NCBI GenBank assembly: GCA_963921825.1
Contig: OY997591.1
Span: forward strand, 55,777,031 to 55,841,030
DNA length: 64,000 bases
DNA from: Erodium maritimum
Taxonomy: Eukaryota > Streptophyta > Magnoliopsida > Geraniales > Geraniaceae
Direction: 5' to 3'
Part shown: one piece after another, positions 1 through 64,000 of the stretch
Layout of the letters: each line of letters opens with the position of its first letter
Position numbering within the stretch: the stretch's first letter is position 1
Translations under genes and position numbers: made by a program
Notes under the pieces: generated by a model
Database searches by the model: none
The model's input: the letters and a program-made list of their open reading frames with translations, nothing else
Told to the model about the DNA's origin: nothing

Positions 1-1101
1 TGTAATCTTGTGAAAGAAACGAGTGCATCCGCCACCACAACGAAACCAAGTCATCCTAGCCTTTTGCCTCCATATCTTGTCCAAAAATTTCTGTTCAAGA
101 ATCAAAATAGCCCTAAGCCAGGACCGGTGGCTCACTTCAAAACCTGACAAGGGACGCTCTTCCTGCGTCTTATCTAGGACTTCAATTTCAGCCACTAGAT
201 TATTTACCCTTTCCTCTGAATTTCCAAAAACTTCCTTATTCCACTTTTGCAAGTCCAGACGGAGTGACCTCAACTTGAAAAATAAGTTGTAGCTGGCAGA
301 AGCATGATCAGAATAAGATGTCCAAAAGGACTGAACAACAGATAAAAAGTTAGGGTGATCTACCCATGCATTTATAAACTTTATCGGGCGAGCTCCCAAA
401 ACAGTCTCATCTATCTTCAATAACAGCGGTCTATGATCAGACAAAGATCGAGATAATGCAACCTGAGTCAATGGCCTGAAAAGAGACATCAATTCCACAA
501 ACACAAAAAACCTGTCAATATGAGATAATTTATCTGCAGAATGATACCAAGTAAATTGAGACCCAAATAAAGGTAGATCAATGAGATTCATGCCGGTCAC
601 AAATTCCTGAAAAGCGTGAATATCAGCCTGCAGAGAAACACAATTACGACACTCATCCGCCGAAAGCACAAAATTAAAATCTCCTGCACAAATAAAAACA
701 TCAGCCACTACATCCCTCTTCGATCTCAACTCGTCCCAAAAAGATCTCCTGGATCGAGCATTATTCGGAGCATAGACATTAATGATCGGCAGTCTAACAT
801 CAGCAAATACACAATAACCAGTCCATATGGAGGCATTTTGCACCGGAATAATTGATTCCATTCTGAAACCGGAATCCTGCCACAAACTAAGAACACCACC
901 AGCAGAACCAATAGGTGGAATATAGTAAAAACTCCAACCACCATGAAGACCCAGACTACGTAAAAAAGCATAATCAACCGCTTGAACTTTAACTTCTTGC
1001 AACAGAATAAACAAAGGCCTATGTTTGAACACCAGATCTCTCAGACAACGACGTTTCGGAGAGGAATTCAGTCATCTCATATTCCATGAGAGGACCCTCA
1101 T
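1..1101 (-). pseudogene. LINE ORF2 N-terminus, APE-type endonuclease (partial)
   Basis: Reading starts at ATG 1099-1101 (MRVLSWNMR), the usual start of plant L1 ORF2. It stays open to position 1 except for one TGA at 1072-1074, where a Gly codon is expected. Endonuclease landmarks are the LLQEVK block, NVYAPN, CAGDFNFV (catalytic Asp and Asn) and the terminal SDHRPLLL with its catalytic His. After it comes the linker towards the reverse transcriptase, including WFRCGGGCTRFFHK, which resembles the conserved W-x(n)-D-x-N-T-x-FFH block. The enzyme nicks target DNA for target-primed reverse transcription. Start and ORF1 stop are three bases apart in the same frame. Confidence 0.85.
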
Positions 1102-1104
1102 AAT

Positions 1105-2774
1105 TCAGATAGCCCATGGTACACCCTCAACAGAAATAGAGGGCTCCAACAATAAATTCGTACCAGGAACAGAAGAAACATCAGGATCAGAAATTAAAGG
1201 AATAGATACATCAATTGATTTGACTACTTTTCCAAGGTTCTTTAACTTCTGAAATTGCAATTCACGAATAACATTCCAAGCATTCTTTTTAGCAGTAGGA
1301 TTAAGAACATGAAAATAATAATTACTAACCCCTTTAGCCCTTTCTCGTTCTAGGGATCAAGTCTTGGAGCGAGTTTGGATGGAGTATGTCGTGTTATCTG
1401 CTGAAGGAACAGGCGTCACAGGAAAGACAACACTTATAGCCGGCTGCCTGGATCTGCATGTAACATGCTTGTGCTTGTTTTTTGGTGTAAGCTCACGATT
1501 TATTGACAAATGAGGATACTGATCGTCAGTCACCACACAGTCCGAAGCCGCACAGTCCGAAACCAAAACCAGTTGTTGCGTTTGTTCTGATATGGGCTTA
1601 GCTACTCCACACGATAATATGGGCTCAATCACGCCAGCCTCTAGTTCAGTGTCCCGTTGTAACACGACTTCTGCAACATTATCCTTAGGTACAACTGGAA
1701 CTTCCAAGTCAGATTCCGAATTCAAAAACGCTTCCACATCCCGAAAATTCATCGTCTCTGATACTGTATCAGATTCTTTCACTGGCGACTAAGACTCCGT
1801 CTGCTGTAAACGCACGTCCGGTGCTGTCTCCACTTCCCGGAATGTCAATTTAAAACACCCATTCCCTATCCGCAACGCATAATTCTGTGGAACGTCTTGA
1901 TCAACCGATCTTCGTATCAATGTGTAAACAGAGCCCACAAGGTTGTTAGTGTTAAGAACATTCCAGACTGTGATCACCTTTCCCACCCCATTCATAACCT
2001 GATTCATCACTGCCTTTTCATCACAAAAATAGGACATGCCTTCCACCTTGATCCAACTCCAGTGATCACCAAGCAAAGCTAAATTTCCGTCCAAACTTAA
2101 CACATTAAACCACGTCGAAAACCATCGTCACTCCGTCTCACGCAACATCGAGGAGAACAGGACGTCCGAACAGAGCAATATGTAAAAATTCCCACAAATT
2201 TTCCTAACCTCCATTCCTTTAGCTCCACAAATCTCCATCTCCTCATGAACTTGATCCAAAAAAAACCGGCCCTGAGAGAGACAATGAATCCTCTGGAAAT
2301 TCGATCCACTTCCTCATATCTGACCAACTCTCCATTGACAGTACGATCATCCGGAACTGGAAGTTTTGGCCTCCAAACCGAGCGGCGTCTCGTAGGACGC
2401 TTTCCCCCGCCTTCCATCCAATCCAATGCCACAAACAACGTATATCCTTTGACCTTAACACCATTTTAGCTATCGATTAACCTTGCTGCATCAACCCGGG
2501 ATCTGACAAAAGCAAAGCCAAAAACATTGCCAGTACGGTTTGGCTGAGTTACCACTGTGGCTTTCATTATTGGAACAACACTTCCAAAATAAGATTCAAA
2601 CCACTCTTGAGAAGTACCAAACGAAAGGTTGCTAATGAAAACCTTGACAAGCTTGGTTGGATTCATCTCATCAACATGTGGCGTTCCTCCTCCATTGAGA
2701 ACTCTGTTCGCCGGAACAGTGGTAGGAAACGATGGAGCCGCCACCACAGACGAGGAACCCTCTCCTCCCAGCAT
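1105..2774 (-). pseudogene. LINE ORF1, RRM-containing RNA-binding protein (broken)
   Basis: Translation from ATG 2774 gives a Gly/Ser/Pro-rich N-terminus and then an RRM at about residues 43-100: RNP2-like VKVFISNLSF and RNP1-like NVFGFAFVRS. After a stop at about 2466 the same frame continues with NGVKVKGYTLFVAL and a basic stretch (GKRPTRRRSVW). A frameshift near 2100 leads to a second block (2103-1789), a stop, an acidic block (1782-1357), a further stop, and a last block ending at TGA 1105-1107. In plant L1 elements such ORF1 proteins bind the element's own RNA. The break pattern is that of a decayed LINE, not of introns. Confidence 0.8.
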
Positions 2775-2799
2775 GTCGGTGAACAGTCAAAAAATAATA

Positions 2800-2925
2800 A
2801 TAAATAAAATTTTTTTAAAAAAATTAAATCGTTATTTCGAGATCTTTTTTCATTATTAAATTTTTTATTTATTTACGGTTTTGTTCACGTCTCGGATCTG
2901 GTCAAAACCGGATTTGGGCAAGACA
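2800..2925 (+). repeat. 3' end of the Tekay-like 5' LTR
   Basis: The stretch ends with a form of the sequence that closes the other long LTRs here (a Cys-box-like 'cacgtctcggatctggtcaa' segment, then GGGC..GACA). It is followed at once by the primer site. The rest of this LTR is not in the window: the LINE lies where it would be. Confidence 0.7.
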
Positions 2926-2928
2926 ATT

Positions 2929-2943
2929 TGGTATCACAGCCTG
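2929..2943 (+). other. Primer binding site, initiator-Met tRNA type
   Basis: TGGTATCACAGCC matches the common plant primer site TGGTATCAGAGCC with one difference and starts three bases after the LTR end. Confidence 0.75.
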
Positions 2944-3817
2944 GTTACATTTTGAAATCGTTTTCAAAACCTCGGACTGTACGTCAATTAGGTGGGTAGA
3001 GTTGGGTCGTTAGGTTGCTGTGTGTCGGTTACGCAAGTCGGAGATGTCCTATGCGTAGAAATGAGACGGAAGGAGTCTCGGTTTGGTGAACTGTCAGGCC
3101 TCTGTGCCGTGGACTTTTAGTGAACCTGTGTGGTTGAGTGTTGGTTTGAGTTAAACTGGTTTCCAAGTATGGACTTGGCCGGGCGGTAAGAGTGAAATTA
3201 CCGAGACCCGAGGTGTAAAGTTGAGATAACTTGCTGCGTGCGGTGTTTGTGATTGAGTGTGTTGTGCATGTTGTGTTCTGGTTGTCCCGCATAAGCGGAT
3301 GGTTAACTTAAATCACGAATGGGTCATGTCCGATTTTCTGCAGATACTGAAGTGTATGTACCATCACGATCTGGCTATAGGGGCCACTGTAGCTGGACGT
3401 GAATGGAGGGATGTCAAGTTGTTACAACGTAATTCGGGGACGCTTGAACCGGGTTGTAACGACGCGAGATCAACATGAATGTTATGTTAGAAAGAGGACG
3501 TGTTAAGAACTTGAAACTAAGTCTAGGTTGGGCTTGTGGAATTACTTGTGGTATAAACTGTGGGCTGTGTGACTTTGTGTGAAATTATTGCTGAATGTGA
3601 AACTGTGTGTAACCTCACTGTTTGTATATATGACTTATATGACGCACTAGTGTGCGGACTTCTCTGCTGTGTGCTACTGAGTGACTATATTATACTGAGT
3701 ATATTATTACTAAGTATTACCGTTGTGAACTGTGAGTGGCGTTAGTTATTCTAAGCGCGTTTTCTTTCCGAGTTAAGAAACTGAACCTGTGCGTTATCCG
3801 TGCAGAGGATTTACAAC
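2944..3817 (+). other. Tekay-like untranslated leader
   Basis: About 870 bases between primer site and gag start. I see no conserved protein here; the short open frames look accidental. The stretch is TG-rich around 3540-3740. Confidence 0.6.
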
Positions 3818-4138
3818 ATGGCACAGACTTATGTTCCACGAGGTACGAGGAGACGGCCAGCTAGGGGCCGGGGACATCCGTCGAATGTTGAGTCGGTAGG
3901 GGCGACTAGTACCCATGGTGCACCCGCTGAGGGGCACGAGAGGGCTGAGACAGCCCAGGCGGCAGCTCTGGAGGAGCTGACCCGCACTGTTCAGGGTTTG
4001 GCAACAGCCTTCGCCCGTAGAGAGGCTGCAGCTCCGACACTGGAGGCTGTACCTACTGCCACTGCAGCGACTACCGAGGGACCTGCGCAGGTCGACAGCT
4101 ACACCGTGCAGGCCTGCGAGACTTCCGCACATAACACT
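3818..4138 (+). other. Tekay-like gag, N-terminal part
   Basis: Starts at ATG 3818 (MAQTYVPRGTRRRPARGRG), a basic N-terminus usual for Tekay gag, followed by an Ala/Glu-rich helix segment (EELTRTVQGLATAFARREA). It is interrupted by the minus-strand element that begins at about 4139; the remaining gag resumes at 18335. Confidence 0.75.
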
Positions 4139-5510
4139 TGGCTCATCCTGCGGGTTTTAAATCGCAAAAACGGGACACGGCAAGTGCACTGGTCCCCAAG
4201 TAGTAACCCGAAGTATATTCCGGGATATAGAGCCCAAGAGAGCAATAGACAATCACTTACTATTTAAAGTTTGTAGCTAAGCTGTTTCGGTAAAAATCGA
4301 GTTTTTATGTTTTGAAAATAAACCTATAACGACTAGAAAGAACATACAAAATTTAACAGAGAGTTTTGTTATCTTGAATCAAGTGAAGAGAAATCAAGGG
4401 CACAGGTTCATAAAGTTCATTCTATAATATTGAACACGTTCGATTGTTGCGATGTCGATTTATTTTAGAGGCAACGAGTTATCTCGACTCTAGTCCTAAC
4501 TTCTTTCGAACGATTCAGACCCTAATGGAATCTAACCACCGAGTTCTTTCGACTCTCGATGTAGGAAGACCCAAAGCTTTAAGCTCTATGAAACCTTCTA
4601 ACTTTCGACCAAACAAGTCTATAGCTATTGCAATTGTATTAACCCCGCTAGTTCTAGCTAGGGTTTAAATCCAATTTACGATCGACTTTTGACCAATTAG
4701 AATTCTCCTTTTTCAAGCGTTAAATTCTAATTCAAAGAAATTATCAAGCCTACACGGGAGATAAAGCATTAAGCACAAATCGATCATAAACACTAAAACA
4801 ACTCAACAATCACCACAATCAAAGCATCCAATTTATAGAAATCACTACTCTAATCCCTTATAACCCTAGAAATTGGGGGTTTAGGTGTTCATGGTGAGAA
4901 AATGCAAGGATTAAAAGAAGCAAACAATTAAACTCATAATCAAGATGAAAGTTGAGATACAATCACCGAATTAGTTGTCCAAAGCTTGTTCTTCCCCTCC
5001 TCCAATCTCTAGCCTTGATGCTCTTGAAAAATCTCCAAATGATTTGAAGCTTCTCTCTCAAAATCCCCAACCACAACAATTAAATTTAAGCTCTCAAAAT
5101 AATCATCTAATCCCAAGTATTTTGATCCTCAATCAACAAAACTCCAGATAATAGACTCTCAATTTAATTCTATAAAAAAAGTAAAATAAAAGATGTACAA
5201 GAAATGGCTCTCGGTTTCGCGCACAGTGTTCTCTGTAAAAATGGTGATGAAGTCCATCTCTTAGTTGCGGCGCAACAAAATATAAAGGGAGATAGTGCTG
5301 CCCTATACGCGTGTCGACAGAGGAGAGGAGGCTTGACCGGGACAGGTGGCGCAAAGGGAGAGGAGAGGCGAGCTGGCCATGTGTCACATGCAGGTGGAGT
5401 CGGCGGCTGGTCTGCGCATGTGTCGCACGCAGGTAAGATGGCGGCTGGGACTAGGACACGTGGCAGGCTGTGGGAGAACGGCGGCTGGGACCAGGACATG
5501 TGCCACATCA
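4139..5510 (-). repeat. Left LTR (3' LTR) of the non-autonomous gypsy element
   Basis: Matches 16678-18334 in direct orientation, though shorter. In element orientation it starts TGATGTGG and ends GAGCCA. It holds GC-rich short repeats around 5330-5490 with a recurring ACATGTGTCGCACG-like motif. Confidence 0.8.
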
Positions 5511-5559
5511 ACACCCCATACTTAGACTTTTCTCGTCCCGAGAAAACTAAACATAAATA
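5511..5559 (-). other. Polypurine tract region of the non-autonomous gypsy element
   Basis: On the minus strand AAGTCTAAGTATGGGGTGT lies immediately before the LTR start TGATGTGG. This is the plus-strand primer position known for Tat-type gypsy elements. Confidence 0.65.
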
Positions 5560-6922
5560 TGTTGGGTCTCGAGGTAAGGTTGGAGATGAACCAACTCGCA
5601 GCGGAAAATCAATGAAAACCAAGAGACGATTAAAACCATGAAACAACTAACAAAGAATGGATTCACAAGAGAAAATTTCAGCACTAGTTCTTACCAAAAC
5701 AAGAACACCGGGTAACGAATGATTGGCTTGAGTCTCCAAGACGCCTACGTATCCACATGGGAATCAAAGCCACGTAGTTCTTCTCTTTGAGGACTCAAGA
5801 ACACAAAAATGGAGGAGGAAACTAGCCAAACCCGAAATGGCCATGGAAGAGGGAGAGAAAATGTGTTTCCTATTCTTGTCTTGTGTTTGTTATGTTGAAA
5901 AAAGATGACTTAAACATAACAAAACCCATACTTGTCCAACTAAAGGCATGGGACAAGTATGGTGTCAAGTAAGGTGTAAATAGGACAATTATGGCAAGAC
6001 AAGATTGGGTTAGGTGGTGAATCACCAACACCTTAGTCCTTGTCTTGCTTACTTAGTACTAATTAATCAAGACTTGATTAATTAGTTCCATGGGCCTTGG
6101 TTGCATGGGCCTTTCATGGGCCTCTTGGAACATGGCCCGTGGCCATTTCTAACGAGGTCCCGTGATTCGCTCATCGCCTCCAAGCCTTCCATACTGGAAA
6201 TGTCCAACATTATCCGACGCGATCAATCCCAAGACTCCAAGCCTTGTCTCGATCTGTGAAGTCCTATTCACTTACGGGCACATGACCCAAAACCCAGTTT
6301 TGGTCATGTCCCGAGACAACTCCCTTTTGGCCATTCTCCATAAATGTGTCAATGAGTTTCATCCTTCGGTGTGACCCTTAGGTTTATGCATGTGAATAGA
6401 TCAACGTAAAATCCCATTTTACTTGATCCTATTTAAGTGGCAACTAACGAGACTTTAGTATTGCTTGACACTACATAACGAATCGACCCTGTCGATTCTA
6501 ACCTTTCCGTCGTCCCTGTCATTATCCTTTTATCTCCGATATCCTGATTGAGATAAGGCATAGAGCCGTCATCCTTATTATTCTCAATCACCATTCCTTG
6601 ATATGTGAGATGACTGAAGATATGATACCCAGTATCATGTGCATGGCCATGCTATTCTTCCAGTCACTCTAGATCAAGTGGCCGAGAACCGATATCTTTC
6701 CCATACCTTAGTATGAGGGATAAATCCCTTAGCCGTCTTTCGTGTCACTCATGTAGCCCGTCCCCAAGCCAATCCTGGCCGTTATGGAAGCCCTGTTACG
6801 GACAACGTTAGGCTCATGTCAAACTCAGTTGTTGACTACATAGCGATCACAAAGACTCCTTGGTCTAAGGATACATGACAAGCTATAACACTGAATATGT
6901 TCATGACTTAATCTATGGCACA
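5560..6922 (-). repeat. Left LTR (3' LTR) of the copia element
   Basis: Nearly identical to the start of the right LTR at 11986. It begins tgttgggtctcgagg on the plus strand and is shorter than the right copy. Confidence 0.85.
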
Positions 6923-7255
6923 TATTCCAATCTAAACTCCAATATGTCCCCATCGACTTTACATGTCTAACATGTTCAGGCAGCGACACTGCCTTAGTCA
7001 AAGGGTTGGCTATATTATCATCTGTTGCAATATCGGTTATCTTCACTTCACCTCAGTTCAGTATTTATCTGATGAGGTGGATACGCCGCAGTACATGTTT
7101 GGATTTGTTATGCGATCTAGGCTTTTAGCTTGCGCAATGGCCCTTGTGTTGTCGCAAAATGGATTCACCGGACTGGATGGGTTTTTAATTACACCCAGCC
7201 CTGCCATGAATTTCCAAATCCACATAGCCTCCTTAGCTGCCTCTGCAGCATCCAT
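6825..7255 (-). other. Copia RNase H / C-terminal region
   Basis: Minus-strand reading shows AKEAMWIWKFMAGLGVI and CDNTRAIAQAKS, the copia RNase H block. Near 7020-6960 lies the typical C-terminal NIANPLTKAVSLPEH. Confidence 0.75.
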
Positions 7256-7493
7256 GTACTTGGCCTCTGTCGTAGATTCGGCAATGGTATCTTGCTTTAC
7301 GCTTTCCCAGCTAAAGCTCTGCCATTCAGCGTAAACACATATCCTGATTGACTTCTAAAGTCATCTGGATTTGTCTTGGAAAACTAGCGTCTACTCATCC
7401 TTCGACGACTAGTTCAGCATCATCTTTCCCCCAGGTTAGAATGATGTCTACTGGTACAACATAAGGCTTACGAGACGTCTGGTCTGATACATG

Positions 7494-8474
7494 TCATGGC
7501 ATATATGATCGATCCTGCCCCCAGGCGCATAGGATTCTCATAATCCTTTTCAGCTCATCAGGTGTCTTAGGACACTGAGTCTTGCTGAGATGAATGCCAT
7601 GACTAGTGGGTAAGAGTCCTTTCTTTGAATCGAGCATTAAGAACCTACTCAATGCCTTGTTCACATAGGTTCCCTGACTTAAATCCAAGACCCTCTTGGT
7701 GTGATCTCTACATATCTTAATCCTTAAGATATAAGAAGCATCGCCTAAGTCCTTTATTGAAAAACACTTCCTCAACCAAGCTTTAGTCTCGTGCAAGGTT
7801 GGGATGTCATTTTCAATGAGAACCAGAAAGGTAATCTTGCTCCCACTAGCCTTCTTATAAACGCAAGATTCATCCTCGCTCTTGATTAAGCCAAATCCAA
7901 TTACAGCTTCATCAAAACGAAGGATCCAACTCCGAGAAGTTCGTTTCAATCCATAAATGGATTTCAACAACTTATAAATCTTTCCTTTATTCTTCGGATC
8001 GTCAAAACCTTTGGGCCGAGACATACAAACGTACTCAGTCAAATTTCCATTTAGGAAAGCGGTTTTGACATCCACTTGCCATATCTCGTAATTATGATAC
8101 GCAGTTATGTCAAGAAGAATTTGGATCGATTTTGACCATAGCCACTAAGGAGAAGGTTTCCTCATAGTCAATCCATGCCTATAACCTTTCGCCACCAGTT
8201 GAGCTTTGTAGGTCAGAGGGTTGCCGTCCATGTCCATCTTCACCTTGAAGATCCATTTGCATCCGATGGTCCTCACACCATTGATGGGATCAACCGGTTC
8301 CCAGACTCGGTTGTCCGACATGGATTGCATTTCCTCCCTCATGGCTCCCAGCCATAACTCGGAGTTGGGCCCATCCACGACTTCCTGAAAGGTGGCTGGA
8401 TCATCGTGATCCACCATGACTTCATTGTCACCTCCGGATACCATATCTTGGAGGTGGAAGATTGACCCTTTCAA
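7494..8474 (-). other. Copia reverse transcriptase region
   Basis: Minus-strand reading shows WLGAMREEMQSM and GCKWIFKVK (8474-8145), then DVKTAFLNGNL, the KLLKSIYGLKR block and CFSIKDLGDASYILRI (8075-7494). These are signature blocks of the copia reverse transcriptase. Confidence 0.8.
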
Positions 8475-9010
8475 ATCGCCTTGGACCTTCCGGAATTGTA
8501 ACAGGAATTGGTTCTCACTCTACGACAATCTCTGGCTCCTTTCTACTGGGTGGTCAATTGGTTTAGACAGATCTGTACCATCCTGAATTTATTCGAGATG
8601 CACAGTCCTTCCAATGACGTCTTTGGAAACAAAACTTTTTTTCCATAAAGACCCCACCCCAAGCGACGAACACCATGTTCTCACTGGGATTGTAGAAATA
8701 GTATCCCCTTGTTGCTTAGGGACACCACACGAAGGTGCATATCTCAGATCTTGGTTCGAGCTTAGTCGAAACCAAATGTTTCACATAAGCCTCGCAACCA
8801 CAAATCTTTAGGAAGGACAAAGCGGGCATCATCCCGTACCATTTTTAAAATGGTGTCCCTTCCACACCATTCGTCGAAGCCCGATTCACTATGAATGCGG
8901 TCGTCTCTAGAGAAAAACTCCTAAAAGAGATTGGGAGATCAGTCCAACTAATCATGGAACAGACCATTGTCTAACAATGTCCGATTTCTCCGTTTGGCTA
9001 CACCTTTCAA

Positions 9011-9799
9011 CTACAGTGACCTAGGAAGAGTCCATTCCAAAAGGATCCCATTCTCTTTTAGATGATCTAATAACTCTGTGGTCAAGTATTTTCCACTTCG
9101 ATCCAATCGAAGTGCCTCAATACCTTTGTCGAGCTGGTTTTCTACTATAGTCTTAAACTCTTTGAATTTATCAAAAGCTTCAGACTTATGTCTCACCGAA
9201 TAGACATAACCATATTTACTGTAATCATCAGTAAATGTGATAAAGTAGCTAAAACCCCTCCTGGCAAGTGAACGTATTGGTCTACACACATTCGAGTGTA
9301 TCAGCCCCAATAATCCACCCGCCCTTTCATCGTGATCGATAAAGGGCACTTTAGTCATTTTGCCCATCAAACAAACCTTGCACCTATCGATCGAATGGAA
9401 TTCGAATGAACCTGAAAGCCCGCACTTCTGAAGTGCTGATAGGCGCTTCTTGTTTATGCGACCCAAATGACAGTACCATAACAGAGTTAGGTTTAAATCG
9501 TTGGATTTAGACCTCTTGGTATTAACGGAATATATAGAACTTGAGGCATTGTTACCCATATCTAATATGTACAATCCTTCAACCATGTCAGTACTGGTAT
9601 AAAACATATCATTGCATAGAACATTGAAAACTCCATTTCCAATATTAACATTATATCCTTCCTTGTCAAACACGGATACAGATATAATATTCCTACTAAA
9701 AGTAGGTATGCAATATACATTATACAATACTAAGACAAGGCCTCTTGGCAAAGCAAGACTCATGGATCCTACAGCAGTTGCCACAACTCTGAGGTCCAT
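9011..9799 (-). other. Copia integrase region
   Basis: The zinc-binding segment LWYCHLGRINKKRL with downstream CKVCLMGKMTKVPF, followed by the catalytic core (LIHSNVCRPIRSLARRG, YFITFTDDYSKYGYVY), identifies a copia integrase. An upstream segment to 9799 is the pre-integrase spacer. Confidence 0.8.
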
Positions 9800-10160
9800 T
9801 TCGTGCTTTCCAAATCTCTCCTACTTTCAGCCACCATATATTAGTGCATGTGTGAGATTCAGTCATGGTATCTAATACCCATGAATCTTTGGAAGTAGAG
9901 AGATGTAGCTCTATAGAGTTAATACCGAATGAAGGCACGGTCCCACCGCCCTTCCTTAGATCATCCAGGTTTCCTGATGAAGGCGCAGTCCTACTGCCCT
10001 TCTTCAGATCATCCAGGCTATTTGATGAAGGCGCAGTCCCACTGCCCTTCTTCAGATCAGCCGTGAACTTCCTGTAATCCCGGTTCCAATGACCAGGCTG
10101 TTGGCAGTAGAAGCAGACATTCTCAGGTGTCTCATCTTTCCTGCCAAGTGCGCATGGGCC
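9800..10160 (-). other. Copia gag zinc knuckle and protease region
   Basis: Minus strand near 10115-10070 reads VCFYCQQPGHWNRDY, a CCHC-like knuckle. Around 9905 comes SWVLDT, the start of the copia protease active-site block. Between them, about 9935-10065, are three near-identical 57-60-base tandem units (GAAGGCGCAGTCC core). Confidence 0.65.
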
Positions 10161-10194
10161 CAGCCCTTGCCACTTCCAATTCCCTTGTTGACCA

Positions 10195-10428
10195 TCAGAA
10201 TATCCTTGGATCCCAGATCCCTGAGATATTCTTCTCAGCAGTTAATGACACTTCATGTAACTCTGATATGGTCTTAGAGACAGCCTTGTCAAGGACATAT
10301 TCTTTGCGTTCAGACTTGAGGACTATCCTCAAAATTCTGTACCAGTCCAAATAGTTTGTCCCATTTAGCTTGACCCTGTCAAGAATGGTTTTTAATGACA
10401 AACTATTAATGTTCGCTGAATTTGCCAT
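10195..10428 (-). other. Copia gag, N-terminal part
   Basis: MANSANINSLSLKTILDRVK followed by LNGTNYLDWYRILRIVLK is the standard N-terminus of copia gag. Confidence 0.75.
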
Positions 10429-10439
10429 TTGATCTACAA

Positions 10440-11966
10440 CAGATAAAATTCAATCAGTAAACTGAATAAATTTTATGAAGATCAAGCTTAAACACCAACA
10501 ATCAATTCTAAACCTTTAGAATCTGAAACCAAGATCCTTGATTCACTCGATTAAGCTGAACTAATGCTCACCACTTAATCGAGCTATGTAGGTAGGACTC
10601 CATCCAATCACATCCAATGTGACTCTTGGCTAGGGTATGTACTTATGTACACGACTTACCCTATCTGTTACCCTAGCTCAACCTCAGGCCGAGAATCGTA
10701 GTCGGGTCCACCAATTTTCAACTATGGCTCGTCACTATGTAGGTGTTCCGCTAATGCGCACGACACCCACATATGTCGTCCAAACCTACTACCCCGCTTC
10801 CCCATGTATGCTCCGCTAATGCGCACGACACCCATAGGACGGGGAGGTAGTAAGGTGTTAATGATTGGGAGGTATCAGACATGACCCGCTTTTACTTGTC
10901 CAGTTGTGTTCAAAACTTTGGCACATCCTAGATGCGATGAGCACATCAACTACATTCCAAATGCAATGATGCCTCAAATTACATCCAATGTAATTCTTCC
11001 TTTGAACCCGTCAACTACATCCAATGCAATGACGGTTCTAAGGGTTCACACACAAGGATTAAAATTCCAATTTTATCTTTGCATGTGAGGTGATATGCTC
11101 GGTAAATAAAGTTAAGCATGCAATTCTAAAGCACATAGAATTAATCATGCATAAACTAAACCAAGCATAAAGCGATAAATGTGCACATAATAGCCCCCTA
11201 AACTAACTCCCACTAGCTTCTTGAGCTCCACCGACTCCAAGCCGATGCCAACACCCGAAAAGCCACCAAATGACCTTTTCGCCCTTTCTTCGTCTTGAGT
11301 AAAATATTACAATTTAATACACGACTCGCAGGTCGGGAATAAATAAATATTACAAACAAGTGGTTCGACGACCACACCTTGAAAGAATAATTACACGCTA
11401 ACTCTAACGGCTCGCAGGCCGTGAAAAGCGATAAATAATTAAATCGAGCTCGGGGCTATTATGTACACCATGCCAACATCACATCACACATCGTGTTATC
11501 AAACAAGCATGTTATCAAATATCATGTGATTTTCCGGTTTTAATTAATAGCCAAGTTTCGAAATTTTTTGATGCTCGGTTTATCGAAACCGTTCAAAATT
11601 GAAACTTTTGAACATTTGATCTTCGAGTTCGTCATGACGGTTCCAAACTCGTCATAACTAACAAAACGGTTTAGCCTTGGCATATCAACCATCCAATGGT
11701 CATGCTTGGCCTAGCTCCGTCCAACGGAGCCCCGTTCGGTCCCGGTTTCGGCTCCCCGAGAGTCCCGCTCCCGAGACCCGAAAAATAAAAAAAATTTCAA
11801 AATTTCCAGATTTGAAATAATTTTCAAAAATTCATTTTACATGCATTAAATCCATGAACAAGAATTTAAAACATGTTATGAAACAATTTAGCAAAACAAC
11901 ATGCCAAAAACCGAAACTTTCAAGCAAAACCGAAACTTTGAACACCGTCTTGTGAATCCCGAAGGT
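10440..11966 (-). other. Copia leader region, no gene seen
   Basis: About 1.5 kb between gag and the primer site. It holds short repeats (CGCTAATGCGCACGACACCC twice at about 10750 and 10814; CATCCAATG-type repeats 10600-11030). No coding potential is recognised. Confidence 0.55.
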
Positions 11967-11984
11967 AGCACGGGTCTGATACCA
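11967..11984 (-). other. Copia primer binding site, initiator-Met tRNA type
   Basis: On the minus strand TGGTATCAGACCCGTGCT follows the LTR end (CCCAACA) after one base. Confidence 0.8.
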
Positions 11985-11985
11985 C

Positions 11986-13580
11986 TGTTGGGTCTCGAGG
12001 TAAGGTTGGAGATGAACCAACTCGCAGCGGAAAATCAATGAAAACCAAGAGACGATTAAAACCATGAAACAACTAACAAAGAATGGATTCACAAGAGAAA
12101 ATTTCAGCACTAGTTCTTACCAAAACAAGAACACCGGGTAACGAATGATTGGCTTGAGTCTCCAAGACGCCTACGTATCCACATGGGAATCAAAGCCACG
12201 TAGTTCTTCTCTTTGAGGACTCAAGAACACAAAAATGGAGGAGGAAACTAGCCAAACCCGAAATGGCCATGGAAGAGGGAGAGAAAATGTGTTTCCTATT
12301 CTTGTCTTGTGTTTGTTATGTTGAAAAAAGATGACTTAAACATAACAAAACCCATACTTGTCCAACTAAAGGCATGAGACAAGTATGGTGTCAAGTAAGG
12401 TGTAAATAGGACAAGTATGGCAAGACAAGATTGGGTTAGGTGGTGAATCACCAACACCTTAATCCTTGTCTTGCTTACTTAGTACTAATTAATCAAGACT
12501 TGATTAATTAGTTCCATGGGCCTTGGTTGCATGGGCCTTTCATGGGCCTCTTGGAACATGGCCCGTGGCCATTTCTAACGAGGTCCCGTGATTCGCTCAT
12601 CGCCTCCAAGCCTTCCATACCGGAAATGTCCAACATTATCCGACGCGATCAATCCCAAGACTCCAAGCCTTGTCTCGATCTGTGAAGTCTTATTCACTTA
12701 CGGGCACATGACCCAAAACCCAGTTTTGGTCATGTCCCGAGACAACTCCCTTTTGGCCATTCTCCATAAATGTGTCAATGAGTTTCATCCTCCGGTGTGA
12801 CCCTTAGGTTTATGCATGTCAATAGATCAACGTAAAATCCCATTTTACTTGATCCTATTTAAGTGGCAACTAACGAGACTTTAGTATTGCTTGACACTAC
12901 ATAACGAATCGACCCTGTCGATTCTAACCTTTCCGTCGTCCCTGTCATTATCCTTTTATCTCCGATATCCTGATTGAGATAAGGCATAGAGCCGTCATCC
13001 TTATTATTCTCAATCACCATTCCTTGATATGTGAGATGACTGAAGATATGATACCCAGTATCATGTGCATGGCCATGCTATTCTTCCAGTCACTCTCGAT
13101 CAAGTGGCCGAGAACCGATATCTTTCCCATACCTTAGTATGAGGGATAAATCCCTTAGCCGTCTTTCGTCTCACTCATGTAGCCCGTCCCCAAGCCAATC
13201 CTGGCCGTTATGGAAGCCCTGTTACGGACAACGTTAGGCTCATGTCAAACTCAGTTGTTGACTACATAGCGATCACAAAGACTCCTTGGTCTAAGGATAC
13301 ATGACAAGCTACAACACTGAATATGTTCATGACTTAATCTATGGCACATATTCAGGGCGGGTCGTCCAATATCATGTCCCACATGATATCTATGACCAGA
13401 CTCCGGAATCTCATTCCAATTACTAACAGAACGTAAGCCATAAAGAGCCATCTTTCATACTAGTCGCTTCTAGTGAAGCTTTGTTGACTAGGGACCCATC
13501 GAGTGTGATCTATCTCGATCTATGGTTCTATTCGCATGGTGGGCATAGATCAGAGCACACATCGATATATTACTCCAACA
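11986..13580 (-). repeat. Right LTR (5' LTR) of the copia element
   Basis: 1,595 bases with TG..CA ends and the inverted termini TGTTGG/CCAACA. Confidence 0.85.
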
Positions 13581-15553
13581 CATAAGTAATATAAAGCCGC
13601 TTTAATTTTATTGCTAACGATGATATATACATTTGGACATTTAGGATTGAACTACGGGCACTAAGACTAACAAAATAAATATAAACTATCTAAGATAAAT
13701 ACCAAGATAAACCCCGCTATACTATCTCCGTAGGCGGAGCTTGGCGACTCCGGGTTTTGAAAGCAGTAAATATGCATATGTTGAGTTAACTAGATAAAAA
13801 TTCTCGTGCAAATGCACAAGCAAATTAAACACCAAAAATCTAAGACTCAAAGAAGGTGTGTGCTTACACTTGGATTTTATGTGCAATTTGACCTAGAGCA
13901 TGCATAAGGAATAAGATCTCTCTTCATTCTTTTCTACTTTACACCAACCAACTTTTACATGTTGTAGATAAAAAGTGTATGTGTAGTGGTTTACAAGATG
14001 AAGTGCAATAACTAGAAAGATTTCAAGCCTAACTATTGTCATTTAGCCCTTTGCTCTCTCGATTCTACATAACATAGTACTAATCAAGTGAATAACGTAA
14101 TCTCATTCACAAATCTTATGAGTGGGCGTTGTCATGCAATTACGCTGCCTTGGGACTATGTGAATGATAAACCCATCTAGTTCCTTTACGAGTCAAGTGG
14201 TAGATCAAAGTTTTGCTTGTTTTTTTTTCCGATTACGTGTTGAAACTTTGGATCAATAAAATAGGTTGGGGGGTTCATCTTTTATTACGCTATGATTAAC
14301 TCAGGACATGAGGGTCTCACTCTGCATAGCGATCCGCCGCAGACCCTCAAGCCTTTGTTAATACACAGATTTTATTGGATCCCCTTTCCCCGGGACCTAT
14401 ACTTAATTCCCCGTGCATAGTGTGTGTGATTTTGAAAAATTGGTACCACAAACGCACAATGGGACTAACCACTTGAACTCGACTAGATTCTAATCTACCG
14501 AAACGCATAGTTCGATCCCAAGACAACAAGAATGTGAGCTCAACCTCCTCTACATGCAACAAGTGAAATAAGACTAGTATCAATTAACTAGGCCCACTAT
14601 ATGCAGAAATCAAGATAGAATTAGACCAGTGACAATAAAAAGAATTGAAACCTAACCACACCTAACATTTGGTGTGCCCGCCTTTTCGTGTCTAAGGCAT
14701 CTAGCATCACAAATCATCATGAACCCAATAAGCAATATAGCACAAACACAAAATACAGCTCGTTAATACTACCAACAGTAAATAATCCAAACATTCCTCA
14801 AAAAACCTCAATGATGAAAATCTACTCCCGACTTGCTCATGTTGGCCTAAATTGCACATCCAAGGTTTACACACAAAATAAATACCCATAAAAAAATTAA
14901 ACCACAAATGCATGAAGTGCAGCATAGAATGCAAACATATAAATGCAAAGCATCTCACCCCACACGTTAAACCTAAGCATTGTCCCTAGTGCGACTCTAA
15001 ACACATATTTACACATATTTACACATGCACCCGATAGATGATAACAATAAACACCCCACACTCAGAGTCTAGCAACATACAAGTCAATAAATCCTATATG
15101 CATCTTCTATCAGCACAGCAATTCGGGTGTCAACACCCACCAAATAGCATATAAGAAATCAATAGCGGTAAACAATTGAAAATAAGAAGGAAAGAGATAC
15201 TGCCCCTCGAAGAACCGCTACTCGACTTGTAGGCTGTCGTGGGAGTCCTAACGTGCATGGATGGATAGAAAGCTCATCGCCCGTGAGAACTTCTAAGAAG
15301 CTCGGCGCCATGGCATGTGACTAAACCGCTCATACTCTGCATCCATTGTTGGGGTGCCTCCCAACTAGCGCATTTGTTTAACGTCGTTAGCTCGACGGGT
15401 AGTATGCTCAATCAGGAGGCCTCCCAAGAACCTCATACTTTCATTACGTCCTCCTCTTCAAATATGGATGTGCAGGCGGGAGAAGGAACACAATGTAGCA
15501 AATGAACCTCTTCCTTGAGTTATGCACAAACTCCAAACTCAAGGCCAACATCA
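13581..15553 (-). other. Non-coding interior of the non-autonomous gypsy element
   Basis: About 2 kb without a convincing gene. In element orientation it follows the gag-like frames. Near 15345-15370 the minus strand reads CTAGTTGGGAGGCACCCCAA, a motif common in the 3' non-coding part of Tat/Athila-type elements. Confidence 0.6.
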
Positions 15554-16561
15554 TCAAGCTTGCCTTAACAGAATAATCATGATCAAACTCATCTTGGCAT
15601 AGCTTGGGAGGGATTTGAATCCCATGAATCGGAAAATGCACATGCCCAAAAGGTCAATAACATCCACCGAAATAAAATAATAGCTCACAAATGGGGAATG
15701 AGAATTAGCAAATGAATCGAAAACTTTATTCTCAACATTAAATTTATAAATCAACGGTATAGCTTGAATATAAAGAATTGATTTGCTAGAATCTAAAAAT
15801 GAATCTCTCACACTAAATGGAATTTCGACATCATGCTCGATGTGTAGCAAAATAAAATCAATGAGAGATTCAAACATAACTTCTCTCTTGAGAGCATCAT
15901 CCATAGTACCCCTTGAATATCTAATAAATATGTCATCCAACTCTATGGATACTATGAGAATATTTGGCTCAACAAGAGTTTGTGAACTATTTTCTGAAAC
16001 TGTACAACCATTATTTACATCTATAGATTTCAATGCATCAAAACTACATGGAGATTGATTTGGCATAATAGAAGAGGGATAAGAACTTTATACCTCACAT
16101 TCCGCACTTACTTCTAAACTCATTGTTGAATCACGGGTTTCTTCTTCTATTGTGTCCCATAAGTGCTCGGGATGATCATCCTCAATATGGACTGCTTGAT
16201 AATCAAAGTTTGTCTCATTAATCAATTTCACGAGATCAACCATTTGACCAGAAAGCTCTTTCATCATGGATGTTTGTTCCTCTTGTTTCCTCAACATTCG
16301 CGTCATCATCTCGTCCATCTCATCACCTCGCTTATCCTCCTCGTCAAGTCGATTAAGGTAAGCAAGACAAACTTCACGAAGTGATAACTCCTCGTCATTA
16401 GGCAATTGCGGTTCAAATTGATAACCTTGATCAAAAGTGGAAGCGTCCTCCCAATTTTGATTGTAAGCATTTGAATGCACAAGAACCTCGCAATTGTAAA
16501 AATAATGATCATTAGCACCACATATATCACAATACACCATACTAGGGAACCAATTCTCCAT
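15554..16561 (-). other. Gag-like reading frames of the non-autonomous gypsy element
   Basis: The first frame (16561-16088) starts MENWFPSMVYCDICGANDHY, a CCHC-like knuckle (C-x2-C-x4-H-x4-C). An acidic region and a predicted coiled-coil stretch follow (EMMTRMLRKQEEQTSMMKEL). The second frame (16066-15554) is a hydrophobic/acidic segment I cannot assign. The knuckle beside the primer site is what suggests a TR-GAG-type gag remnant. No enzyme domain is present. Confidence 0.6.
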
Positions 16562-16650
16562 AAAAGCTATGATGCACAGAATAACCTAGAAAATATATAC
16601 AAGAATGAAACAGACGCAGCACAAACTATATAGCAAGGGTCGCCTAATTT

Positions 16651-16669
16651 CTCCCCGGCAACGGCGCCA
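16651..16669 (-). other. Primer binding site, tRNA-Asp type
   Basis: Minus strand TGGCGCCGTTGCCGGGGAG is the primer site known for Tat/Athila-class plant gypsy elements. It starts a few bases inside the right LTR end. Confidence 0.85.
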
Positions 16670-16677
16670 TAAAACTT

Positions 16678-18334
16678 GGCTCGTCCTGCGGGTTTTAAAT
16701 CGCAAAAACGGGACACGACAATTGCACCGGTCGCCAAGTAGTAACCGGAAGTATATTCCGGGATATCGAGCCCAAGAGAGCAATAGACAATCACTTACTA
16801 TTTAAAGTTTGTAGCTAAGCTGTTTCAGTAAAAATCGAGTTTTTATGTTTTGAAAATAAACCTATAACGACGAGAAAGAAAATACAGAATTTAACAGAGA
16901 GTATTGTTATCTTGAATCAAGTGAAGAGAAATCAAGGGCACAGGTTCATAAAGTTCATTCTATAATATTGAACACGTTCGATTGTTGCGATGTCGATTTA
17001 TTTTAGAGGCAACGAGTTATCTCGACTCTAGTCCTAACTTCTTTCGAACGATTCGGACCATAATGGAATCTAACCACCGAGTTCTTTCGACTCTCGATGT
17101 AGGAAGACCCAATTTACGATCGACTTTTGACCAATTAGAATTCTCATTTTTCAAGTGTTAAATTCTAATTCAAAGCAATTATCAAGCCTACACGGGAGAT
17201 AAAGCATTAAGCACAAATCGATCATAAACACTAAAACAACTCAACAATCACCACAATCAAAGCATCCAATTTATAGAAATCACTACTCTAATCCCCCATA
17301 ACCATATAAATTGGGGGTTTAGGTGTTCATGGTGAGAAAATGCAAGGATTAAAAGAAGCAAACAATTAAACTCATAATCAAGATGAAAGTTGAGATACAA
17401 TCACCAAATTAGTTGTCCAAAGCTTGTTCTTCCCCTCCTCCAATCTCTAGCCTTGATGCTCTTGAAAAATCTCCAAATGATTTAAAGCTTCTCTCTCAAA
17501 ATCCCCAACCACAACAATTAAATTTAAGCTCTCAAAATAATCATCTAATCCCAAGTATTTTGATCCTCAATCAACAAAACTCAAGATAATAGACTCTCAA
17601 TTTAATTCTATAAAAAAAAAAGTAAAATAAAAGCTGTACAAGAAATGGCTCTCGGTTTCATGCTCAGTGTTCTCTATAAAAATGGTGATGAAGTCCATCT
17701 CTTAGTTGCGGCGCAACAAAATATAAAGGGAGATAGTGCTGCCCTATACACGTGTCGACAGAGGAGAGGAGGCTTGACCTGGACAGGTGGCGCGAAGGGA
17801 GAGGAGAGGCGAGCTGGCCATGTGTCACACGCAGGTGGAGTTGGCGGCTGGTCTGCGCACGTGTCGCACGTAGGTAAGATGACGGCTGGGACCAAGACAC
17901 GTGGCGGGATGTGGGAGAACGGCGGCTGGCGCATGGACAGATGTCACACGCATGGGAGAAGTCAGCTTATCTGGCGCCTGGACAGGTGTCGCCACGTGAC
18001 TCGCTGCTCCATTTTTGCTTATATTTGCTATTTCACTCGATCCGGCTTCGTTTGAGCTCCGATTGATCTCGTTCTTGCGCCAAAAAATTACTCTTTTCAA
18101 GACCTACAAAACAAGACCAATCATGAATATACTCTAGAGCGAACAAAATCGACCCTCTTGACGATCCACAAGCACTAAACACCTAAAATGCATCGGTTTC
18201 CCATCAAAACACTGAACACACCGAGAAAAACAATTATTCATGCTAAAACTATATATAAAATAAGAAATGGGACTAAAAGCCTATATAACTCGATATAAAG
18301 GGGCCCTTTTATGTGTTAAAATGCACCCACATCA
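16678..18334 (-). repeat. Right LTR (5' LTR) of the non-autonomous gypsy element
   Basis: Direct repeat of 4139-5510. On the plus strand it ends with ACCCACATCA, i.e. TGATGTGGGT in element orientation. Confidence 0.8.
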
Positions 18335-19328
18335 GTTGAGTATACATGTTCCCCGATGCAGTCTAGAGATGGCTGGAGCGGATCACCCGCAACCTGGACA
18401 CGTCTGGGATATTGAGTGGTAGGCTCTGAGTTTTTTTCTCAGCCTTCCATCTGGAGGGAGAGGCCTACCACTGGTGGCGGCGCGATGAGGCGCGAGTGGG
18501 AGACGACTTTACGTTGTTCGGACAACGATTTCTCGAGTAGTATTTCCCACAGGCAGTACTGGACGACAGGCGTCAGTAGTTCTTGGAGCTGCGACAAGAG
18601 GGTCTGTCAATGTCCGAGTACGAGACGAGGTTCACCTCCTTGTCTCGTTTTGCTCAGGCGATGGTACAGACTGAGGCTCTTAGATGCCGACGTTTCGAGG
18701 GAGGACTCCGCCCTGCGATCGCGGACCAGGTCGTTGTCTTGAGGACCCAGGTGTTTTCAGACCTGATAGAGCAGGCCTTGACTGTGGAGCGACGTCTTCG
18801 TGAGTCAGCCAGGGTTTGAGAGGTCAGGCCGAGGCCGACCAGTTTCCTGAGGCCATCTGAGTCTCGAGATCCGAGGAGGCAGAGGACCTTAGGATCATTC
18901 CAGTCCCAGCCACCGTTGAGAGGACCGCGCAGGTTGGAGCAGTGGCTTCTATTGGGCCTTCCACGTCAGGGCGCACTTTCTATCATTGTGGGCAGCCATG
19001 CCATATGGCTCGGGACTGTCCGATGAGCGGCGGACCAGTGGACCATCCGATGGGTAGACCTGAGGAAAGGTCGAGTGTTGGGCCACCACTGTGTCATCGG
19101 TGTGGCCGGCCAGGACACTTCGCTTCCAGGTGCCCCGATCAGTTTTCGGTGGCGTCAGCTCCGCGGCCACAACAGTCGCAGACTAGGAAGTGGCCACAGT
19201 TCCAACAACGTCAGGCTCAGACGCATAGAGCTCCGAGGCAAGCAGCTAGCGCGTCAGCGCCAAGGCAGAGAGCTGCGCAGCAGGTGGCACTTCCACCACC
19301 TCCAAGAGGCGGACCCCCGTCACAGTAG
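18335..19328 (+). other. Tekay-like gag, C-terminal part with two zinc knuckles
   Basis: Contains the gag core (LEGEAYHWWRR, EGLSMSEYETRFTSLSRFAQ) and two CCHC knuckles: YHCGQPCHMARDC at about 18977-19020 and CHRCGRPGHFASRC at about 19091-19132. A Gln/Arg/Pro-rich tail follows. Two knuckles are usual for Tekay. This half is cut off from the N-terminal half by the 14.2-kb insertion. Confidence 0.8.
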
Positions 19329-19334
19329 GGCCGA

Positions 19335-21200
19335 GTGTATGTTGTCACCGACTCTCGGGCTGAGGGACGTCACACCGGCCATGAGGCTACACAGGGTACG
19401 TGTTTGCTTTATAATTCATGGGCATCATTCTTGTTTGATACTGGAGCATCTCATTCTTTCATCTCTTTTTCTTTTGCTCGTATGTTGGGGTTGAGGGTGC
19501 AGTTTATGAGTAGACCTTTATGTCTTGATACCCCGGTTACGGGAGAGGTAGTCTTGAGTACTGTGTGTCGGCCGTGTGAGATCCGAGTGGCGGATTGCCC
19601 GTTTCATGGTGACTTGCTTGTGTTGGACATGACAGCGTTCGATGTGATTCTGGGGATGGACTGGATGACGAGGTATTGGGCGTCGATCGAATGTTATCGT
19701 TGGCAGGTGACCGTAGTATCGGGTGACATGATCGTCACCTGTGTTCTGGGAAGTAGGAGCGGAGTACTCCTATTTGCTTTGACCGTGGGTGATGAGACGG
19801 AGACCGTGCAGAGTGGAGAGCTACCGAGAGTGGTATGCGAGTTCCCGGAGGTATTTCCGGAGGAGTTGTCAGGATTACCGCCGGTGCGCGAGGTGGAATT
19901 TAAGATCAACTTGATCCCGGGTATGGCGCCGATCTCTATGGCCCCGTATCGGTTTGCACCAGCCGAGTTGGTCGAGCTGAAGCGACAACTCGAGGAGATT
20001 CGGGAGAAGGATTTTATCCGACCGAGTGCTTCGCCGTGGGGAGCACCCGCCCTCTTCGTGAAGAAGAAGGGTGGAGCATTGAGGATGTGCATTGATTACC
20101 GGAAGTTGAACCGGGTTACGGTGAAGAACCGTTATCCAAAGCCGAGGATCGATGACCTGTTCGGTCAGCTGAGAGGAGCAAAGTACTTCTCGAAGATTGA
20201 TCTTCAATCAGGGTACTACCATCTAAGGGTTCGGGATAAGGATGTAAAGAAGACCGTGTTTAGGACTCGATATGGGCACTATGAGTTCTTGGTGATGTCG
20301 TTCGGATTAACGAACGCACCGGTAGCATTCATGGATATGATGAACGGGATCTTCCGACCCTACCTGGATCAGTTCGTCGTGGTGTTTGTCGATGACATAC
20401 TGATTTATTCGCCTAGTGAGGAGGCACATGAGGAGCATTTGAGGACGGTGTTGACCTTGTTGCATACTCATCAGCTGTACGACAACTTGGAGAAGTGCGA
20501 GTTCTGGCTCGCCGAGGTGAAGTTTCTCGGACATGTTGTTTCCCGAGAGGGTATACTCGTCGATCCGGCGAAGATCGACGTGGTCTCAAAGTGGGCACGA
20601 CCCAAGTGTGTCTTCTGGATCCGCAGCTTCCTGGTCTTGGCGGGGTATTACAGACGGTTCGTCCAGGACTTTTCACGACTAGCAGCGCCGATGACCGCCC
20701 TGACCCGCAAGGGAGCTGAGTTTGTGTGGACTGATGAGTGTGAGCACTCCTTCATCGAGCTGAAGGCTCGTTTGACCACCGCGCCCGTATTGATAGTGCC
20801 GGAGCGCGGGGTCGGGTATGATGTGTATTGTGATGCGTCCGGCGAGGGACTAGGGTGTGTGTTGATGCAGTCCGGGAAGGTAGTAGCTTATGGCTCGAGA
20901 TAGTTGAAGATACATGAGCGCAATTACCCGACCCATGATCTAGAGTTGGCAACAGTGGTCTTTGCTCTGAAGAGCCGGAGGCATTATTTGTATGGTGAGC
21001 GATTCCGAGTGTTTTCGGATCACAAGAGCCTCAAGTACATTTTCTCCCAGAGCGATTTGAACATGCGCCAGAGGCGATGGATGGAGCTATTGGAGGAGTA
21101 CGACTTCGAGCTACTCTACCACCCGGGCAAGGCGAACGTTGTCGCTGATGCCCTGAGTAGGAAGTCGACCCACATCATTGCTAGTATATCTGTCCGAGAG
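19335..21200 (+). other. Tekay-like protease, reverse transcriptase and RNase H
   Basis: The protease active site [12 protein letters not shown] lies at about 19431-19466. Reverse transcriptase follows from about 19870: [22 protein letters not shown] and the catalytic FVDDILIYS box at 20385-20411. RNase H starts near 20800 ([18 protein letters not shown]), with ATVVFALKSRRHYLYG and HKSLKYIF, and ends with ADALSRK at about 21165. These copy the element's RNA into DNA. The order and wording are typical gypsy chromovirus. Confidence 0.85.
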
Positions 21201-21399
21201 TGGGACATGATGGAGGAACTGAGCATGTTTTGGCTCGAGCTCGAGCTCGCTGAGATCACCGATGGCATTTCCATATGTTCGTTGGTGGCGCAGCCCACAC
21301 TTGTTGCTCGTGTGCTGGAGGCACAGGCTGGGGATACCGAGACATCAGAGATCCGAGAGAGGATGATCAGCGGTGTTGACACCGAGGATTGGGTGCAGG

Positions 21400-22725
21400 G
21401 TACTGATCTGGGTCAGCGATACCGAGGGAGACTGTTTGTGCCTCGTGGTTGTCGAGATGATGTGCTGAGAGAGTCTCATCACTCCCGTCTTGCTGTGCAC
21501 CCAGGTGGCACCAAGATGTATCAGGATATCAGGCGGCAGTTCTAGTGGAGTGGGATGCGTAGAGCAGTGGCTGAGTTTGTTTCGAGGTGCCTCACTTGTC
21601 AACAAGTGAATGTCGAGCATCACCGTCTTGCTGGCTTGTTACAGCCGTTACCGATTGCGGAATGGAAGTGGGAACACGTCATAATGGACTTCGTGTGTGG
21701 CTTGCCGAGGTCGCCGAGAGGGCACGACGCAGTTTGGGTAGTGGTCGACCGACTAACCAAGTCGGCACACTTCTTGGCCATGAGGATGACGGATACAGTC
21801 GATACTTTGAGTCGGTTATATGTTCGAGAGATTATCCTTCTTAACGGGGTGCCGGTGTCAATTGTGTCCGACAGAGATCCGCGTTTCACCTCCAGATTTT
21901 GGGAAAGCTTGCAGAGAGAGTTGGGGACCGAGGTCTTGCTTAGCACAACATATCACCCCAGATCGACGGTCAGTCAGAGCGCACTATCCAGATACTGGAG
22001 GATATGCTGCGAGCTTGTGTGTTGGACTTTCGAGGGTCATGGGAGGACCACTTACCACTAGCAGAGTTTGCCTACAACAACAGCTTCCAGGCCAGTATTG
22101 GGATGATACCGTTTGAGGCGTTGTATGGTAGGCCGTGTAGATCGCCCGTGTGTTGGGCAGAGGTAGGAGACCGGAGTCTACTTGGGCCGGAGCTTGTTCA
22201 GGAGACGACCGAGAAGGTCGCACTGATTCGGGATCGATTGAGGACCGCACGGAGCCGTCAGAAGAGTTATGCTGATAGACGGTGCCAACCTCTTGAGTTT
22301 TCGGTTGGTGATCATGTGTTCCTGAAGGTGAGTCCGAAGAGGGGGCTAGTACGGTTTAACCGTGGCGGAGGCAAGTTGGCCCCGCGGTTTATCAGACCCT
22401 TCGAGATCTTGAGCAGAGTTGGAGCGGTTGCCTATCGTCTTGCTTTGCCACCACAACTCGGGAACGTTCATAACGTCTTCCACGTATCCCAGTTGCGGAA
22501 GTACACCGCGGATCCCTCCCACGTGATTGAGTGGGCGGACATCGAGGTGGAGGAGGATGTTTCGTATGAGGAGCAGCCAGTCAGGATTCTGGATCGACGA
22601 GAGAAGGCCTTACGGGGCAGGACTATCCCACTGGTACGTGTGTAGTGGAAGCACCACGGAGCAGAGTCGAACTGGGAGCGCGAGGACGAGGTCCGTGCGA
22701 AGTATCCCAGCCTGTTCGACCTTTG
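21400..22725 (+). other. Tekay-like integrase and C-terminal domain
   Basis: The zinc-binding HHCC segment is HHSRLAVHPGGTKMY with CLTCQQVN (21478-21612). The catalytic core has VIMDFVCGLP, VVVDRLTKSAHF and IVSDRDPRF (to about 21950). After it come EFAYNNSF and the GPxF-like region (KLAPRFIRPFEILSRVG, NVFHVSQLRKY), and an end matching the Tekay chromodomain-like tail (EREDEVRAKYPSLFDL, to about 22725). Confidence 0.8.
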
Positions 22726-22758
22726 AGGTACGTCCGTTTTAAATTTCGAGGATGAAAT

Positions 22759-22772
22759 TCTTTTAAGGGGGG
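22759..22772 (+). other. Polypurine tract of the Tekay-like element
   Basis: TTTTAAGGGGGGT lies just before the 3' LTR start; plus-strand primer position. Confidence 0.75.
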
Positions 22773-22777
22773 TAGAC

Positions 22778-23946
22778 TATAAAGACCGCCCCGGTTAAAA
22801 GAATTAATATTTAAAATTGTTCGATTGGAACGTCGTTGGTTGGAAAACGGGTTGAATTTTGGGCCAAATGCAAAAGAAAAAGAAAACAAAAAAAAGGAAA
22901 AAGAGGAGAGGAAGCAGACTTGGGCCGGGCCAGGCTTAGGCCCAGTCAGCAGGACCGAGCCCAAGCCCGCACCGCGCGCACGGGCCCAAGACCGCGCCAG
23001 CCCAAGCCCACTCGGCCTACCCTAATCCTAGCACTATTCACCCTCCTTCTTCGTTCAGCCGCGCACGAATCCCGAGGCAACCCTTCTCTCCCTTCTCTCT
23101 CTCTCGCACCCGACGCCGCCTTCGCCGAGTTTTTCCCTTCCTCGTTCGAATCGAGCCACGCAGGCCACGGAATGGGGAAGCCACCACCGAGAACTTCTCC
23201 ACCTGGTTCTCCTCTCCCGGGTTCAAACCACGCCGCGTCGACGATGGAGGAAACGACACGGTTCGTGCCTCCCCTCGTCCCGTTCATCTTCCCCGGCAAC
23301 CCCACCTGAAAACCCTCTGTGCCGAGCTCGATTTGGACGAGCTTCGTTGGAACGAAGTCGGTCGGACACCATCGCTTCTCGCACGCCGGTGAGAGCTCGA
23401 GCTCTCACTAGATCTGAGTCGGAGGTGGTTGGGTCGCACGCCAGCCACCACCACCACGGTTCTGGCCACGCCGGAGCCCTGACGCCCCTCTCAACCACCG
23501 TTGTTCTTCCTCCGAGCTCTCCTGCCGCCGGTCACCGTCATGTCAAGACCGGAACCCTCGCCGCCGTTGCCCTCGACCACGCCGTACTCGGGCTAGGCTG
23601 GACCTCGAGCCAGGCTGGACCTCGACTAGACTGAGCCTAGGCCTTGGGCCAGGACTGATCTTGGGCCAGGCCAGGCCAAGTCTCGGTCCAGGTCGGGCCC
23701 AGGTCTGGTCAAGTCCGGGTCTGGCTGCCTGGATCGGGTCTGGGGTCGGGTTCAGGTCGGGTTCAGGTCGGTTCTGGGTCAGGTCCGGGTCTGGGTCTGG
23801 ACCGGGTCGGATTCGGGTCCGGTTTTCGGATTCAAGTCGGATCCAGGTCGGACCGTTTATTTAATTGATTATTCAAATTAAATGATTTAAAATGGAGAAT
23901 TTAAAGGACTAAATTGATAAATTAGAGGACTAATTCGGACTGTACC
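22778..23946 (+). repeat. 3' LTR of the Tekay-like element, first part
   Basis: Starts TATAAAGACCGCCCCGG, matching the start (TGTAAAGACCGCCCCG) of the solo LTR at 50085-53017 read on the minus strand. It is GC-rich, with GGGTCNGG-type low-complexity repeats at 23600-23850. It continues at 27579-27690 after the inserted solo LTR. Confidence 0.8.
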
Positions 23947-25744
23947 TGTAATAACCACTCCCGGTCAACGCCAGTCAAACCTGCGAAAAACAGGAAAATT
24001 AAATTTTTTTAAGACTGACAGTTAAGTGAACCTAAAATGACCCCGAGTGTCATACCGGACTTAATGTGACCCCGTTATTGACCAAAGTGAGTTCCGGGGG
24101 ACTCAGGGCAACTTTCTGATCAATTTGGGAAATGTTGACTTTTCGCTGGAAAAGTCAACCGAGCGACGTTTTGGTCCATTCGAGGACCGTTTTGGATCCA
24201 AAAAGCTTAGCCGTCGTCGCAGCGGTCTTAGTTGAGCCGTTTCCTTGTAGCCCGTCAAGTTTCGTAATTTCTTGGGAAAAGTGCCCGTTCGGGGCCCGAA
24301 ACGTCCGTTTTTCGCGAATGTGATTGGAAAATATTAAGTAGATATTTTCCAAAAGGTGTGGGACCCACCTTGACACTTGTCCATTATGTGGTGGTGTTAG
24401 TTTTGGGGGGAAACTATGTGTGGACATGGTGTGGCCGGCCATATAGGGTTAAAGGAGAAAAAAAAATAGAAAATGAGTTAGTTGATTTAATTAGAAAGAG
24501 AAGAGAGAGTTTAGAGAGAAGGAGAAGAAGAAGAAGAGAGAAGATAGGAAGAGCTAGGGTTTGGAAGGAAACTAGCCCTTGGATCGTCTCAAGACAAGGA
24601 GCAACATCGTTCCCCTCATCCTCCTCTACGGTAATACCCAAACCGATTCTCGTTTTGTTTATTTTGGAAAGCTAGGGTTTTGTTAAAGTGAATGATTTAG
24701 GGTTGTGTGGAGTTTGAGGAGGTGTTGGAGACGTTTTAGAGGTGTTTGGGGGTTTAATTGCACGTTTTCCGGTGACCGGAGGCTCGGGAGGAGCTCCGGC
24801 CACCGTGGGTGGTGGCCGGCCGGCCATGGGGTGGCTGGCCGGAGCTGGTACCAGCCACCACATGGTGGTCGAGCCCCCCCCCCTTGAACCCTAGGGCTCG
24901 GCCAAGTAGTTTGGGTGGGGCCCACGTGCTCGGTTGCATGGGTTTTAATGTTCGGGTCGTTTAAAACGTTCCCCGGACCATTTATCCTTAACCGAATCGA
25001 AAATTGGAATTAAATTGGAGAAGTTGTAATTAACGGGTTTTAGAAACTTTAAACATTAATTAATTGACTCGGAAGTCGGAATTCGATTCCGTCAAGTGCA
25101 TTGGGTTCCTTGGACTATTCTAAGACCGTAGAAACGAAAACGGGGGCTTTTGGAGCCCCGGAAGGCAATTTACAAAACCCGGGCAGATTCGCCATGTCGG
25201 GCGAATCGGGCCTTTACGGGTCCTTTATTGACAATGTCGAGTAATTGGGAAGTTTGGGAGTGATCGACATTGTCGGGGTTAAGTTTGGGCATCGAGTTTA
25301 ATGATTTTCAGTTTATTCCTGCAAGTGGTTAAGTGCCTTTAAATTGTGTTCTTTTAGATCGTGCCACGGACCGAGGCAAGGGAAAGCTGGGTGACTGACT
25401 GGGATCATCACCGAAGCTCGTGGTTTGGCTTTTGGGAGAACACGCACAAGGTAGGGAAAAGTAGCCGGATCTCGGCCCTGACTAGGGAAAGTTAACAGTA
25501 GAATTGCATGTGACACCGGGGTGTCGTGGGTTGAGTAGGTTATTGAATATTAGAAATGCATGATGCGGGATCGTAGCAGTTATTGGAAAAGCATGTGACA
25601 CTTAGTAGTGTCGTAGGAGCAGAGAACTTAGCGTTAGTAGAATTACTGGAGGCATATGACCATGCCCGGAGGTTGATTGAGAAACTGTTGATATTAGGAC
25701 TGTTGGAGGCTTTGGTTAAGCCGGAGGTTGATTGTTTATTTGGT

Positions 25745-26695
25745 GTTTGGGTGGCCCTGAGAGCCCGTGCTATTATTGTTGAGTCTTGGGTGGCCCTGAG
25801 AGCCCGTGCTATTATTGTTGAGTCTTGGGTGGCCATGAGAGCCCGTGTTATTATTTGGTGTTTGGGTGGCCCTGAGAGCCCGTGCTATTATTGTTGAGTC
25901 TTGGGTGGCCATGAGAGCCCGTGTTATTATTTGTGTTTGGGTGGCCCTGAGAGCCCGTGCTATTATTTTTGAGTCTTGGGTGGCCATGAGAGCCCGTGTT
26001 ATTATTTGTGTTTGGGTGGCCATGAGAGCCCGTGTACTAAGGTTGGTGTCTTTGGCTGGCCTGACCGAGTTAGAGTCTCGGGGGAGGTTGCAAGCATTCT
26101 TTGGCTGGCTTACGAGTTAGAGTCTCGGTAAGTTGTGAGCGTGTATTATTGTTGAGTTTTGGGTGGCCATGAGTGCCTGTGGGGTCGTCGAACCCGTGTC
26201 TTTACCTTTGGTGTTTTGGGTGGCCGTGTGTGCCCGTGGGGTTGTGAACCCGTGTCTTTACTGTTGGTGGTTTGAGTGGCTGTGAGTGCCCGTGGGGTTG
26301 TTGAGCCCGTGAGTTACTGTTGGTGTGTCTTGGGTGGCCATGAGAGCCCGTGTTAGACTGTCGAGTCTTGGGTGGCCATGAGAGCCCGGGGTTGACTGTT
26401 GAGTCTTGGGTGGCCATGAGAGCCCGTGTTTGACTGTTGAGTCTTGGGTGGCCATGAGGGCCCGTGTTTGACTGTTGGTGTCTGGGGAGGCCGTGTGTGC
26501 CCGTGGGGTTGTTGAACCTGTGTCCTTACTGTTGGTGTGGCTTGGGAGGCCGTGAGTGCCTGTGGGGTTGTTGAACCCGTGTCTTTATCGTTGGTGTGTC
26601 TTGGGAGGCCGTGAGTGCCCGTAGGGCTGTTGAGTCCGTATTTTGTGGTTGGTGTCTTGGGTGGCCATGAGTGTCTATGGAGTGCTGAACCTGTG
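25745..26695 (+). repeat. Minisatellite inside the LTR, about 38-55-base units
   Basis: About 19 units with the core GGGTGGCCATGAGAGCCCGTG, each followed by a TTATT/TTGAGTCT or TTGACTGTTG-type spacer. The first eight (25747-26035) are regular; a more divergent block runs 26158-26695. The 62043 copy has the same array from about 63770. Confidence 0.9.
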
Positions 26696-26744
26696 TTGTT
26701 GCTGTTTGTTGAACTTGCTTGTGATTGTGATTGTGGTTACCTGA

Positions 26745-26995
26745 GTGAGAGAAGTTGTAAGACAGGTCGACTGCCTCGACCGACTTTGTGTTGGAAAGAG
26801 CGAGGGACTGAGAAGTTGTAAGACAGGTCGACTGTCTGGACCGACTTTGTGTTGGAAGAGCGAGGGACAGAGAAGTTGTAAGACAGGTCGACTGCCTGGA
26901 CCGACTTTGTGTTGGAAAGAGCGAAGGATAGAGATACATAGATGGTTACTGACAGGTCGACTGCCTGGCCCGACTGGGATCGGAAAGGGCGAGAG
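26745..26995 (+). repeat. Second minisatellite inside the LTR, four units of about 62 bases
   Basis: Core GACAGGTCGACTGCCTGGAC followed by CGACTTTGTGTTGGAAAGAG. Four copies, the last more divergent. Confidence 0.9.
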
Positions 26996-27292
26996 AAACA
27001 GAATTGGTTATTGAACAGCTGGTTTGTGATCCTTTGTGATCTTTTTTGGTGTGCGATCCTTTGTGATCTTGTTTGGTGTTGCGTAGTTTCTTTTGAGTCC
27101 TTGGAAGAGGTCGAAGTCGTTGTGTCGGTCTACTTACATGTTTGAGTGTTGAGTCGTTCGAGGAAGGTCACCGTGGGTGGTTGTCAGTCAGAGCACTTGA
27201 GTTGGGGACAGTGATCCCCGGAGTTAAGTTTGTTGTTGGTGTTACCGGCATTGTCTGCTAATTATGCCGTAGTCAGTCTGTTATCCGTGGTG

Positions 27293-27308
27293 GTGAGCGA
27301 ACGCTCAC
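27293..27308 (+). promoter_or_regulatory. Conserved LTR hairpin
   Basis: GTGAGCGAACGCTCAC is a perfect 7-bp stem with a 2-base loop. CCCCTAGCTGCTTTTCCTAC and AG follow. Counterparts occur at about the same distance from the 3' end in the LTRs ending at 55081 and 50085. The function is unknown. Confidence 0.6.
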
Positions 27309-27578
27309 CCCTAGCTGCTTTTCCTACAGGTACTGATCACAGGACGGACTAGGTGAGCTCTTGAAGCTTGTGGAGCTAGGAGCGGAGTCCGGGTTGTTTT
27401 TGAGTCTAGTGACGGATACCTACTTTTGTCCACTTGTTGGGACGCGTTTTAAATTGTAAATATTATTTTGAATTATTAATTGGAGGTTTTAAAACGTTTA
27501 TCCAAAACAGGTTTCAAGTATTGTATCTTTTTAAATGTTCGCGTCCCGAGTTCGGTTCGCTGAAATTTGGGCGTGACA

Positions 27579-27690
27579 GTACCGGGACTGATTATCACCT
27601 TTACTTGTTAAAATCAGACTTTGACTTCGTCCTAGAAGACCAGAGGTAGGCCCGGACGTCAGCAACTAAGAGACGTAGTTGTTTATTCTG
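27579..27690 (+). repeat. 3' LTR of the Tekay-like element, second part
   Basis: Continues the LTR matched by the minus-strand solo LTR (for example AGGCCCGGACGTCAGCAACT). The match stops at the MITE that begins at about 27691; the rest of the LTR is not seen. Confidence 0.7.
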
Positions 27691-27903
27691 TTAACATGGG
27701 AAGTGAAAAGTCGAAACTACAACTCCATTCACTTAACCTTTCAGCTCATATTTCCCAAAAATAATGCATTATTTTGAAATTTTGTGTTGAAAAATTGTTG
27801 GATATGTATACGAAGTGTTCTAATTGCATGTTGGACGTGCATGGGGAGCTGAAAGGTTAACGTAAATGGAGTTGTAGTTCCGACTATTCACTTCCCATGT
27901 TAA
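27691..27903 (+). mobile_element. Fold-back MITE, about 210 bp
   Basis: Inverted arms of about 54 bases (CATGGGAAGTGAAAAGTCG at the left, complementary sequence at the right) differ at about five positions. TTAA lies outside both arms (27691-27694 and 27900-27903), giving either a TTAA target site or a TA site with slightly longer arms. No coding sequence is present. The superfamily is not settled. Confidence 0.75.
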
Positions 27904-27904
27904 C

Positions 27905-30898
27905 GAAATCGTTAATTTAAACGGTTCATATCAGGTTTTGTAAAAGTTCCAACCTTTCGTGTATGGAACTGTAACCAAACGTTGGTCTGAGTTAGGACGT
28001 TAAAACGAAACGTTCAAGAAGGTTCAGAACCAAAGTTAGGACTGGATAAAATTTGTTCGGCCTCTATTTCGAAAAAAAAAACTGTGTATATGGACGACTG
28101 ACCTTGTTGGCCTTCCCACATTTAGATTCTTGTCGAAGTGAAGTGCATACATTTGGCGATTCCACCTCCAGCCAGTCTAGGTGCCTCGACAGGCAGAGAA
28201 TCAACCACAAGCATCGGCCACACTCTTTCCTCTTCCGTTCAACGTGAGTTCATGATGCCACTGCCTATTTGTTGGGAATCAAAATCCCCAAAAAAACAAA
28301 CCGTGTTGTATATGCTCTACATAGTCGTCGTCCTCACCTGGGGCCCCGGCTGCTACGCAGCGGCCTCCACACCCTCGCCTCCCTTCCTATCATCTTTCGC
28401 TTTCATTCTCTGGTGACTCACCTTTCTCCCTTTAATTTCTCCCCATTGTCGTTTGGTTGTTGAGAAAGGGAGGGGTTTCAAATGCTTAGATTGTTTTTTA
28501 TTTAGTACATTGCTAGGATCTTTGTAGGGAATTTTAATCAAAGTGCGTAGCTGCAGTTATTGCTGAGTCATGGAATTTACAGGATCAACAGCTTTTGGTG
28601 GATAACATTGAGCAGAATGAGTGAAATTGCTCTGAATATGATGTAGCAGTGTGCTAATGTTGAACAACTTTGGTGATGGAGTTAATGTTTGATTAGTACT
28701 CGAGCTCGAAGGGACTGTTTTGATTACCTGGTTTTGGATATATTACTCATAGGGACTGTTTTGTGAATGACCTCGATCTTATATCTTATTCAATCCCCAC
28801 AGCAATAGCTTGTATGTAAAGTTCATACACTCTAATGCAACATCCTAGATTTACTTGTATAGTTCAAAGATACTTGTTAAATCTTTTTTCTTGGAAACAG
28901 TTCTTTTACAAGTAGAAGTTCCGTGTTGCATCAATGAAATGAATGGTAGTTAGTTACGTTAGGACTTGGGATATATAATCTCTGTGATTGTGGTGGTGGC
29001 ATTTCTAGTCAAGGTTCTCTTGTCATTAATCTAAAGTGTATATTTTGGGGTAAATGTATATGATTCAATTACATGATAAATGTATTTAAGTTCAGCTATT
29101 CTCATCATGTTCTCAAGTTACACTGTATTTTGCAGCTTATTGTATTAACATGGAGCTACTTCATGGTAGTTTTTAAGGACCTGGTGCTGTCCCTCAAAAT
29201 TGGGGACCTGTATCTGAGGAGAATTAAGAAGTTGGTGTTCCAATGACACCATTTGAGTACGTAGCCCCTGACCCTTCGAACTCTACATAGTCTGCTTCAG
29301 ATGCATTGGAAATCAGACCTGTTGTACGCTAATGTAGTCGATGCGAAAAGGGCTAGCCACCTCATTGCCATCATTGCTCTGTTTGAAAGCTACCAATCTC
29401 TTTTCAGTTTTCTTATTGCTATCATATTTTCTCCGACCTCTCTGATTGCTACTCTAGGAAGAAGTATTTATGCTGCTAATGTGATAGGTTTTGATATTCA
29501 TATTTGGGTTGTATTAGAAAGTCTTTCCCACCGGGGTTGTTTACATTTGAATTTTAGTTTAGGTCGTACATATAGCTATTGAGGGTTGTTCAACTGAGAG
29601 CATATGTCCAGAAAAATACTAAGTAATTCTTGGCATCGTCTTGGAGCCACATTTAGTTTCAAGTTTTCCTTGCAGACCATTATTTGTATAGGCCTTTCTA
29701 CAAAAAGAAAATACATATCTGCTGAGGCATATATCAAGGATGTATCATTGCCATATAGCTATGTTTTCTGTGGTTAGACAATTGTCCATGGTTTCTCTTG
29801 TATTTTGCATCCCAGTACTAATATGGCATTGAAAGTTGTCAAACATCACGATGCAAATCTGTGTTTGGATTTATTTACTCTCTACAGCCCTTGCCTTAAA
29901 GAACCAATTTTATATTCATTTGCCTTTCTGAAATCTGCTGCAGGCTTTAATTGCATTACTTATCATCCTTATGTCTTTGTAGGTCAGAGATGTGCCCTTA
30001 AGACGGATGACCATTGTGTTTGGGTGGTGAATTGTGTTGGAGTTTGCAACTAGAAGTTCTTTTGCATTTTTTGGTAACTTCTTTTTCTAATTAATCTTTG
30101 TAGTTTATGTAGTTACTTGTATGTCACATTTGTACGTTGCAGGAAGTGGGTTGTATATGGTTGAGTCCATTTATTTATATGGATAGCAATATGGTATCCC
30201 AGTACTAATATGGTATTGAAATGGGCTTAAGTCCTTTTATTGGTTTTTCGATTACTAGGTTTTATGGATGGCAACAAAAACTCATATATCCCCGACTAAT
30301 TACAGAAAATAATACCGGGCATGCCTGGCCAAATCAAGCAGATTCATGATTCTGCTCGAATTGAAAAGAAAAATAAAAGAATATGTCGTTTTGAGAGAAA
30401 AATGTATCTGCTATAACTGAAGATATGATCCATGTATATATTGCCATGGAAGAAAAGTAAATGAAGGATAAAGCATGTCCCAAATGTATTTGACCAGTTC
30501 AGCATAGTTGTCCTGTCATTTCTAATATAGATTTCTCTCATTGTAATTTTTCTCCTTATTGTTAACTATTAATGAATAACTAGAGAAGCTTCTAAATGTA
30601 CTAATAAGGATTATTTGTTTGACCACCTTAAAACAATGATTAGGTCTATGAGAAGAGATGAGCTGTCAGGTGGATGTATGACCTTGGCAGGAAGAAGAAT
30701 TTTGAACAGGTGATGCTACAAAATAACTTACACCCAAAGATACTTAAGAATTATATCATTATGAAGCATGCATCCTCAAGTGTTCATTTCTACTATAATT
30801 GATATTATTAATTTATTGTAACTGAAATTATTGTACCATAAATGTAGGATTTAAATATTGTGTATACAAACTAAGTAATTGAATATTAGGTTTGATGA
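27905..30898. other. Lower-copy region, no supported gene
   Basis: About 3 kb of moderately AT-rich DNA unlike the elements around it. I find no long reading frame. A CT-rich patch at 28330-28445 and exon-like coding patches (29160-29285, 30645-30715) suggest remains of a gene, but I cannot define exons. Confidence 0.4.
29154..29290 (+). pseudogene. Exon-like coding patch, product unknown
   Basis: One reading gives GPGAVPQNWGPVSEE and, after an in-frame stop, EVGVPMTPFEYVAPDPSNST. The Pro-rich, codon-like character suggests a decayed exon. Flanking bases (TTTTGCAG at 29130) could be an intron end. I do not recognise the protein. Confidence 0.25.
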
Positions 30899-30903
30899 TT
30901 TTT

Positions 30904-31344
30904 TGTTACGGGCCTTACGGACCGTAATGGGATGGGATAAGCCCACCCCAATTGGAGAAGTCACGCTCGCGCACAAGATGGAATAGGGCAGAGTCGGCTG
31001 ATTTTTAATATTTCCTTTTAATAGTCTTATTAAAATACAATTGTATTAGGTTTTGGAATTAATTAGGTTTCCTTTTATTATTGCTTGGTAGTCAAGTTGT
31101 ATTAGGATTTGGGTAAGTAGCAAATTAAGGTAGGATTTGTGTTTTAGGCAACCTCTCTGGCTATATATACCAGAGAGGTATTATTGAATAAATCAGACTA
31201 AGAATTATAAAGAATATTTTGGTCTCTCCCACGAGGTCCTCGAGTTCCCTCGATAATCATGAGCTTGTATCAAAAGGTCTTCGGGTTCCCTTCTAACGAG
31301 CCCGTATCCTATCCCATAACGCGATCGATCATGCAGGGTCAACA
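30904..31344. mobile_element. Solo LTR, 441 bp, probably copia
   Basis: Starts TGTTACGGGCC, ends GGGTCAACA, and is flanked on both sides by TTTTT. That duplication is low-complexity, so only moderately convincing. It contains a TATA-like CTATATATACC at about 31160 within a short inverted repeat (CCTCTCTGG / CCAGAGAGG), the usual place for an LTR promoter. Confidence 0.6.
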
Positions 31345-31492
31345 TTTTTTTAAGTTTCTTTACGTATAAGGTGTTACAATATTAATAAAATCTCCAAGAT
31401 ACCGTCCCCATGATGAAATTAACGAACACCCCTCGTTTTGTTTTTCAACTCAAGTCACGTCACCACAAAACATTCCACCTTTGGACCTTATA

Positions 31493-31733
31493 CTTCCCTG
31501 TTCCAAATCAAGTGTCCCACTTATTTGAAATTCATAGTTCAAAATAAGTGTGTATTTTGCTTTTGAGGAAGTGAATTGTACATGAATAACCAACATGTTT
31601 TTGCAAAAGTTAGATATTATCGCATGAATATCTTAGCAAGTGGGATACATGTTGGGGAAATGTGGCACTTGTTCCCCTGATTTTAATGTTTGCCAGTAAT
31701 CAAAGAGGGCATTTATTTTGGAGCCAGAGGGAC
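31493..31733. mobile_element. Stowaway MITE (Tc1/mariner)
   Basis: TA dinucleotides flank it. The left end CTTCCCTGTTCCAAATCAAG and the right end, read inward, GTCCCTCTGGCTCCAAAATA both match the Stowaway terminus CTCCCTCCGTTCCAAAATA. At 241 bp it has the expected length and has no coding capacity. Confidence 0.85.
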
Positions 31734-31735
31734 TA

Positions 31736-32538
31736 CTATCCTATAATTTGCTCAATAAGAATTTGTATTTACAATTATACTGTTCTATGAGAAAAAAAAC
31801 ATGAAGAACTGTCTTACTAACTGGAAGGTTGGTTTAGAGTATATGTACAACTTCAAAATATGCTAGTGGACTATAGTTGCCATTTTCCCCTTGCGATTAG
31901 TGATGGTGGTCTGATTTTCTAGTGTTGCCCTCTATGTTCTCATGTGAGGGTTTTGGGGACAAAGAAGTCAATGTGGTTCTTCCCGTTGTTTGAAAAGGAG
32001 GACTTGGACAATATTTCCGCACTTCAGGGCCAACATTTCAAACATTGTGGAATGACACTCACTTGTCTGGTAATAGCATGATGGATCACAACGTATTCTT
32101 TTCAACGTGTACCAATGGAATCTGAAAAAGGTGTGTTCCAATTTAATTTACCTTCATTATCACTGGATGTGTACAACATTTTGGGACTGTACATACACTT
32201 GTTTTTGTATGTTAGAATTAGACTTCTGATGCAGGGCATCGTAACTAGACTGTAATTGAACAATCAGGTGAAAACTGAAAATCACGTGTCTGTCCACTGG
32301 ATTGAATTTTTTGACGGCCGAGTTTGGGAACTTGACTTAACATTAGAAATAATCTCAAACGTTAAAATGACAATTCAATGACTATTATTAGTTTCAGGTT
32401 TTCCCCTGTTTGCGTGATATAGGTATCCAAATGATATCTGTTTGGAGGATGAGAGATGTTATATTGATGGTAAGTAACAAATTCATCAATCTGAAATTCA
32501 TTATCTTTGTATGGAACGTATCTTGTATAAATCATCTG
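31736..32538. other. Intergenic, nothing recognised
   Basis: About 800 bases, AT-rich, with no gene or repeat end that I can support. Its right part (32465-32538) is the 3' flank of the small membrane-protein gene and is partly duplicated at 35298. Confidence 0.4.
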
Positions 32539-32868
32539 TCATTTGTACACAGTGAGTTGTTTGAGGTGAATGGGTTGAGAGTGATCACCTACCATGGAAA
32601 CATCTCCCTGAGGAGGGTTACATAGCTCGGAAAGGAAGAGTGTGAAGCCAACCAGGACCGGTGTAAGAAAGAGAACGAGACCGAAAGGGACCATCCAGAG
32701 CTGGGTGTTTGTGGCGTGGTGCTCGTACTCCCACCACCCCAGAACCACCCCTCCTATCGTGCACACCACCACCCATAACACGTAACATGTGCACGACTTG
32801 ACTATCTTCTGTGCTTGGTCTTCCTCGTACTCTAATTCCTTCCTTCCCTCCTCCCATGACGTCTCCAT
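32539..32868 (-). CDS. Small two-helix membrane protein, unknown function
   Basis: Encodes 109 residues from ATG 32866-32868, uninterrupted. The N-terminus is charged and acidic (METSWEEGRKELEYEEDQAQ). Two hydrophobic helices follow, about residues 29-45 (YVLWVVVCTIGGVVLGW) and 58-80 (WMVPFGLVLFLTPVLVGFTLFL), joined by a loop with WWEYEHHATNTQ. The tail is short and polar. It would sit in a membrane as a hairpin. A TATA-like box lies about 60 bases upstream, at a fitting distance for a short leader. The second half is duplicated at 35298-35547 and still reads as protein there, with mostly conservative changes. I do not recognise the family. Absence of breaks and the promoter support a real host gene, but its size leaves doubt. 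Confidence 0.55.
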   Translation of the reverse strand: METSWEEGRKELEYEEDQAQKIVKSCTCYVLWVVVCTIGGVVLGWWEYEHHATNTQLWMVPFGLVLFLTPVLVGFTLFLSELCNPPQGDVSMVGDHSQPIHLKQLTVYK

Positions 32869-32928
32869 CAAATAAAAACCAAGTCCTATTAGGTTTTAGT
32901 TTGTGTTGCAGATGGAATTGGAAACATG

Positions 32929-32937
32929 TATATATAG
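32929..32937 (-). promoter_or_regulatory. TATA-like box upstream of the small membrane-protein gene
   Basis: CTATATATA on the minus strand, about 60 bases before the ATG at 32868. Confidence 0.45.
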
Positions 32938-32940
32938 CAG

Positions 32941-33275
32941 CTCAGTGTTTACAGGGAAATGGTTGAGGAGTAAGAGTCCCATGGACAAACGCGAGTGGGA
33001 CAAGGAGTAATGAGTCCGATGGAGGTAGCATTTGGCGTGCCTTTTTATCAAAGTTGGTACGTATTAAAAACCATTAATATAAACAAGAAAAGAGCTAGGT
33101 GTTCACATCAAAACACTTATCTATCTTGTAGAGATTTATAGATTTGCTTATGATTTGGGTTGACAGGTGTGGTGTTTGTTTTCGGAATCTGTAAGGATTT
33201 GGCTTTGGGCATGTGGGATCGCAATCTAGGAGGACATTTACTTCTAAATCTAAGGCCCTAGCTGTTTTCGGCAGG
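32941..33275. other. Intergenic, nothing recognised
   Basis: No gene or repeat end seen. Confidence 0.4.
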
Positions 33276-34085
33276 TTGAGTTTTGTGATATTTTTTTTGA
33301 GGATAAACGAGTGGATATGATAAATAATAAGTGTTTACAATCAAAAGACCAATAAAACACCTAAATGACATAAATGAAAATGAGTTCTCAATAATAGAGG
33401 ATCATGACAGAAAATTAAAGAGATCAAGATACTAACTGCCTTACTGAAATGTCTGGAATGGGATACTGCGGTAGCGTCTGATGACATCGATACAACGAGT
33501 CCAAACTGGAAGTTAGGGTAGAGTAGACCCATTTCCAGAGAGAAACTACAGTGGACTGAATACTCCCCCAGGTTGCTAGCATGTGTCGTCCTCCCTGTAC
33601 TGATAGGGAAGTACCTTACTAGTTCTTGGTGGAACCTCCGCCACCTTACATCCAAAAGGGCGGTGAAACCGGTCAACCCCCCTCTAGACCACCTCAGTTT
33701 CATTCGGCGAGGCGAGGGTGCTTGAAACCCCCCGCTACTGTGTGTGATGCTCCTTCCGAATGAGTTGAAGCTTCTGATTTCGTTAACCCTTCCTCCTTCT
33801 TCGGGCGCTTTTTCCCAGCATAAACTAATGTAGTAGCCGATTGTCTTGGGTGACAATTCTGGTAATCCCGACGCCCTCCTGAGGGTCCCCTCCTACCGCT
33901 GGCCGCCTAACTAGTTCTTCACGACCGGGGCTCGAGTTATTGGTCCTGTTTTGCCTCCTTTCCTGACGTGGTGCCAGCGGGGCAAAAAGGCGAGTTGGAA
34001 CACCTGAGGATCCACCCGGGTATGCCCAATCTGTCCCTGGGACTGGGTTCTCATGTCAGGCTCTCACGAGGGTCAGCTGGGGACC

Positions 34086-34734
34086 TCAGGGAAGGACCCT
34101 TGCTCCCACCTTCCAAAGGGCAAACTGGAAATAGATGACCCGCACAACTACATCCAAAACAGTTGTCGGGAAATCGTTCATACGACACATGGAGATTGGT
34201 ACGTACCTAGGACTCAGTGAGTCGAAACCACAGTTGGCTCTAAAGGCGGGCCCGAATATCCACACGGATCCGAATGTGCATGAAATCCCCCCAACACATC
34301 CCATCTGTATCATTATCCATGGCCAGACAAACACCCAAAGCCCCTCCCAAGCGAAAGCCTACACCTCTGTTCCATGCTCCTACCAGAAGGTTAGAGATGC
34401 GAGCCCAAACCGAGAAGTGTGTCAAGAGCATATCTCTCGGTCTCATATGAGCTCGAAGGTCCGCGAAGATGACAAGGGAATTTTGAAAAGCCCATGATTC
34501 CCTTACTAGTACTCGAGCACGCTCTCTAGCCGTCTTGGAAAAGAAAGCCACTACCCCGTCCTCCAACGGTCTGGCTTCCACATGTCTCATGTGCCACAAG
34601 TCTTCCATCGAGGCTACCAATGTCTTTAAAAAAATCGTCGAGTGGTAAGGACTTTCGCAACGAGTGAAGAAGCGAAGTTTATCCCTCGTCCACAAACCTT
34701 TAAGGTTCCTCATCCTAAAACCTAGCTCTCCCAA
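34086..34734 (-). pseudogene. LINE ORF1 fragment with DUF4283-like domain
   Basis: Minus-strand reading shows KTLVASMEDLWHMRHVEARP, EDGVVAFFSKTARERARVL and ESWAFQNSLVIFADLRAHM. This is the DUF4283 pattern (G/W..l....f.F.f......vl..gPW.f....l.l). A downstream segment (VWARISNLLVGAWN, GKCWGDFMHIRIRVDIRAPL-like) is the usual post-DUF4283 part of these proteins. No zinc knuckle is retained. The reading is split by at least one frameshift near 34240-34330. Confidence 0.65.
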
Positions 34735-35089
34735 CCTGTCTGACCAACATAAGTTGCCCCCTTACACCGGATCGGTTTATCATAAGGCCCTCCCCAATTG
34801 GGAGGTTCGAACCCGATTGTTGCAGGGAAACCCGGCGGCCCATTCGCTTGGCCCAGGTTGACCCTGTTCCATGTTGGGCACCTTCGAAATTGACCCTAGC
34901 CTCCTCGGGCCATGATGCCTGTGTCTGATAAACCTCGGCCCAAAGACATTTTCCTAAGAGGCCCATATCCTACAGCCCAACAAACGAAGCCCTAGCCGAC
35001 TCATTTCTCTCACGCCGTCTCCAGGTTGTTCTCTCCCGTTGATCATCCGGTACCGGCTTAGTAGGGACTGTCGAAAGCCAGCTTAGTAG

Positions 35090-35295
35090 AACATTTAATA
35101 CCCCTTATAAACTGGTCACATACCATTTAATATCCCTTATGTATTGGTAACAGAACATTTAATACCCCTTATGAATTGGTCACAAATCATCAAAATGGCG
35201 TAAACTCGACCAAAATTTTGGCCACTGCATTACCAACACATAAGGGTGCTAAAGGAGTGTTACCAATATTGAAGGGGTACTAAAGGTAATTAACC
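35090..35295. mobile_element. MITE-like inverted repeat with internal tandem units
   Basis: The left arm (TTTAATACCCCTTATAAACT and later CCCTTATGTATTGGTAA) is inverted at the right (TTACCAACACATAAGGG, AAGGGGTACTAAA). The left arm is itself a near-tandem repeat of about 38-43 bases. No clear target duplication was found. Confidence 0.5.
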
Positions 35296-35297
35296 CA

Positions 35298-35547
35298 AGT
35301 AAAAAATTCATCAATCTGAAATTCTATTATCTTTGTGTGAAAAGTATGTTGTATAAATCATCTGTCATTTACACAAAATGAGTTGTTTGAGGTGAATGGG
35401 TTGAGAGTATCACCTACCATGGAAACATATCCTTGAGGGTGAGACTGAGGAAGATTACAGAGCTCGGAAAGGAAGAGTGTGAAGCCAATCAGGACCGGTG
35501 TAAGAAAGAGAACGAGACCAAAAGGGACCATCCAGAGCTGGGTGTTA
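35298..35547 (-). pseudogene. Duplicated 3' half of the small membrane-protein gene
   Basis: Nearly the same as 32470-32710: the second helix reads NTQLWMVPFGLVLFLTPVLI and the tail is altered by a short insertion. The copy includes 3' non-coding flank and breaks off sharply at 35547, where ORF1-like sequence starts. It lacks the start codon and first helix, so it is a partial genomic duplicate inside the retroposon. Confidence 0.75.
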
Positions 35548-35984
35548 AACAACCCCGCCCCTAGACCCTGCTCTGCTCGGCGTTGACGTGACCTAGGACC
35601 CCCCATCGGAGTGTACCGCACCAGTCCTCACGGCTGTTCTAGGAGGTGGCCCTGGTTTCTCCTTCCTCCCTTACCTCGAGAGGCCACCGATGAGTGTTCT
35701 ATCGCCTTGCCGGCGGAGAAGATATGGTGCTGGTTTCCCATCACCTCCCCTCTCAAGACTAGAAATACCTTTGTAGGAGACCGTGTTGAATCACGAGACC
35801 CTAAGGAGGGAGAGATCGACAGGGAGATTACCATCGTTCTTGCATTTGGACCCTCGCTGCTCGACGTGTGTTGACTGTCGGTGTTGGAGAGACTTGCAGC
35901 CGCCATGTTCGCTTAAACCCTAACTTTTAGAGAGAATATGTTTCAGAGAGAAGAGTCACATATGCGTGAGTTTTGAGATGATGA

Positions 35985-36144
35985 GAAAAAATCAAATAGA
36001 AATCACCTTTAACCTAAAAACTGTGTGAGCCTATCCATTTTGTAAATGGATGGATGAGATGGAATTGAGTGGTTGACTGCAAAAATACAACACTTTTTGG
36101 TAAGTGGTATGAGCTATTTAGTAAAACTATCATATTATTTTTTT
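35985..36144. other. Short intergenic gap
   Basis: AT-rich; nothing recognised. Confidence 0.3.
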
Positions 36145-36626
36145 GGGGTTACTCCATGTCCTAACGCCCAACTTTCAGAAATTGTTAAATCATAACCCTA
36201 TAAAACTGAAATTGCTATGTAGTAACGGTCTAACATCTAAATACACCAAATGTTTCTAATTTTAAACGGACGTTAACTTGACCAAGTCAAAAGTCGAGTT
36301 TGCCCTCAAATATGTTCTTCCTTCGGACGCTAACTTGGCCGAACTTCATCTTTTCGTGACCTCATCTCAGCTCTTCGAACTTCATCTCTTTGGGTCCGAG
36401 CTTCGAACTTCATCTCTTCGTGACCTCAGCTCGACCAAGCTCCATTATAAAATGAGTCACGTGAGACGCACGTGAGTCACTGTTCACGGAAACAGTCAAT
36501 TTAAACAATACTTGTTAATTTTTAATAATTCAGTTTTGAAATTTGTTACTATTTGACAATTTTCAAAAGTCGTGGTGCGGATTTGACAATTAAGTGTAGT
36601 ACGGCGTTAGGACATAGAGTAACCCC
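36145..36626. mobile_element. Mutator-like MITE, about 480 bp
   Basis: Terminal inverted repeats start GGGGTTACTCCATGTCCTAA at the left and match the right end at 23 of 24 bases. A 9-bp duplication (TATTTTTTT / TACTTTTTT, 8 of 9) flanks it, the length used by Mutator-like transposases. Inside, GAACTTCATCTCTT-type units repeat three times (36340-36415). It is non-coding. Confidence 0.75.
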
Positions 36627-36635
36627 TACTTTTTT

Positions 36636-37382
36636 TTACCAAATAACTAATTTCATCATTCCCGATTCGTTTAAACTCCGATTGATTTCAAATTTGCGCT
36701 AATATTTTTGTTTTTTCAAGATCTTTCTATCAAGATCAGTGAAGAATATATTTTGAAGCATGGAAAAAAATTTATTTAGGGGTTGATTTAAAAAAAATTA
36801 TATCTGGGTAATTTTTGTCAACACTTTACACTAGTTTTATCAACACTTTACACTTGTTTTATCAACACTGAACACTAGTTTTATCACCTCATTTTCCATA
36901 ATCGGACATGATTTTTATCACCTCATCACATGTTTTTTTATGAACATTGAATACTAGTTTTATCAACATTAAACACTTGGTTTATCCCTAAATTACATGT
37001 GTTTTATCACCCCCATCACATATTTTTTATCAACACTGAACATTAGATTTATCAACACTAAACTCTAGTTTATGATTCTTTTTATCCAAACTGAAGATGA
37101 TTTTTATCACCTTATCACATGTTTTTTATCACTTCAGTTTATGTTTTTTTTATCAACATTTAGCAATGATTTGATCACCCCAATATAAAACATTTATTAG
37201 TGAAGATTTATCAATACTCAATATTATTTTTATTACCTTGATATAACTTTTTATTTTTGTGCTTCAAATATATTCAATATGCTAGTTGATAGATAGTTCT
37301 TGGGGAAAAAATATTGGCGCGAGTTTGAAGCTAATCGGTGTTTAAACAAACCAGAAAAGATTAAATTAATGAATTGGTGAAG
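36636..37382. mobile_element. Fold-back element with degenerate arms around a T-rich repeat array
   Basis: The left arm 36636-36763 and right arm 37259-37382 are inverted copies, roughly 70% alike by eye (CGTTTAAACTCCGATTGATT against the complement of the right end, GTTTAAACACCGATTAGCTT). Between them lies an array of TTTTATCAACACTNAACACTAG-like units (about 20-26 bases, 36820-37240). Outer ends and target duplication are not fixed. It directly follows the Mutator-like MITE. Confidence 0.55.
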
Positions 37383-37570
37383 AAAAAATGGACACTTATC
37401 CACCGGGCACTATGTTATGACAATTATGTCCTTGCTTGTGTGAGAAAGGATGAAAATGACGTAAATTTGAGTAGGATTGAAGTGATGATGCGACATTATG
37501 ATGAATATTAGATATTAAGAATTGTGGTTAAGAAATAAAAAATTGCTCGAATAGAGCTCTACTAGGGTTT
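37383..37570. other. Short intergenic gap
   Basis: No feature recognised. Confidence 0.3.
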
Positions 37571-37574
37571 AAAA

Positions 37575-39800
37575 AACCGTTGTCGCCTCCCTTCTTCTCT
37601 CTTTTCTTTCTCCGCGCTTTCAAGCCTCCCGCTTACCTCTTGACAACCTCTTTTTCGGTCATTTCCACCCCTTCCACTATGGTCAGTACCAAATCCGCGA
37701 ATTCACGCATGGAAATGACAATTTCGGAGGCCCGTTCCTCGATCGGTAACGCCGACAAACTTCCGGATCTGAGTGCCACGCCACATGCAAGCCCGGTTCC
37801 GGGCAGTCCTCATCCATCGTAACCGTCGTTACCACTGATGGGGCCAACAGATGTCCCTCTGTCGTCCCTGACTCCATCGTCGATGTCGATCATGCCGTCC
37901 ACACCGACCTCTCTCCCAACGATAGGCCCGGTACAAACAAGCCCTCCCAAGCCGCCGTCTCTCCTAGGGATCACCTGGCCAAAACTGCAACTCCCTCTGC
38001 CTTCGACCCGGTGAAGGGGAAACTGAAAATGGCAGTCGCACCAGTGCACCCCACCAGATCCAAAGCAACGCCCAGGGAAGCATCATCCTCGGTGGCTCTG
38101 AGACCACCACGGGGGGTTCTTCGGCCGAGACCTCCACAACCGACAGAGGAAGATCCGAAGGAAGACGATGAGATAATCATCGTCCCGTCTGAAGTAGTCC
38201 CGGTTGGCCAGAATCAACACTCCCTCGCTGGTCTAATAGTGGGGGACAAACTCTACAATATATCGGCTCTATGTGGGATGATGATCTGTAGCTGGAAAAT
38301 CAAGGGGCTGGTAGTGGAGTGCCTCAATAAGGACATCGTCGCGTTCCATTTCCCGACAGCAGAAGCTATGAAGAACATTTGACATCGAGGTCCTTGGGCT
38401 TTCCATGGGTACCCGGTCTTACTGGTGCCTCTCCTCCCATGCACGCAACCGAGCTGAATAGTCTTTCGATTCATGGAGATTGGGGTCTGAGGTTTCAATA
38501 TTCCGGGGGATGGTCAGAACCCGACAGTCTATTCCATCCTTGCTAATGCCCTTGGTATTGAGGTAGTTTCTGCACCCATCCCGCCCCAGCGTCATTTGGA
38601 TGATTTTTTGTAGTTTCGGGTGAGTTTGATATGGACAGACCGCTGCGAAGACGGGTACACTTAAGGTTTACGGGCCACCGGGACTCCTCCATGGTGGAAC
38701 TGCATTATGAGAGCCTCCTGGGATTTTGCGCAAGGTGTGGTCGGTTGACTCATCAGATAGCGGAATGCCATGAAAATATCCCGGGGGTAAGTCGGGGGAG
38801 GTCTAGTTTACTGATTCTATCAGGGTGCATTTGGACCCGAATGTGGACATGCTGATACGGATTGGGGAGCACCAAGGGCGCCTAGGTTGCCTCCCGTGGA
38901 TGAACTCTTAACGACTCTCTCATTAGGGTCGGATAAGGAGTATCGGCATGGCAGGAACCTCCCAATGCTCCCGCCTCCAGGATTTAGGGCTCTGACATTG
39001 GCAGCGGAAGGGGAAGTGGTGACCAAGTCCGGTGACTTGGCTAAAGAATGTCTCAAGGAGATAGTTCCAGATTTTCATCAAGCGTATGTAGGATCGTTAG
39101 AAGGATTCGCAGGGATCACAAAGCCCGGTGACCTGGCTAACATCCTTAAGGATGAGGGCCTGCAAGCTTTTGCAACAAGACATGAGGGTAGCCTCCTACT
39201 AAGAGGAGGGAAGCGGAAAGAACCGCGGGATTCAGGGGATGACCCGGGACCGATGAAGACGAAGGCGACAAAGGTCAAGGGGAAGGGCAAGACGAGTCAG
39301 TGCTATACCCAGAATACCAAGATGAATAGGGCACTGGATCTCTAGGGATTCTCACTCCGACAGTTAGAGGATGAAGGGGATAGCGATGACCAGCAGGCGA
39401 GGGCTCTGAAGTAGCCACACCAGGGGCAATGAGAGGACCCTGGGAAGGGGGGAGGGGTGGTAACCCTATCTCCCTAGACCCGGGATGGGTAGCGCTTACT
39501 TGCCTCGGGAAGAAACTAGAAGCGTGGGCCTCTATTTATATTTCCTGTTGTTTTTTCTGTCTTTAGTTGTTTGGTGTTTGGACTATTTATATGTTTTGAA
39601 CTTGTTTGATAGTTTGGCTTTCCCTTTAATTTTGGGACGGTCGGACGGGATCTCAATTTTGTGTGTGTCTGTGAAGGCTAAGCAGACTAGTTCTACGGGT
39701 CCACGAGCGCCGGGTACCCTACGGGGGACCCGTACTATATTCTGGAGCCCAGGACTTCGGTCTTATTTAAACAATTTTTGTTAAGATGAGTTTTTTTTAC
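37575..39800 (+). mobile_element. ORF1-only LINE-derived retroposon (family B, copy 1)
   Basis: A C/T-rich 5' leader leads to an ORF1 (from ATG 37679) with DUF4283 and a CCHC knuckle. Then comes a 3' tail sharing GGGTCCACGAGCGCCGGGTA with two other copies. No endonuclease or reverse transcriptase lies between ORF1 and tail. The ends are approximate: I could not find a target duplication. Confidence 0.7.
37679..39415 (+). pseudogene. Retroposon ORF1: DUF4283 plus CCHC zinc knuckle (broken)
   Basis: From ATG 37679 the frame stops at about 37820. A second frame reads a basic region (GKLKMAVAPVHPTRSKATPR) and DUF4283: SLAGLIVGDKLYNISALCGM, WKIKGLVVECLNKDIVAFHF, then HRGPWAFHGYPVLLVPL after an in-frame stop at about 38380. 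A third frame has RRVHLRFTGHRD and the zinc knuckle FCARCGRLTHQIAEC (38728-38770). The C-terminal part (to 39343) is Lys-rich and holds two copies of a TKPGDLAN-like motif. Such proteins are thought to bind the retroposon RNA. The decay is ordinary (several stops and frameshifts). Confidence 0.7.
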
Positions 39801-39955
39801 AATTTTTAAAATAAAGATAGATTTTTATTAGATTTGTTTTCTCTACGCTTGTTACCTTGATTATGTTGTTTGTTTTGTATAGTCAGTAAGAGTAGGAAGT
39901 ATTAGTTCACAAACCCAAGACTAAGAGTACATAGCGAATTGAACCTTCTTTTTCC

Positions 39956-41176
39956 AAGTTTTGTGCGTTGTAGCGCTCTCCCTAGAACCCTAGGGTTGCC
40001 TCCCACAACCCTCAGGGGTAAAATATACCATCGCCGATCATTCCTTGATCGATGTGGTCTCCGGTCACCATTGCTCCTCATCCTCTCGCTGCGTCGTCCT
40101 CTCCCTAACGTAGCGTCGTCAAAAACCTTTCGCGGCGTCACAACCAGCTGCTTCTGTGTCACAGCGTCGCTTCCACGCGATTCGACCCCCTACAGCAGCG
40201 CCGATCACCTCCCACGTCCTCCACCACTCCGATCTACATTACGACCTACAATCTCACCACCGGCGTGCAACCTCCAACTACAACCATGACAACCTCTCAT
40301 CGGTTCATCCCCATTCTATTTGTTTCACGACTCTCGGTCCTCCCCCGCTCGATCACCACTGCCCTCCTTCGGCCCGATCATCGCCGCCATCCCATGGCCG
40401 AGTCTGGATCTGGCCCGCGTCAACGACGGTGCAACGCTCGTCGCCATCGCCCTCGGCGACGGGACCGTCCTCGGGGCGCTGGAATACTGCAACACAAGGG
40501 CCACGACGTATTTCACGCCGTCGCTCTGGCCATACCCGTCTATCTCCCAGTCGCTCGTCGGGATGAACGTCGGCCCCTCCAACTCCGGAGTAACGCTGAC
40601 CGCTCTTCAGCCGCTATTGTTTCGGATCTGAAGCAACCCTCGCCAGTCACGGCCATGCGCGGGAAGAACGAGCAGCACAGAGTTGGTTCGGGGCGAACCA
40701 TGATGAGCTCGCGAGGGACGTCGCTGAGGGACAATGAGGAAGTACAAGATTCACATACAGAGACAATTCAGCCTCCTTCGGAAAAATGAGAAGACCCGGC
40801 GGGGGTGGGAGGGTCCGTTTACGGACTATACCCACAAACCCGGGACTGCCGGTGTTGGGAGGTCTCGGGAAACCCGCACTCAGAGAACTCTATTTCCGCA
40901 TGCTTTCTGAATTAGGTCGTTTTTATTTGAGTTGTATTAGCTTGGTTTACTTTTGGTTTTTTCTTACCCTGTTTTGTATCGTTGAAATGTCGGTAAAGGG
41001 ATGTCCTGAGGTATTGTCTACGACATTAAGTAGGCTATTTTTATGGGTCCATGAGCGCTGGGCTTGCTACGATCGACCCAGACATATATGTGGAACTCAG
41101 GACGGTTACGCTCTACCATGTATGGTTTCTTTTTTACATTAATATACTTTGCCGGTTATCCGTTTCAAAAAAAAAA
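39956..41176 (+). mobile_element. Short retroposon of family B (copy 2, internally deleted)
   Basis: An 11-bp duplication CTTCTTTTTCC flanks it (39945-39955 and 41177-41187). It has a CT-rich 5' part with overlapping basic frames but no complete domain, and a 3' tail (GGGTCCATGAGCGCTGGGCT, ending CCGGTTATCCGTTTC) with a ten-base poly(A). At 1.2 kb it lacks DUF4283 and the knuckle, so it keeps only the two ends of the longer copies. Confidence 0.8.
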
Positions 41177-41187
41177 CTTCTTTTTCC

Positions 41188-41495
41188 CTTCAAAACATTT
41201 AATACATGCAATCATGCATACAAGTGGCCAACAGGTTTTTCAGTCTTCTGTTTTGTCTTGTGAACATAAAATATATTTTAATAATCAGGCATCGTACTTT
41301 CATAAAACATGTTTACATATGTCCCATCGGTTTCAAACTAGTTGGTAAGTTCATTTAAGAAAAATCTAAAGTTGTAGTCACAGTAACCGTCCCCCCAAAA
41401 AATTTACGCAAATCAATTAAACATAGATAAATACTAAAAAATATCCCTCTTGCATATCTATTTTGTTTAAAGGAAAAACCTTGTATCCTAACCCC
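41188..41495. other. Intergenic, nothing recognised
   Basis: About 300 AT-rich bases without recognisable features. Confidence 0.35.
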
Positions 41496-41791
41496 ATTTG
41501 AGCTTTGTTTTTCAATTCATAATCCAGCTTTACCTTTGATGATATTTCTCAACTGTCACCTTTCAATTTTTTGCAGAAAGTATCGTTTACCGTTTATTTT
41601 GACGATTCCGTTAGTTTTTTTGCCACGTGTCACTTCACCGTGACGACTCGTGGCCGACACGTAGGCAAAAAACTAACGGAATCGTCAGTTTTGACGATTT
41701 TTGATACTTTCTGCAAAAAATTGAAAGGTGATAGTTGGGAAATGTCACCAAAGGTAAACCTGGGTTAGGAATTGAAAAACAAAGCTCAAAT
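41496..41791. mobile_element. Fold-back MITE, about 296 bp
   Basis: Two arms of about 120 bases are inverted copies (ATTTGAGCTTTGTTTTTCAA left, complement right; TTTTTTGCAGAAAGTATCG repeats inward). A short GC-rich centre carries CCACGTGTCACTTC. No coding sequence and no clear target duplication. Confidence 0.8.
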
Positions 41792-42285
41792 GAACGTCGG
41801 GTACGAGTCTCATCTTTCTCTACCATCGCCGTCTTCCATCCAGCGGTCACTAGATGGCATCGACTCACTGGAGCTATTCGACTAATGGCTTTGAGATCTG
41901 GGGGAGGACGGTAAGATGGGGTTTCGTTCCACGACACCCTAGGTTTGGTTAACCCGGCAAATTAAGACAACTGGTCGAAAATACCAGAACGCTCCACCAC
42001 GAAAGCTATGAGTTTCAGAAGAACTGGGATCACATACTCCTTAACTTTTGTGTTCATTATTGTGTTTCTGTGTTTATTTCATTTCTACAATATAAAGTGG
42101 GTTTTGTGACCCTGAGCAATCTGTTATATGTTGGAGCAATTGCATTGAATAAAAATCTTGTCCCCCGATTAAAAAAAGGTGGTCAAATGTTATATTAAAG
42201 GGTTAAATGTAGAAGCATATTTTTATGTACGGGTCACACACAATAAGTTACCCAAAATTTGAAAGTGTTAATGAAATATTTTAAA
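41792..42285. other. Intergenic; possible retroposon tail near 42175
   Basis: No gene. TTGCATTGAATAAAAATCTT followed by CCCCCGATTAAAAAAA (42145-42177) resembles a LINE-type 3' end, but no element body is recognised. Confidence 0.3.
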
Positions 42286-42289
42286 TTTG

Positions 42290-42545
42290 GTTGTCTTTTA
42301 TATGTCTTTATGAGTTGGTCACATATTATTCATGTGTTAGAAATTTGTCACATATCATTTACATATCTTTGTAAACCAAAAGTGTTAAATGAAGGACCTT
42401 AAGTTTTGGTCATATGACTTTATGAATTTGTTACATATTATTTACATGCCTTATAAGTTGGTCATATATTATTTACATTTTTAATGAGTTGATCACAAAT
42501 CTTTTACATGTCTTATGAATTGGTATGATATTATTTACATGTTCT
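42290..42545. repeat. Degenerate AT-rich tandem repeat, about 36-42-base units
   Basis: Six or seven units of the form ATGTCTTATGAGTTGGTCAC followed by ATATTATTTAC. The motif resembles the TTATGAATTGGTCAC units at 35100-35185. Confidence 0.65.
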
Positions 42546-42866
42546 TAAGCGAGACAAATATTTTAAAATAGTTTATTATTCGTGACCAATATCTTTGGAT
42601 AATATCTTATATTCAATTCTATATTAAATTACAACAATAATATAAAACTAACGGTCTTGACAGTGTAATGTCTTTTACCAAATTTTGAAAAAGCTTTTAT
42701 TTGATATTTAATTTTGAACATCAATTAAGATTTTTTTTGAATGAAAACATCATTACTTTATTTTAATCAACAAGATAAATATACAAATTAAACCTCTATG
42801 AGGAGAAAAAACATCATTAACTTAAGTATACATTAATGGAGCTTGAGGAGGAGAAAACTAAAACGT
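42546..42866. other. Intergenic, nothing recognised
   Basis: AT-rich, no feature seen. Confidence 0.3.
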
Positions 42867-42880
42867 AATGATTATACACG

Positions 42881-45108
42881 GACAGAGAGTTCAATTTAGG
42901 ACAACAGTTTTTTCCTCTCTAGAAACCCTAACTCGCTTTCTTCCCAAAAGCTTTGCCGCCCCTTTTTGTCTCCTCCGTCGGCGACCCTCTGGGTCAACAA
43001 GACCAGAGTGGTTGTTGGCGGTGGCCTTACCAGTTCTCTCTGTTCCTCTTCGTCCTTTGGGTTCCCTTCGTTCTCATCCTTGCCATGTTCCGTTGAAGCT
43101 CGGCGCTCTTCTTTCCTCGCTGGTGGTCTTCCTTCTAGATCTGACAGTGGGACGTCCTTCTCGTGTGGATCGACGCGGTTCTGGTAGGTCTCTCCTTGCT
43201 CGGATTGAGGGGGCTCCTCTGTCGCTCTCTTCTTCGGTCATGGCGGTTGTCTGATTTCCTTGCTCTTCTTCTTCGGTCTTGCTGCGGCTCTGGTACCTCC
43301 TCGCTTCTCCGACGTCCTGTGGATGTACCAGGTGTGGGAAGCCTTTCCTATACTCTCTTGAGAGGATCGGCATGGTCATTCGTGGGGTTCGTCGGGGTAG
43401 CTTTTGGGAGGGCTGATCTGGGTTTGAGTTTCCTCAGATCTGAGGTCGTGCTGGAGTACCTCTCCTTTCGCCTCTTTCCGGCCCGTTTTGGTGTTCCATT
43501 TGAAATCTCTGAAGGTCCGGGAGTGGGAAGCGGCTTCTGGTGGTTTAGATCAGCGCAAATCTGCATTGATTTCAGTTAGTTTCTTCTCGATTTGCTCGTC
43601 TCCTTCGCTAGGGCTCGCCGGCGACTCTGAGATACTTCCCCTTCTTTGTTCTGGATTTGTTTCGGGTATGGTTTGGTTGTGGGTCTGGGTTGCAGGTTTG
43701 TTTGGCTTTGGGTTCGGGTGTTTGGGTTGCTGGGTTGTTCGGTTGTGGGCTTAGGCTTTGGGCTCCAGTGCTGGGCTGTGGTGAGGTTTGGTTAGTGGGC
43801 CTGGCTTTTGGGCTCCGATTTTGGGTTGTGGTGGTTCGTGTGCCTGGCTCTTCTTCCTTTTGGGTCGATTGTGTACTTCCTTGGGCCGGTTGTGTACTTC
43901 ATTGGGCCGGTTTGTGGGCCGGGCTCTTCTTCCTTTTGGGCCGGTTGTGTACTTCCTTGGGCCAGTCTGGGCGCTTTGGGCCTGGCGACCTCCTTCTTCC
44001 CTCGCCAGATTCTCGTCTGTGGCGTGTTTTCTTCTCCAGTTTCTCCAGGCTGCTCCAATTTCGACAAGCCTTCTTGAAGGTCATCTCTCCAAGGCACAAT
44101 TGGTCTCCATCTCAGAGAACTTCAAGCGCTCTCCTCTCCGGTCCGTTCTGGTTCCATCCTCCTCCTGGTGTGGGAAGCGTTTCTCGCCTCAGGTCAAGAT
44201 CGTGGGGAATAGGAAAGACTCGATGTTGGTGCTGGCCTCAGCCCGGAATCGTCGGAGTGGTTTGGTAAGAGTTGTTCCTCTTCTGCTTGAGGGTGTACTG
44301 GCTAGGTTGTATTTGTGGATTCCAAATCACGCTTTTTTCTCTTCCTTTCACAGACTCGGTAGAAATGCCTGGTCCTCCTTCAAGGTGTCTAGGTGTAGGC
44401 CGACGGCACCTGGAGGATTGGGTCTGTTGATCGAGAATTAGGATAGCAGGAGGAGGATTCCACTCACCTGAGTCATTACTTCTCCTTTCCTTACTTGATT
44501 TTATCTCTTTCCCATGTTTTCTCTTTCCTTTCCTGTACTCTGGCTTCGTTCTTCTCGGCCTAGTTTGGACCGAGCTCGCTGGTTCAAGGTGCTGGCCGCC
44601 GGCGAGACCTTTATGGTGTTGTTTTGCCCGCCTCTGAAGTCAGGTACTAGGTTGGTAGTTCATTCTGGGTTAGGGATTATATTCTTGCAAGGCTTTGGGT
44701 TGGTACCTCTGGGTTTTGTTGTGGGCTGCAGAGCTTTCTTCTTTTTTTTGGTGCTTCATGTTTGGCAAATACTGGTTATAGACCATTTTTTGTTTGATCT
44801 TCATGGTGGGAAAATCTGGGTAAGTAAGACCCCCTTTCGAGCTTCAAGGTTGGCTTTCCGGTTTAAGACTTTCTTTACTTGATGTATTGTTTTTTGTTGC
44901 TTCTGCTGATACTCCTTGTTTCTCTGTTGTTAGTAATCCTTGTTTTCTTGTTGTTGGTATTTGGTCTTGGGTTGTTCAGTTGGTTATAAGCCCCTCAGTC
45001 TGTTGAGGGTTTTGTTGTGAGGTTCCCTCGGAAATGTTCTTCCTTGTATCACCACTTGATCTCCATTTCAGGGATCATTTTATTTAAATTTGCTTTGTTG
45101 ATAAAAAA
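42881..45108 (+). mobile_element. LINE-derived retroposon (family C, copy 1), no recognised protein
   Basis: A perfect 14-bp duplication AATGATTATACACG flanks it (42867-42880 and 45109-45122), and it ends TTTGCTTTGTTGAT plus an A tract, the usual plant L1 ending. The 2.2-kb body is T- and G/C-rich, with overlapping long frames but no domain I recognise. The longest (43788-44441) ends SFKVSRCRPTAPGGLGLLIEN. Short direct repeats around TGTACTTCCTTGGGCCGGTT occur at 43870-43965. This is a non-autonomous retroposon copied by L1 machinery. Confidence 0.85.
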
Positions 45109-45157
45109 AATGATTATACACGTCTCTAGTGTAATCCTCTTTAGGAATGGAACCCTA

Positions 45158-47330
45158 AAGCTCTAAACAACCTCCTCAGTCACCACCCTTTCTTCTCTCC
45201 TCTAGTGATGGTCACGCTCTCCGGTCACCGATGGCGTTTTTAACTTCAACCTCTCTCATCCATCTTCTCTTCTCCCCCTTTTCCCCCTCTTTCATTGTCT
45301 TGCCTTCTTCATCTGCCTCCTCAATCTTTTTTTCTTCTGCCCATTTCGCTGAAGCTTAAAATCTAGTTGATGTGCTCCTTCCTTTTTCGTTCTTTTCTTG
45401 TTGGAATCGTTCCTCTTGGTGTGTGGAGGTCACGACCTAGTGGTGGAGTACAAAAGCTTCTTCCATTTTTAGATTTGAAGATTGTGGAAGCTCTGGGATC
45501 AGTGGTGGCATTTCTCTCATGGTCGTGGCTCACCGTGCATGGGTCTGTCATTGTTGGCTTTGCCGGAGCTTCTTCGTGCTCGTGCTCGCTGACTGGACGA
45601 TTTCAGCGATCGTGTCTCCTCCTGGTTTTGGATGTGTGTTCGTTAGAGGTTTGCTCTGTGGGTCGAGGGTGCTCCCTATTTTTGCAGATCTACAACTTTT
45701 AGTCTAGATATGTAGACCTGGTTTGCTTCTTGCCTCCTCGTGCCTCACGGTGGTTTGGGAGCTGATTCTTCAGTTCAGGTTCTGCTGCTCCGGTGTAGTG
45801 AGTTCTCGGCGGCTGTCTCAGGTTTAATATGGGTCAGGCTTGGGTTCGTCTAACAGGGGCAGGTTGGGTTTGAACAAGACAGGCTTTGGATCGGGTAGGG
45901 TTTGAATCAGATCGAATTCGGACCGGGTCGGATTCGACTTCTCCTTCATCCTCACCGGAGCTTTTTGGTTTCTCACGTTGCCTTTTATTCTTCTTCGGAC
46001 CTTAGTTTTGGGTCCAAGCTCGATTGTCAGAGCGAGTTTTAGGCTCTTTCCAGATTGGGATTTGCGGCTGACGAGGGGTTACCAGTTTTGGTATCAGAAC
46101 GCTCAGCTCGAGTTCTAATCTCGAATCCTCATATTGTGGAGGGGTTAGTCTTCGGCCGGTGGTGTGGTGGTGGAAGTAGGGTTTCTGTTCTTTTTCCAGA
46201 CATGTTCGTGATGGTTCTCAAGTGGCTTGTTTCATATTTAATGTGGGAAACGTTTCTTGATCGTTTAGATCTTTGATTCGTTGTGAATCTGGTCTCATCC
46301 CTTGTTGTCGCGGATTGTTGGAAGCTCAGTGGCGGCGTTCAGCTTCTCTGTAGGCTTTAATGTCATATATGACTGGGTGCAGGCTGGCTCGTGCTCGGTA
46401 TAACTACAGACCTTCCTCTTCGGGTCCTCTCTTTGTGTTGGCCGACGAGGGGTTACCGGTCTCGGTTTCGAGCGCTTAGATCGAGTCCAGCCTCGGATCA
46501 TCAAAAGCGTTGACTTCCTGGTGCCTGTTTGTTGGAGTGTATTGGTCGGAAGCTCGATCGTGGCATTGCGCCTCTATGTTGGATTTGGGGTCAGAACTGT
46601 CCGGGTTCGGGTTGGTTCGTGGTCAGTATAATTATAGGACTTTCCCATAGGGTCCTCGCTTGGTTTTGACCGGCGAGGGGTTACTGGTCACGGTTTCGAA
46701 ACGCTCAGCTCGAATCCAGCCTCAAATCCCCGGAAGTGATGTCTTATTGCTCCCTACTTGGAAGTTTGTGCTCGTTCTCGGTAGAAATAACGGTTCTCCC
46801 CCTCTAGGTATTTTCTCAGTGTAGGCTAGATTTGAGTTTCAGAGGACTGAATTCGAGCTCCACCATCCGCAATCAAGTTGATCTTGGATGCCGTCGGCGA
46901 CCTGATTTCTCTTTAGACCTACTGCAACTTGGGTCGTCATTTTCTTAACTCTTCATGGCTAGAAAATCTAGATACTAAGACCTTCTCTTTTATCGTTCTG
47001 AGTTTCGTGGTTGGAAAATTAAGGTATTAGACCTCCCTTACAACTTTTTCATATTCTTCAAGTTTGTAAAATCTGGTTAGTAGACCTTGTTTATTTTGGT
47101 TGCACTCATATTCGGTTATTATATGTGGTTGTTGTATTCACATGTCTTTTTAGACTCCTTCATTGTTGTTTCCCATGGTTGGGATTGTCATGAGGCTGAG
47201 CTTTCATGCCAGCGCTCGAGTCTCTTCTTTGGTTTCACTTTCAGGTCTGTACCTAGACCATTTTGTACTCCTCTTTTATCTTATGAGAGGTTCTAATTTA
47301 AATATTGCTTTGCTGATAAAAAATGGATCT
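45158..47330 (+). mobile_element. LINE-derived retroposon (family C, copy 2)
   Basis: The 3' end (TTAAATATTGCTTTGCTGAT, A tract at 47319-47324) matches that of the copy ending at 45108, and it follows that copy directly. The body has long T-rich frames and three degenerate internal units with GAGGGGTTAC(C/T) followed by CGCTCAGCTCGA (46066, 46447, 46675). A target duplication is only weakly suggested (AATGGAACCCTAAAG against AATGGATCTTAAGG), so the 5' end is uncertain. Confidence 0.6.
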
Positions 47331-47334
47331 TAAG

Positions 47335-48100
47335 GAGGTAGTATAGGCCAATCCCATGAAAGGATCTTAATTACAAATAAAATAGCATCGAGTATTCGGT
47401 TTGGGGTCGAACAAACAGAGCATTGGTGTTGGGCGGAATAGAGTATTGGTTTGACGAACTAATCCAAAACCTGGTTTGATCAAAGGACTCTTAATCTATT
47501 CGTTTCTGGTAAAGTGATTGTTCGAGACATGGCAACCGTGTATATCTTTTGTTTAGTGAAACGTTCAATCTCAAACGAGCTCTATCGATGGAAAAGAATT
47601 TGTTTGATATGTTGCAGCTTACAGGTTGATGGATCTATCTATCTTTAAGGGGCTAGAGTTCGTTGGCTTATGGTAGAGGATGTGCCCTTTCACGGCTATA
47701 CAAAGTTCAACATCAGGATGCCCTGTTCTAGTTTCGGATCAGTGGTGTTTGTTCATATGGATTCGGTGTAGTATATTTTTATGGTAGAGCCTTTGTGCGA
47801 GGTTCATATTGTGTTCCCATCGGAGGTTAGCTCAAGCTTGAGCCTGTATTCGGGATCAGAGAGCTTCCCAATTCGCATCTGGGAGGTCTCTGGTTAAGAG
47901 GTTCATAAATATCATTTGATGATTATTGATACGTTGTTTACGGAGGACTTGGGTGATCAGAGTAAGTCGTCATTTTCGATTAAGGTCAGTGTGAGTTCTT
48001 TGGGTCTGAAATTGGTGGTATACTTCTGAACTAGACATGAGTGTTATTGAGCATTAAAACCACGATGTTGCGGTCGTTGGGGCGGAGATCACGACATGCA
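47335..48100. other. Unassigned stretch
   Basis: No gene or element end recognised. The composition resembles the retroposons on either side, and it may be the 5' part of the element that follows. Confidence 0.35.
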
Positions 48101-48109
48101 CTAACTCAA

Positions 48110-49273
48110 TCGTGATTTGCTTCCCCAGGTTCACCATGACTTGCTCTGGTGACACCTAGGGTGGCGACGGCTCAAACTGTGGTGGAGTACTCGGAGTATT
48201 TCACGATCACAACGGTGACGGAAAGAACCCAAAGCCTGATCCGTGACAGACATTGGTGGCGTCGGAGCGTGGTGGAGGCATCCTCCAGGGTCCTTCGTCA
48301 AGGCTGGACGCGACGACGGAGTAAGGTTTGGAAACCCTACGAAGGAGTTGTTGCTCTAGGGCATGACCTTGAGGTCGGTGGTCGGCCGTTTCTGCCCCCA
48401 AGGGAGGCTATGCTGGTATCCATGGTGAACCATACAAGGGGATGGACACGACAGCAGCCGAGGGGATGGCTGCCTCTAGAGTTGCTCGGGGGACCGAGGA
48501 CCGTGGAGATGGCGCTGCCCTGAATGGGAGGCTTGAAGACGGTGCTGTGATGACCGGGACTCTGGGGGGAGCTAGTTCCGACCCACTGATATTGGATCCG
48601 AGACCTAAGGAGGGGTTGCCTAGAGGACATGGTGCCCGTGTGACAATGGACCCGAGACCTAACTTGGGACCTCGTTCTCATACATGGGGCACCAGCCGAC
48701 AACCCGCAATAACCCTCCCTGGGTGGTCCGCCCCAAACCTGCCGGACTTTGTGCACACGAAGATTCGGAAGGAGCCAGGTGATGAACGACTCTCTATTGA
48801 TTCGGTTGCTGGTCCCATACTCCGGGAGCGTGCGGAGTTTGGAGGTGGAGGACGCACGCATCTAGGGGCGCGATGTATTGAAGTTCCATCGGCCATTCTC
48901 CTTGGGAGTTCCGTTGATGGAGCACGGAAGAGGATGGTACCAGCTCCTTTGTGGGGAGCCATATTATAGGCGGGGAAGAAGCCCCGCCGGGGGAGATTAT
49001 GTACCGCTTGAGCATCGGAGACTGGCCCTAGGAGGGGTCTCCTTGACGATGCTTTGTCTCCCACCATCACCATTACTATTGAGGTCCCTCCGGATCTCTG
49101 GTACCCCGCTCCTCCTCACCGTCTTCTCTCTCTGCCCAAGAGGCATCACAACAACGTATGTGACGGTTATGATAGTAAAAGGATCAGTGAATCAATGTTC
49201 GTTCATACTGATCTTTTGATGATCGGGGATCCTGTTCTCCGGTGCAGGATAATGTAATCGATTGCAAGTAATA
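48110..49273 (+). mobile_element. ORF1-only LINE-derived retroposon (family A, copy 1), 3' part
   Basis: The 3' part (48960-49273) closely matches 60045-60300 of the element at 58119: GGCGGGGAAGAAGCCCCGCC, then GCATCGGAGACTGGCCCTAG, then CTCCCACCATCACCATTACT. An open frame (48442-48966) reads as a Gly/Arg-rich C-terminal ORF1 region without a recognised domain. The last 26 bases plus poly(A) are at 55087-55112, beyond the inserted solo LTRs. The 5' end is not defined. Confidence 0.6.
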
Positions 49274-50356
49274 TGTAAGAACCGCCCCCGGTCGATCCCG
49301 ATCGAATCGGAGGTTTTCGGCGAAAGTTGACTTTTTCTTGAAAATTCAACCGATGACTCCGGGAGTCATTCAGGACCTTTCCGGGACCCAAAAAGCTTAG
49401 TCGTCGTTACGGTTAGCTTAGTTGGGTCATTTCCTTTCAAATGACACCTTTTGTGAAAAAGTCAAGCCCGGGTCAAACTTTGGTCGATTTTGGATTATTA
49501 TCGAATAAAATAATAAGGGTTGAGATATTTTGGAGTAGGAATGGTCCCCACATGGACACATGTCCATGTTAGCTTGGAATGGAAGAAAAAGGGGTGAAAA
49601 GACCAAATGGTCCCCACTTAAGGACAAAGGAGAGAGAGAGGGGCTAGAGGACAAAATGGACATTTCCACCTTGAGGATAAGACCTCATGGAGCAAAAATT
49701 ATGCTCATTTCTTCCTTGTTGGCCGAACCACCTAGCTAGAAGAGAGAAAATTTTCCTCCATTGTTGCTCCTTTAAGCTTGAAGAAGAACCAAGAGAAAGG
49801 AAGCTCCTTTTTAGCCATCTCTACACCAAATCCTCTCAAATTTACCTCATCTTCTTCATCTCTCCATTTCCTAAAGGTTGGTATGCTTTATTTCCTTAGT
49901 TGATGAAATTGGATTTATGGGTTTGAGTAGAGATGACTTGAACCAGTGAGTTTGGAGTGTTGGATGGCTTAAATGTTAATGTTTGAAGAAGAGGTGGAGT
50001 TAGTTGAGAGAATTAACTTGATTTGAGTAGTTTTTGATGAAACCCACTTGGGTCTTGAAACTTTGGATGATTTGAGGTGGAAATTGTCACGCCCCAAATC
50101 CGATTTTGACTGGACTCAAGACGTGAGATAAAATAAAGATAAATAACAATAAATAGATAAACTCTAATAACATAAAACTCCAAGTAATCCTCATAAATAA
50201 ATCCAAAATTTAAAACAAATACGACATAGTTTCGAACGAAGTTGAAGGTACGTCTCTAACATAACAATCCCGGACCCTCAACGAGCTCCCGAGCTCTGAG
50301 ACATCCTCTAGGCCTACTCAGCACTGAAACCTGTGAACAACAGTAAACAAAAAGGG

Positions 50357-50371
50357 GGTGAGCTTTCGCTC
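50357..50371 (-). promoter_or_regulatory. Conserved LTR hairpin, inner solo LTR
   Basis: The minus strand reads TGAGCGAAAGCTCAC followed by a T-rich tract and CACAG, about 270 bases before the LTR end. Confidence 0.6.
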
Positions 50372-50819
50372 AGTAGGAAAAAGTAGTAAGTAATGAAAGA
50401 GCCCCCGCTTTTACAACAAAAGTCAAGATTAGGATCATTAACACAATGCGCCAAAATCTGAAATTGATAAAAGGTACAAGGCTTAACAAAATAGTAACTC
50501 AGAGGAAATTCAACGGAAGAAAAGTTTATCCACAAATAGAAATAACTAACGAAACGATCCAGGGGATAGGATAGTTTAATCAACAAAGGGAACAACTAAT
50601 GAGACACACGAATACCAAAGATAGATAAACCAAAATTTCAAGACTCCGGTCCACACACGGACCAATACAACATAACGGAAGCCCCACGCTTCAGAGAGTA
50701 CGCATACATCGGGACCCCCATAAATATCCCCACGGGACACATAAAACATCGGGGATCTCGGAAATGTTCCCAAAGGAACATAAGTCATCGGGGTGCAGCA
50801 AATAATATAATAAAATATA

Positions 50820-51035
50820 TCAGACCGGAAACACACATCGCCCTAGGTATTTTCCCGGAAACATCCCTCGGGGCACACAATAACACGTCATACCGGAAAC
50901 GCACATCGGCCTAGACGTCTTCCCGGAAACGCACATCGGCCTAGATGTCTTCCCGAAAACACACATCGGGGATACAATCATATACCATACCGGAAACACA
51001 CATCGGCCTAGGTATCTTCCCGGTAACACACTTCG
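50820..51035 (-). repeat. Short repeat cluster inside the inner solo LTR
   Basis: Units of about 30-33 bases with the core GGAAACACACATCGGCCTAG and TCTTCCC, five to six copies, some with CGGGG variants. Confidence 0.8.
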
Positions 51036-51227
51036 GGGTGCACAACCAACACCACACAATGGCATAGCAAACACAATATAACGACTCGTAATGTCGACCA
51101 GGTTTAGCACAACACGTCACATAGAATTCATGTCAATAATCACGCTTACCAGTATGACATACCAACCACGTTCATCGGTCTATCACTCACCCGATCATAC
51201 CACAGGGCACAATCACATCACATTCAG

Positions 51228-51312
51228 GCATTCATTCAATCAATCACAATACGAATCAATCATTCATTCATTCATTCAATCAATCATAACAAGGATCATT
51301 CATTCATTCATC
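51228..51312. repeat. CATT/AATC microsatellite
   Basis: Runs of CATTCATTCATTCATTCAAT and similar, interrupted, inside the inner solo LTR. Confidence 0.85.
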
Positions 51313-51404
51313 AATTATCTAGTTTAGTACGACTCTTATATTAACCTAAAGACGAAACATGCATCGGCACTCAATTCAAATAATCACAATCACCGACAAC
51401 CCTA

Positions 51405-51600
51405 AGGCTCGACATGGCCATTCTACCAGCACGACAATTTCCCAGAGTATTGAAAGCGGTTATCTAGAGAACCACATCCTATATGCATACTAGACTCATC
51501 CGGTTATTTATGTAATTAACAGCGGTTATTCTAGTGAATCACATCCTATATGCATACTAGGACCTTTCCGGTTATTATTATCTTATAGGCATGCTACTTA
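51405..51600 (-). repeat. Duplicated CCGGTTATT / CATATAGGATGTGATTCACT motif in the inner solo LTR
   Basis: Two tandem units of about 75 bases with CACATCCTATATGCATACTA. The outer LTR carries the same pair in inverted orientation at 53790-53990. Confidence 0.75.
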
Positions 51601-53784
51601 CGTTAGTTAAATTAGCAGATGAGTTTAGTACTTTTCCCTACCTCAAGAAGATCACAACAGCTACGTCTCCTAGCTGCTGACGTTCGGGCCTAACTCCGGT
51701 CTTCTCAGGCGAAGTCCAAGTCTGGGTTTAACTTCGGTCTTCTCGGGCGAAGTCCAAGTCTAGGTTTAACAGGTAAACGTCCAATCAGTCCCGATAGTCC
51801 AAAGGTCCTCAGAATTGTCCAAATTGCCTTTAATTAACCATTTAAGTTAATTAAATTAATTTAATTAATTAATTAATCTGATTTTAAAATAATTAAATCT
51901 TTAAAACCGGTCTAACCCGGATCCGAACATGAACCCGAGTCCAGACCCGATCCAGACCCAGTCCAGAACCCAGACCCGACCAGACCCAGGACCGACCCGG
52001 ACCCGGCTCCAGACCCGACCAAGACCCGGTCCAGACCCGAGTCAGGACCCGTCCTCTCGGACCTAGGCCTGGCCCGGCCCTAGACCCAACCCGGATCCAG
52101 TCTGGCCCAAGGCCCAACTGGCTCGAGATTGGTTCCTGGCACGATGCCACTTCTGGCCTAAGGCCCAGTCCGTTCGGGTTTGAGTCTGGTCCTAGCATGG
52201 CAAGGTCGAGGGCGGCTAGGGTTCAGCTCCGGTAGTGTCGTCAGGTGAGATAAGGCGGGTTTCCAACGGTGGTGACGGCGTTAGTGAACTTAGAGGGGCG
52301 AGGGGAGGGTGTTGGTGTGATTTCCAGGCTTCTCCGTCCAGATCTGACGGCGAGAAGCTTCGCCGGCGCGAAAATGTCAGAACTGGAACTTGAGAGCTCC
52401 GGCGAAGCTCTCCAACAAAACCCGTCCACCTCGAGCTCGCGTGACCGTGGATTTAGGGGAAAGGATTGCTGGGGAAGACGAATCTGGTCGAGAAATTGGC
52501 TCACCGATACTGGTTCTTCTCGATTCCGGTACGGCGAGGCTTGAAAGAGGAAGGGGCGGCGGCGTGGCTTTTTGTTTCGTTTCGACTCAGCGAGGAAGAA
52601 GGGAAGGGAGCTTATGGTGTTGTGTGGTCGTTGGTGGAAGAAAAAGACGAAGAAGAAGAAGAAGGTGGAGGGAGGTCGGAGAAGGGAAGCGGCGAGACTG
52701 GGTCAGGTTCGCGCGTGAGAGGAAACGAGAGGAGGAAGAAGAAGCTTTGGGAGCCGTGCCAGTGAATGAGAAGCTGAGGAGACGCGAGTCTAGGGTTAGT
52801 CGCGATTGTTTGGGCCGCGTGCGAAAATGGGCTCGATCATGGTCTCTGACCGACCTGGTCGTCCTGGTCCAACCCACTCCTCCTTTCCCTCTTTTTTATT
52901 TATTTTTCTTTTCTTTTTCTTTTGAAGTCGATCAAATTTTCCACTCGATTTCCAACCACGACGTTTCAAGTCGAATAAATTAATATTTAAACCTTTTAAC
53001 TCGGGGCGGTCTTTACAGAAATTGAAGCTCTAAAGCTTAAAAATGGAGTTATGGAGAACCTAGAACTAGTTAAGAGCTTGTTGGAGAATTTTGGATATTT
53101 TTCCAGCGACCGGAGGCTCGCCGGAATTCGGCCACCGGTTAAGGAAATGACCGGCCATGGTCCGGTCACCCTTGGAAGGGACTGGCCATTGTCCGGCCAC
53201 CCATGAACCATGGCCGGCCGGCCGGTTGAGCTACACACAGCCATGTGTGGCCGTGGGGCCCACATGGCCGTGTTTTGGTGGTTTTGAAATTGTGACGGTC
53301 GTTATTGACCCCCAGGATGATGTTTTCACACCCGGAACGAATTATGGAGGTGATTCCTAGACTTTCGGAAAAAGCGATTAGAAACTTAAATTGCGAAATT
53401 GGGAAGGCTCGGACTCCGGAATTTGTTTCCGTCAGGTGCATTGGAACAATTAAACTTAATTAGGATGGTTAGAAACAAAAAGGGGAAGTTTCGGAGTCCC
53501 GAGGGACGTTTTCCCGATTCCGGGCGAAATGGGCCTCCTAGGCCCATTTTGACGAGTTGTGCAATTGGGATTAGTTTGGGTATTTCCCTCTTTAATCCAC
53601 ACTTGACTTAGCATCAATTCGTGTATGGCTTGTAATCTTAGACTTTGGACCCGAGCGTGACGGGAGAGGAGACGGTTGGATCTCGTGAAGTGGAGGGGGA
53701 AGCGAGCCAGGACGTCAGCAGCTAGGAGTTGATCGTGTTTGCTTTTGAGGTAGGGATCGTAGCGAATACCGGTTCGATTGTGGA

Positions 53785-53990
53785 AAGTTACTAGTATGCA
53801 TGCTCGTTAATAATAATAACCGGAAAGGTCCTAGTTTGCATATAGGATATGATTCACTAGAATAACCGCTTTCAATTACATTAATAAACGGACGAGTCTT
53901 AGTTTGCATGTAGGATGTGATTCACTAGAGTAATTGCTTTCAATTCTTGGGAAATTGCCATGCTGGTAGAATGGCCATGTCAAGCCTTAG
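53785..53990 (+). repeat. Duplicated CATATAGGAT motif in the outer solo LTR
   Basis: Two units of about 70 bases (GTCCTAGTTTGCATATAGGA and GTCTTAGTTTGCATGTAGGA), inverted with respect to 51405-51600. Confidence 0.75.
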
Positions 53991-54784
53991 GTTGTTTGTT
54001 GATTGAAATGCATGATCTTTGATTGAGATGCATGATGTGTGACTAAGTGTCAATAAGATTAAGAACCATGTTATGATGTACTCGGTGTAGCATGTTGTGA
54101 TTATGTGTAGGCAAGTGTGCCGTGTTTGATATGAAGTGAATCCTTGGTTGTGATATGATCGGGTGAGTAATAGACTGATTTGTGTGTTATGGTGAGTTGG
54201 CTCGGTTGGTATACCGTGGTCGAACTATGGCTTGGTGATACGTGTTATTCTCTTGATGTGTGTTCCGAGAGGAGGCGAGTCCGGTATGATACTTACACTG
54301 AGAGAGTATGCCAGTGTAGAGTATCGAGGACGAGGACGGTTTAACCGTTACCCCGATGCTATGTGGTCCGGGAAGGCGTACGACTGAGGTGTGTGCCTGT
54401 CCGGTATGTGTGAGGTCCCGATTCTACGTGATGGGAAGACGTCCGACTGAGGGATTTTCGATCTGGGATGTTACCCCGATTCTACGTGACGGAAAGATGG
54501 CGGGACCGATGCTTCGTGTTCCGGTACGATATAAATGGGACGGATGCGATAGCAGGAGATGTTGGGATTGGTTGTACTAAGTTATGTATTGTTCTGCTGT
54601 GTGTGTTGTGCGTGCTGATTGGCTTTGTGCATTGTATTATTTGTGATTTTGATCTTACGAAGGTGATTAGTGGTTGGTACTTGCCCCGTGGGCGTTGTTG
54701 ATAGCTATGCTTTAATAGTATGCCCTAATTGGACGGTTACTCATGGTATTGAACTGATGTTCATAACCTTAACTACTTTTCCTA

Positions 54785-54801
54785 CTGAGCGAAAGCTCAC
54801 C
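54785..54801 (+). promoter_or_regulatory. Conserved LTR hairpin, outer solo LTR
   Basis: TGAGCGAAAGCTCACCCC followed by TTTACCTCGTTGTCTTTCAG, about 280 bases before the LTR end at 55081. Confidence 0.6.
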
Positions 54802-55086
54802 CCTTTACCTCGTTGTCTTTCAGGTCTTGAGCGGGATGTGTACTAGCTGGATACTCGATGCTTGGGAGCTTGCGAGAGTCCTAGGCTAGATTGTTTAGCG
54901 ACGTACTGTTCACCTTTTCATACTTTTTTACTACGTACTTTTTACCGAGCTGTTGGCTCGTGTTATCTTTTGGAGATTTAAAATTGCTATCTGAAACCCT
55001 TTTTACTATTAAACTGCTTTAATTATCTTCTATTTAAGTTCACGTTTCGAGTCCGGTCAAAACCGAATTTGGGGCGTGACATAATA

Positions 55087-55112
55087 AAATTGCACCCTTC
55101 GTTTAAAAAAAA
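55087..55112 (+). mobile_element. 3' terminus and poly(A) of the family A retroposon (copy 1)
   Basis: AAATTGCACCCTTCGTTT and an A tract correspond to ACAATTGCACATTTCGCTC plus A tract at 60339-60366. Confidence 0.7.
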
Positions 55113-55287
55113 TTCGTTCCTACCACTCGTTATAGATAGAGACAAAATTATATGGACCAAAAAACCATCAAAGCAAAGGCATCTAGCAGATAAGCTTTTA
55201 TTATATCATCCAAAGTATTATAGTCAAAACTTGAATATGATTTTTAATTGACTTTTCATAACTATTTGGGACAAATATATTCACGGA

Positions 55288-57696
55288 TTTTATTTTTGAA
55301 TCGGGTAACCGGAGAATAGTATTAATACCCAAAGGTAATCAAACAAGAAATGGCGTAAACGCCTTGGGTTCCAGATATGTGTCCGGACTGGCCGTAACAG
55401 ACCCAGTGCTCGTGGACCCATAATAATAGCCTACGTGAATTCGTAGGCAAAAACTGAAGATAACTCGTTACCAGCGTCTCAAAATAGCGAGACATAAAAT
55501 AAAAGTACCTAAACAAAACAAACGATTAATTGTTTCAGAAATAATGCAGATAACCATAAAGCAAATAAAAGAGATGAGATGTTGGTGCAGGCTGCCCGGG
55601 ACCTCCGAACACTGGTTGTCCCGGGTCTGTAGGTATAGTCCGACATCGGCTCAACCCACCTTTGTCGGGTCGGGTCATTCCTGTATTGGAGGCTGCCCTG
55701 CCTCCACCTGCTTCTCCTGGTCCCCTTCAGAGTTGTCCGGCTTGGTGAAATCTGGTGGGAGGGTCGGATGATCCAGCGATTTCTTAGGCCCCGACGGTCG
55801 AGCATACAACGACCCACTCCTTGTCTGCAGGGATGATTTCTTTGCCTTCACCCGAATAGGGCCAGCTTTCCCAAGGCTTCCTTGGGGTCTTTCTCCTTCC
55901 ATATCCGAATCCCTAACTTGTCTACGGATTCGACAGGGGCAGGAAGGTTTCCAGCATGGTGGATGTTAGCCAGATTGTCAGGTTTTGTAAATCCCGGTGG
56001 CCTTCCACAGGCCCGACCCACTCCATCCTGCAACAAATTGACTACCCCTCCTAAGGTAGTCCTAGCCAGAGCGTCAGACTTCGAAGAAACGTCTACAGCA
56101 GAAAATCCATCCCCCATGACGACCTCCCTAGATCGGATCATATGGTTCAGAGAAAGCTCATTCAGGAGATCATCAACATCCGACGGTTCCAGGGAATAGG
56201 GGAGTATGCCATACCGTCTTCAACAACCTATCTTCATCCAACTGCCATGGTACCAGAATCGTTGTGTCATATCGGATCTCCTCCCGACCTATTCCCGGTA
56301 AGTGAATCGTACACCCCGTAATCCTGTGTGTCATCCTCCCACACTTGCGACAAAGATCCGTGAGCCTCTTATATTGTAGCTGAATTAGTGAGGAAGTGAC
56401 GGTTTCTGGGAACCGAAGGCGGAGTCTTCTCCAAAGAGGCTGGTTCAGCTCCATCTGTACCCGCATCCGTAGAAACATATCATACCGCCGGACAAAAGGT
56501 ATTGGAACTGACACCACCTGGGTACCAATGATGGCAGCAATAAGGCCCCGGACCTCCGGGGTCCTGGCCCCTAACGGGACGTTCATTACTCGGACTCCAA
56601 GCTCAATGTGATTGAACTCAATCTCGTTTGCCTGAACATACGCCCTGAGGGGTACCAAGAGCACTGGGAAGCCCTTGAAAATCCACGGCCCCCGATGACG
56701 GATATTCTCCATCGCCGCAGTAGACGGGAAATGATATCCCGTAACCTCCGGGGACATGTACTCAACCTGAATGTCGCCTACTTTCCATTTCTACAACATC
56801 ATTGCGCATACAGCATTATGGTTATTAGTCCGATCTCCTGCAACCCAGGCTGCCAGCGAGAACTGGTAAGTCCCCTTTTTGATCACCGGGACCGCTTCCA
56901 CCGGGACAACCACTTCATCGTCTTCATCCTCCCAGTCCGGAACCGGAGAAATACGGACCAAACTCACCCCCCCTGACGCGCAGGAGATCCAATCCCACTT
57001 GCCGATCGACTAGTCGATCCCGTTGCATGACCTACCGGGGGACGATACCTGGACCCGTCCGCCGGCGACTGTGGTCGAGAAAAGGGCGCCGGATCCTTGT
57101 GAATTGTAACCGGTTCCGGCGGGCTCCGTCTAGGATGCGACGCTGGCTGCAGCTCGATTAAGGCAAGGGTCCCGGTCGACACTCCGCCCGGTTTATCCTT
57201 CAGCGAGGTCAGATTTCCAGCAGGGCGGCTTTGTTCAAGCGGACGAAGAGGAGTGTCAATATGGGTCGCCGGAAATGTTACCTCAGGCAAAAACCTCGTC
57301 GTAGACGGGGGCTAGGGCTGCTGAGGATCATCACTGGGCCAGATCTGGGCAGCGGCTTCCATTTTCGGGCAAAGGAAGCGTGAGGATGCCGGATATGATG
57401 AGAACAAGGACATGGACGGCAAGGAAAGCGCTCTGGTGTTGCCGGAGCCGCTCGGATGGGCGCAGGAGTTCGTGAAGAGAAGCTCGACGGGACCGGAGGG
57501 AGAAAGAGCTATGAATTGTGGGAGTTGCAGGGGGGACGTTGCCAGGTAGCGAAGCCGGAGCTCAGACAACGACGACGTGAGGGCGTGGGGGATGGGCGGC
57601 GAGAAAACCCTAGCTAAGTAGAGAGAAAACCACTGTGTAGAGGTAGCGGATCGCTTTCAAATCTTGGAATTTTTAGTATCAGTAGAGGATTAGTTA
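55288..57696 (-). mobile_element. ORF1-only LINE-derived retroposon (family B, copy 3)
   Basis: On the minus strand a G/A-rich leader and ORF1 (57362 downward) lead to DUF4283 and a zinc knuckle, then a C-terminal region, then the family B tail (GGGTCCACGAGCACTGGGTC, ending CCGGTTACCCGATTC) and a short A tract at 55303-55293. There is no endonuclease or reverse transcriptase. A target duplication is probable: ATATTCACGGA (55277-55287) against GTATTCACAGA (57697-57707), 9 of 11. Confidence 0.75.
56173..56757 (-). pseudogene. Retroposon ORF1 fragment: DUF4283 plus CCHC zinc knuckle
   Basis: This 194-residue frame is open throughout. It starts TGYHFPSTAAMENIRHRGPW, with KGFPVLLVPLRAYV (second half of DUF4283). 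It continues through VRGLIAAIIGTQVVSVPIPF and the WRRLRLRFPETVTSS block, then the knuckle CRKCGRMTHRITGC at about 56312-56354. Upstream frames (57362-56964) supply a Pro/Ser-rich N-terminal part; the frame is broken between them. The downstream part (56141-55675, other frames) carries two FTKPDN(L)-type motifs like those of copy 1. Probably an RNA-binding ORF1 protein remnant. Confidence 0.75.
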
Positions 57697-57707
57697 GTAT
57701 TCACAGA

Positions 57708-58106
57708 ATTATATAATTTATTGTCTTTCATATATATTTTTTTGAAACGGTCTTTCATAAATTCATACTGTTGTAGTTCGCATTCTAAATAAATTAATGT
57801 GAGTGCGCAATATCAAATTATTAATGGCATTGGCCGGTCGCTCGTATGGTATTCAGCGAAAAAGCCGAAATAAAGGCCATACGACAGCAACCCCTTCGTT
57901 TTGGAGGGTCTTAATAATGGCAGGCATGAGTAGCCAAGTTGGAGTGTCATCTCCTATCATCCACACACAATGGACTAGCCAATCGTTATATATAATCTCT
58001 GACATGCTTTACATGCTTCCTAAGTTCTGACAAATTTGTTAGAGGATGTTTTATTATAATGAAAATAAGAATTTATATTTTTTTTACGTAAGCAATTAAT
58101 TAAGAA
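57708..58106. other. Intergenic, nothing recognised
   Basis: About 400 bases, AT-rich; a short plus-strand frame (57803-58030) has no recognisable domain. Confidence 0.35.
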
Positions 58107-58118
58107 AAATAACACAGT

Positions 58119-60372
58119 GAGACTCTCTCCTAGTTTTAGCCGCGCGAAGTTATGGTGTTTTCTTCTATTTCTATCGTTGTCGACATGCCTTCTACGGTGG
58201 TTCTCGTCGTGCTTCCTGTCGTCGCTCCAGCTGATGCTGCTCTCCTAGCATTAGCTTGTCCCCTGCAGACAGCTCACGGTGCGGGGGAGAAGAGTCGCTG
58301 ACGAAGAAAACCCAAGCCGACTAGGGTTCCCCCTACCTCGCCGTCTGCAGTGGAGATTTTGGCTCTCCCTCCTCCAGGAAAACCCTCGGATGAGATCTCC
58401 TTCTCATTATGGCCAGCCTCCCCGGCTCCGATCGTGTAGCCAAGACGTGGGAGGCATGTCACCAAACGACGCCCCATGGTTACTTCCTCTGCAAGTAAGG
58501 GCCTTCTAGCCCTCCCTCCTCCTAACCCTTGTTCACCCCCCCCCCCCATACCAGTCACGACCTCGCTCTGACTGTTCCCCAATAAGGTGGTGCGGTTATT
58601 ACGGTTTCGCCGCCGTCGGATCCTCTCTAAAGCGGTGCGGTGGCTAGGGTTTCATCACCATTGCGTCATGAGCATGCCCTGCCCCCCCCCCCCCCCCACT
58701 ATGGGTGCATAGGTTAAATCGTGACTACGCCGGTCTATAGCCCTCCTAGGGCACCACCGCTGTAGCGAGACCCGGCTGAGGGAAAGGCCTCGATGGAGGA
58801 ACTCCCCAGGTCGGCAGTGGTGGCTCTAAGGTTAGGACGATGCCTCCTCGATAAGGATAAGATCCCGCTTATCCCGACGTGCCTTGTAAAGCCGAAAAGA
58901 ATGACGTGGGATCAGTCGCGGAACCTGACTACGGAGGAGTTTGCTCCACCCTCAGCTGACTTGATCTCGGATCTTCAAGGTCTACGGGACGGTCTTTCGT
59001 CCTGTTCATTGGAAGATGAGGCGGAGGTCGAGGTGTTTGTCCCATCTTCCCGGGCAATATCGACGGCCATTGCCCGCCAACAATGGGGGATGTTGGGAAA
59101 ACTATGGTCCTCTAAGACCCCTCGAAAGAAAACTCTCCTGCGTATCATTACGAATGCATGGGGGAAGGCTGCTGAGGGCTTGTGATTAAGGACCTAGGGC
59201 CGAGGCTCTTTGGGTTTTACTTTCGGTCCTCTAAGGTTCGGGCGTGGGTCCGAGGCAATGAGCCCTGGTACTTTGACGGCCAGGCTCTGCTTCTCGGTGA
59301 TCTGGACCCGTGTGCTAGGGAGATGTCGGCTGTTGACCAAGTGCAATTATGGGTGCACGCTAGGGGTTTGCTTCCTCTGGTAAGGACAAGAGTGACGGGT
59401 ACCTCTATCGGGGACGGGCTGGGGGCATGTGTGGAAGTCCCATGTGATAAGTGGGGCATGTGCTGGGGTGGAACTGTAAAGGTTCGCTTCTAGCATCTCA
59501 TTGAGAGGCCGCTCTGGAGGGGACTGATACTTCGACTCAAGGAATTTCCTAAGCCAATCCACATTGAACTCACCTATTCCAAGCTTCCAAGCTTCTGCTA
59601 CAACTGTGGTAGACTTGGCCATGACTTGAAGGAGTGCACATGGGCAGTCAAAGGCCCCCCGCGATTTGGCTCCTCTATGCTGAAGTACCAGAGGGATAAG
59701 AAGATCAAGGCTATGCGATAAATTGGGGAGAGATTGATCGGTCACCTAATCCCAATGGCGTAACCCCTAAGGGCACCTTGACCCTAGATAGCCCCCCCCA
59801 GGTTATTTCAAGCTCCGTGCCTCCTGGTCTAGAGACTCGGGGTATGACCCGTTTGGAAGCCATTCAGTCCCATGCTGGCTCGATCTTGGGGGGCCCACCA
59901 TCTTCCTCTGGTGAGGTAGGTGGTGCAACGTGTGGAGGTCTGGGGAGAAAGGAGGTTGCAGTCCCGACACCCACTGCGGTAATTGGAGAGGGAACTGGAG
60001 CAATCAAAAGGTCAGTTGCTGGAGTACCTCAGGAGGAGCAGGTCAGGGCGGGGAAGCAGCCCCGCCAGGGGAATGAGAGGTAGGAGGAGCATCGGGGACT
60101 GGCCCTGGGAGGGGTCCCATGTAGATGCTTTGCCTCCCACCATCACCGTTGCTGAGATCCTATATTTCCGGCACCCTTCCCTCTCTTCGTATTCTGTCCT
60201 TGCTTATATGGCTTTCAAATATTGTATGCAACGGTTATAGTGATAAAATGTTCAGCGAGCCATTGCTCTTTCTGTCTGACCTTAATGGCCTGGGAGCATG
60301 TTCCTTGGCACACATCAATGTCATGATATAAATTTAGTACAATTGCACATTTCGCTCAAAAAAGAAGAAGAT
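58119..60372 (+). mobile_element. ORF1-only LINE-derived retroposon (family A, copy 2), best-preserved copy
   Basis: Flanked by AAATAACACAGT (58107-58118) and AAATGACACAGT (60373-60384), 11 of 12, with a purine-rich A tract at 60355-60372. It holds a leader with two C runs (58536-58547 and 58682-58697), an ORF1 with DUF4283 and a CCHC knuckle, a Gly-rich C-terminal frame, and a short tail ending ACAATTGCACATTTCGCTC. At 2.25 kb it has no endonuclease or reverse transcriptase. Confidence 0.85.
58793..59721 (+). pseudogene. Retroposon ORF1: DUF4283 plus CCHC zinc knuckle (near-complete)
   Basis: Starts at ATG 58793 (MEELPRSAVVALRLGRCLLD). DUF4283 spans about residues 85-190: ISTAIARQQWGMLGKLWSSK, then after a frameshift near 59180 IKDLGPRLFGFYFRSSKVRA, NEPWYFDGQALLLGDLDP. 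A linker (VQLWVHARGLLPLVR) follows, then an in-frame stop at 59491-59493, then RPLWRGLILRLKEF and the zinc knuckle CYNCGRLGHDLKEC (59596-59636). The frame ends at TAA 59719-59721. Another frame (59778-60083) carries a Gly/Ser-rich acidic tail. In plant L1 elements this two-domain protein binds nucleic acid; here it has no ORF2 partner. Confidence 0.8.
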
Positions 60373-60384
60373 AAATGACACAGT

Positions 60385-60640
60385 TATTGTCTTTGAGAAG
60401 ACTACAAGGATAAAATCAAGACACCGGTTTGTAAAAAGCAACACATCTAAAAACGCTCGTAACAAGGAGGGTTATAAGATAACAATCACGGATAACAACA
60501 AAACTAATTGCAACGATAATAAAACGATCAATTAGAATTACAAGGTTTTTCGAGCTTGTGGTTGCTGCATCAATGAAAATCACTCTGAGAACAACAGTGT
60601 ATAAATAGATTTTAAGGCTGGACTTACCCAACTTTAAGAT
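60385..60640. other. Intergenic, nothing recognised
   Basis: AT-rich; no feature seen. Confidence 0.35.
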
Positions 60641-60659
60641 CTCGATGGGGGTACAAACG

Positions 60660-62042
60660 GATGGTGCAAGCTTCTCGTGTCCAACTTCGAGTATTGGAAT
60701 GGGAGAAATTATTATTTTTGTATGGAAAAGAGATTGAAACTCTTTTGGACTCGACTAAACGATATCACTCTATGTATTTGTCATGCTGTCTGTTTAGTAT
60801 CTCTAGAATTAGCTCATCGATTTTATTTTCAAGGAATCAACAAATCTAGTTCGGTGCTTATATGTTTTGGTCAAAGTTTGTAGCCGGGAAAATCCATGAA
60901 AAGAATGGAGATTAACTCAGTAGAACCTCTCTCCTTTTCAGAATTTTGTTCGGTGTTGATTTCGAATTTTTATGCGTACTATAAGATTGTTTCTCGATCT
61001 TGTCATGTCTCTTCTCCGACCAAGTTTACGGTTGTTGGGTCTAGTGAAATCCGGACGCAGCTGGAGGCAGCAAAACACAAGGCTCCCAAGGCCAAGTCAA
61101 AGACGAAGGAAGGTCATGGCGTAGCTCCTGCCAAGAGAGGCAGACTGGATCAAAGAAGGTTTCACCACCGATCAAGGTGACTGAAGAACCTTGTCCGTAC
61201 GACAAAGTAGGGTCTCGACAGAAGGCTTCGGTTGAGTTGAGGTCGACCTCGTCACCGACCAGAAAAGTAAACTTGCATCCTTTGATCGGTAATATGGAGC
61301 AAGTAACTCGGACATTTTTGTGTGCAATCTGCCGTATAAGAGTTCTGATTCTTGGTTGAAGATTTTTTTCGACTCATTTGGGACGATCACTTGCTGCTCT
61401 GTTTCTCGACGTCCGAAAAGGGGAAGACGATTTTTCGATTTTGTCACCTTCTCGTCGGAACAAGAAGCGTCTATAGTTGTCGAAACTTTCAATGGCTATT
61501 GAGTTAATGGTTTCAAATTTTTCGTGGCTCTTGTTAGCCGAAAACCAGTCGTGTGCTGAATTGGATGCAGGAACGGAGCAAGCTTCCAATGACTACGATG
61601 GAAGATGGGAAGCATGATGGTGGTGTGTCGGTGGTTCGAGCTGTTCAGCCACTGGTGGCAGAGCCGTCGAAGTCTGTTCAAAAGATGTCGTGAAGTTGGA
61701 TCCTCGGTTGTAGATCAGCGAGCTCTTCGCTGGTTCGTCGGAGGCTACGCTAGATGAAAATTTTCCAAATATATTGGAGAGATCCTCGGAATTTAGATCA
61801 ATTTCGAATTCAATTCCAAAAAAATCAGATCACTGATTTTCAGGAGTTGATTGGCTTGGAGTTGACTTGATCCGCGCATGTCGCTGAGTTGCGTGGGGGA
61901 GAAGCTTCTCTGGGCGTAAGCGAAGTGTGTGCTGATAACCAGGCCTAGATTTCACTGAGTGGGCTGATGCTCAGCCTTGGGCCTGAGGCTGGGCCTGTAG
62001 TACAAGGCTTTGCGTCATCCAGTTCCCAGCCCACTACGACAC
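60660..62042 (+). pseudogene. LINE ORF1 fragment with RRM domain (broken)
   Basis: A reading around 61311-61540 gives DIFVCNLPYKSSDSWLKIFF (RNP2), RRPKRGRRFFDFVTFSSEQE (RNP1) and, after a stop at 61500, VNGFKFFVALVSRKP. Domain order and the NGxxVxGFxxFVAL ending match the ORF1 at 2774, so this is probably a related L1 ORF1 rather than a cellular RRM gene. Upstream is a Lys-rich stretch (KHKAPKAKSKTKEG, 61072-61113). Downstream the frame decays, and it is cut by the LTR starting at 62043. Confidence 0.6.
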
Positions 62043-64000
62043 TGTAATAACCACTTCCGGTCAACGACAGTCAAACCTGCGAAAAACAGGAAAATTTAAA
62101 AATTTTAAGACAAACACTTAATTTAACCTAAATTGACCCCGAGAGTCATATCGGACTTAAGTTGACCCCGTTATCGACCAAAATGAGTTCCGGGGGACTC
62201 AGGGCAACTTTCTGATCAATTTGGGAAATGTTGACTTTTCGTAGGAAAAGTCAACCGAGCGACGTTTTGGTCCATTCGAGGACCGTTTTGGATCCAAAAA
62301 GCTTAGCCGTCGGCGCAGCGGTCTTAGTTGAGCCGTTTCCTTGTAGCCCGTCAAGTTTCATAATTTCTTGGGAAAAGTGCCCGTTCGGGGCCCGAAACGT
62401 CTGATTTTCGCGAATCTGATTGGAAAATATCAAGTAGATATTTTCCAAAAGGTGTGGGACCCACCTTGACACTTGTCCTAATTGTGGTGGTGTTAGTTTT
62501 GGGGGGAAACTAGAGGGGACAATAGGGGTGGCCGGCCACACTTAATCAAAAAGAAAAAAAAAAGGAAAAATGTGTTATTTTGTGAAAAAGAAGAGAGTTT
62601 TAGAGAGAGAAAAGAGAGAGAAGTTAGGGTTTGTGACACTATTCACGTCTTTAACTTTTGGATCGTTTCAAGGCAAGGAGCAAACTTCTTCCCCTTGTCT
62701 TCCTCGTTGGTAAGACCTAAACCGATCGTCGTTTTGTTAACTTTTGAAGGTTAGAGTTTTGTGTAAAACTATGGGTTAGGGTTGTATTGAGGTTGGGGAA
62801 GTGTTGGAGACGTTTTAGAGGTGGTGGGAGGTTTGATTGAACGTTTTCCGGCGACCGGGAGCTCGGGAGGAGCTGCGGCCACCTTAGGGGGTGGCCGGCC
62901 ACTATAGGAGGTGGCTGGCCGGACCTAGGGCTGGCCACCACCATGATGGCCGAGCCCCTTTGAAACCCTAGGGCCCACGGCCCAATGGGCCGGGTGGGGC
63001 CCACGCACTCGGGTGCTCGGTTTTAGTGTTCGGAAGGTTTAAAACGTTCCCCAGACCAATTATCCTTAACCGAATCGAAATTTGGAATTAAATTGGAGAA
63101 GTTGTAATTAACGGGTTTTAGAAACTTTAAACGTTAATTAATTGAATCGGAAGTCGGAATTCGATTCCGTCAAGTGCATTGGGTTCCTTGAACTATTTTA
63201 AGACCGTAGAAACGAAAACGGGGACTTTTGGAGCCCCGGAAGGCCTTTTATAAAACCCGGGCAGATTCGCCATGTCGGGCGAATCGGGCCTTTACGGGTC
63301 CTTTATCGACAATGTCGAGTAATTGGGAAGTTTGGGAGTGATCGACATTGTCGGGGTTACGTTTGGGCGTTAAGTCTATTTAATTTCGGTTTATGCCTAC
63401 TAGTTTAAAAGTGTCCTAAATTTGTGTTCTGTTAGATCGTGCTGCGGACCGAGGCAAAGGGAAGCTCGGCGAGTGACTGGGATCACATCGAGGTTTAGTG
63501 GAGCGCTTTTGGAGTTATATACAAGGTAGGGAAAAGTAGCCGGATCTCGGCCCTGATTAGGGAAAGTTAACAGTAGAATTGAATGTGACACCGGGGTGTC
63601 GTGGGTTGAGTAGGTTTATTTAAATATTAGAAAAGCATGATACGGGAATGTAGCGTTTATGAGAAAAGCATGTGACACTTAGTAGTGTCGTAGGAACAGA
63701 GAAATTAGCGATATTAGAATTACTGGAGGCATATGACCATGCCCGGAGGTTGACTGTTTAATTTATGTCTTGGGTGGCCATGAGAGCCTGTGTTTGATTG
63801 TTGGTGTCTTGGGTGGCCATGAGAGCCCGTGTATTGTTGTTGAGTTTGGGTGGCCATGAGAGCCCGTGTTTGATTGTTGGTGTCTTGGGTGGCCATGAGA
63901 GCCCGTGTATTGTTGTTGAGTTTGGGTGGCCATGAGAGCCCGAGTTGTTATTGTTGAGTTGGGTGGCCATGAGAGCCCGTGTTCTTATTATTGGTGTATT
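62043..64000 (+). repeat. Second copy of the 23947-type LTR, cut by the window edge
   Basis: Starts TGTAATAACCACTTCCGG and follows the 23947-27578 LTR closely throughout, differing at perhaps 5-8% of positions. It reaches the minisatellite array at about 63770 when the window ends. Whether it is a solo LTR or the left end of a whole element cannot be told here. Confidence 0.85.
63765..64000 (+). repeat. Minisatellite array in the second LTR copy
   Basis: Six units visible with the core GGGTGGCCATGAGAGCC, spaced by TTTGATTGTTGGTGTCTT or TATTGTTGTTGAGTTT. The units alternate, unlike those in the 23947 copy. Confidence 0.85.

Follow-up and report, generated by a model that had tools for sequence, protein, structure and literature searches.

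Does a cluster of elements with a LINE-like ORF1 and no ORF2, found in Erodium maritimum, consist of chance fragments of ordinary LINEs, or of families that multiplied without ORF2, as HAL1 did in mammals? The window, meaning the whole stretch studied, comprises 64,000 nt (GCA_963921825.1, OY997591.1:55,777,031-55,841,030, forward strand), and all positions are given within it. The following features were mapped.

Element A, 33291..35965, minus strand: belongs to an older family with DUF4283 and a tail type of its own; ∼35078-35541 is absent from other copies
Element B, 37551..39815, plus strand: belongs to a C-related ORF1-only family (n = 15 including the window copy); 37551 is its minimum 5' reach
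B tail, 39689..39815, plus strand: structured element, 94.9 bits with model R1, with the window copy of B outside the model
Element E, 40199..41174, plus strand: repeat of ∼975 bp with a B/C-type tail; the single open frame tested gave no Pfam match
Element F, 48918..49258, plus strand: D-type tail; the sequence before it resembles the final part of ORF1 in D
Element C, 55288..57657, minus strand: ORF1-only family member (family set of 24 including the window copy)
C tail, 55290..55427, minus strand: structured RNA element, 146 bits with model R1, the sequence being in the R1 training set
C open piece, 56176..56790, minus strand: DUF4283 and zf-CCHC_4 by Pfam
Left target duplication of D, 58107..58118, no strand: right copy at 60373-60384, 11/12 identical by direct reading
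Element D, 58119..60363, plus strand: ORF1-only family member (family set of 28 including the window copy)
D inverted repeat GGCGGGG/CCCCGCC, 60047..60066, plus strand: at the end of ORF1
D TGA, 60074..60076, plus strand: stop codon of the ORF1 frame read from the majority columns of family D
D tail, 60077..60363, plus strand: final ∼95 nt similar to type I LINEs at their 3' end

All four elements in which the earlier note had seen an ORF1 followed by a tail (A to D) are present. Pfam matched DUF4283 in pieces of three elements (A, 8.9e-16; C, 1.9e-10; D, 1.8e-8). The CCHC knuckle claimed for three elements was found as zf-CCHC_4 in two (C, 1.4e-6; D, 1.4e-8) and by eye, as CX2CX4HX4C in a broken frame, in B. 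Neither domain was matched by Pfam in the two B frames tested; by profile comparison, B is homologous to the DUF4283-CCHC region of C. Consistent with the earlier reading, inspection by eye of the translations and of all ORFs of 120 aa or more revealed neither an endonuclease (EN) nor a reverse transcriptase (RT), and Pfam detected none in six further pieces (two from B, two from D, and one each from A and C). Scanning 33000-61000 against Rfam at gathering scores found nothing. Three tail types had been described and were recovered: one in B and C (also E), one in D (also F), and one in A. The D duplication was present as read, with AAATAACACAGT at 58107-58118 and AAATGACACAGT at 60373-60384. 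The start of C was moved to 57657 because 24 of 38 other C loci begin at query 35-47, and B was extended to 37551 at least and to ∼39815. Most other D copies carry ∼13 additional 5' bases (CTCTCTCAACTTT) relative to the window copy. The A family is older and patchier than B, C, and D. Its ∼465-nt stretch (∼35078-35541) is not common to other copies, two of which (L010 and L011) have ∼125 nt at that place, and part of it recurs at 32472-32709.

Ordinary LINEs might also yield such elements independently of one another, by chance internal deletion or as 5' fragments. All copies in the window have decayed, the A family is patchy, and one sampled LINE, L117, looks by eye like a single internal deletion, with the start of an EN joined to the end of an RT and no Pfam match. 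The genome-wide copies nevertheless had a regular structure. In the search for copies running from ORF1 straight to the tail, which the earlier note had proposed, 38 of 40 scored D loci reached the tail, and 32 of 39 C loci reached query base 2300 or further (C1:47756570 and C1:47762359 were treated as one locus). The seven remaining C loci comprised three that end within the tail, one that ends at 1553, and three that end 55 to 87 nt before the ORF1 stop. For B, 10 near-full-length copies were found in addition to that in the window; L072 and L073, distant B relatives, were left out of every count. Sites matching 28-mers with up to three mismatches numbered 513 for the D tail, 87 for the D knuckle, 1321 for the C tail, and 138 for the C knuckle, and backward-pattern 28-mer controls gave 0 sites. 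Target duplications were measured in families D and C against a null of mismatched flanks. In D, 12 of 28 copies scored at least 9 versus 2.4% of mismatched pairs, and in C, 9 of 24 scored at least 10 versus 0.2%, so the per-copy duplications that had been predicted lie above the null in both families. One 5'-truncated copy (L043) has a 17-nt duplication, and these duplications, the poly(A), and the truncation are as in target-primed reverse transcription. The many copies of the same structure with common ends, and in D and C with their own duplications, rule out chance deletion as a general explanation for B, C, and D, and such an origin is extremely improbable. As had been claimed, these are multiplied families and not single 5' fragments.

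ORF2 is lacking from the multiplied unit, as seen both from the loci that run to the tail and from the short linkage between knuckle and tail. Within 20 kb upstream of the first 100 of the 513 D tails, 43 knuckles were found, 42 of them at 396 to 566 nt and one at 15 kb. For C, where the first 100 of 1321 tails and the first 100 of 138 knuckles were used, 25 of 27 pairs were spaced at 875 to 924 nt, and the others at 2.5 and 7.3 kb. A zf-RVT site lay within 3 kb upstream of 0/100 listed D tails and 0/100 listed C tails versus 25/60 LINE I control ends, a result weaker than it looks because the zf-RVT set comprised the 150 best among 12,902 candidates, with LINE I abundant in it. With distances counted from site starts, the minus-strand LINE I controls gave ∼757 in place of ∼996. 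The tails were thus not confined to positions behind a full ORF2, the pattern that the earlier note had named as pointing to chance deletion. Young ORF1-only copies were also sought among the 150 best DUF4283 matches, which included many long open frames; all 8 sampled, L117 among them, entered an EN-like ORF2 start, and Pfam Exo_endo_phos was found in both whole ORF2 starts tested (L112 and L115).

The same structure could be produced if ORF2 were spliced out of full-length LINE transcripts, so that an ORF1-only source gene never existed; the human L1 SpIREs, copies of spliced L1 transcripts, provide a parallel. Fixed splice sites would give an identical junction in all copies, the LINE 3' ends sampled numbered only 30, and the three C loci that end just before the ORF1 stop were read to there only. 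However, none of the 43 D and none of the 27 C knuckle-tail pairs was spaced at 3 to 6 kb, as in an ORF2-keeping parent, none of the 40 scored D loci ended at the ORF1/ORF2 boundary, and the variants common to C copies show codon-level selection, as described next. Spliced by-products are therefore an unlikely source.

When alignment columns with 50% occupancy or less were dropped, the majority columns gave a single open frame that stops at the tail and measures 642 codons in D, 645 in C, and 616 in B, with DUF4283 and CCHC in C and D. The sources of D, C, and B had an open ORF1 frame of LINE type. No copy is intact, and the longest frames are 451 aa (D), 477 aa (C), and 326 aa (B). The protein homologue search with a C ORF gave no match at E ≤ 1e-3. 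Variants were classed as private or as shared (in at least 20% and at least 4 copies), others were dropped, and so were columns less than 70% filled. In C, shared variants were distributed over the codon positions as 106/91/174 versus 331/290/326 for private variants, an enrichment at position 3 (p = 3e-5), and the shared transversions gave 39/33/63 (p = 0.016). ORF1 variants common to several C copies carry codon-level selection. In D, neither the shared variants (51/47/64, p = 0.11) nor the transversions among them (8/7/5, p = 0.48) had a significant codon bias. The same held for B, with 67/49/77 for shared variants (p = 0.24) and 22/10/16 for transversions (p = 0.75), apart from a synonymous excess in the shared transversions (p = 0.024). 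Fixed differences between B and C amounted to 0.43/0.37/0.61 per codon position, after removal of 225 out-of-phase columns among the 1794 aligned and of any column in which either family fell short of a 70% majority.

Proteins other than those of LINEs can also carry DUF4283 and CCHC, and among the LINEs read no autonomous one shared its ORF1 with these families. Both points would fit a cellular source, a domesticated host gene with DUF4283 that was retrocopied, and not a LINE derivative. Against such a source stand the places where the frames end. The end of the B ORF1 matched the LINE ORF1/ORF2 junction in 7/8 stretches (E 8.6e-5 to 0.012), and that of D also in 7/8, weakly (E 0.065-2.8), with the D repeat GGCGGGG/CCCCGCC sitting where the LINE junction has the repeat GGGTTGC/GCAACCC. 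Furthermore, the last ∼95 nt of D matched RNase-H-type LINE I as far as its poly(A) (best E 8.3e-5, 14.5 bits; control, best 4.6 bits in 101 kb). This match is modest, as 8/11 type-I copies matched, with E < 0.01 in only 3, and the copies are not independent. A host gene as the source is very unlikely, and judging by the 3'-end similarity, an RNase-H-type LINE I was probably the donor of D.

A run of A's was seen at the expected place in 20 of the 30 LINE 3' ends sampled, and by eye ORF2 mostly ends ∼30 to 40 nt before the A's. The tail profiles excluded the window copy of B as well as any tail from a copy that ends early. The possibility of long tails within the 3' UTRs of LINEs was considered and rejected, as no same-strand match of the B/C or A profile at E < 0.1 was found at the 3' end of any of the 30; an A-tail match beside L082 was on the opposite strand, in the flank. 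The sole D-profile match in other LINE types (L085) was on the reverse strand, with E 4.4. A 5' walk from one LINE I copy did not lead to an autonomous parent of D, that copy being 5' truncated. The R1 covariance model gave a best E of 0.55, not significant (L108), and neither profile nor covariance model identified a partner of B/C/E among the sampled LINE 3' ends. The earlier note had regarded the elements as parasites of autonomous LINEs and had proposed searching their tails against such LINEs. For D this is supported by the modest 3'-end match to LINE I; for B/C/E and A, whose partner was not identified, we infer the dependence.

Homology between B and C extends through ORF1 and tail, with the B profile matching C in two pieces, not one. 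Since both parts are homologous, B and C probably descend from one ORF1-only ancestor. Their common tail has covarying stems, with 93.2% of cells paired versus 23 to 53% when slid, and 44 double-change cells versus 19.9 in shuffles; two of five measures were no better than shuffles (6 versus 5.7 double-change pairs and 23 versus 20.7 pair types). The same tail type is carried by E.

The ORF1p of mammalian L1 consists of a coiled coil, an RRM, and a CTD. HAL1 (half-L1) denotes mammalian non-autonomous L1 derivatives encoding ORF1p only (PMC5753468, PMC3627910). As in HAL1 so described, the present elements are LINE derived, kept ORF1 and lost ORF2, are multicopy in several families, and retained ORF1 coding for a time. 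They differ from it in their plant host, in an ORF1 of DUF4283/CCHC type (the ORF carries DUF4283/zf-CCHC_4) that places them outside the mammalian HAL1 clade, and in the structured B/C tail common to E, a repeat in which DUF4283 was not found. No plant counterpart was found in a literature search of open-licence PMC full texts, judged by titles and abstract starts. D, C, and B, with the older A, are very likely HAL1-type non-autonomous LINE families that lost ORF2 from plant L1-clade LINEs.

Plant SINEs whose 3' ends resemble those of LINEs use that end to borrow the LINE machinery, and a SINE has a pol III head (tRNA, 7SL, or 5S). The borrowing through the 3' end would be shared, and E may resemble SINEs, whereas B, C, and D carried an ORF of ∼600 codons. 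The SIDEs of Drosophila are described as short internally deleted R2 and R2/R1 elements, in which 3' end sequences are joined to a 5' ribozyme, at rDNA sites (PMC3414825). They are likewise non-autonomous and internally deleted, with the 3' end for the LINE machinery kept, and hybrids occur; unlike them, the present families kept the whole ORF1 and lie at dispersed sites, which, with the lack of an Rfam match in 33000-61000, sets them apart from R2-type SIDEs. The EKA genes of barley powdery mildew derive from LINE ORF1, truncated LINE copies being reported as co-opted in that fungus (PMC4641428). There, too, many ORF1-derived copies occur in one genome, whereas the units here are retroposon families with tails and duplications.

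These old families very likely arose when ORF2 was lost from plant L1-clade LINEs and the 5' UTR, ORF1, stop, and tail were retained. The source would have had an open ORF1 of ∼600 codons with DUF4283 and the CCHC knuckle, a stop codon at the former ORF1/ORF2 boundary, and then a tail of ∼270 to 400 nt with poly(A). Because the copying enzyme was lost and ORF1 kept, the families probably borrowed the enzyme of complete LINEs. The ORF1 protein would be made in cis and bind its own RNA, and the EN/RT of an autonomous LINE would act in trans by recognizing the 3' tail. Target-primed reverse transcription would then insert the RNA copy, leaving target duplications and occasional 5' truncation.

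A broader reading, which we consider about evenly balanced between right and wrong, is that non-autonomous LINEs form a guild centred on a small set of structured 3' tails that can be transferred, the tail being the unit recognized by LINE enzymes. One such tail would be carried by the ORF1-bearing B and C and by E, without a recognisable ORF1, with more than 1000 tail copies genome-wide. The ORF1-only lineage would have kept its protein under selection, so that ORF1p would act in cis and EN/RT in trans. For the reverse transcriptase of a plant LINE, the covarying tail offers a specific candidate for the element that is recognized. Families whose ORF1 is under selection would demonstrate that another type of RNA-binding LINE protein, too, can be advantageous to retain in cis with a borrowed polymerase.

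Six elements were compared:

33291 to 35965, minus strand: A, ORF1-bearing
37551 to 39815, plus strand: B, ORF1-bearing
55288 to 57657, minus strand: C, ORF1-bearing
58119 to 60363, plus strand: D, ORF1-bearing
40199 to 41174, plus strand: E, with a B/C-type tail
48918 to 49258, plus strand: F, with a D-type tail and sequence like the end of the D ORF1

Decayed gag-like ORF1 sequence was present in all of A to D, and neither endonuclease (EN) nor reverse transcriptase (RT) was found in them by eye or in the pieces tested with Pfam, in agreement with the earlier note. That note had also assigned DUF4283 to all four and a CCHC zinc knuckle to three. By Pfam, C and D carry both DUF4283 and the knuckle (zf-CCHC_4), and A carries DUF4283. 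B matched neither in the two frames tested but is homologous to C over a stretch that begins at C profile position ∼730 and includes the 3' end. Blastn among the four gave one B-C and one B-D match, both short, and no others, so they are not a single sequence.

Relatives were searched for across the genome (763 Mb, 40 contigs), in which the window occupies bases 55777031 to 55841030 of contig C4; the window's content looks like that of a plant. For D, scoring covered 53 matches in 40 loci, out of 4,085 first-look candidates; 38/40 loci reached the D tail, with main pieces 81 to 88% identical to the window copy, and the remaining two ended within ORF1, one having its knuckle 15 kb upstream of a D tail. 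For C, 39 loci were obtained (out of 2,736 candidates), with 24 of the 38 other than the window's starting at query 35 to 47 (bases along the window copy) and 32/39 reaching query 2300 or further. The seven shorter loci ended in the tail (2055, 2103, and 2115), at 1553, or 55 to 87 nt upstream of the ORF1 stop (1932, 1951, and 1964). Query ≤21 to ≥2132 of B was covered by 10 copies besides the window's. The counts for D, C, and B support the original claim of multiplied families rather than lone fragments. A few copies of A covered query 9 to 424 and 889 to 2675, and many others were partial. Mean pairwise identity was 75% for A versus 83 to 84% for B, C, and D. Plant substitution rates are 0.65-1.3e-8 per site per year, and the mean terminal branches of D, C, and B (0.087, 0.063, and 0.079 substitutions per site) therefore correspond to roughly 5 to 13 million years.

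Target duplications were assessed by comparing the two flanks of each of 28 copies of D and 24 of C, with flanks paired across different copies as the null. A score of ≥9 was reached by 12/28 D copies versus 2.4% in the null, and a score of ≥10 by 9/24 C copies versus 0.2%, so copies of both families carry duplications of their own. Flank matches were up to 20 nt long, and a 5'-truncated copy (L043) had a 17-nt duplication. In more than half of the copies of either family, a clear duplication was absent at their present age. Duplications and 5' truncation are ordinary marks of LINE-type retrotransposition.

Genome motif scans at ≤3 mismatches found 513 D-tail, 87 D-knuckle, 1,321 C-tail, 138 C-knuckle, and 245 LINE-I 3'-end sites (LINE I, an RNase-H-type LINE of the same genome, was the control), and the same patterns read backwards found 0. 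Tail sites far outnumbered knuckle sites in D and C; the surplus tails must belong to copies that are truncated or to different bodies sharing that tail, e.g., E and F. For each family, the first 100 tails listed were checked for an upstream knuckle, which was present for 43 D tails (sought within 20 kb; 42 at 396 to 566 nt, one at 15 kb) and 27 C tails (25 at 875 to 924 nt, one at 2.5 kb, one at 7.3 kb), whereas in a LINE with ORF2 the distance would be roughly 4 to 5 kb. The tails are thus not confined to positions behind a full ORF2, contrary to what chance internal deletions would give. None of the 150 listed zf-RVT sites lay ≤3 kb upstream of the 100 listed D or 100 listed C tails, versus 25/60 LINE-I ends; because these sites were the best 150 of 12,902 candidates, this is supporting evidence for tails without ORF2, not proof.

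The source sequences of D, C, and B were coding. Once columns occupied in no more than half of the copies were excluded, each of these families had a single frame without a majority stop (D, 642; C, 645; B, 616 codons), closing immediately 5' of the tail; the longest runs in the remaining frames were 138, 134, and 194, and the longest frames kept in individual copies were 451, 477, and 326 residues, respectively. For A, the longest majority frame was 367 codons. Variants private to one copy, representing decay after insertion, were even over codon positions 1/2/3 (D, 408/373/385; C, 331/290/326; B, 266/253/284). Variants in ≥20% of copies, representing source-lineage changes, revealed selection in C by their skew to position 3 (106/91/174, p=3e-5; transversions alone, 39/33/63, p=0.016). 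Codon bias was not significant in D (51/47/64, p=0.11; transversions, 8/7/5, p=0.48) or B (67/49/77, p=0.24; transversions, 22/10/16, p=0.75), and shared transversions in B had a synonymous excess (17/31 versus 75/301, p=0.024). Fixed B-C differences numbered 184/165/240 at 430/447/395 sites. The C profile covered B as one piece, ORF1 plus tail, and the B profile matched C as two pieces. This homology through ORF1 and tail suggests that the B-C ancestor was probably already without ORF2 and that part of the coding constraint probably fell on an ORF1-only element.

EN-like ORF2 sequence lay behind all 8 sampled long intact DUF4283 ORFs, with Pfam Exo_endo_phos matches at L112 (2.9e-9) and L115 (3.2e-12). 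Seven stretches contain the LINE junction, where the stop of ORF1 and the start of ORF2 overlap as ATGA beside an inverted repeat, GGGTTGC TAA GCAACCC or a near variant. The ORF1 ends of B (E, 8.6e-5 to 0.012) and, weakly, D (E, 0.065 to 2.8) each aligned with this junction in 7/8 stretches. LINE types I and II have an RVT_3 (RNase-H-like) domain ahead of the 3' end (L081, 1.3e-19; L087, 2.7e-15). In 8/11 type-I copies, the D-tail profile matched the terminal ∼95 nt of the LINE as far as its poly(A) (E, 8.3e-5 in L084, 1.5e-4 in L082, 0.0017 in L100, and 0.1 to 6.5 in five), at best 14.5 bits versus at most 4.6 bits in reversed and shuffled controls (101 kb). From the junction match and the LINE-I-like 3' end, D looks like a LINE-I-type element minus almost all of ORF2, with ∼200 nt of tail separating its two LINE-like parts. 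At L117 (C2:34324832-34325381), adjoining a 466-codon open DUF4283 frame at C2:34323732, an EN start appeared by eye fused to an RT end; the stretch had no Pfam match and looks like a LINE whose ORF2 has suffered an internal deletion, perhaps the type of first step toward ORF1-only elements. Sampled LINEs with poly(A) after ORF2 had 3' UTRs of mostly ∼30 to 40 nt by eye, far below the ORF1-only family tails. A ∼22-nt tandem repeat, TTTTATCAACACTTTACACT, at 36790 to 37160 in the window and directly behind the ORF2 end in L089, may be the tail of a further LINE type.

A second tail is common to B, C, and E (C-E match, ∼390 to 450 nt). Its terminal ∼138 nt contain 3 helices whose 16 pairs hold in 93.2% of cells, falling to 23 to 53% when slid by 1 to 3 columns, and consensus folding energy was lower than in 100/100 column shuffles. 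The pairs covary, with both-side changes in 44 cells versus 19.9 in shuffles; these represent few events, because most separate B from C, and neither pairs with double changes (6 versus 5.7) nor pair types (23 versus 20.7) exceeded shuffles. A spacer hairpin differs in sequence between C (GGGCG/CGCCC, 5 bp in 16/23 copies) and B (AGGAC/GUCCU, 5 bp in 8/12 copies) and was not found in E. The tail model recovered B, C, and E within the window, and its matches in 23 LINE loci were not significant. Of the proposed links between tails and autonomous LINEs, that of D is supported by a modest 3'-end match, and no partner of B/C/E was found among the LINE ends sampled. E is a ∼975-bp repeat in which DUF4283 was not found; 21/39 other scored loci matched from query 374-465 to 1352 or further, 12 of them beginning at 374 to 397. 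It is possibly a SINE-like user of the B/C tail.

Other repeats in the window included, at 4130 to 17948, nested LTR retrotransposons, judged by the look of the repeats: an inner LTR-like pair (5560-6927/11986-13353, 99.3%) flanks copia-like ORFs and is enclosed by an outer pair (4130-5507/16668-17948, ∼96%). A 2-kb repeat pair (23946-25931/62042-63989, 85% identical) has tandem repeats at its end, and 41480 to 41807 is occupied by a foldback or MITE-like element, a 152-nt inverted repeat whose spacer is 24 nt.

Most likely, the ORF1 protein would act in cis by coating the RNA that encodes it, and EN/RT would be provided in trans by an autonomous LINE that selects the RNA via its 3' end. The data show the structure and multiplication of the families, duplications, a coding source, selection in C, and a covarying tail; the function of the protein, the supply of enzymes in trans, and recognition of the RNA are inferred from these. 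HAL1 is described as encoding ORF1p alone, with several separate origins (PMC5753468), and guinea pig HAL1 as having retained ORF1 for ∼29 to 44 Myr, read as ORF1p being required in cis and ORF2p in trans (PMC3627910). R2 SIDEs exemplify the internal-deletion route (PMC3414825), and the EKA genes of a fungus are reported as LINE ORF1 sequences copied in large numbers (PMC4641428). Among open-licence papers, judged by title and abstract start, no plant LINE family reduced to ORF1 was found. The ORF1-only families found here are very probably the plant equivalent in kind of mammalian HAL1.
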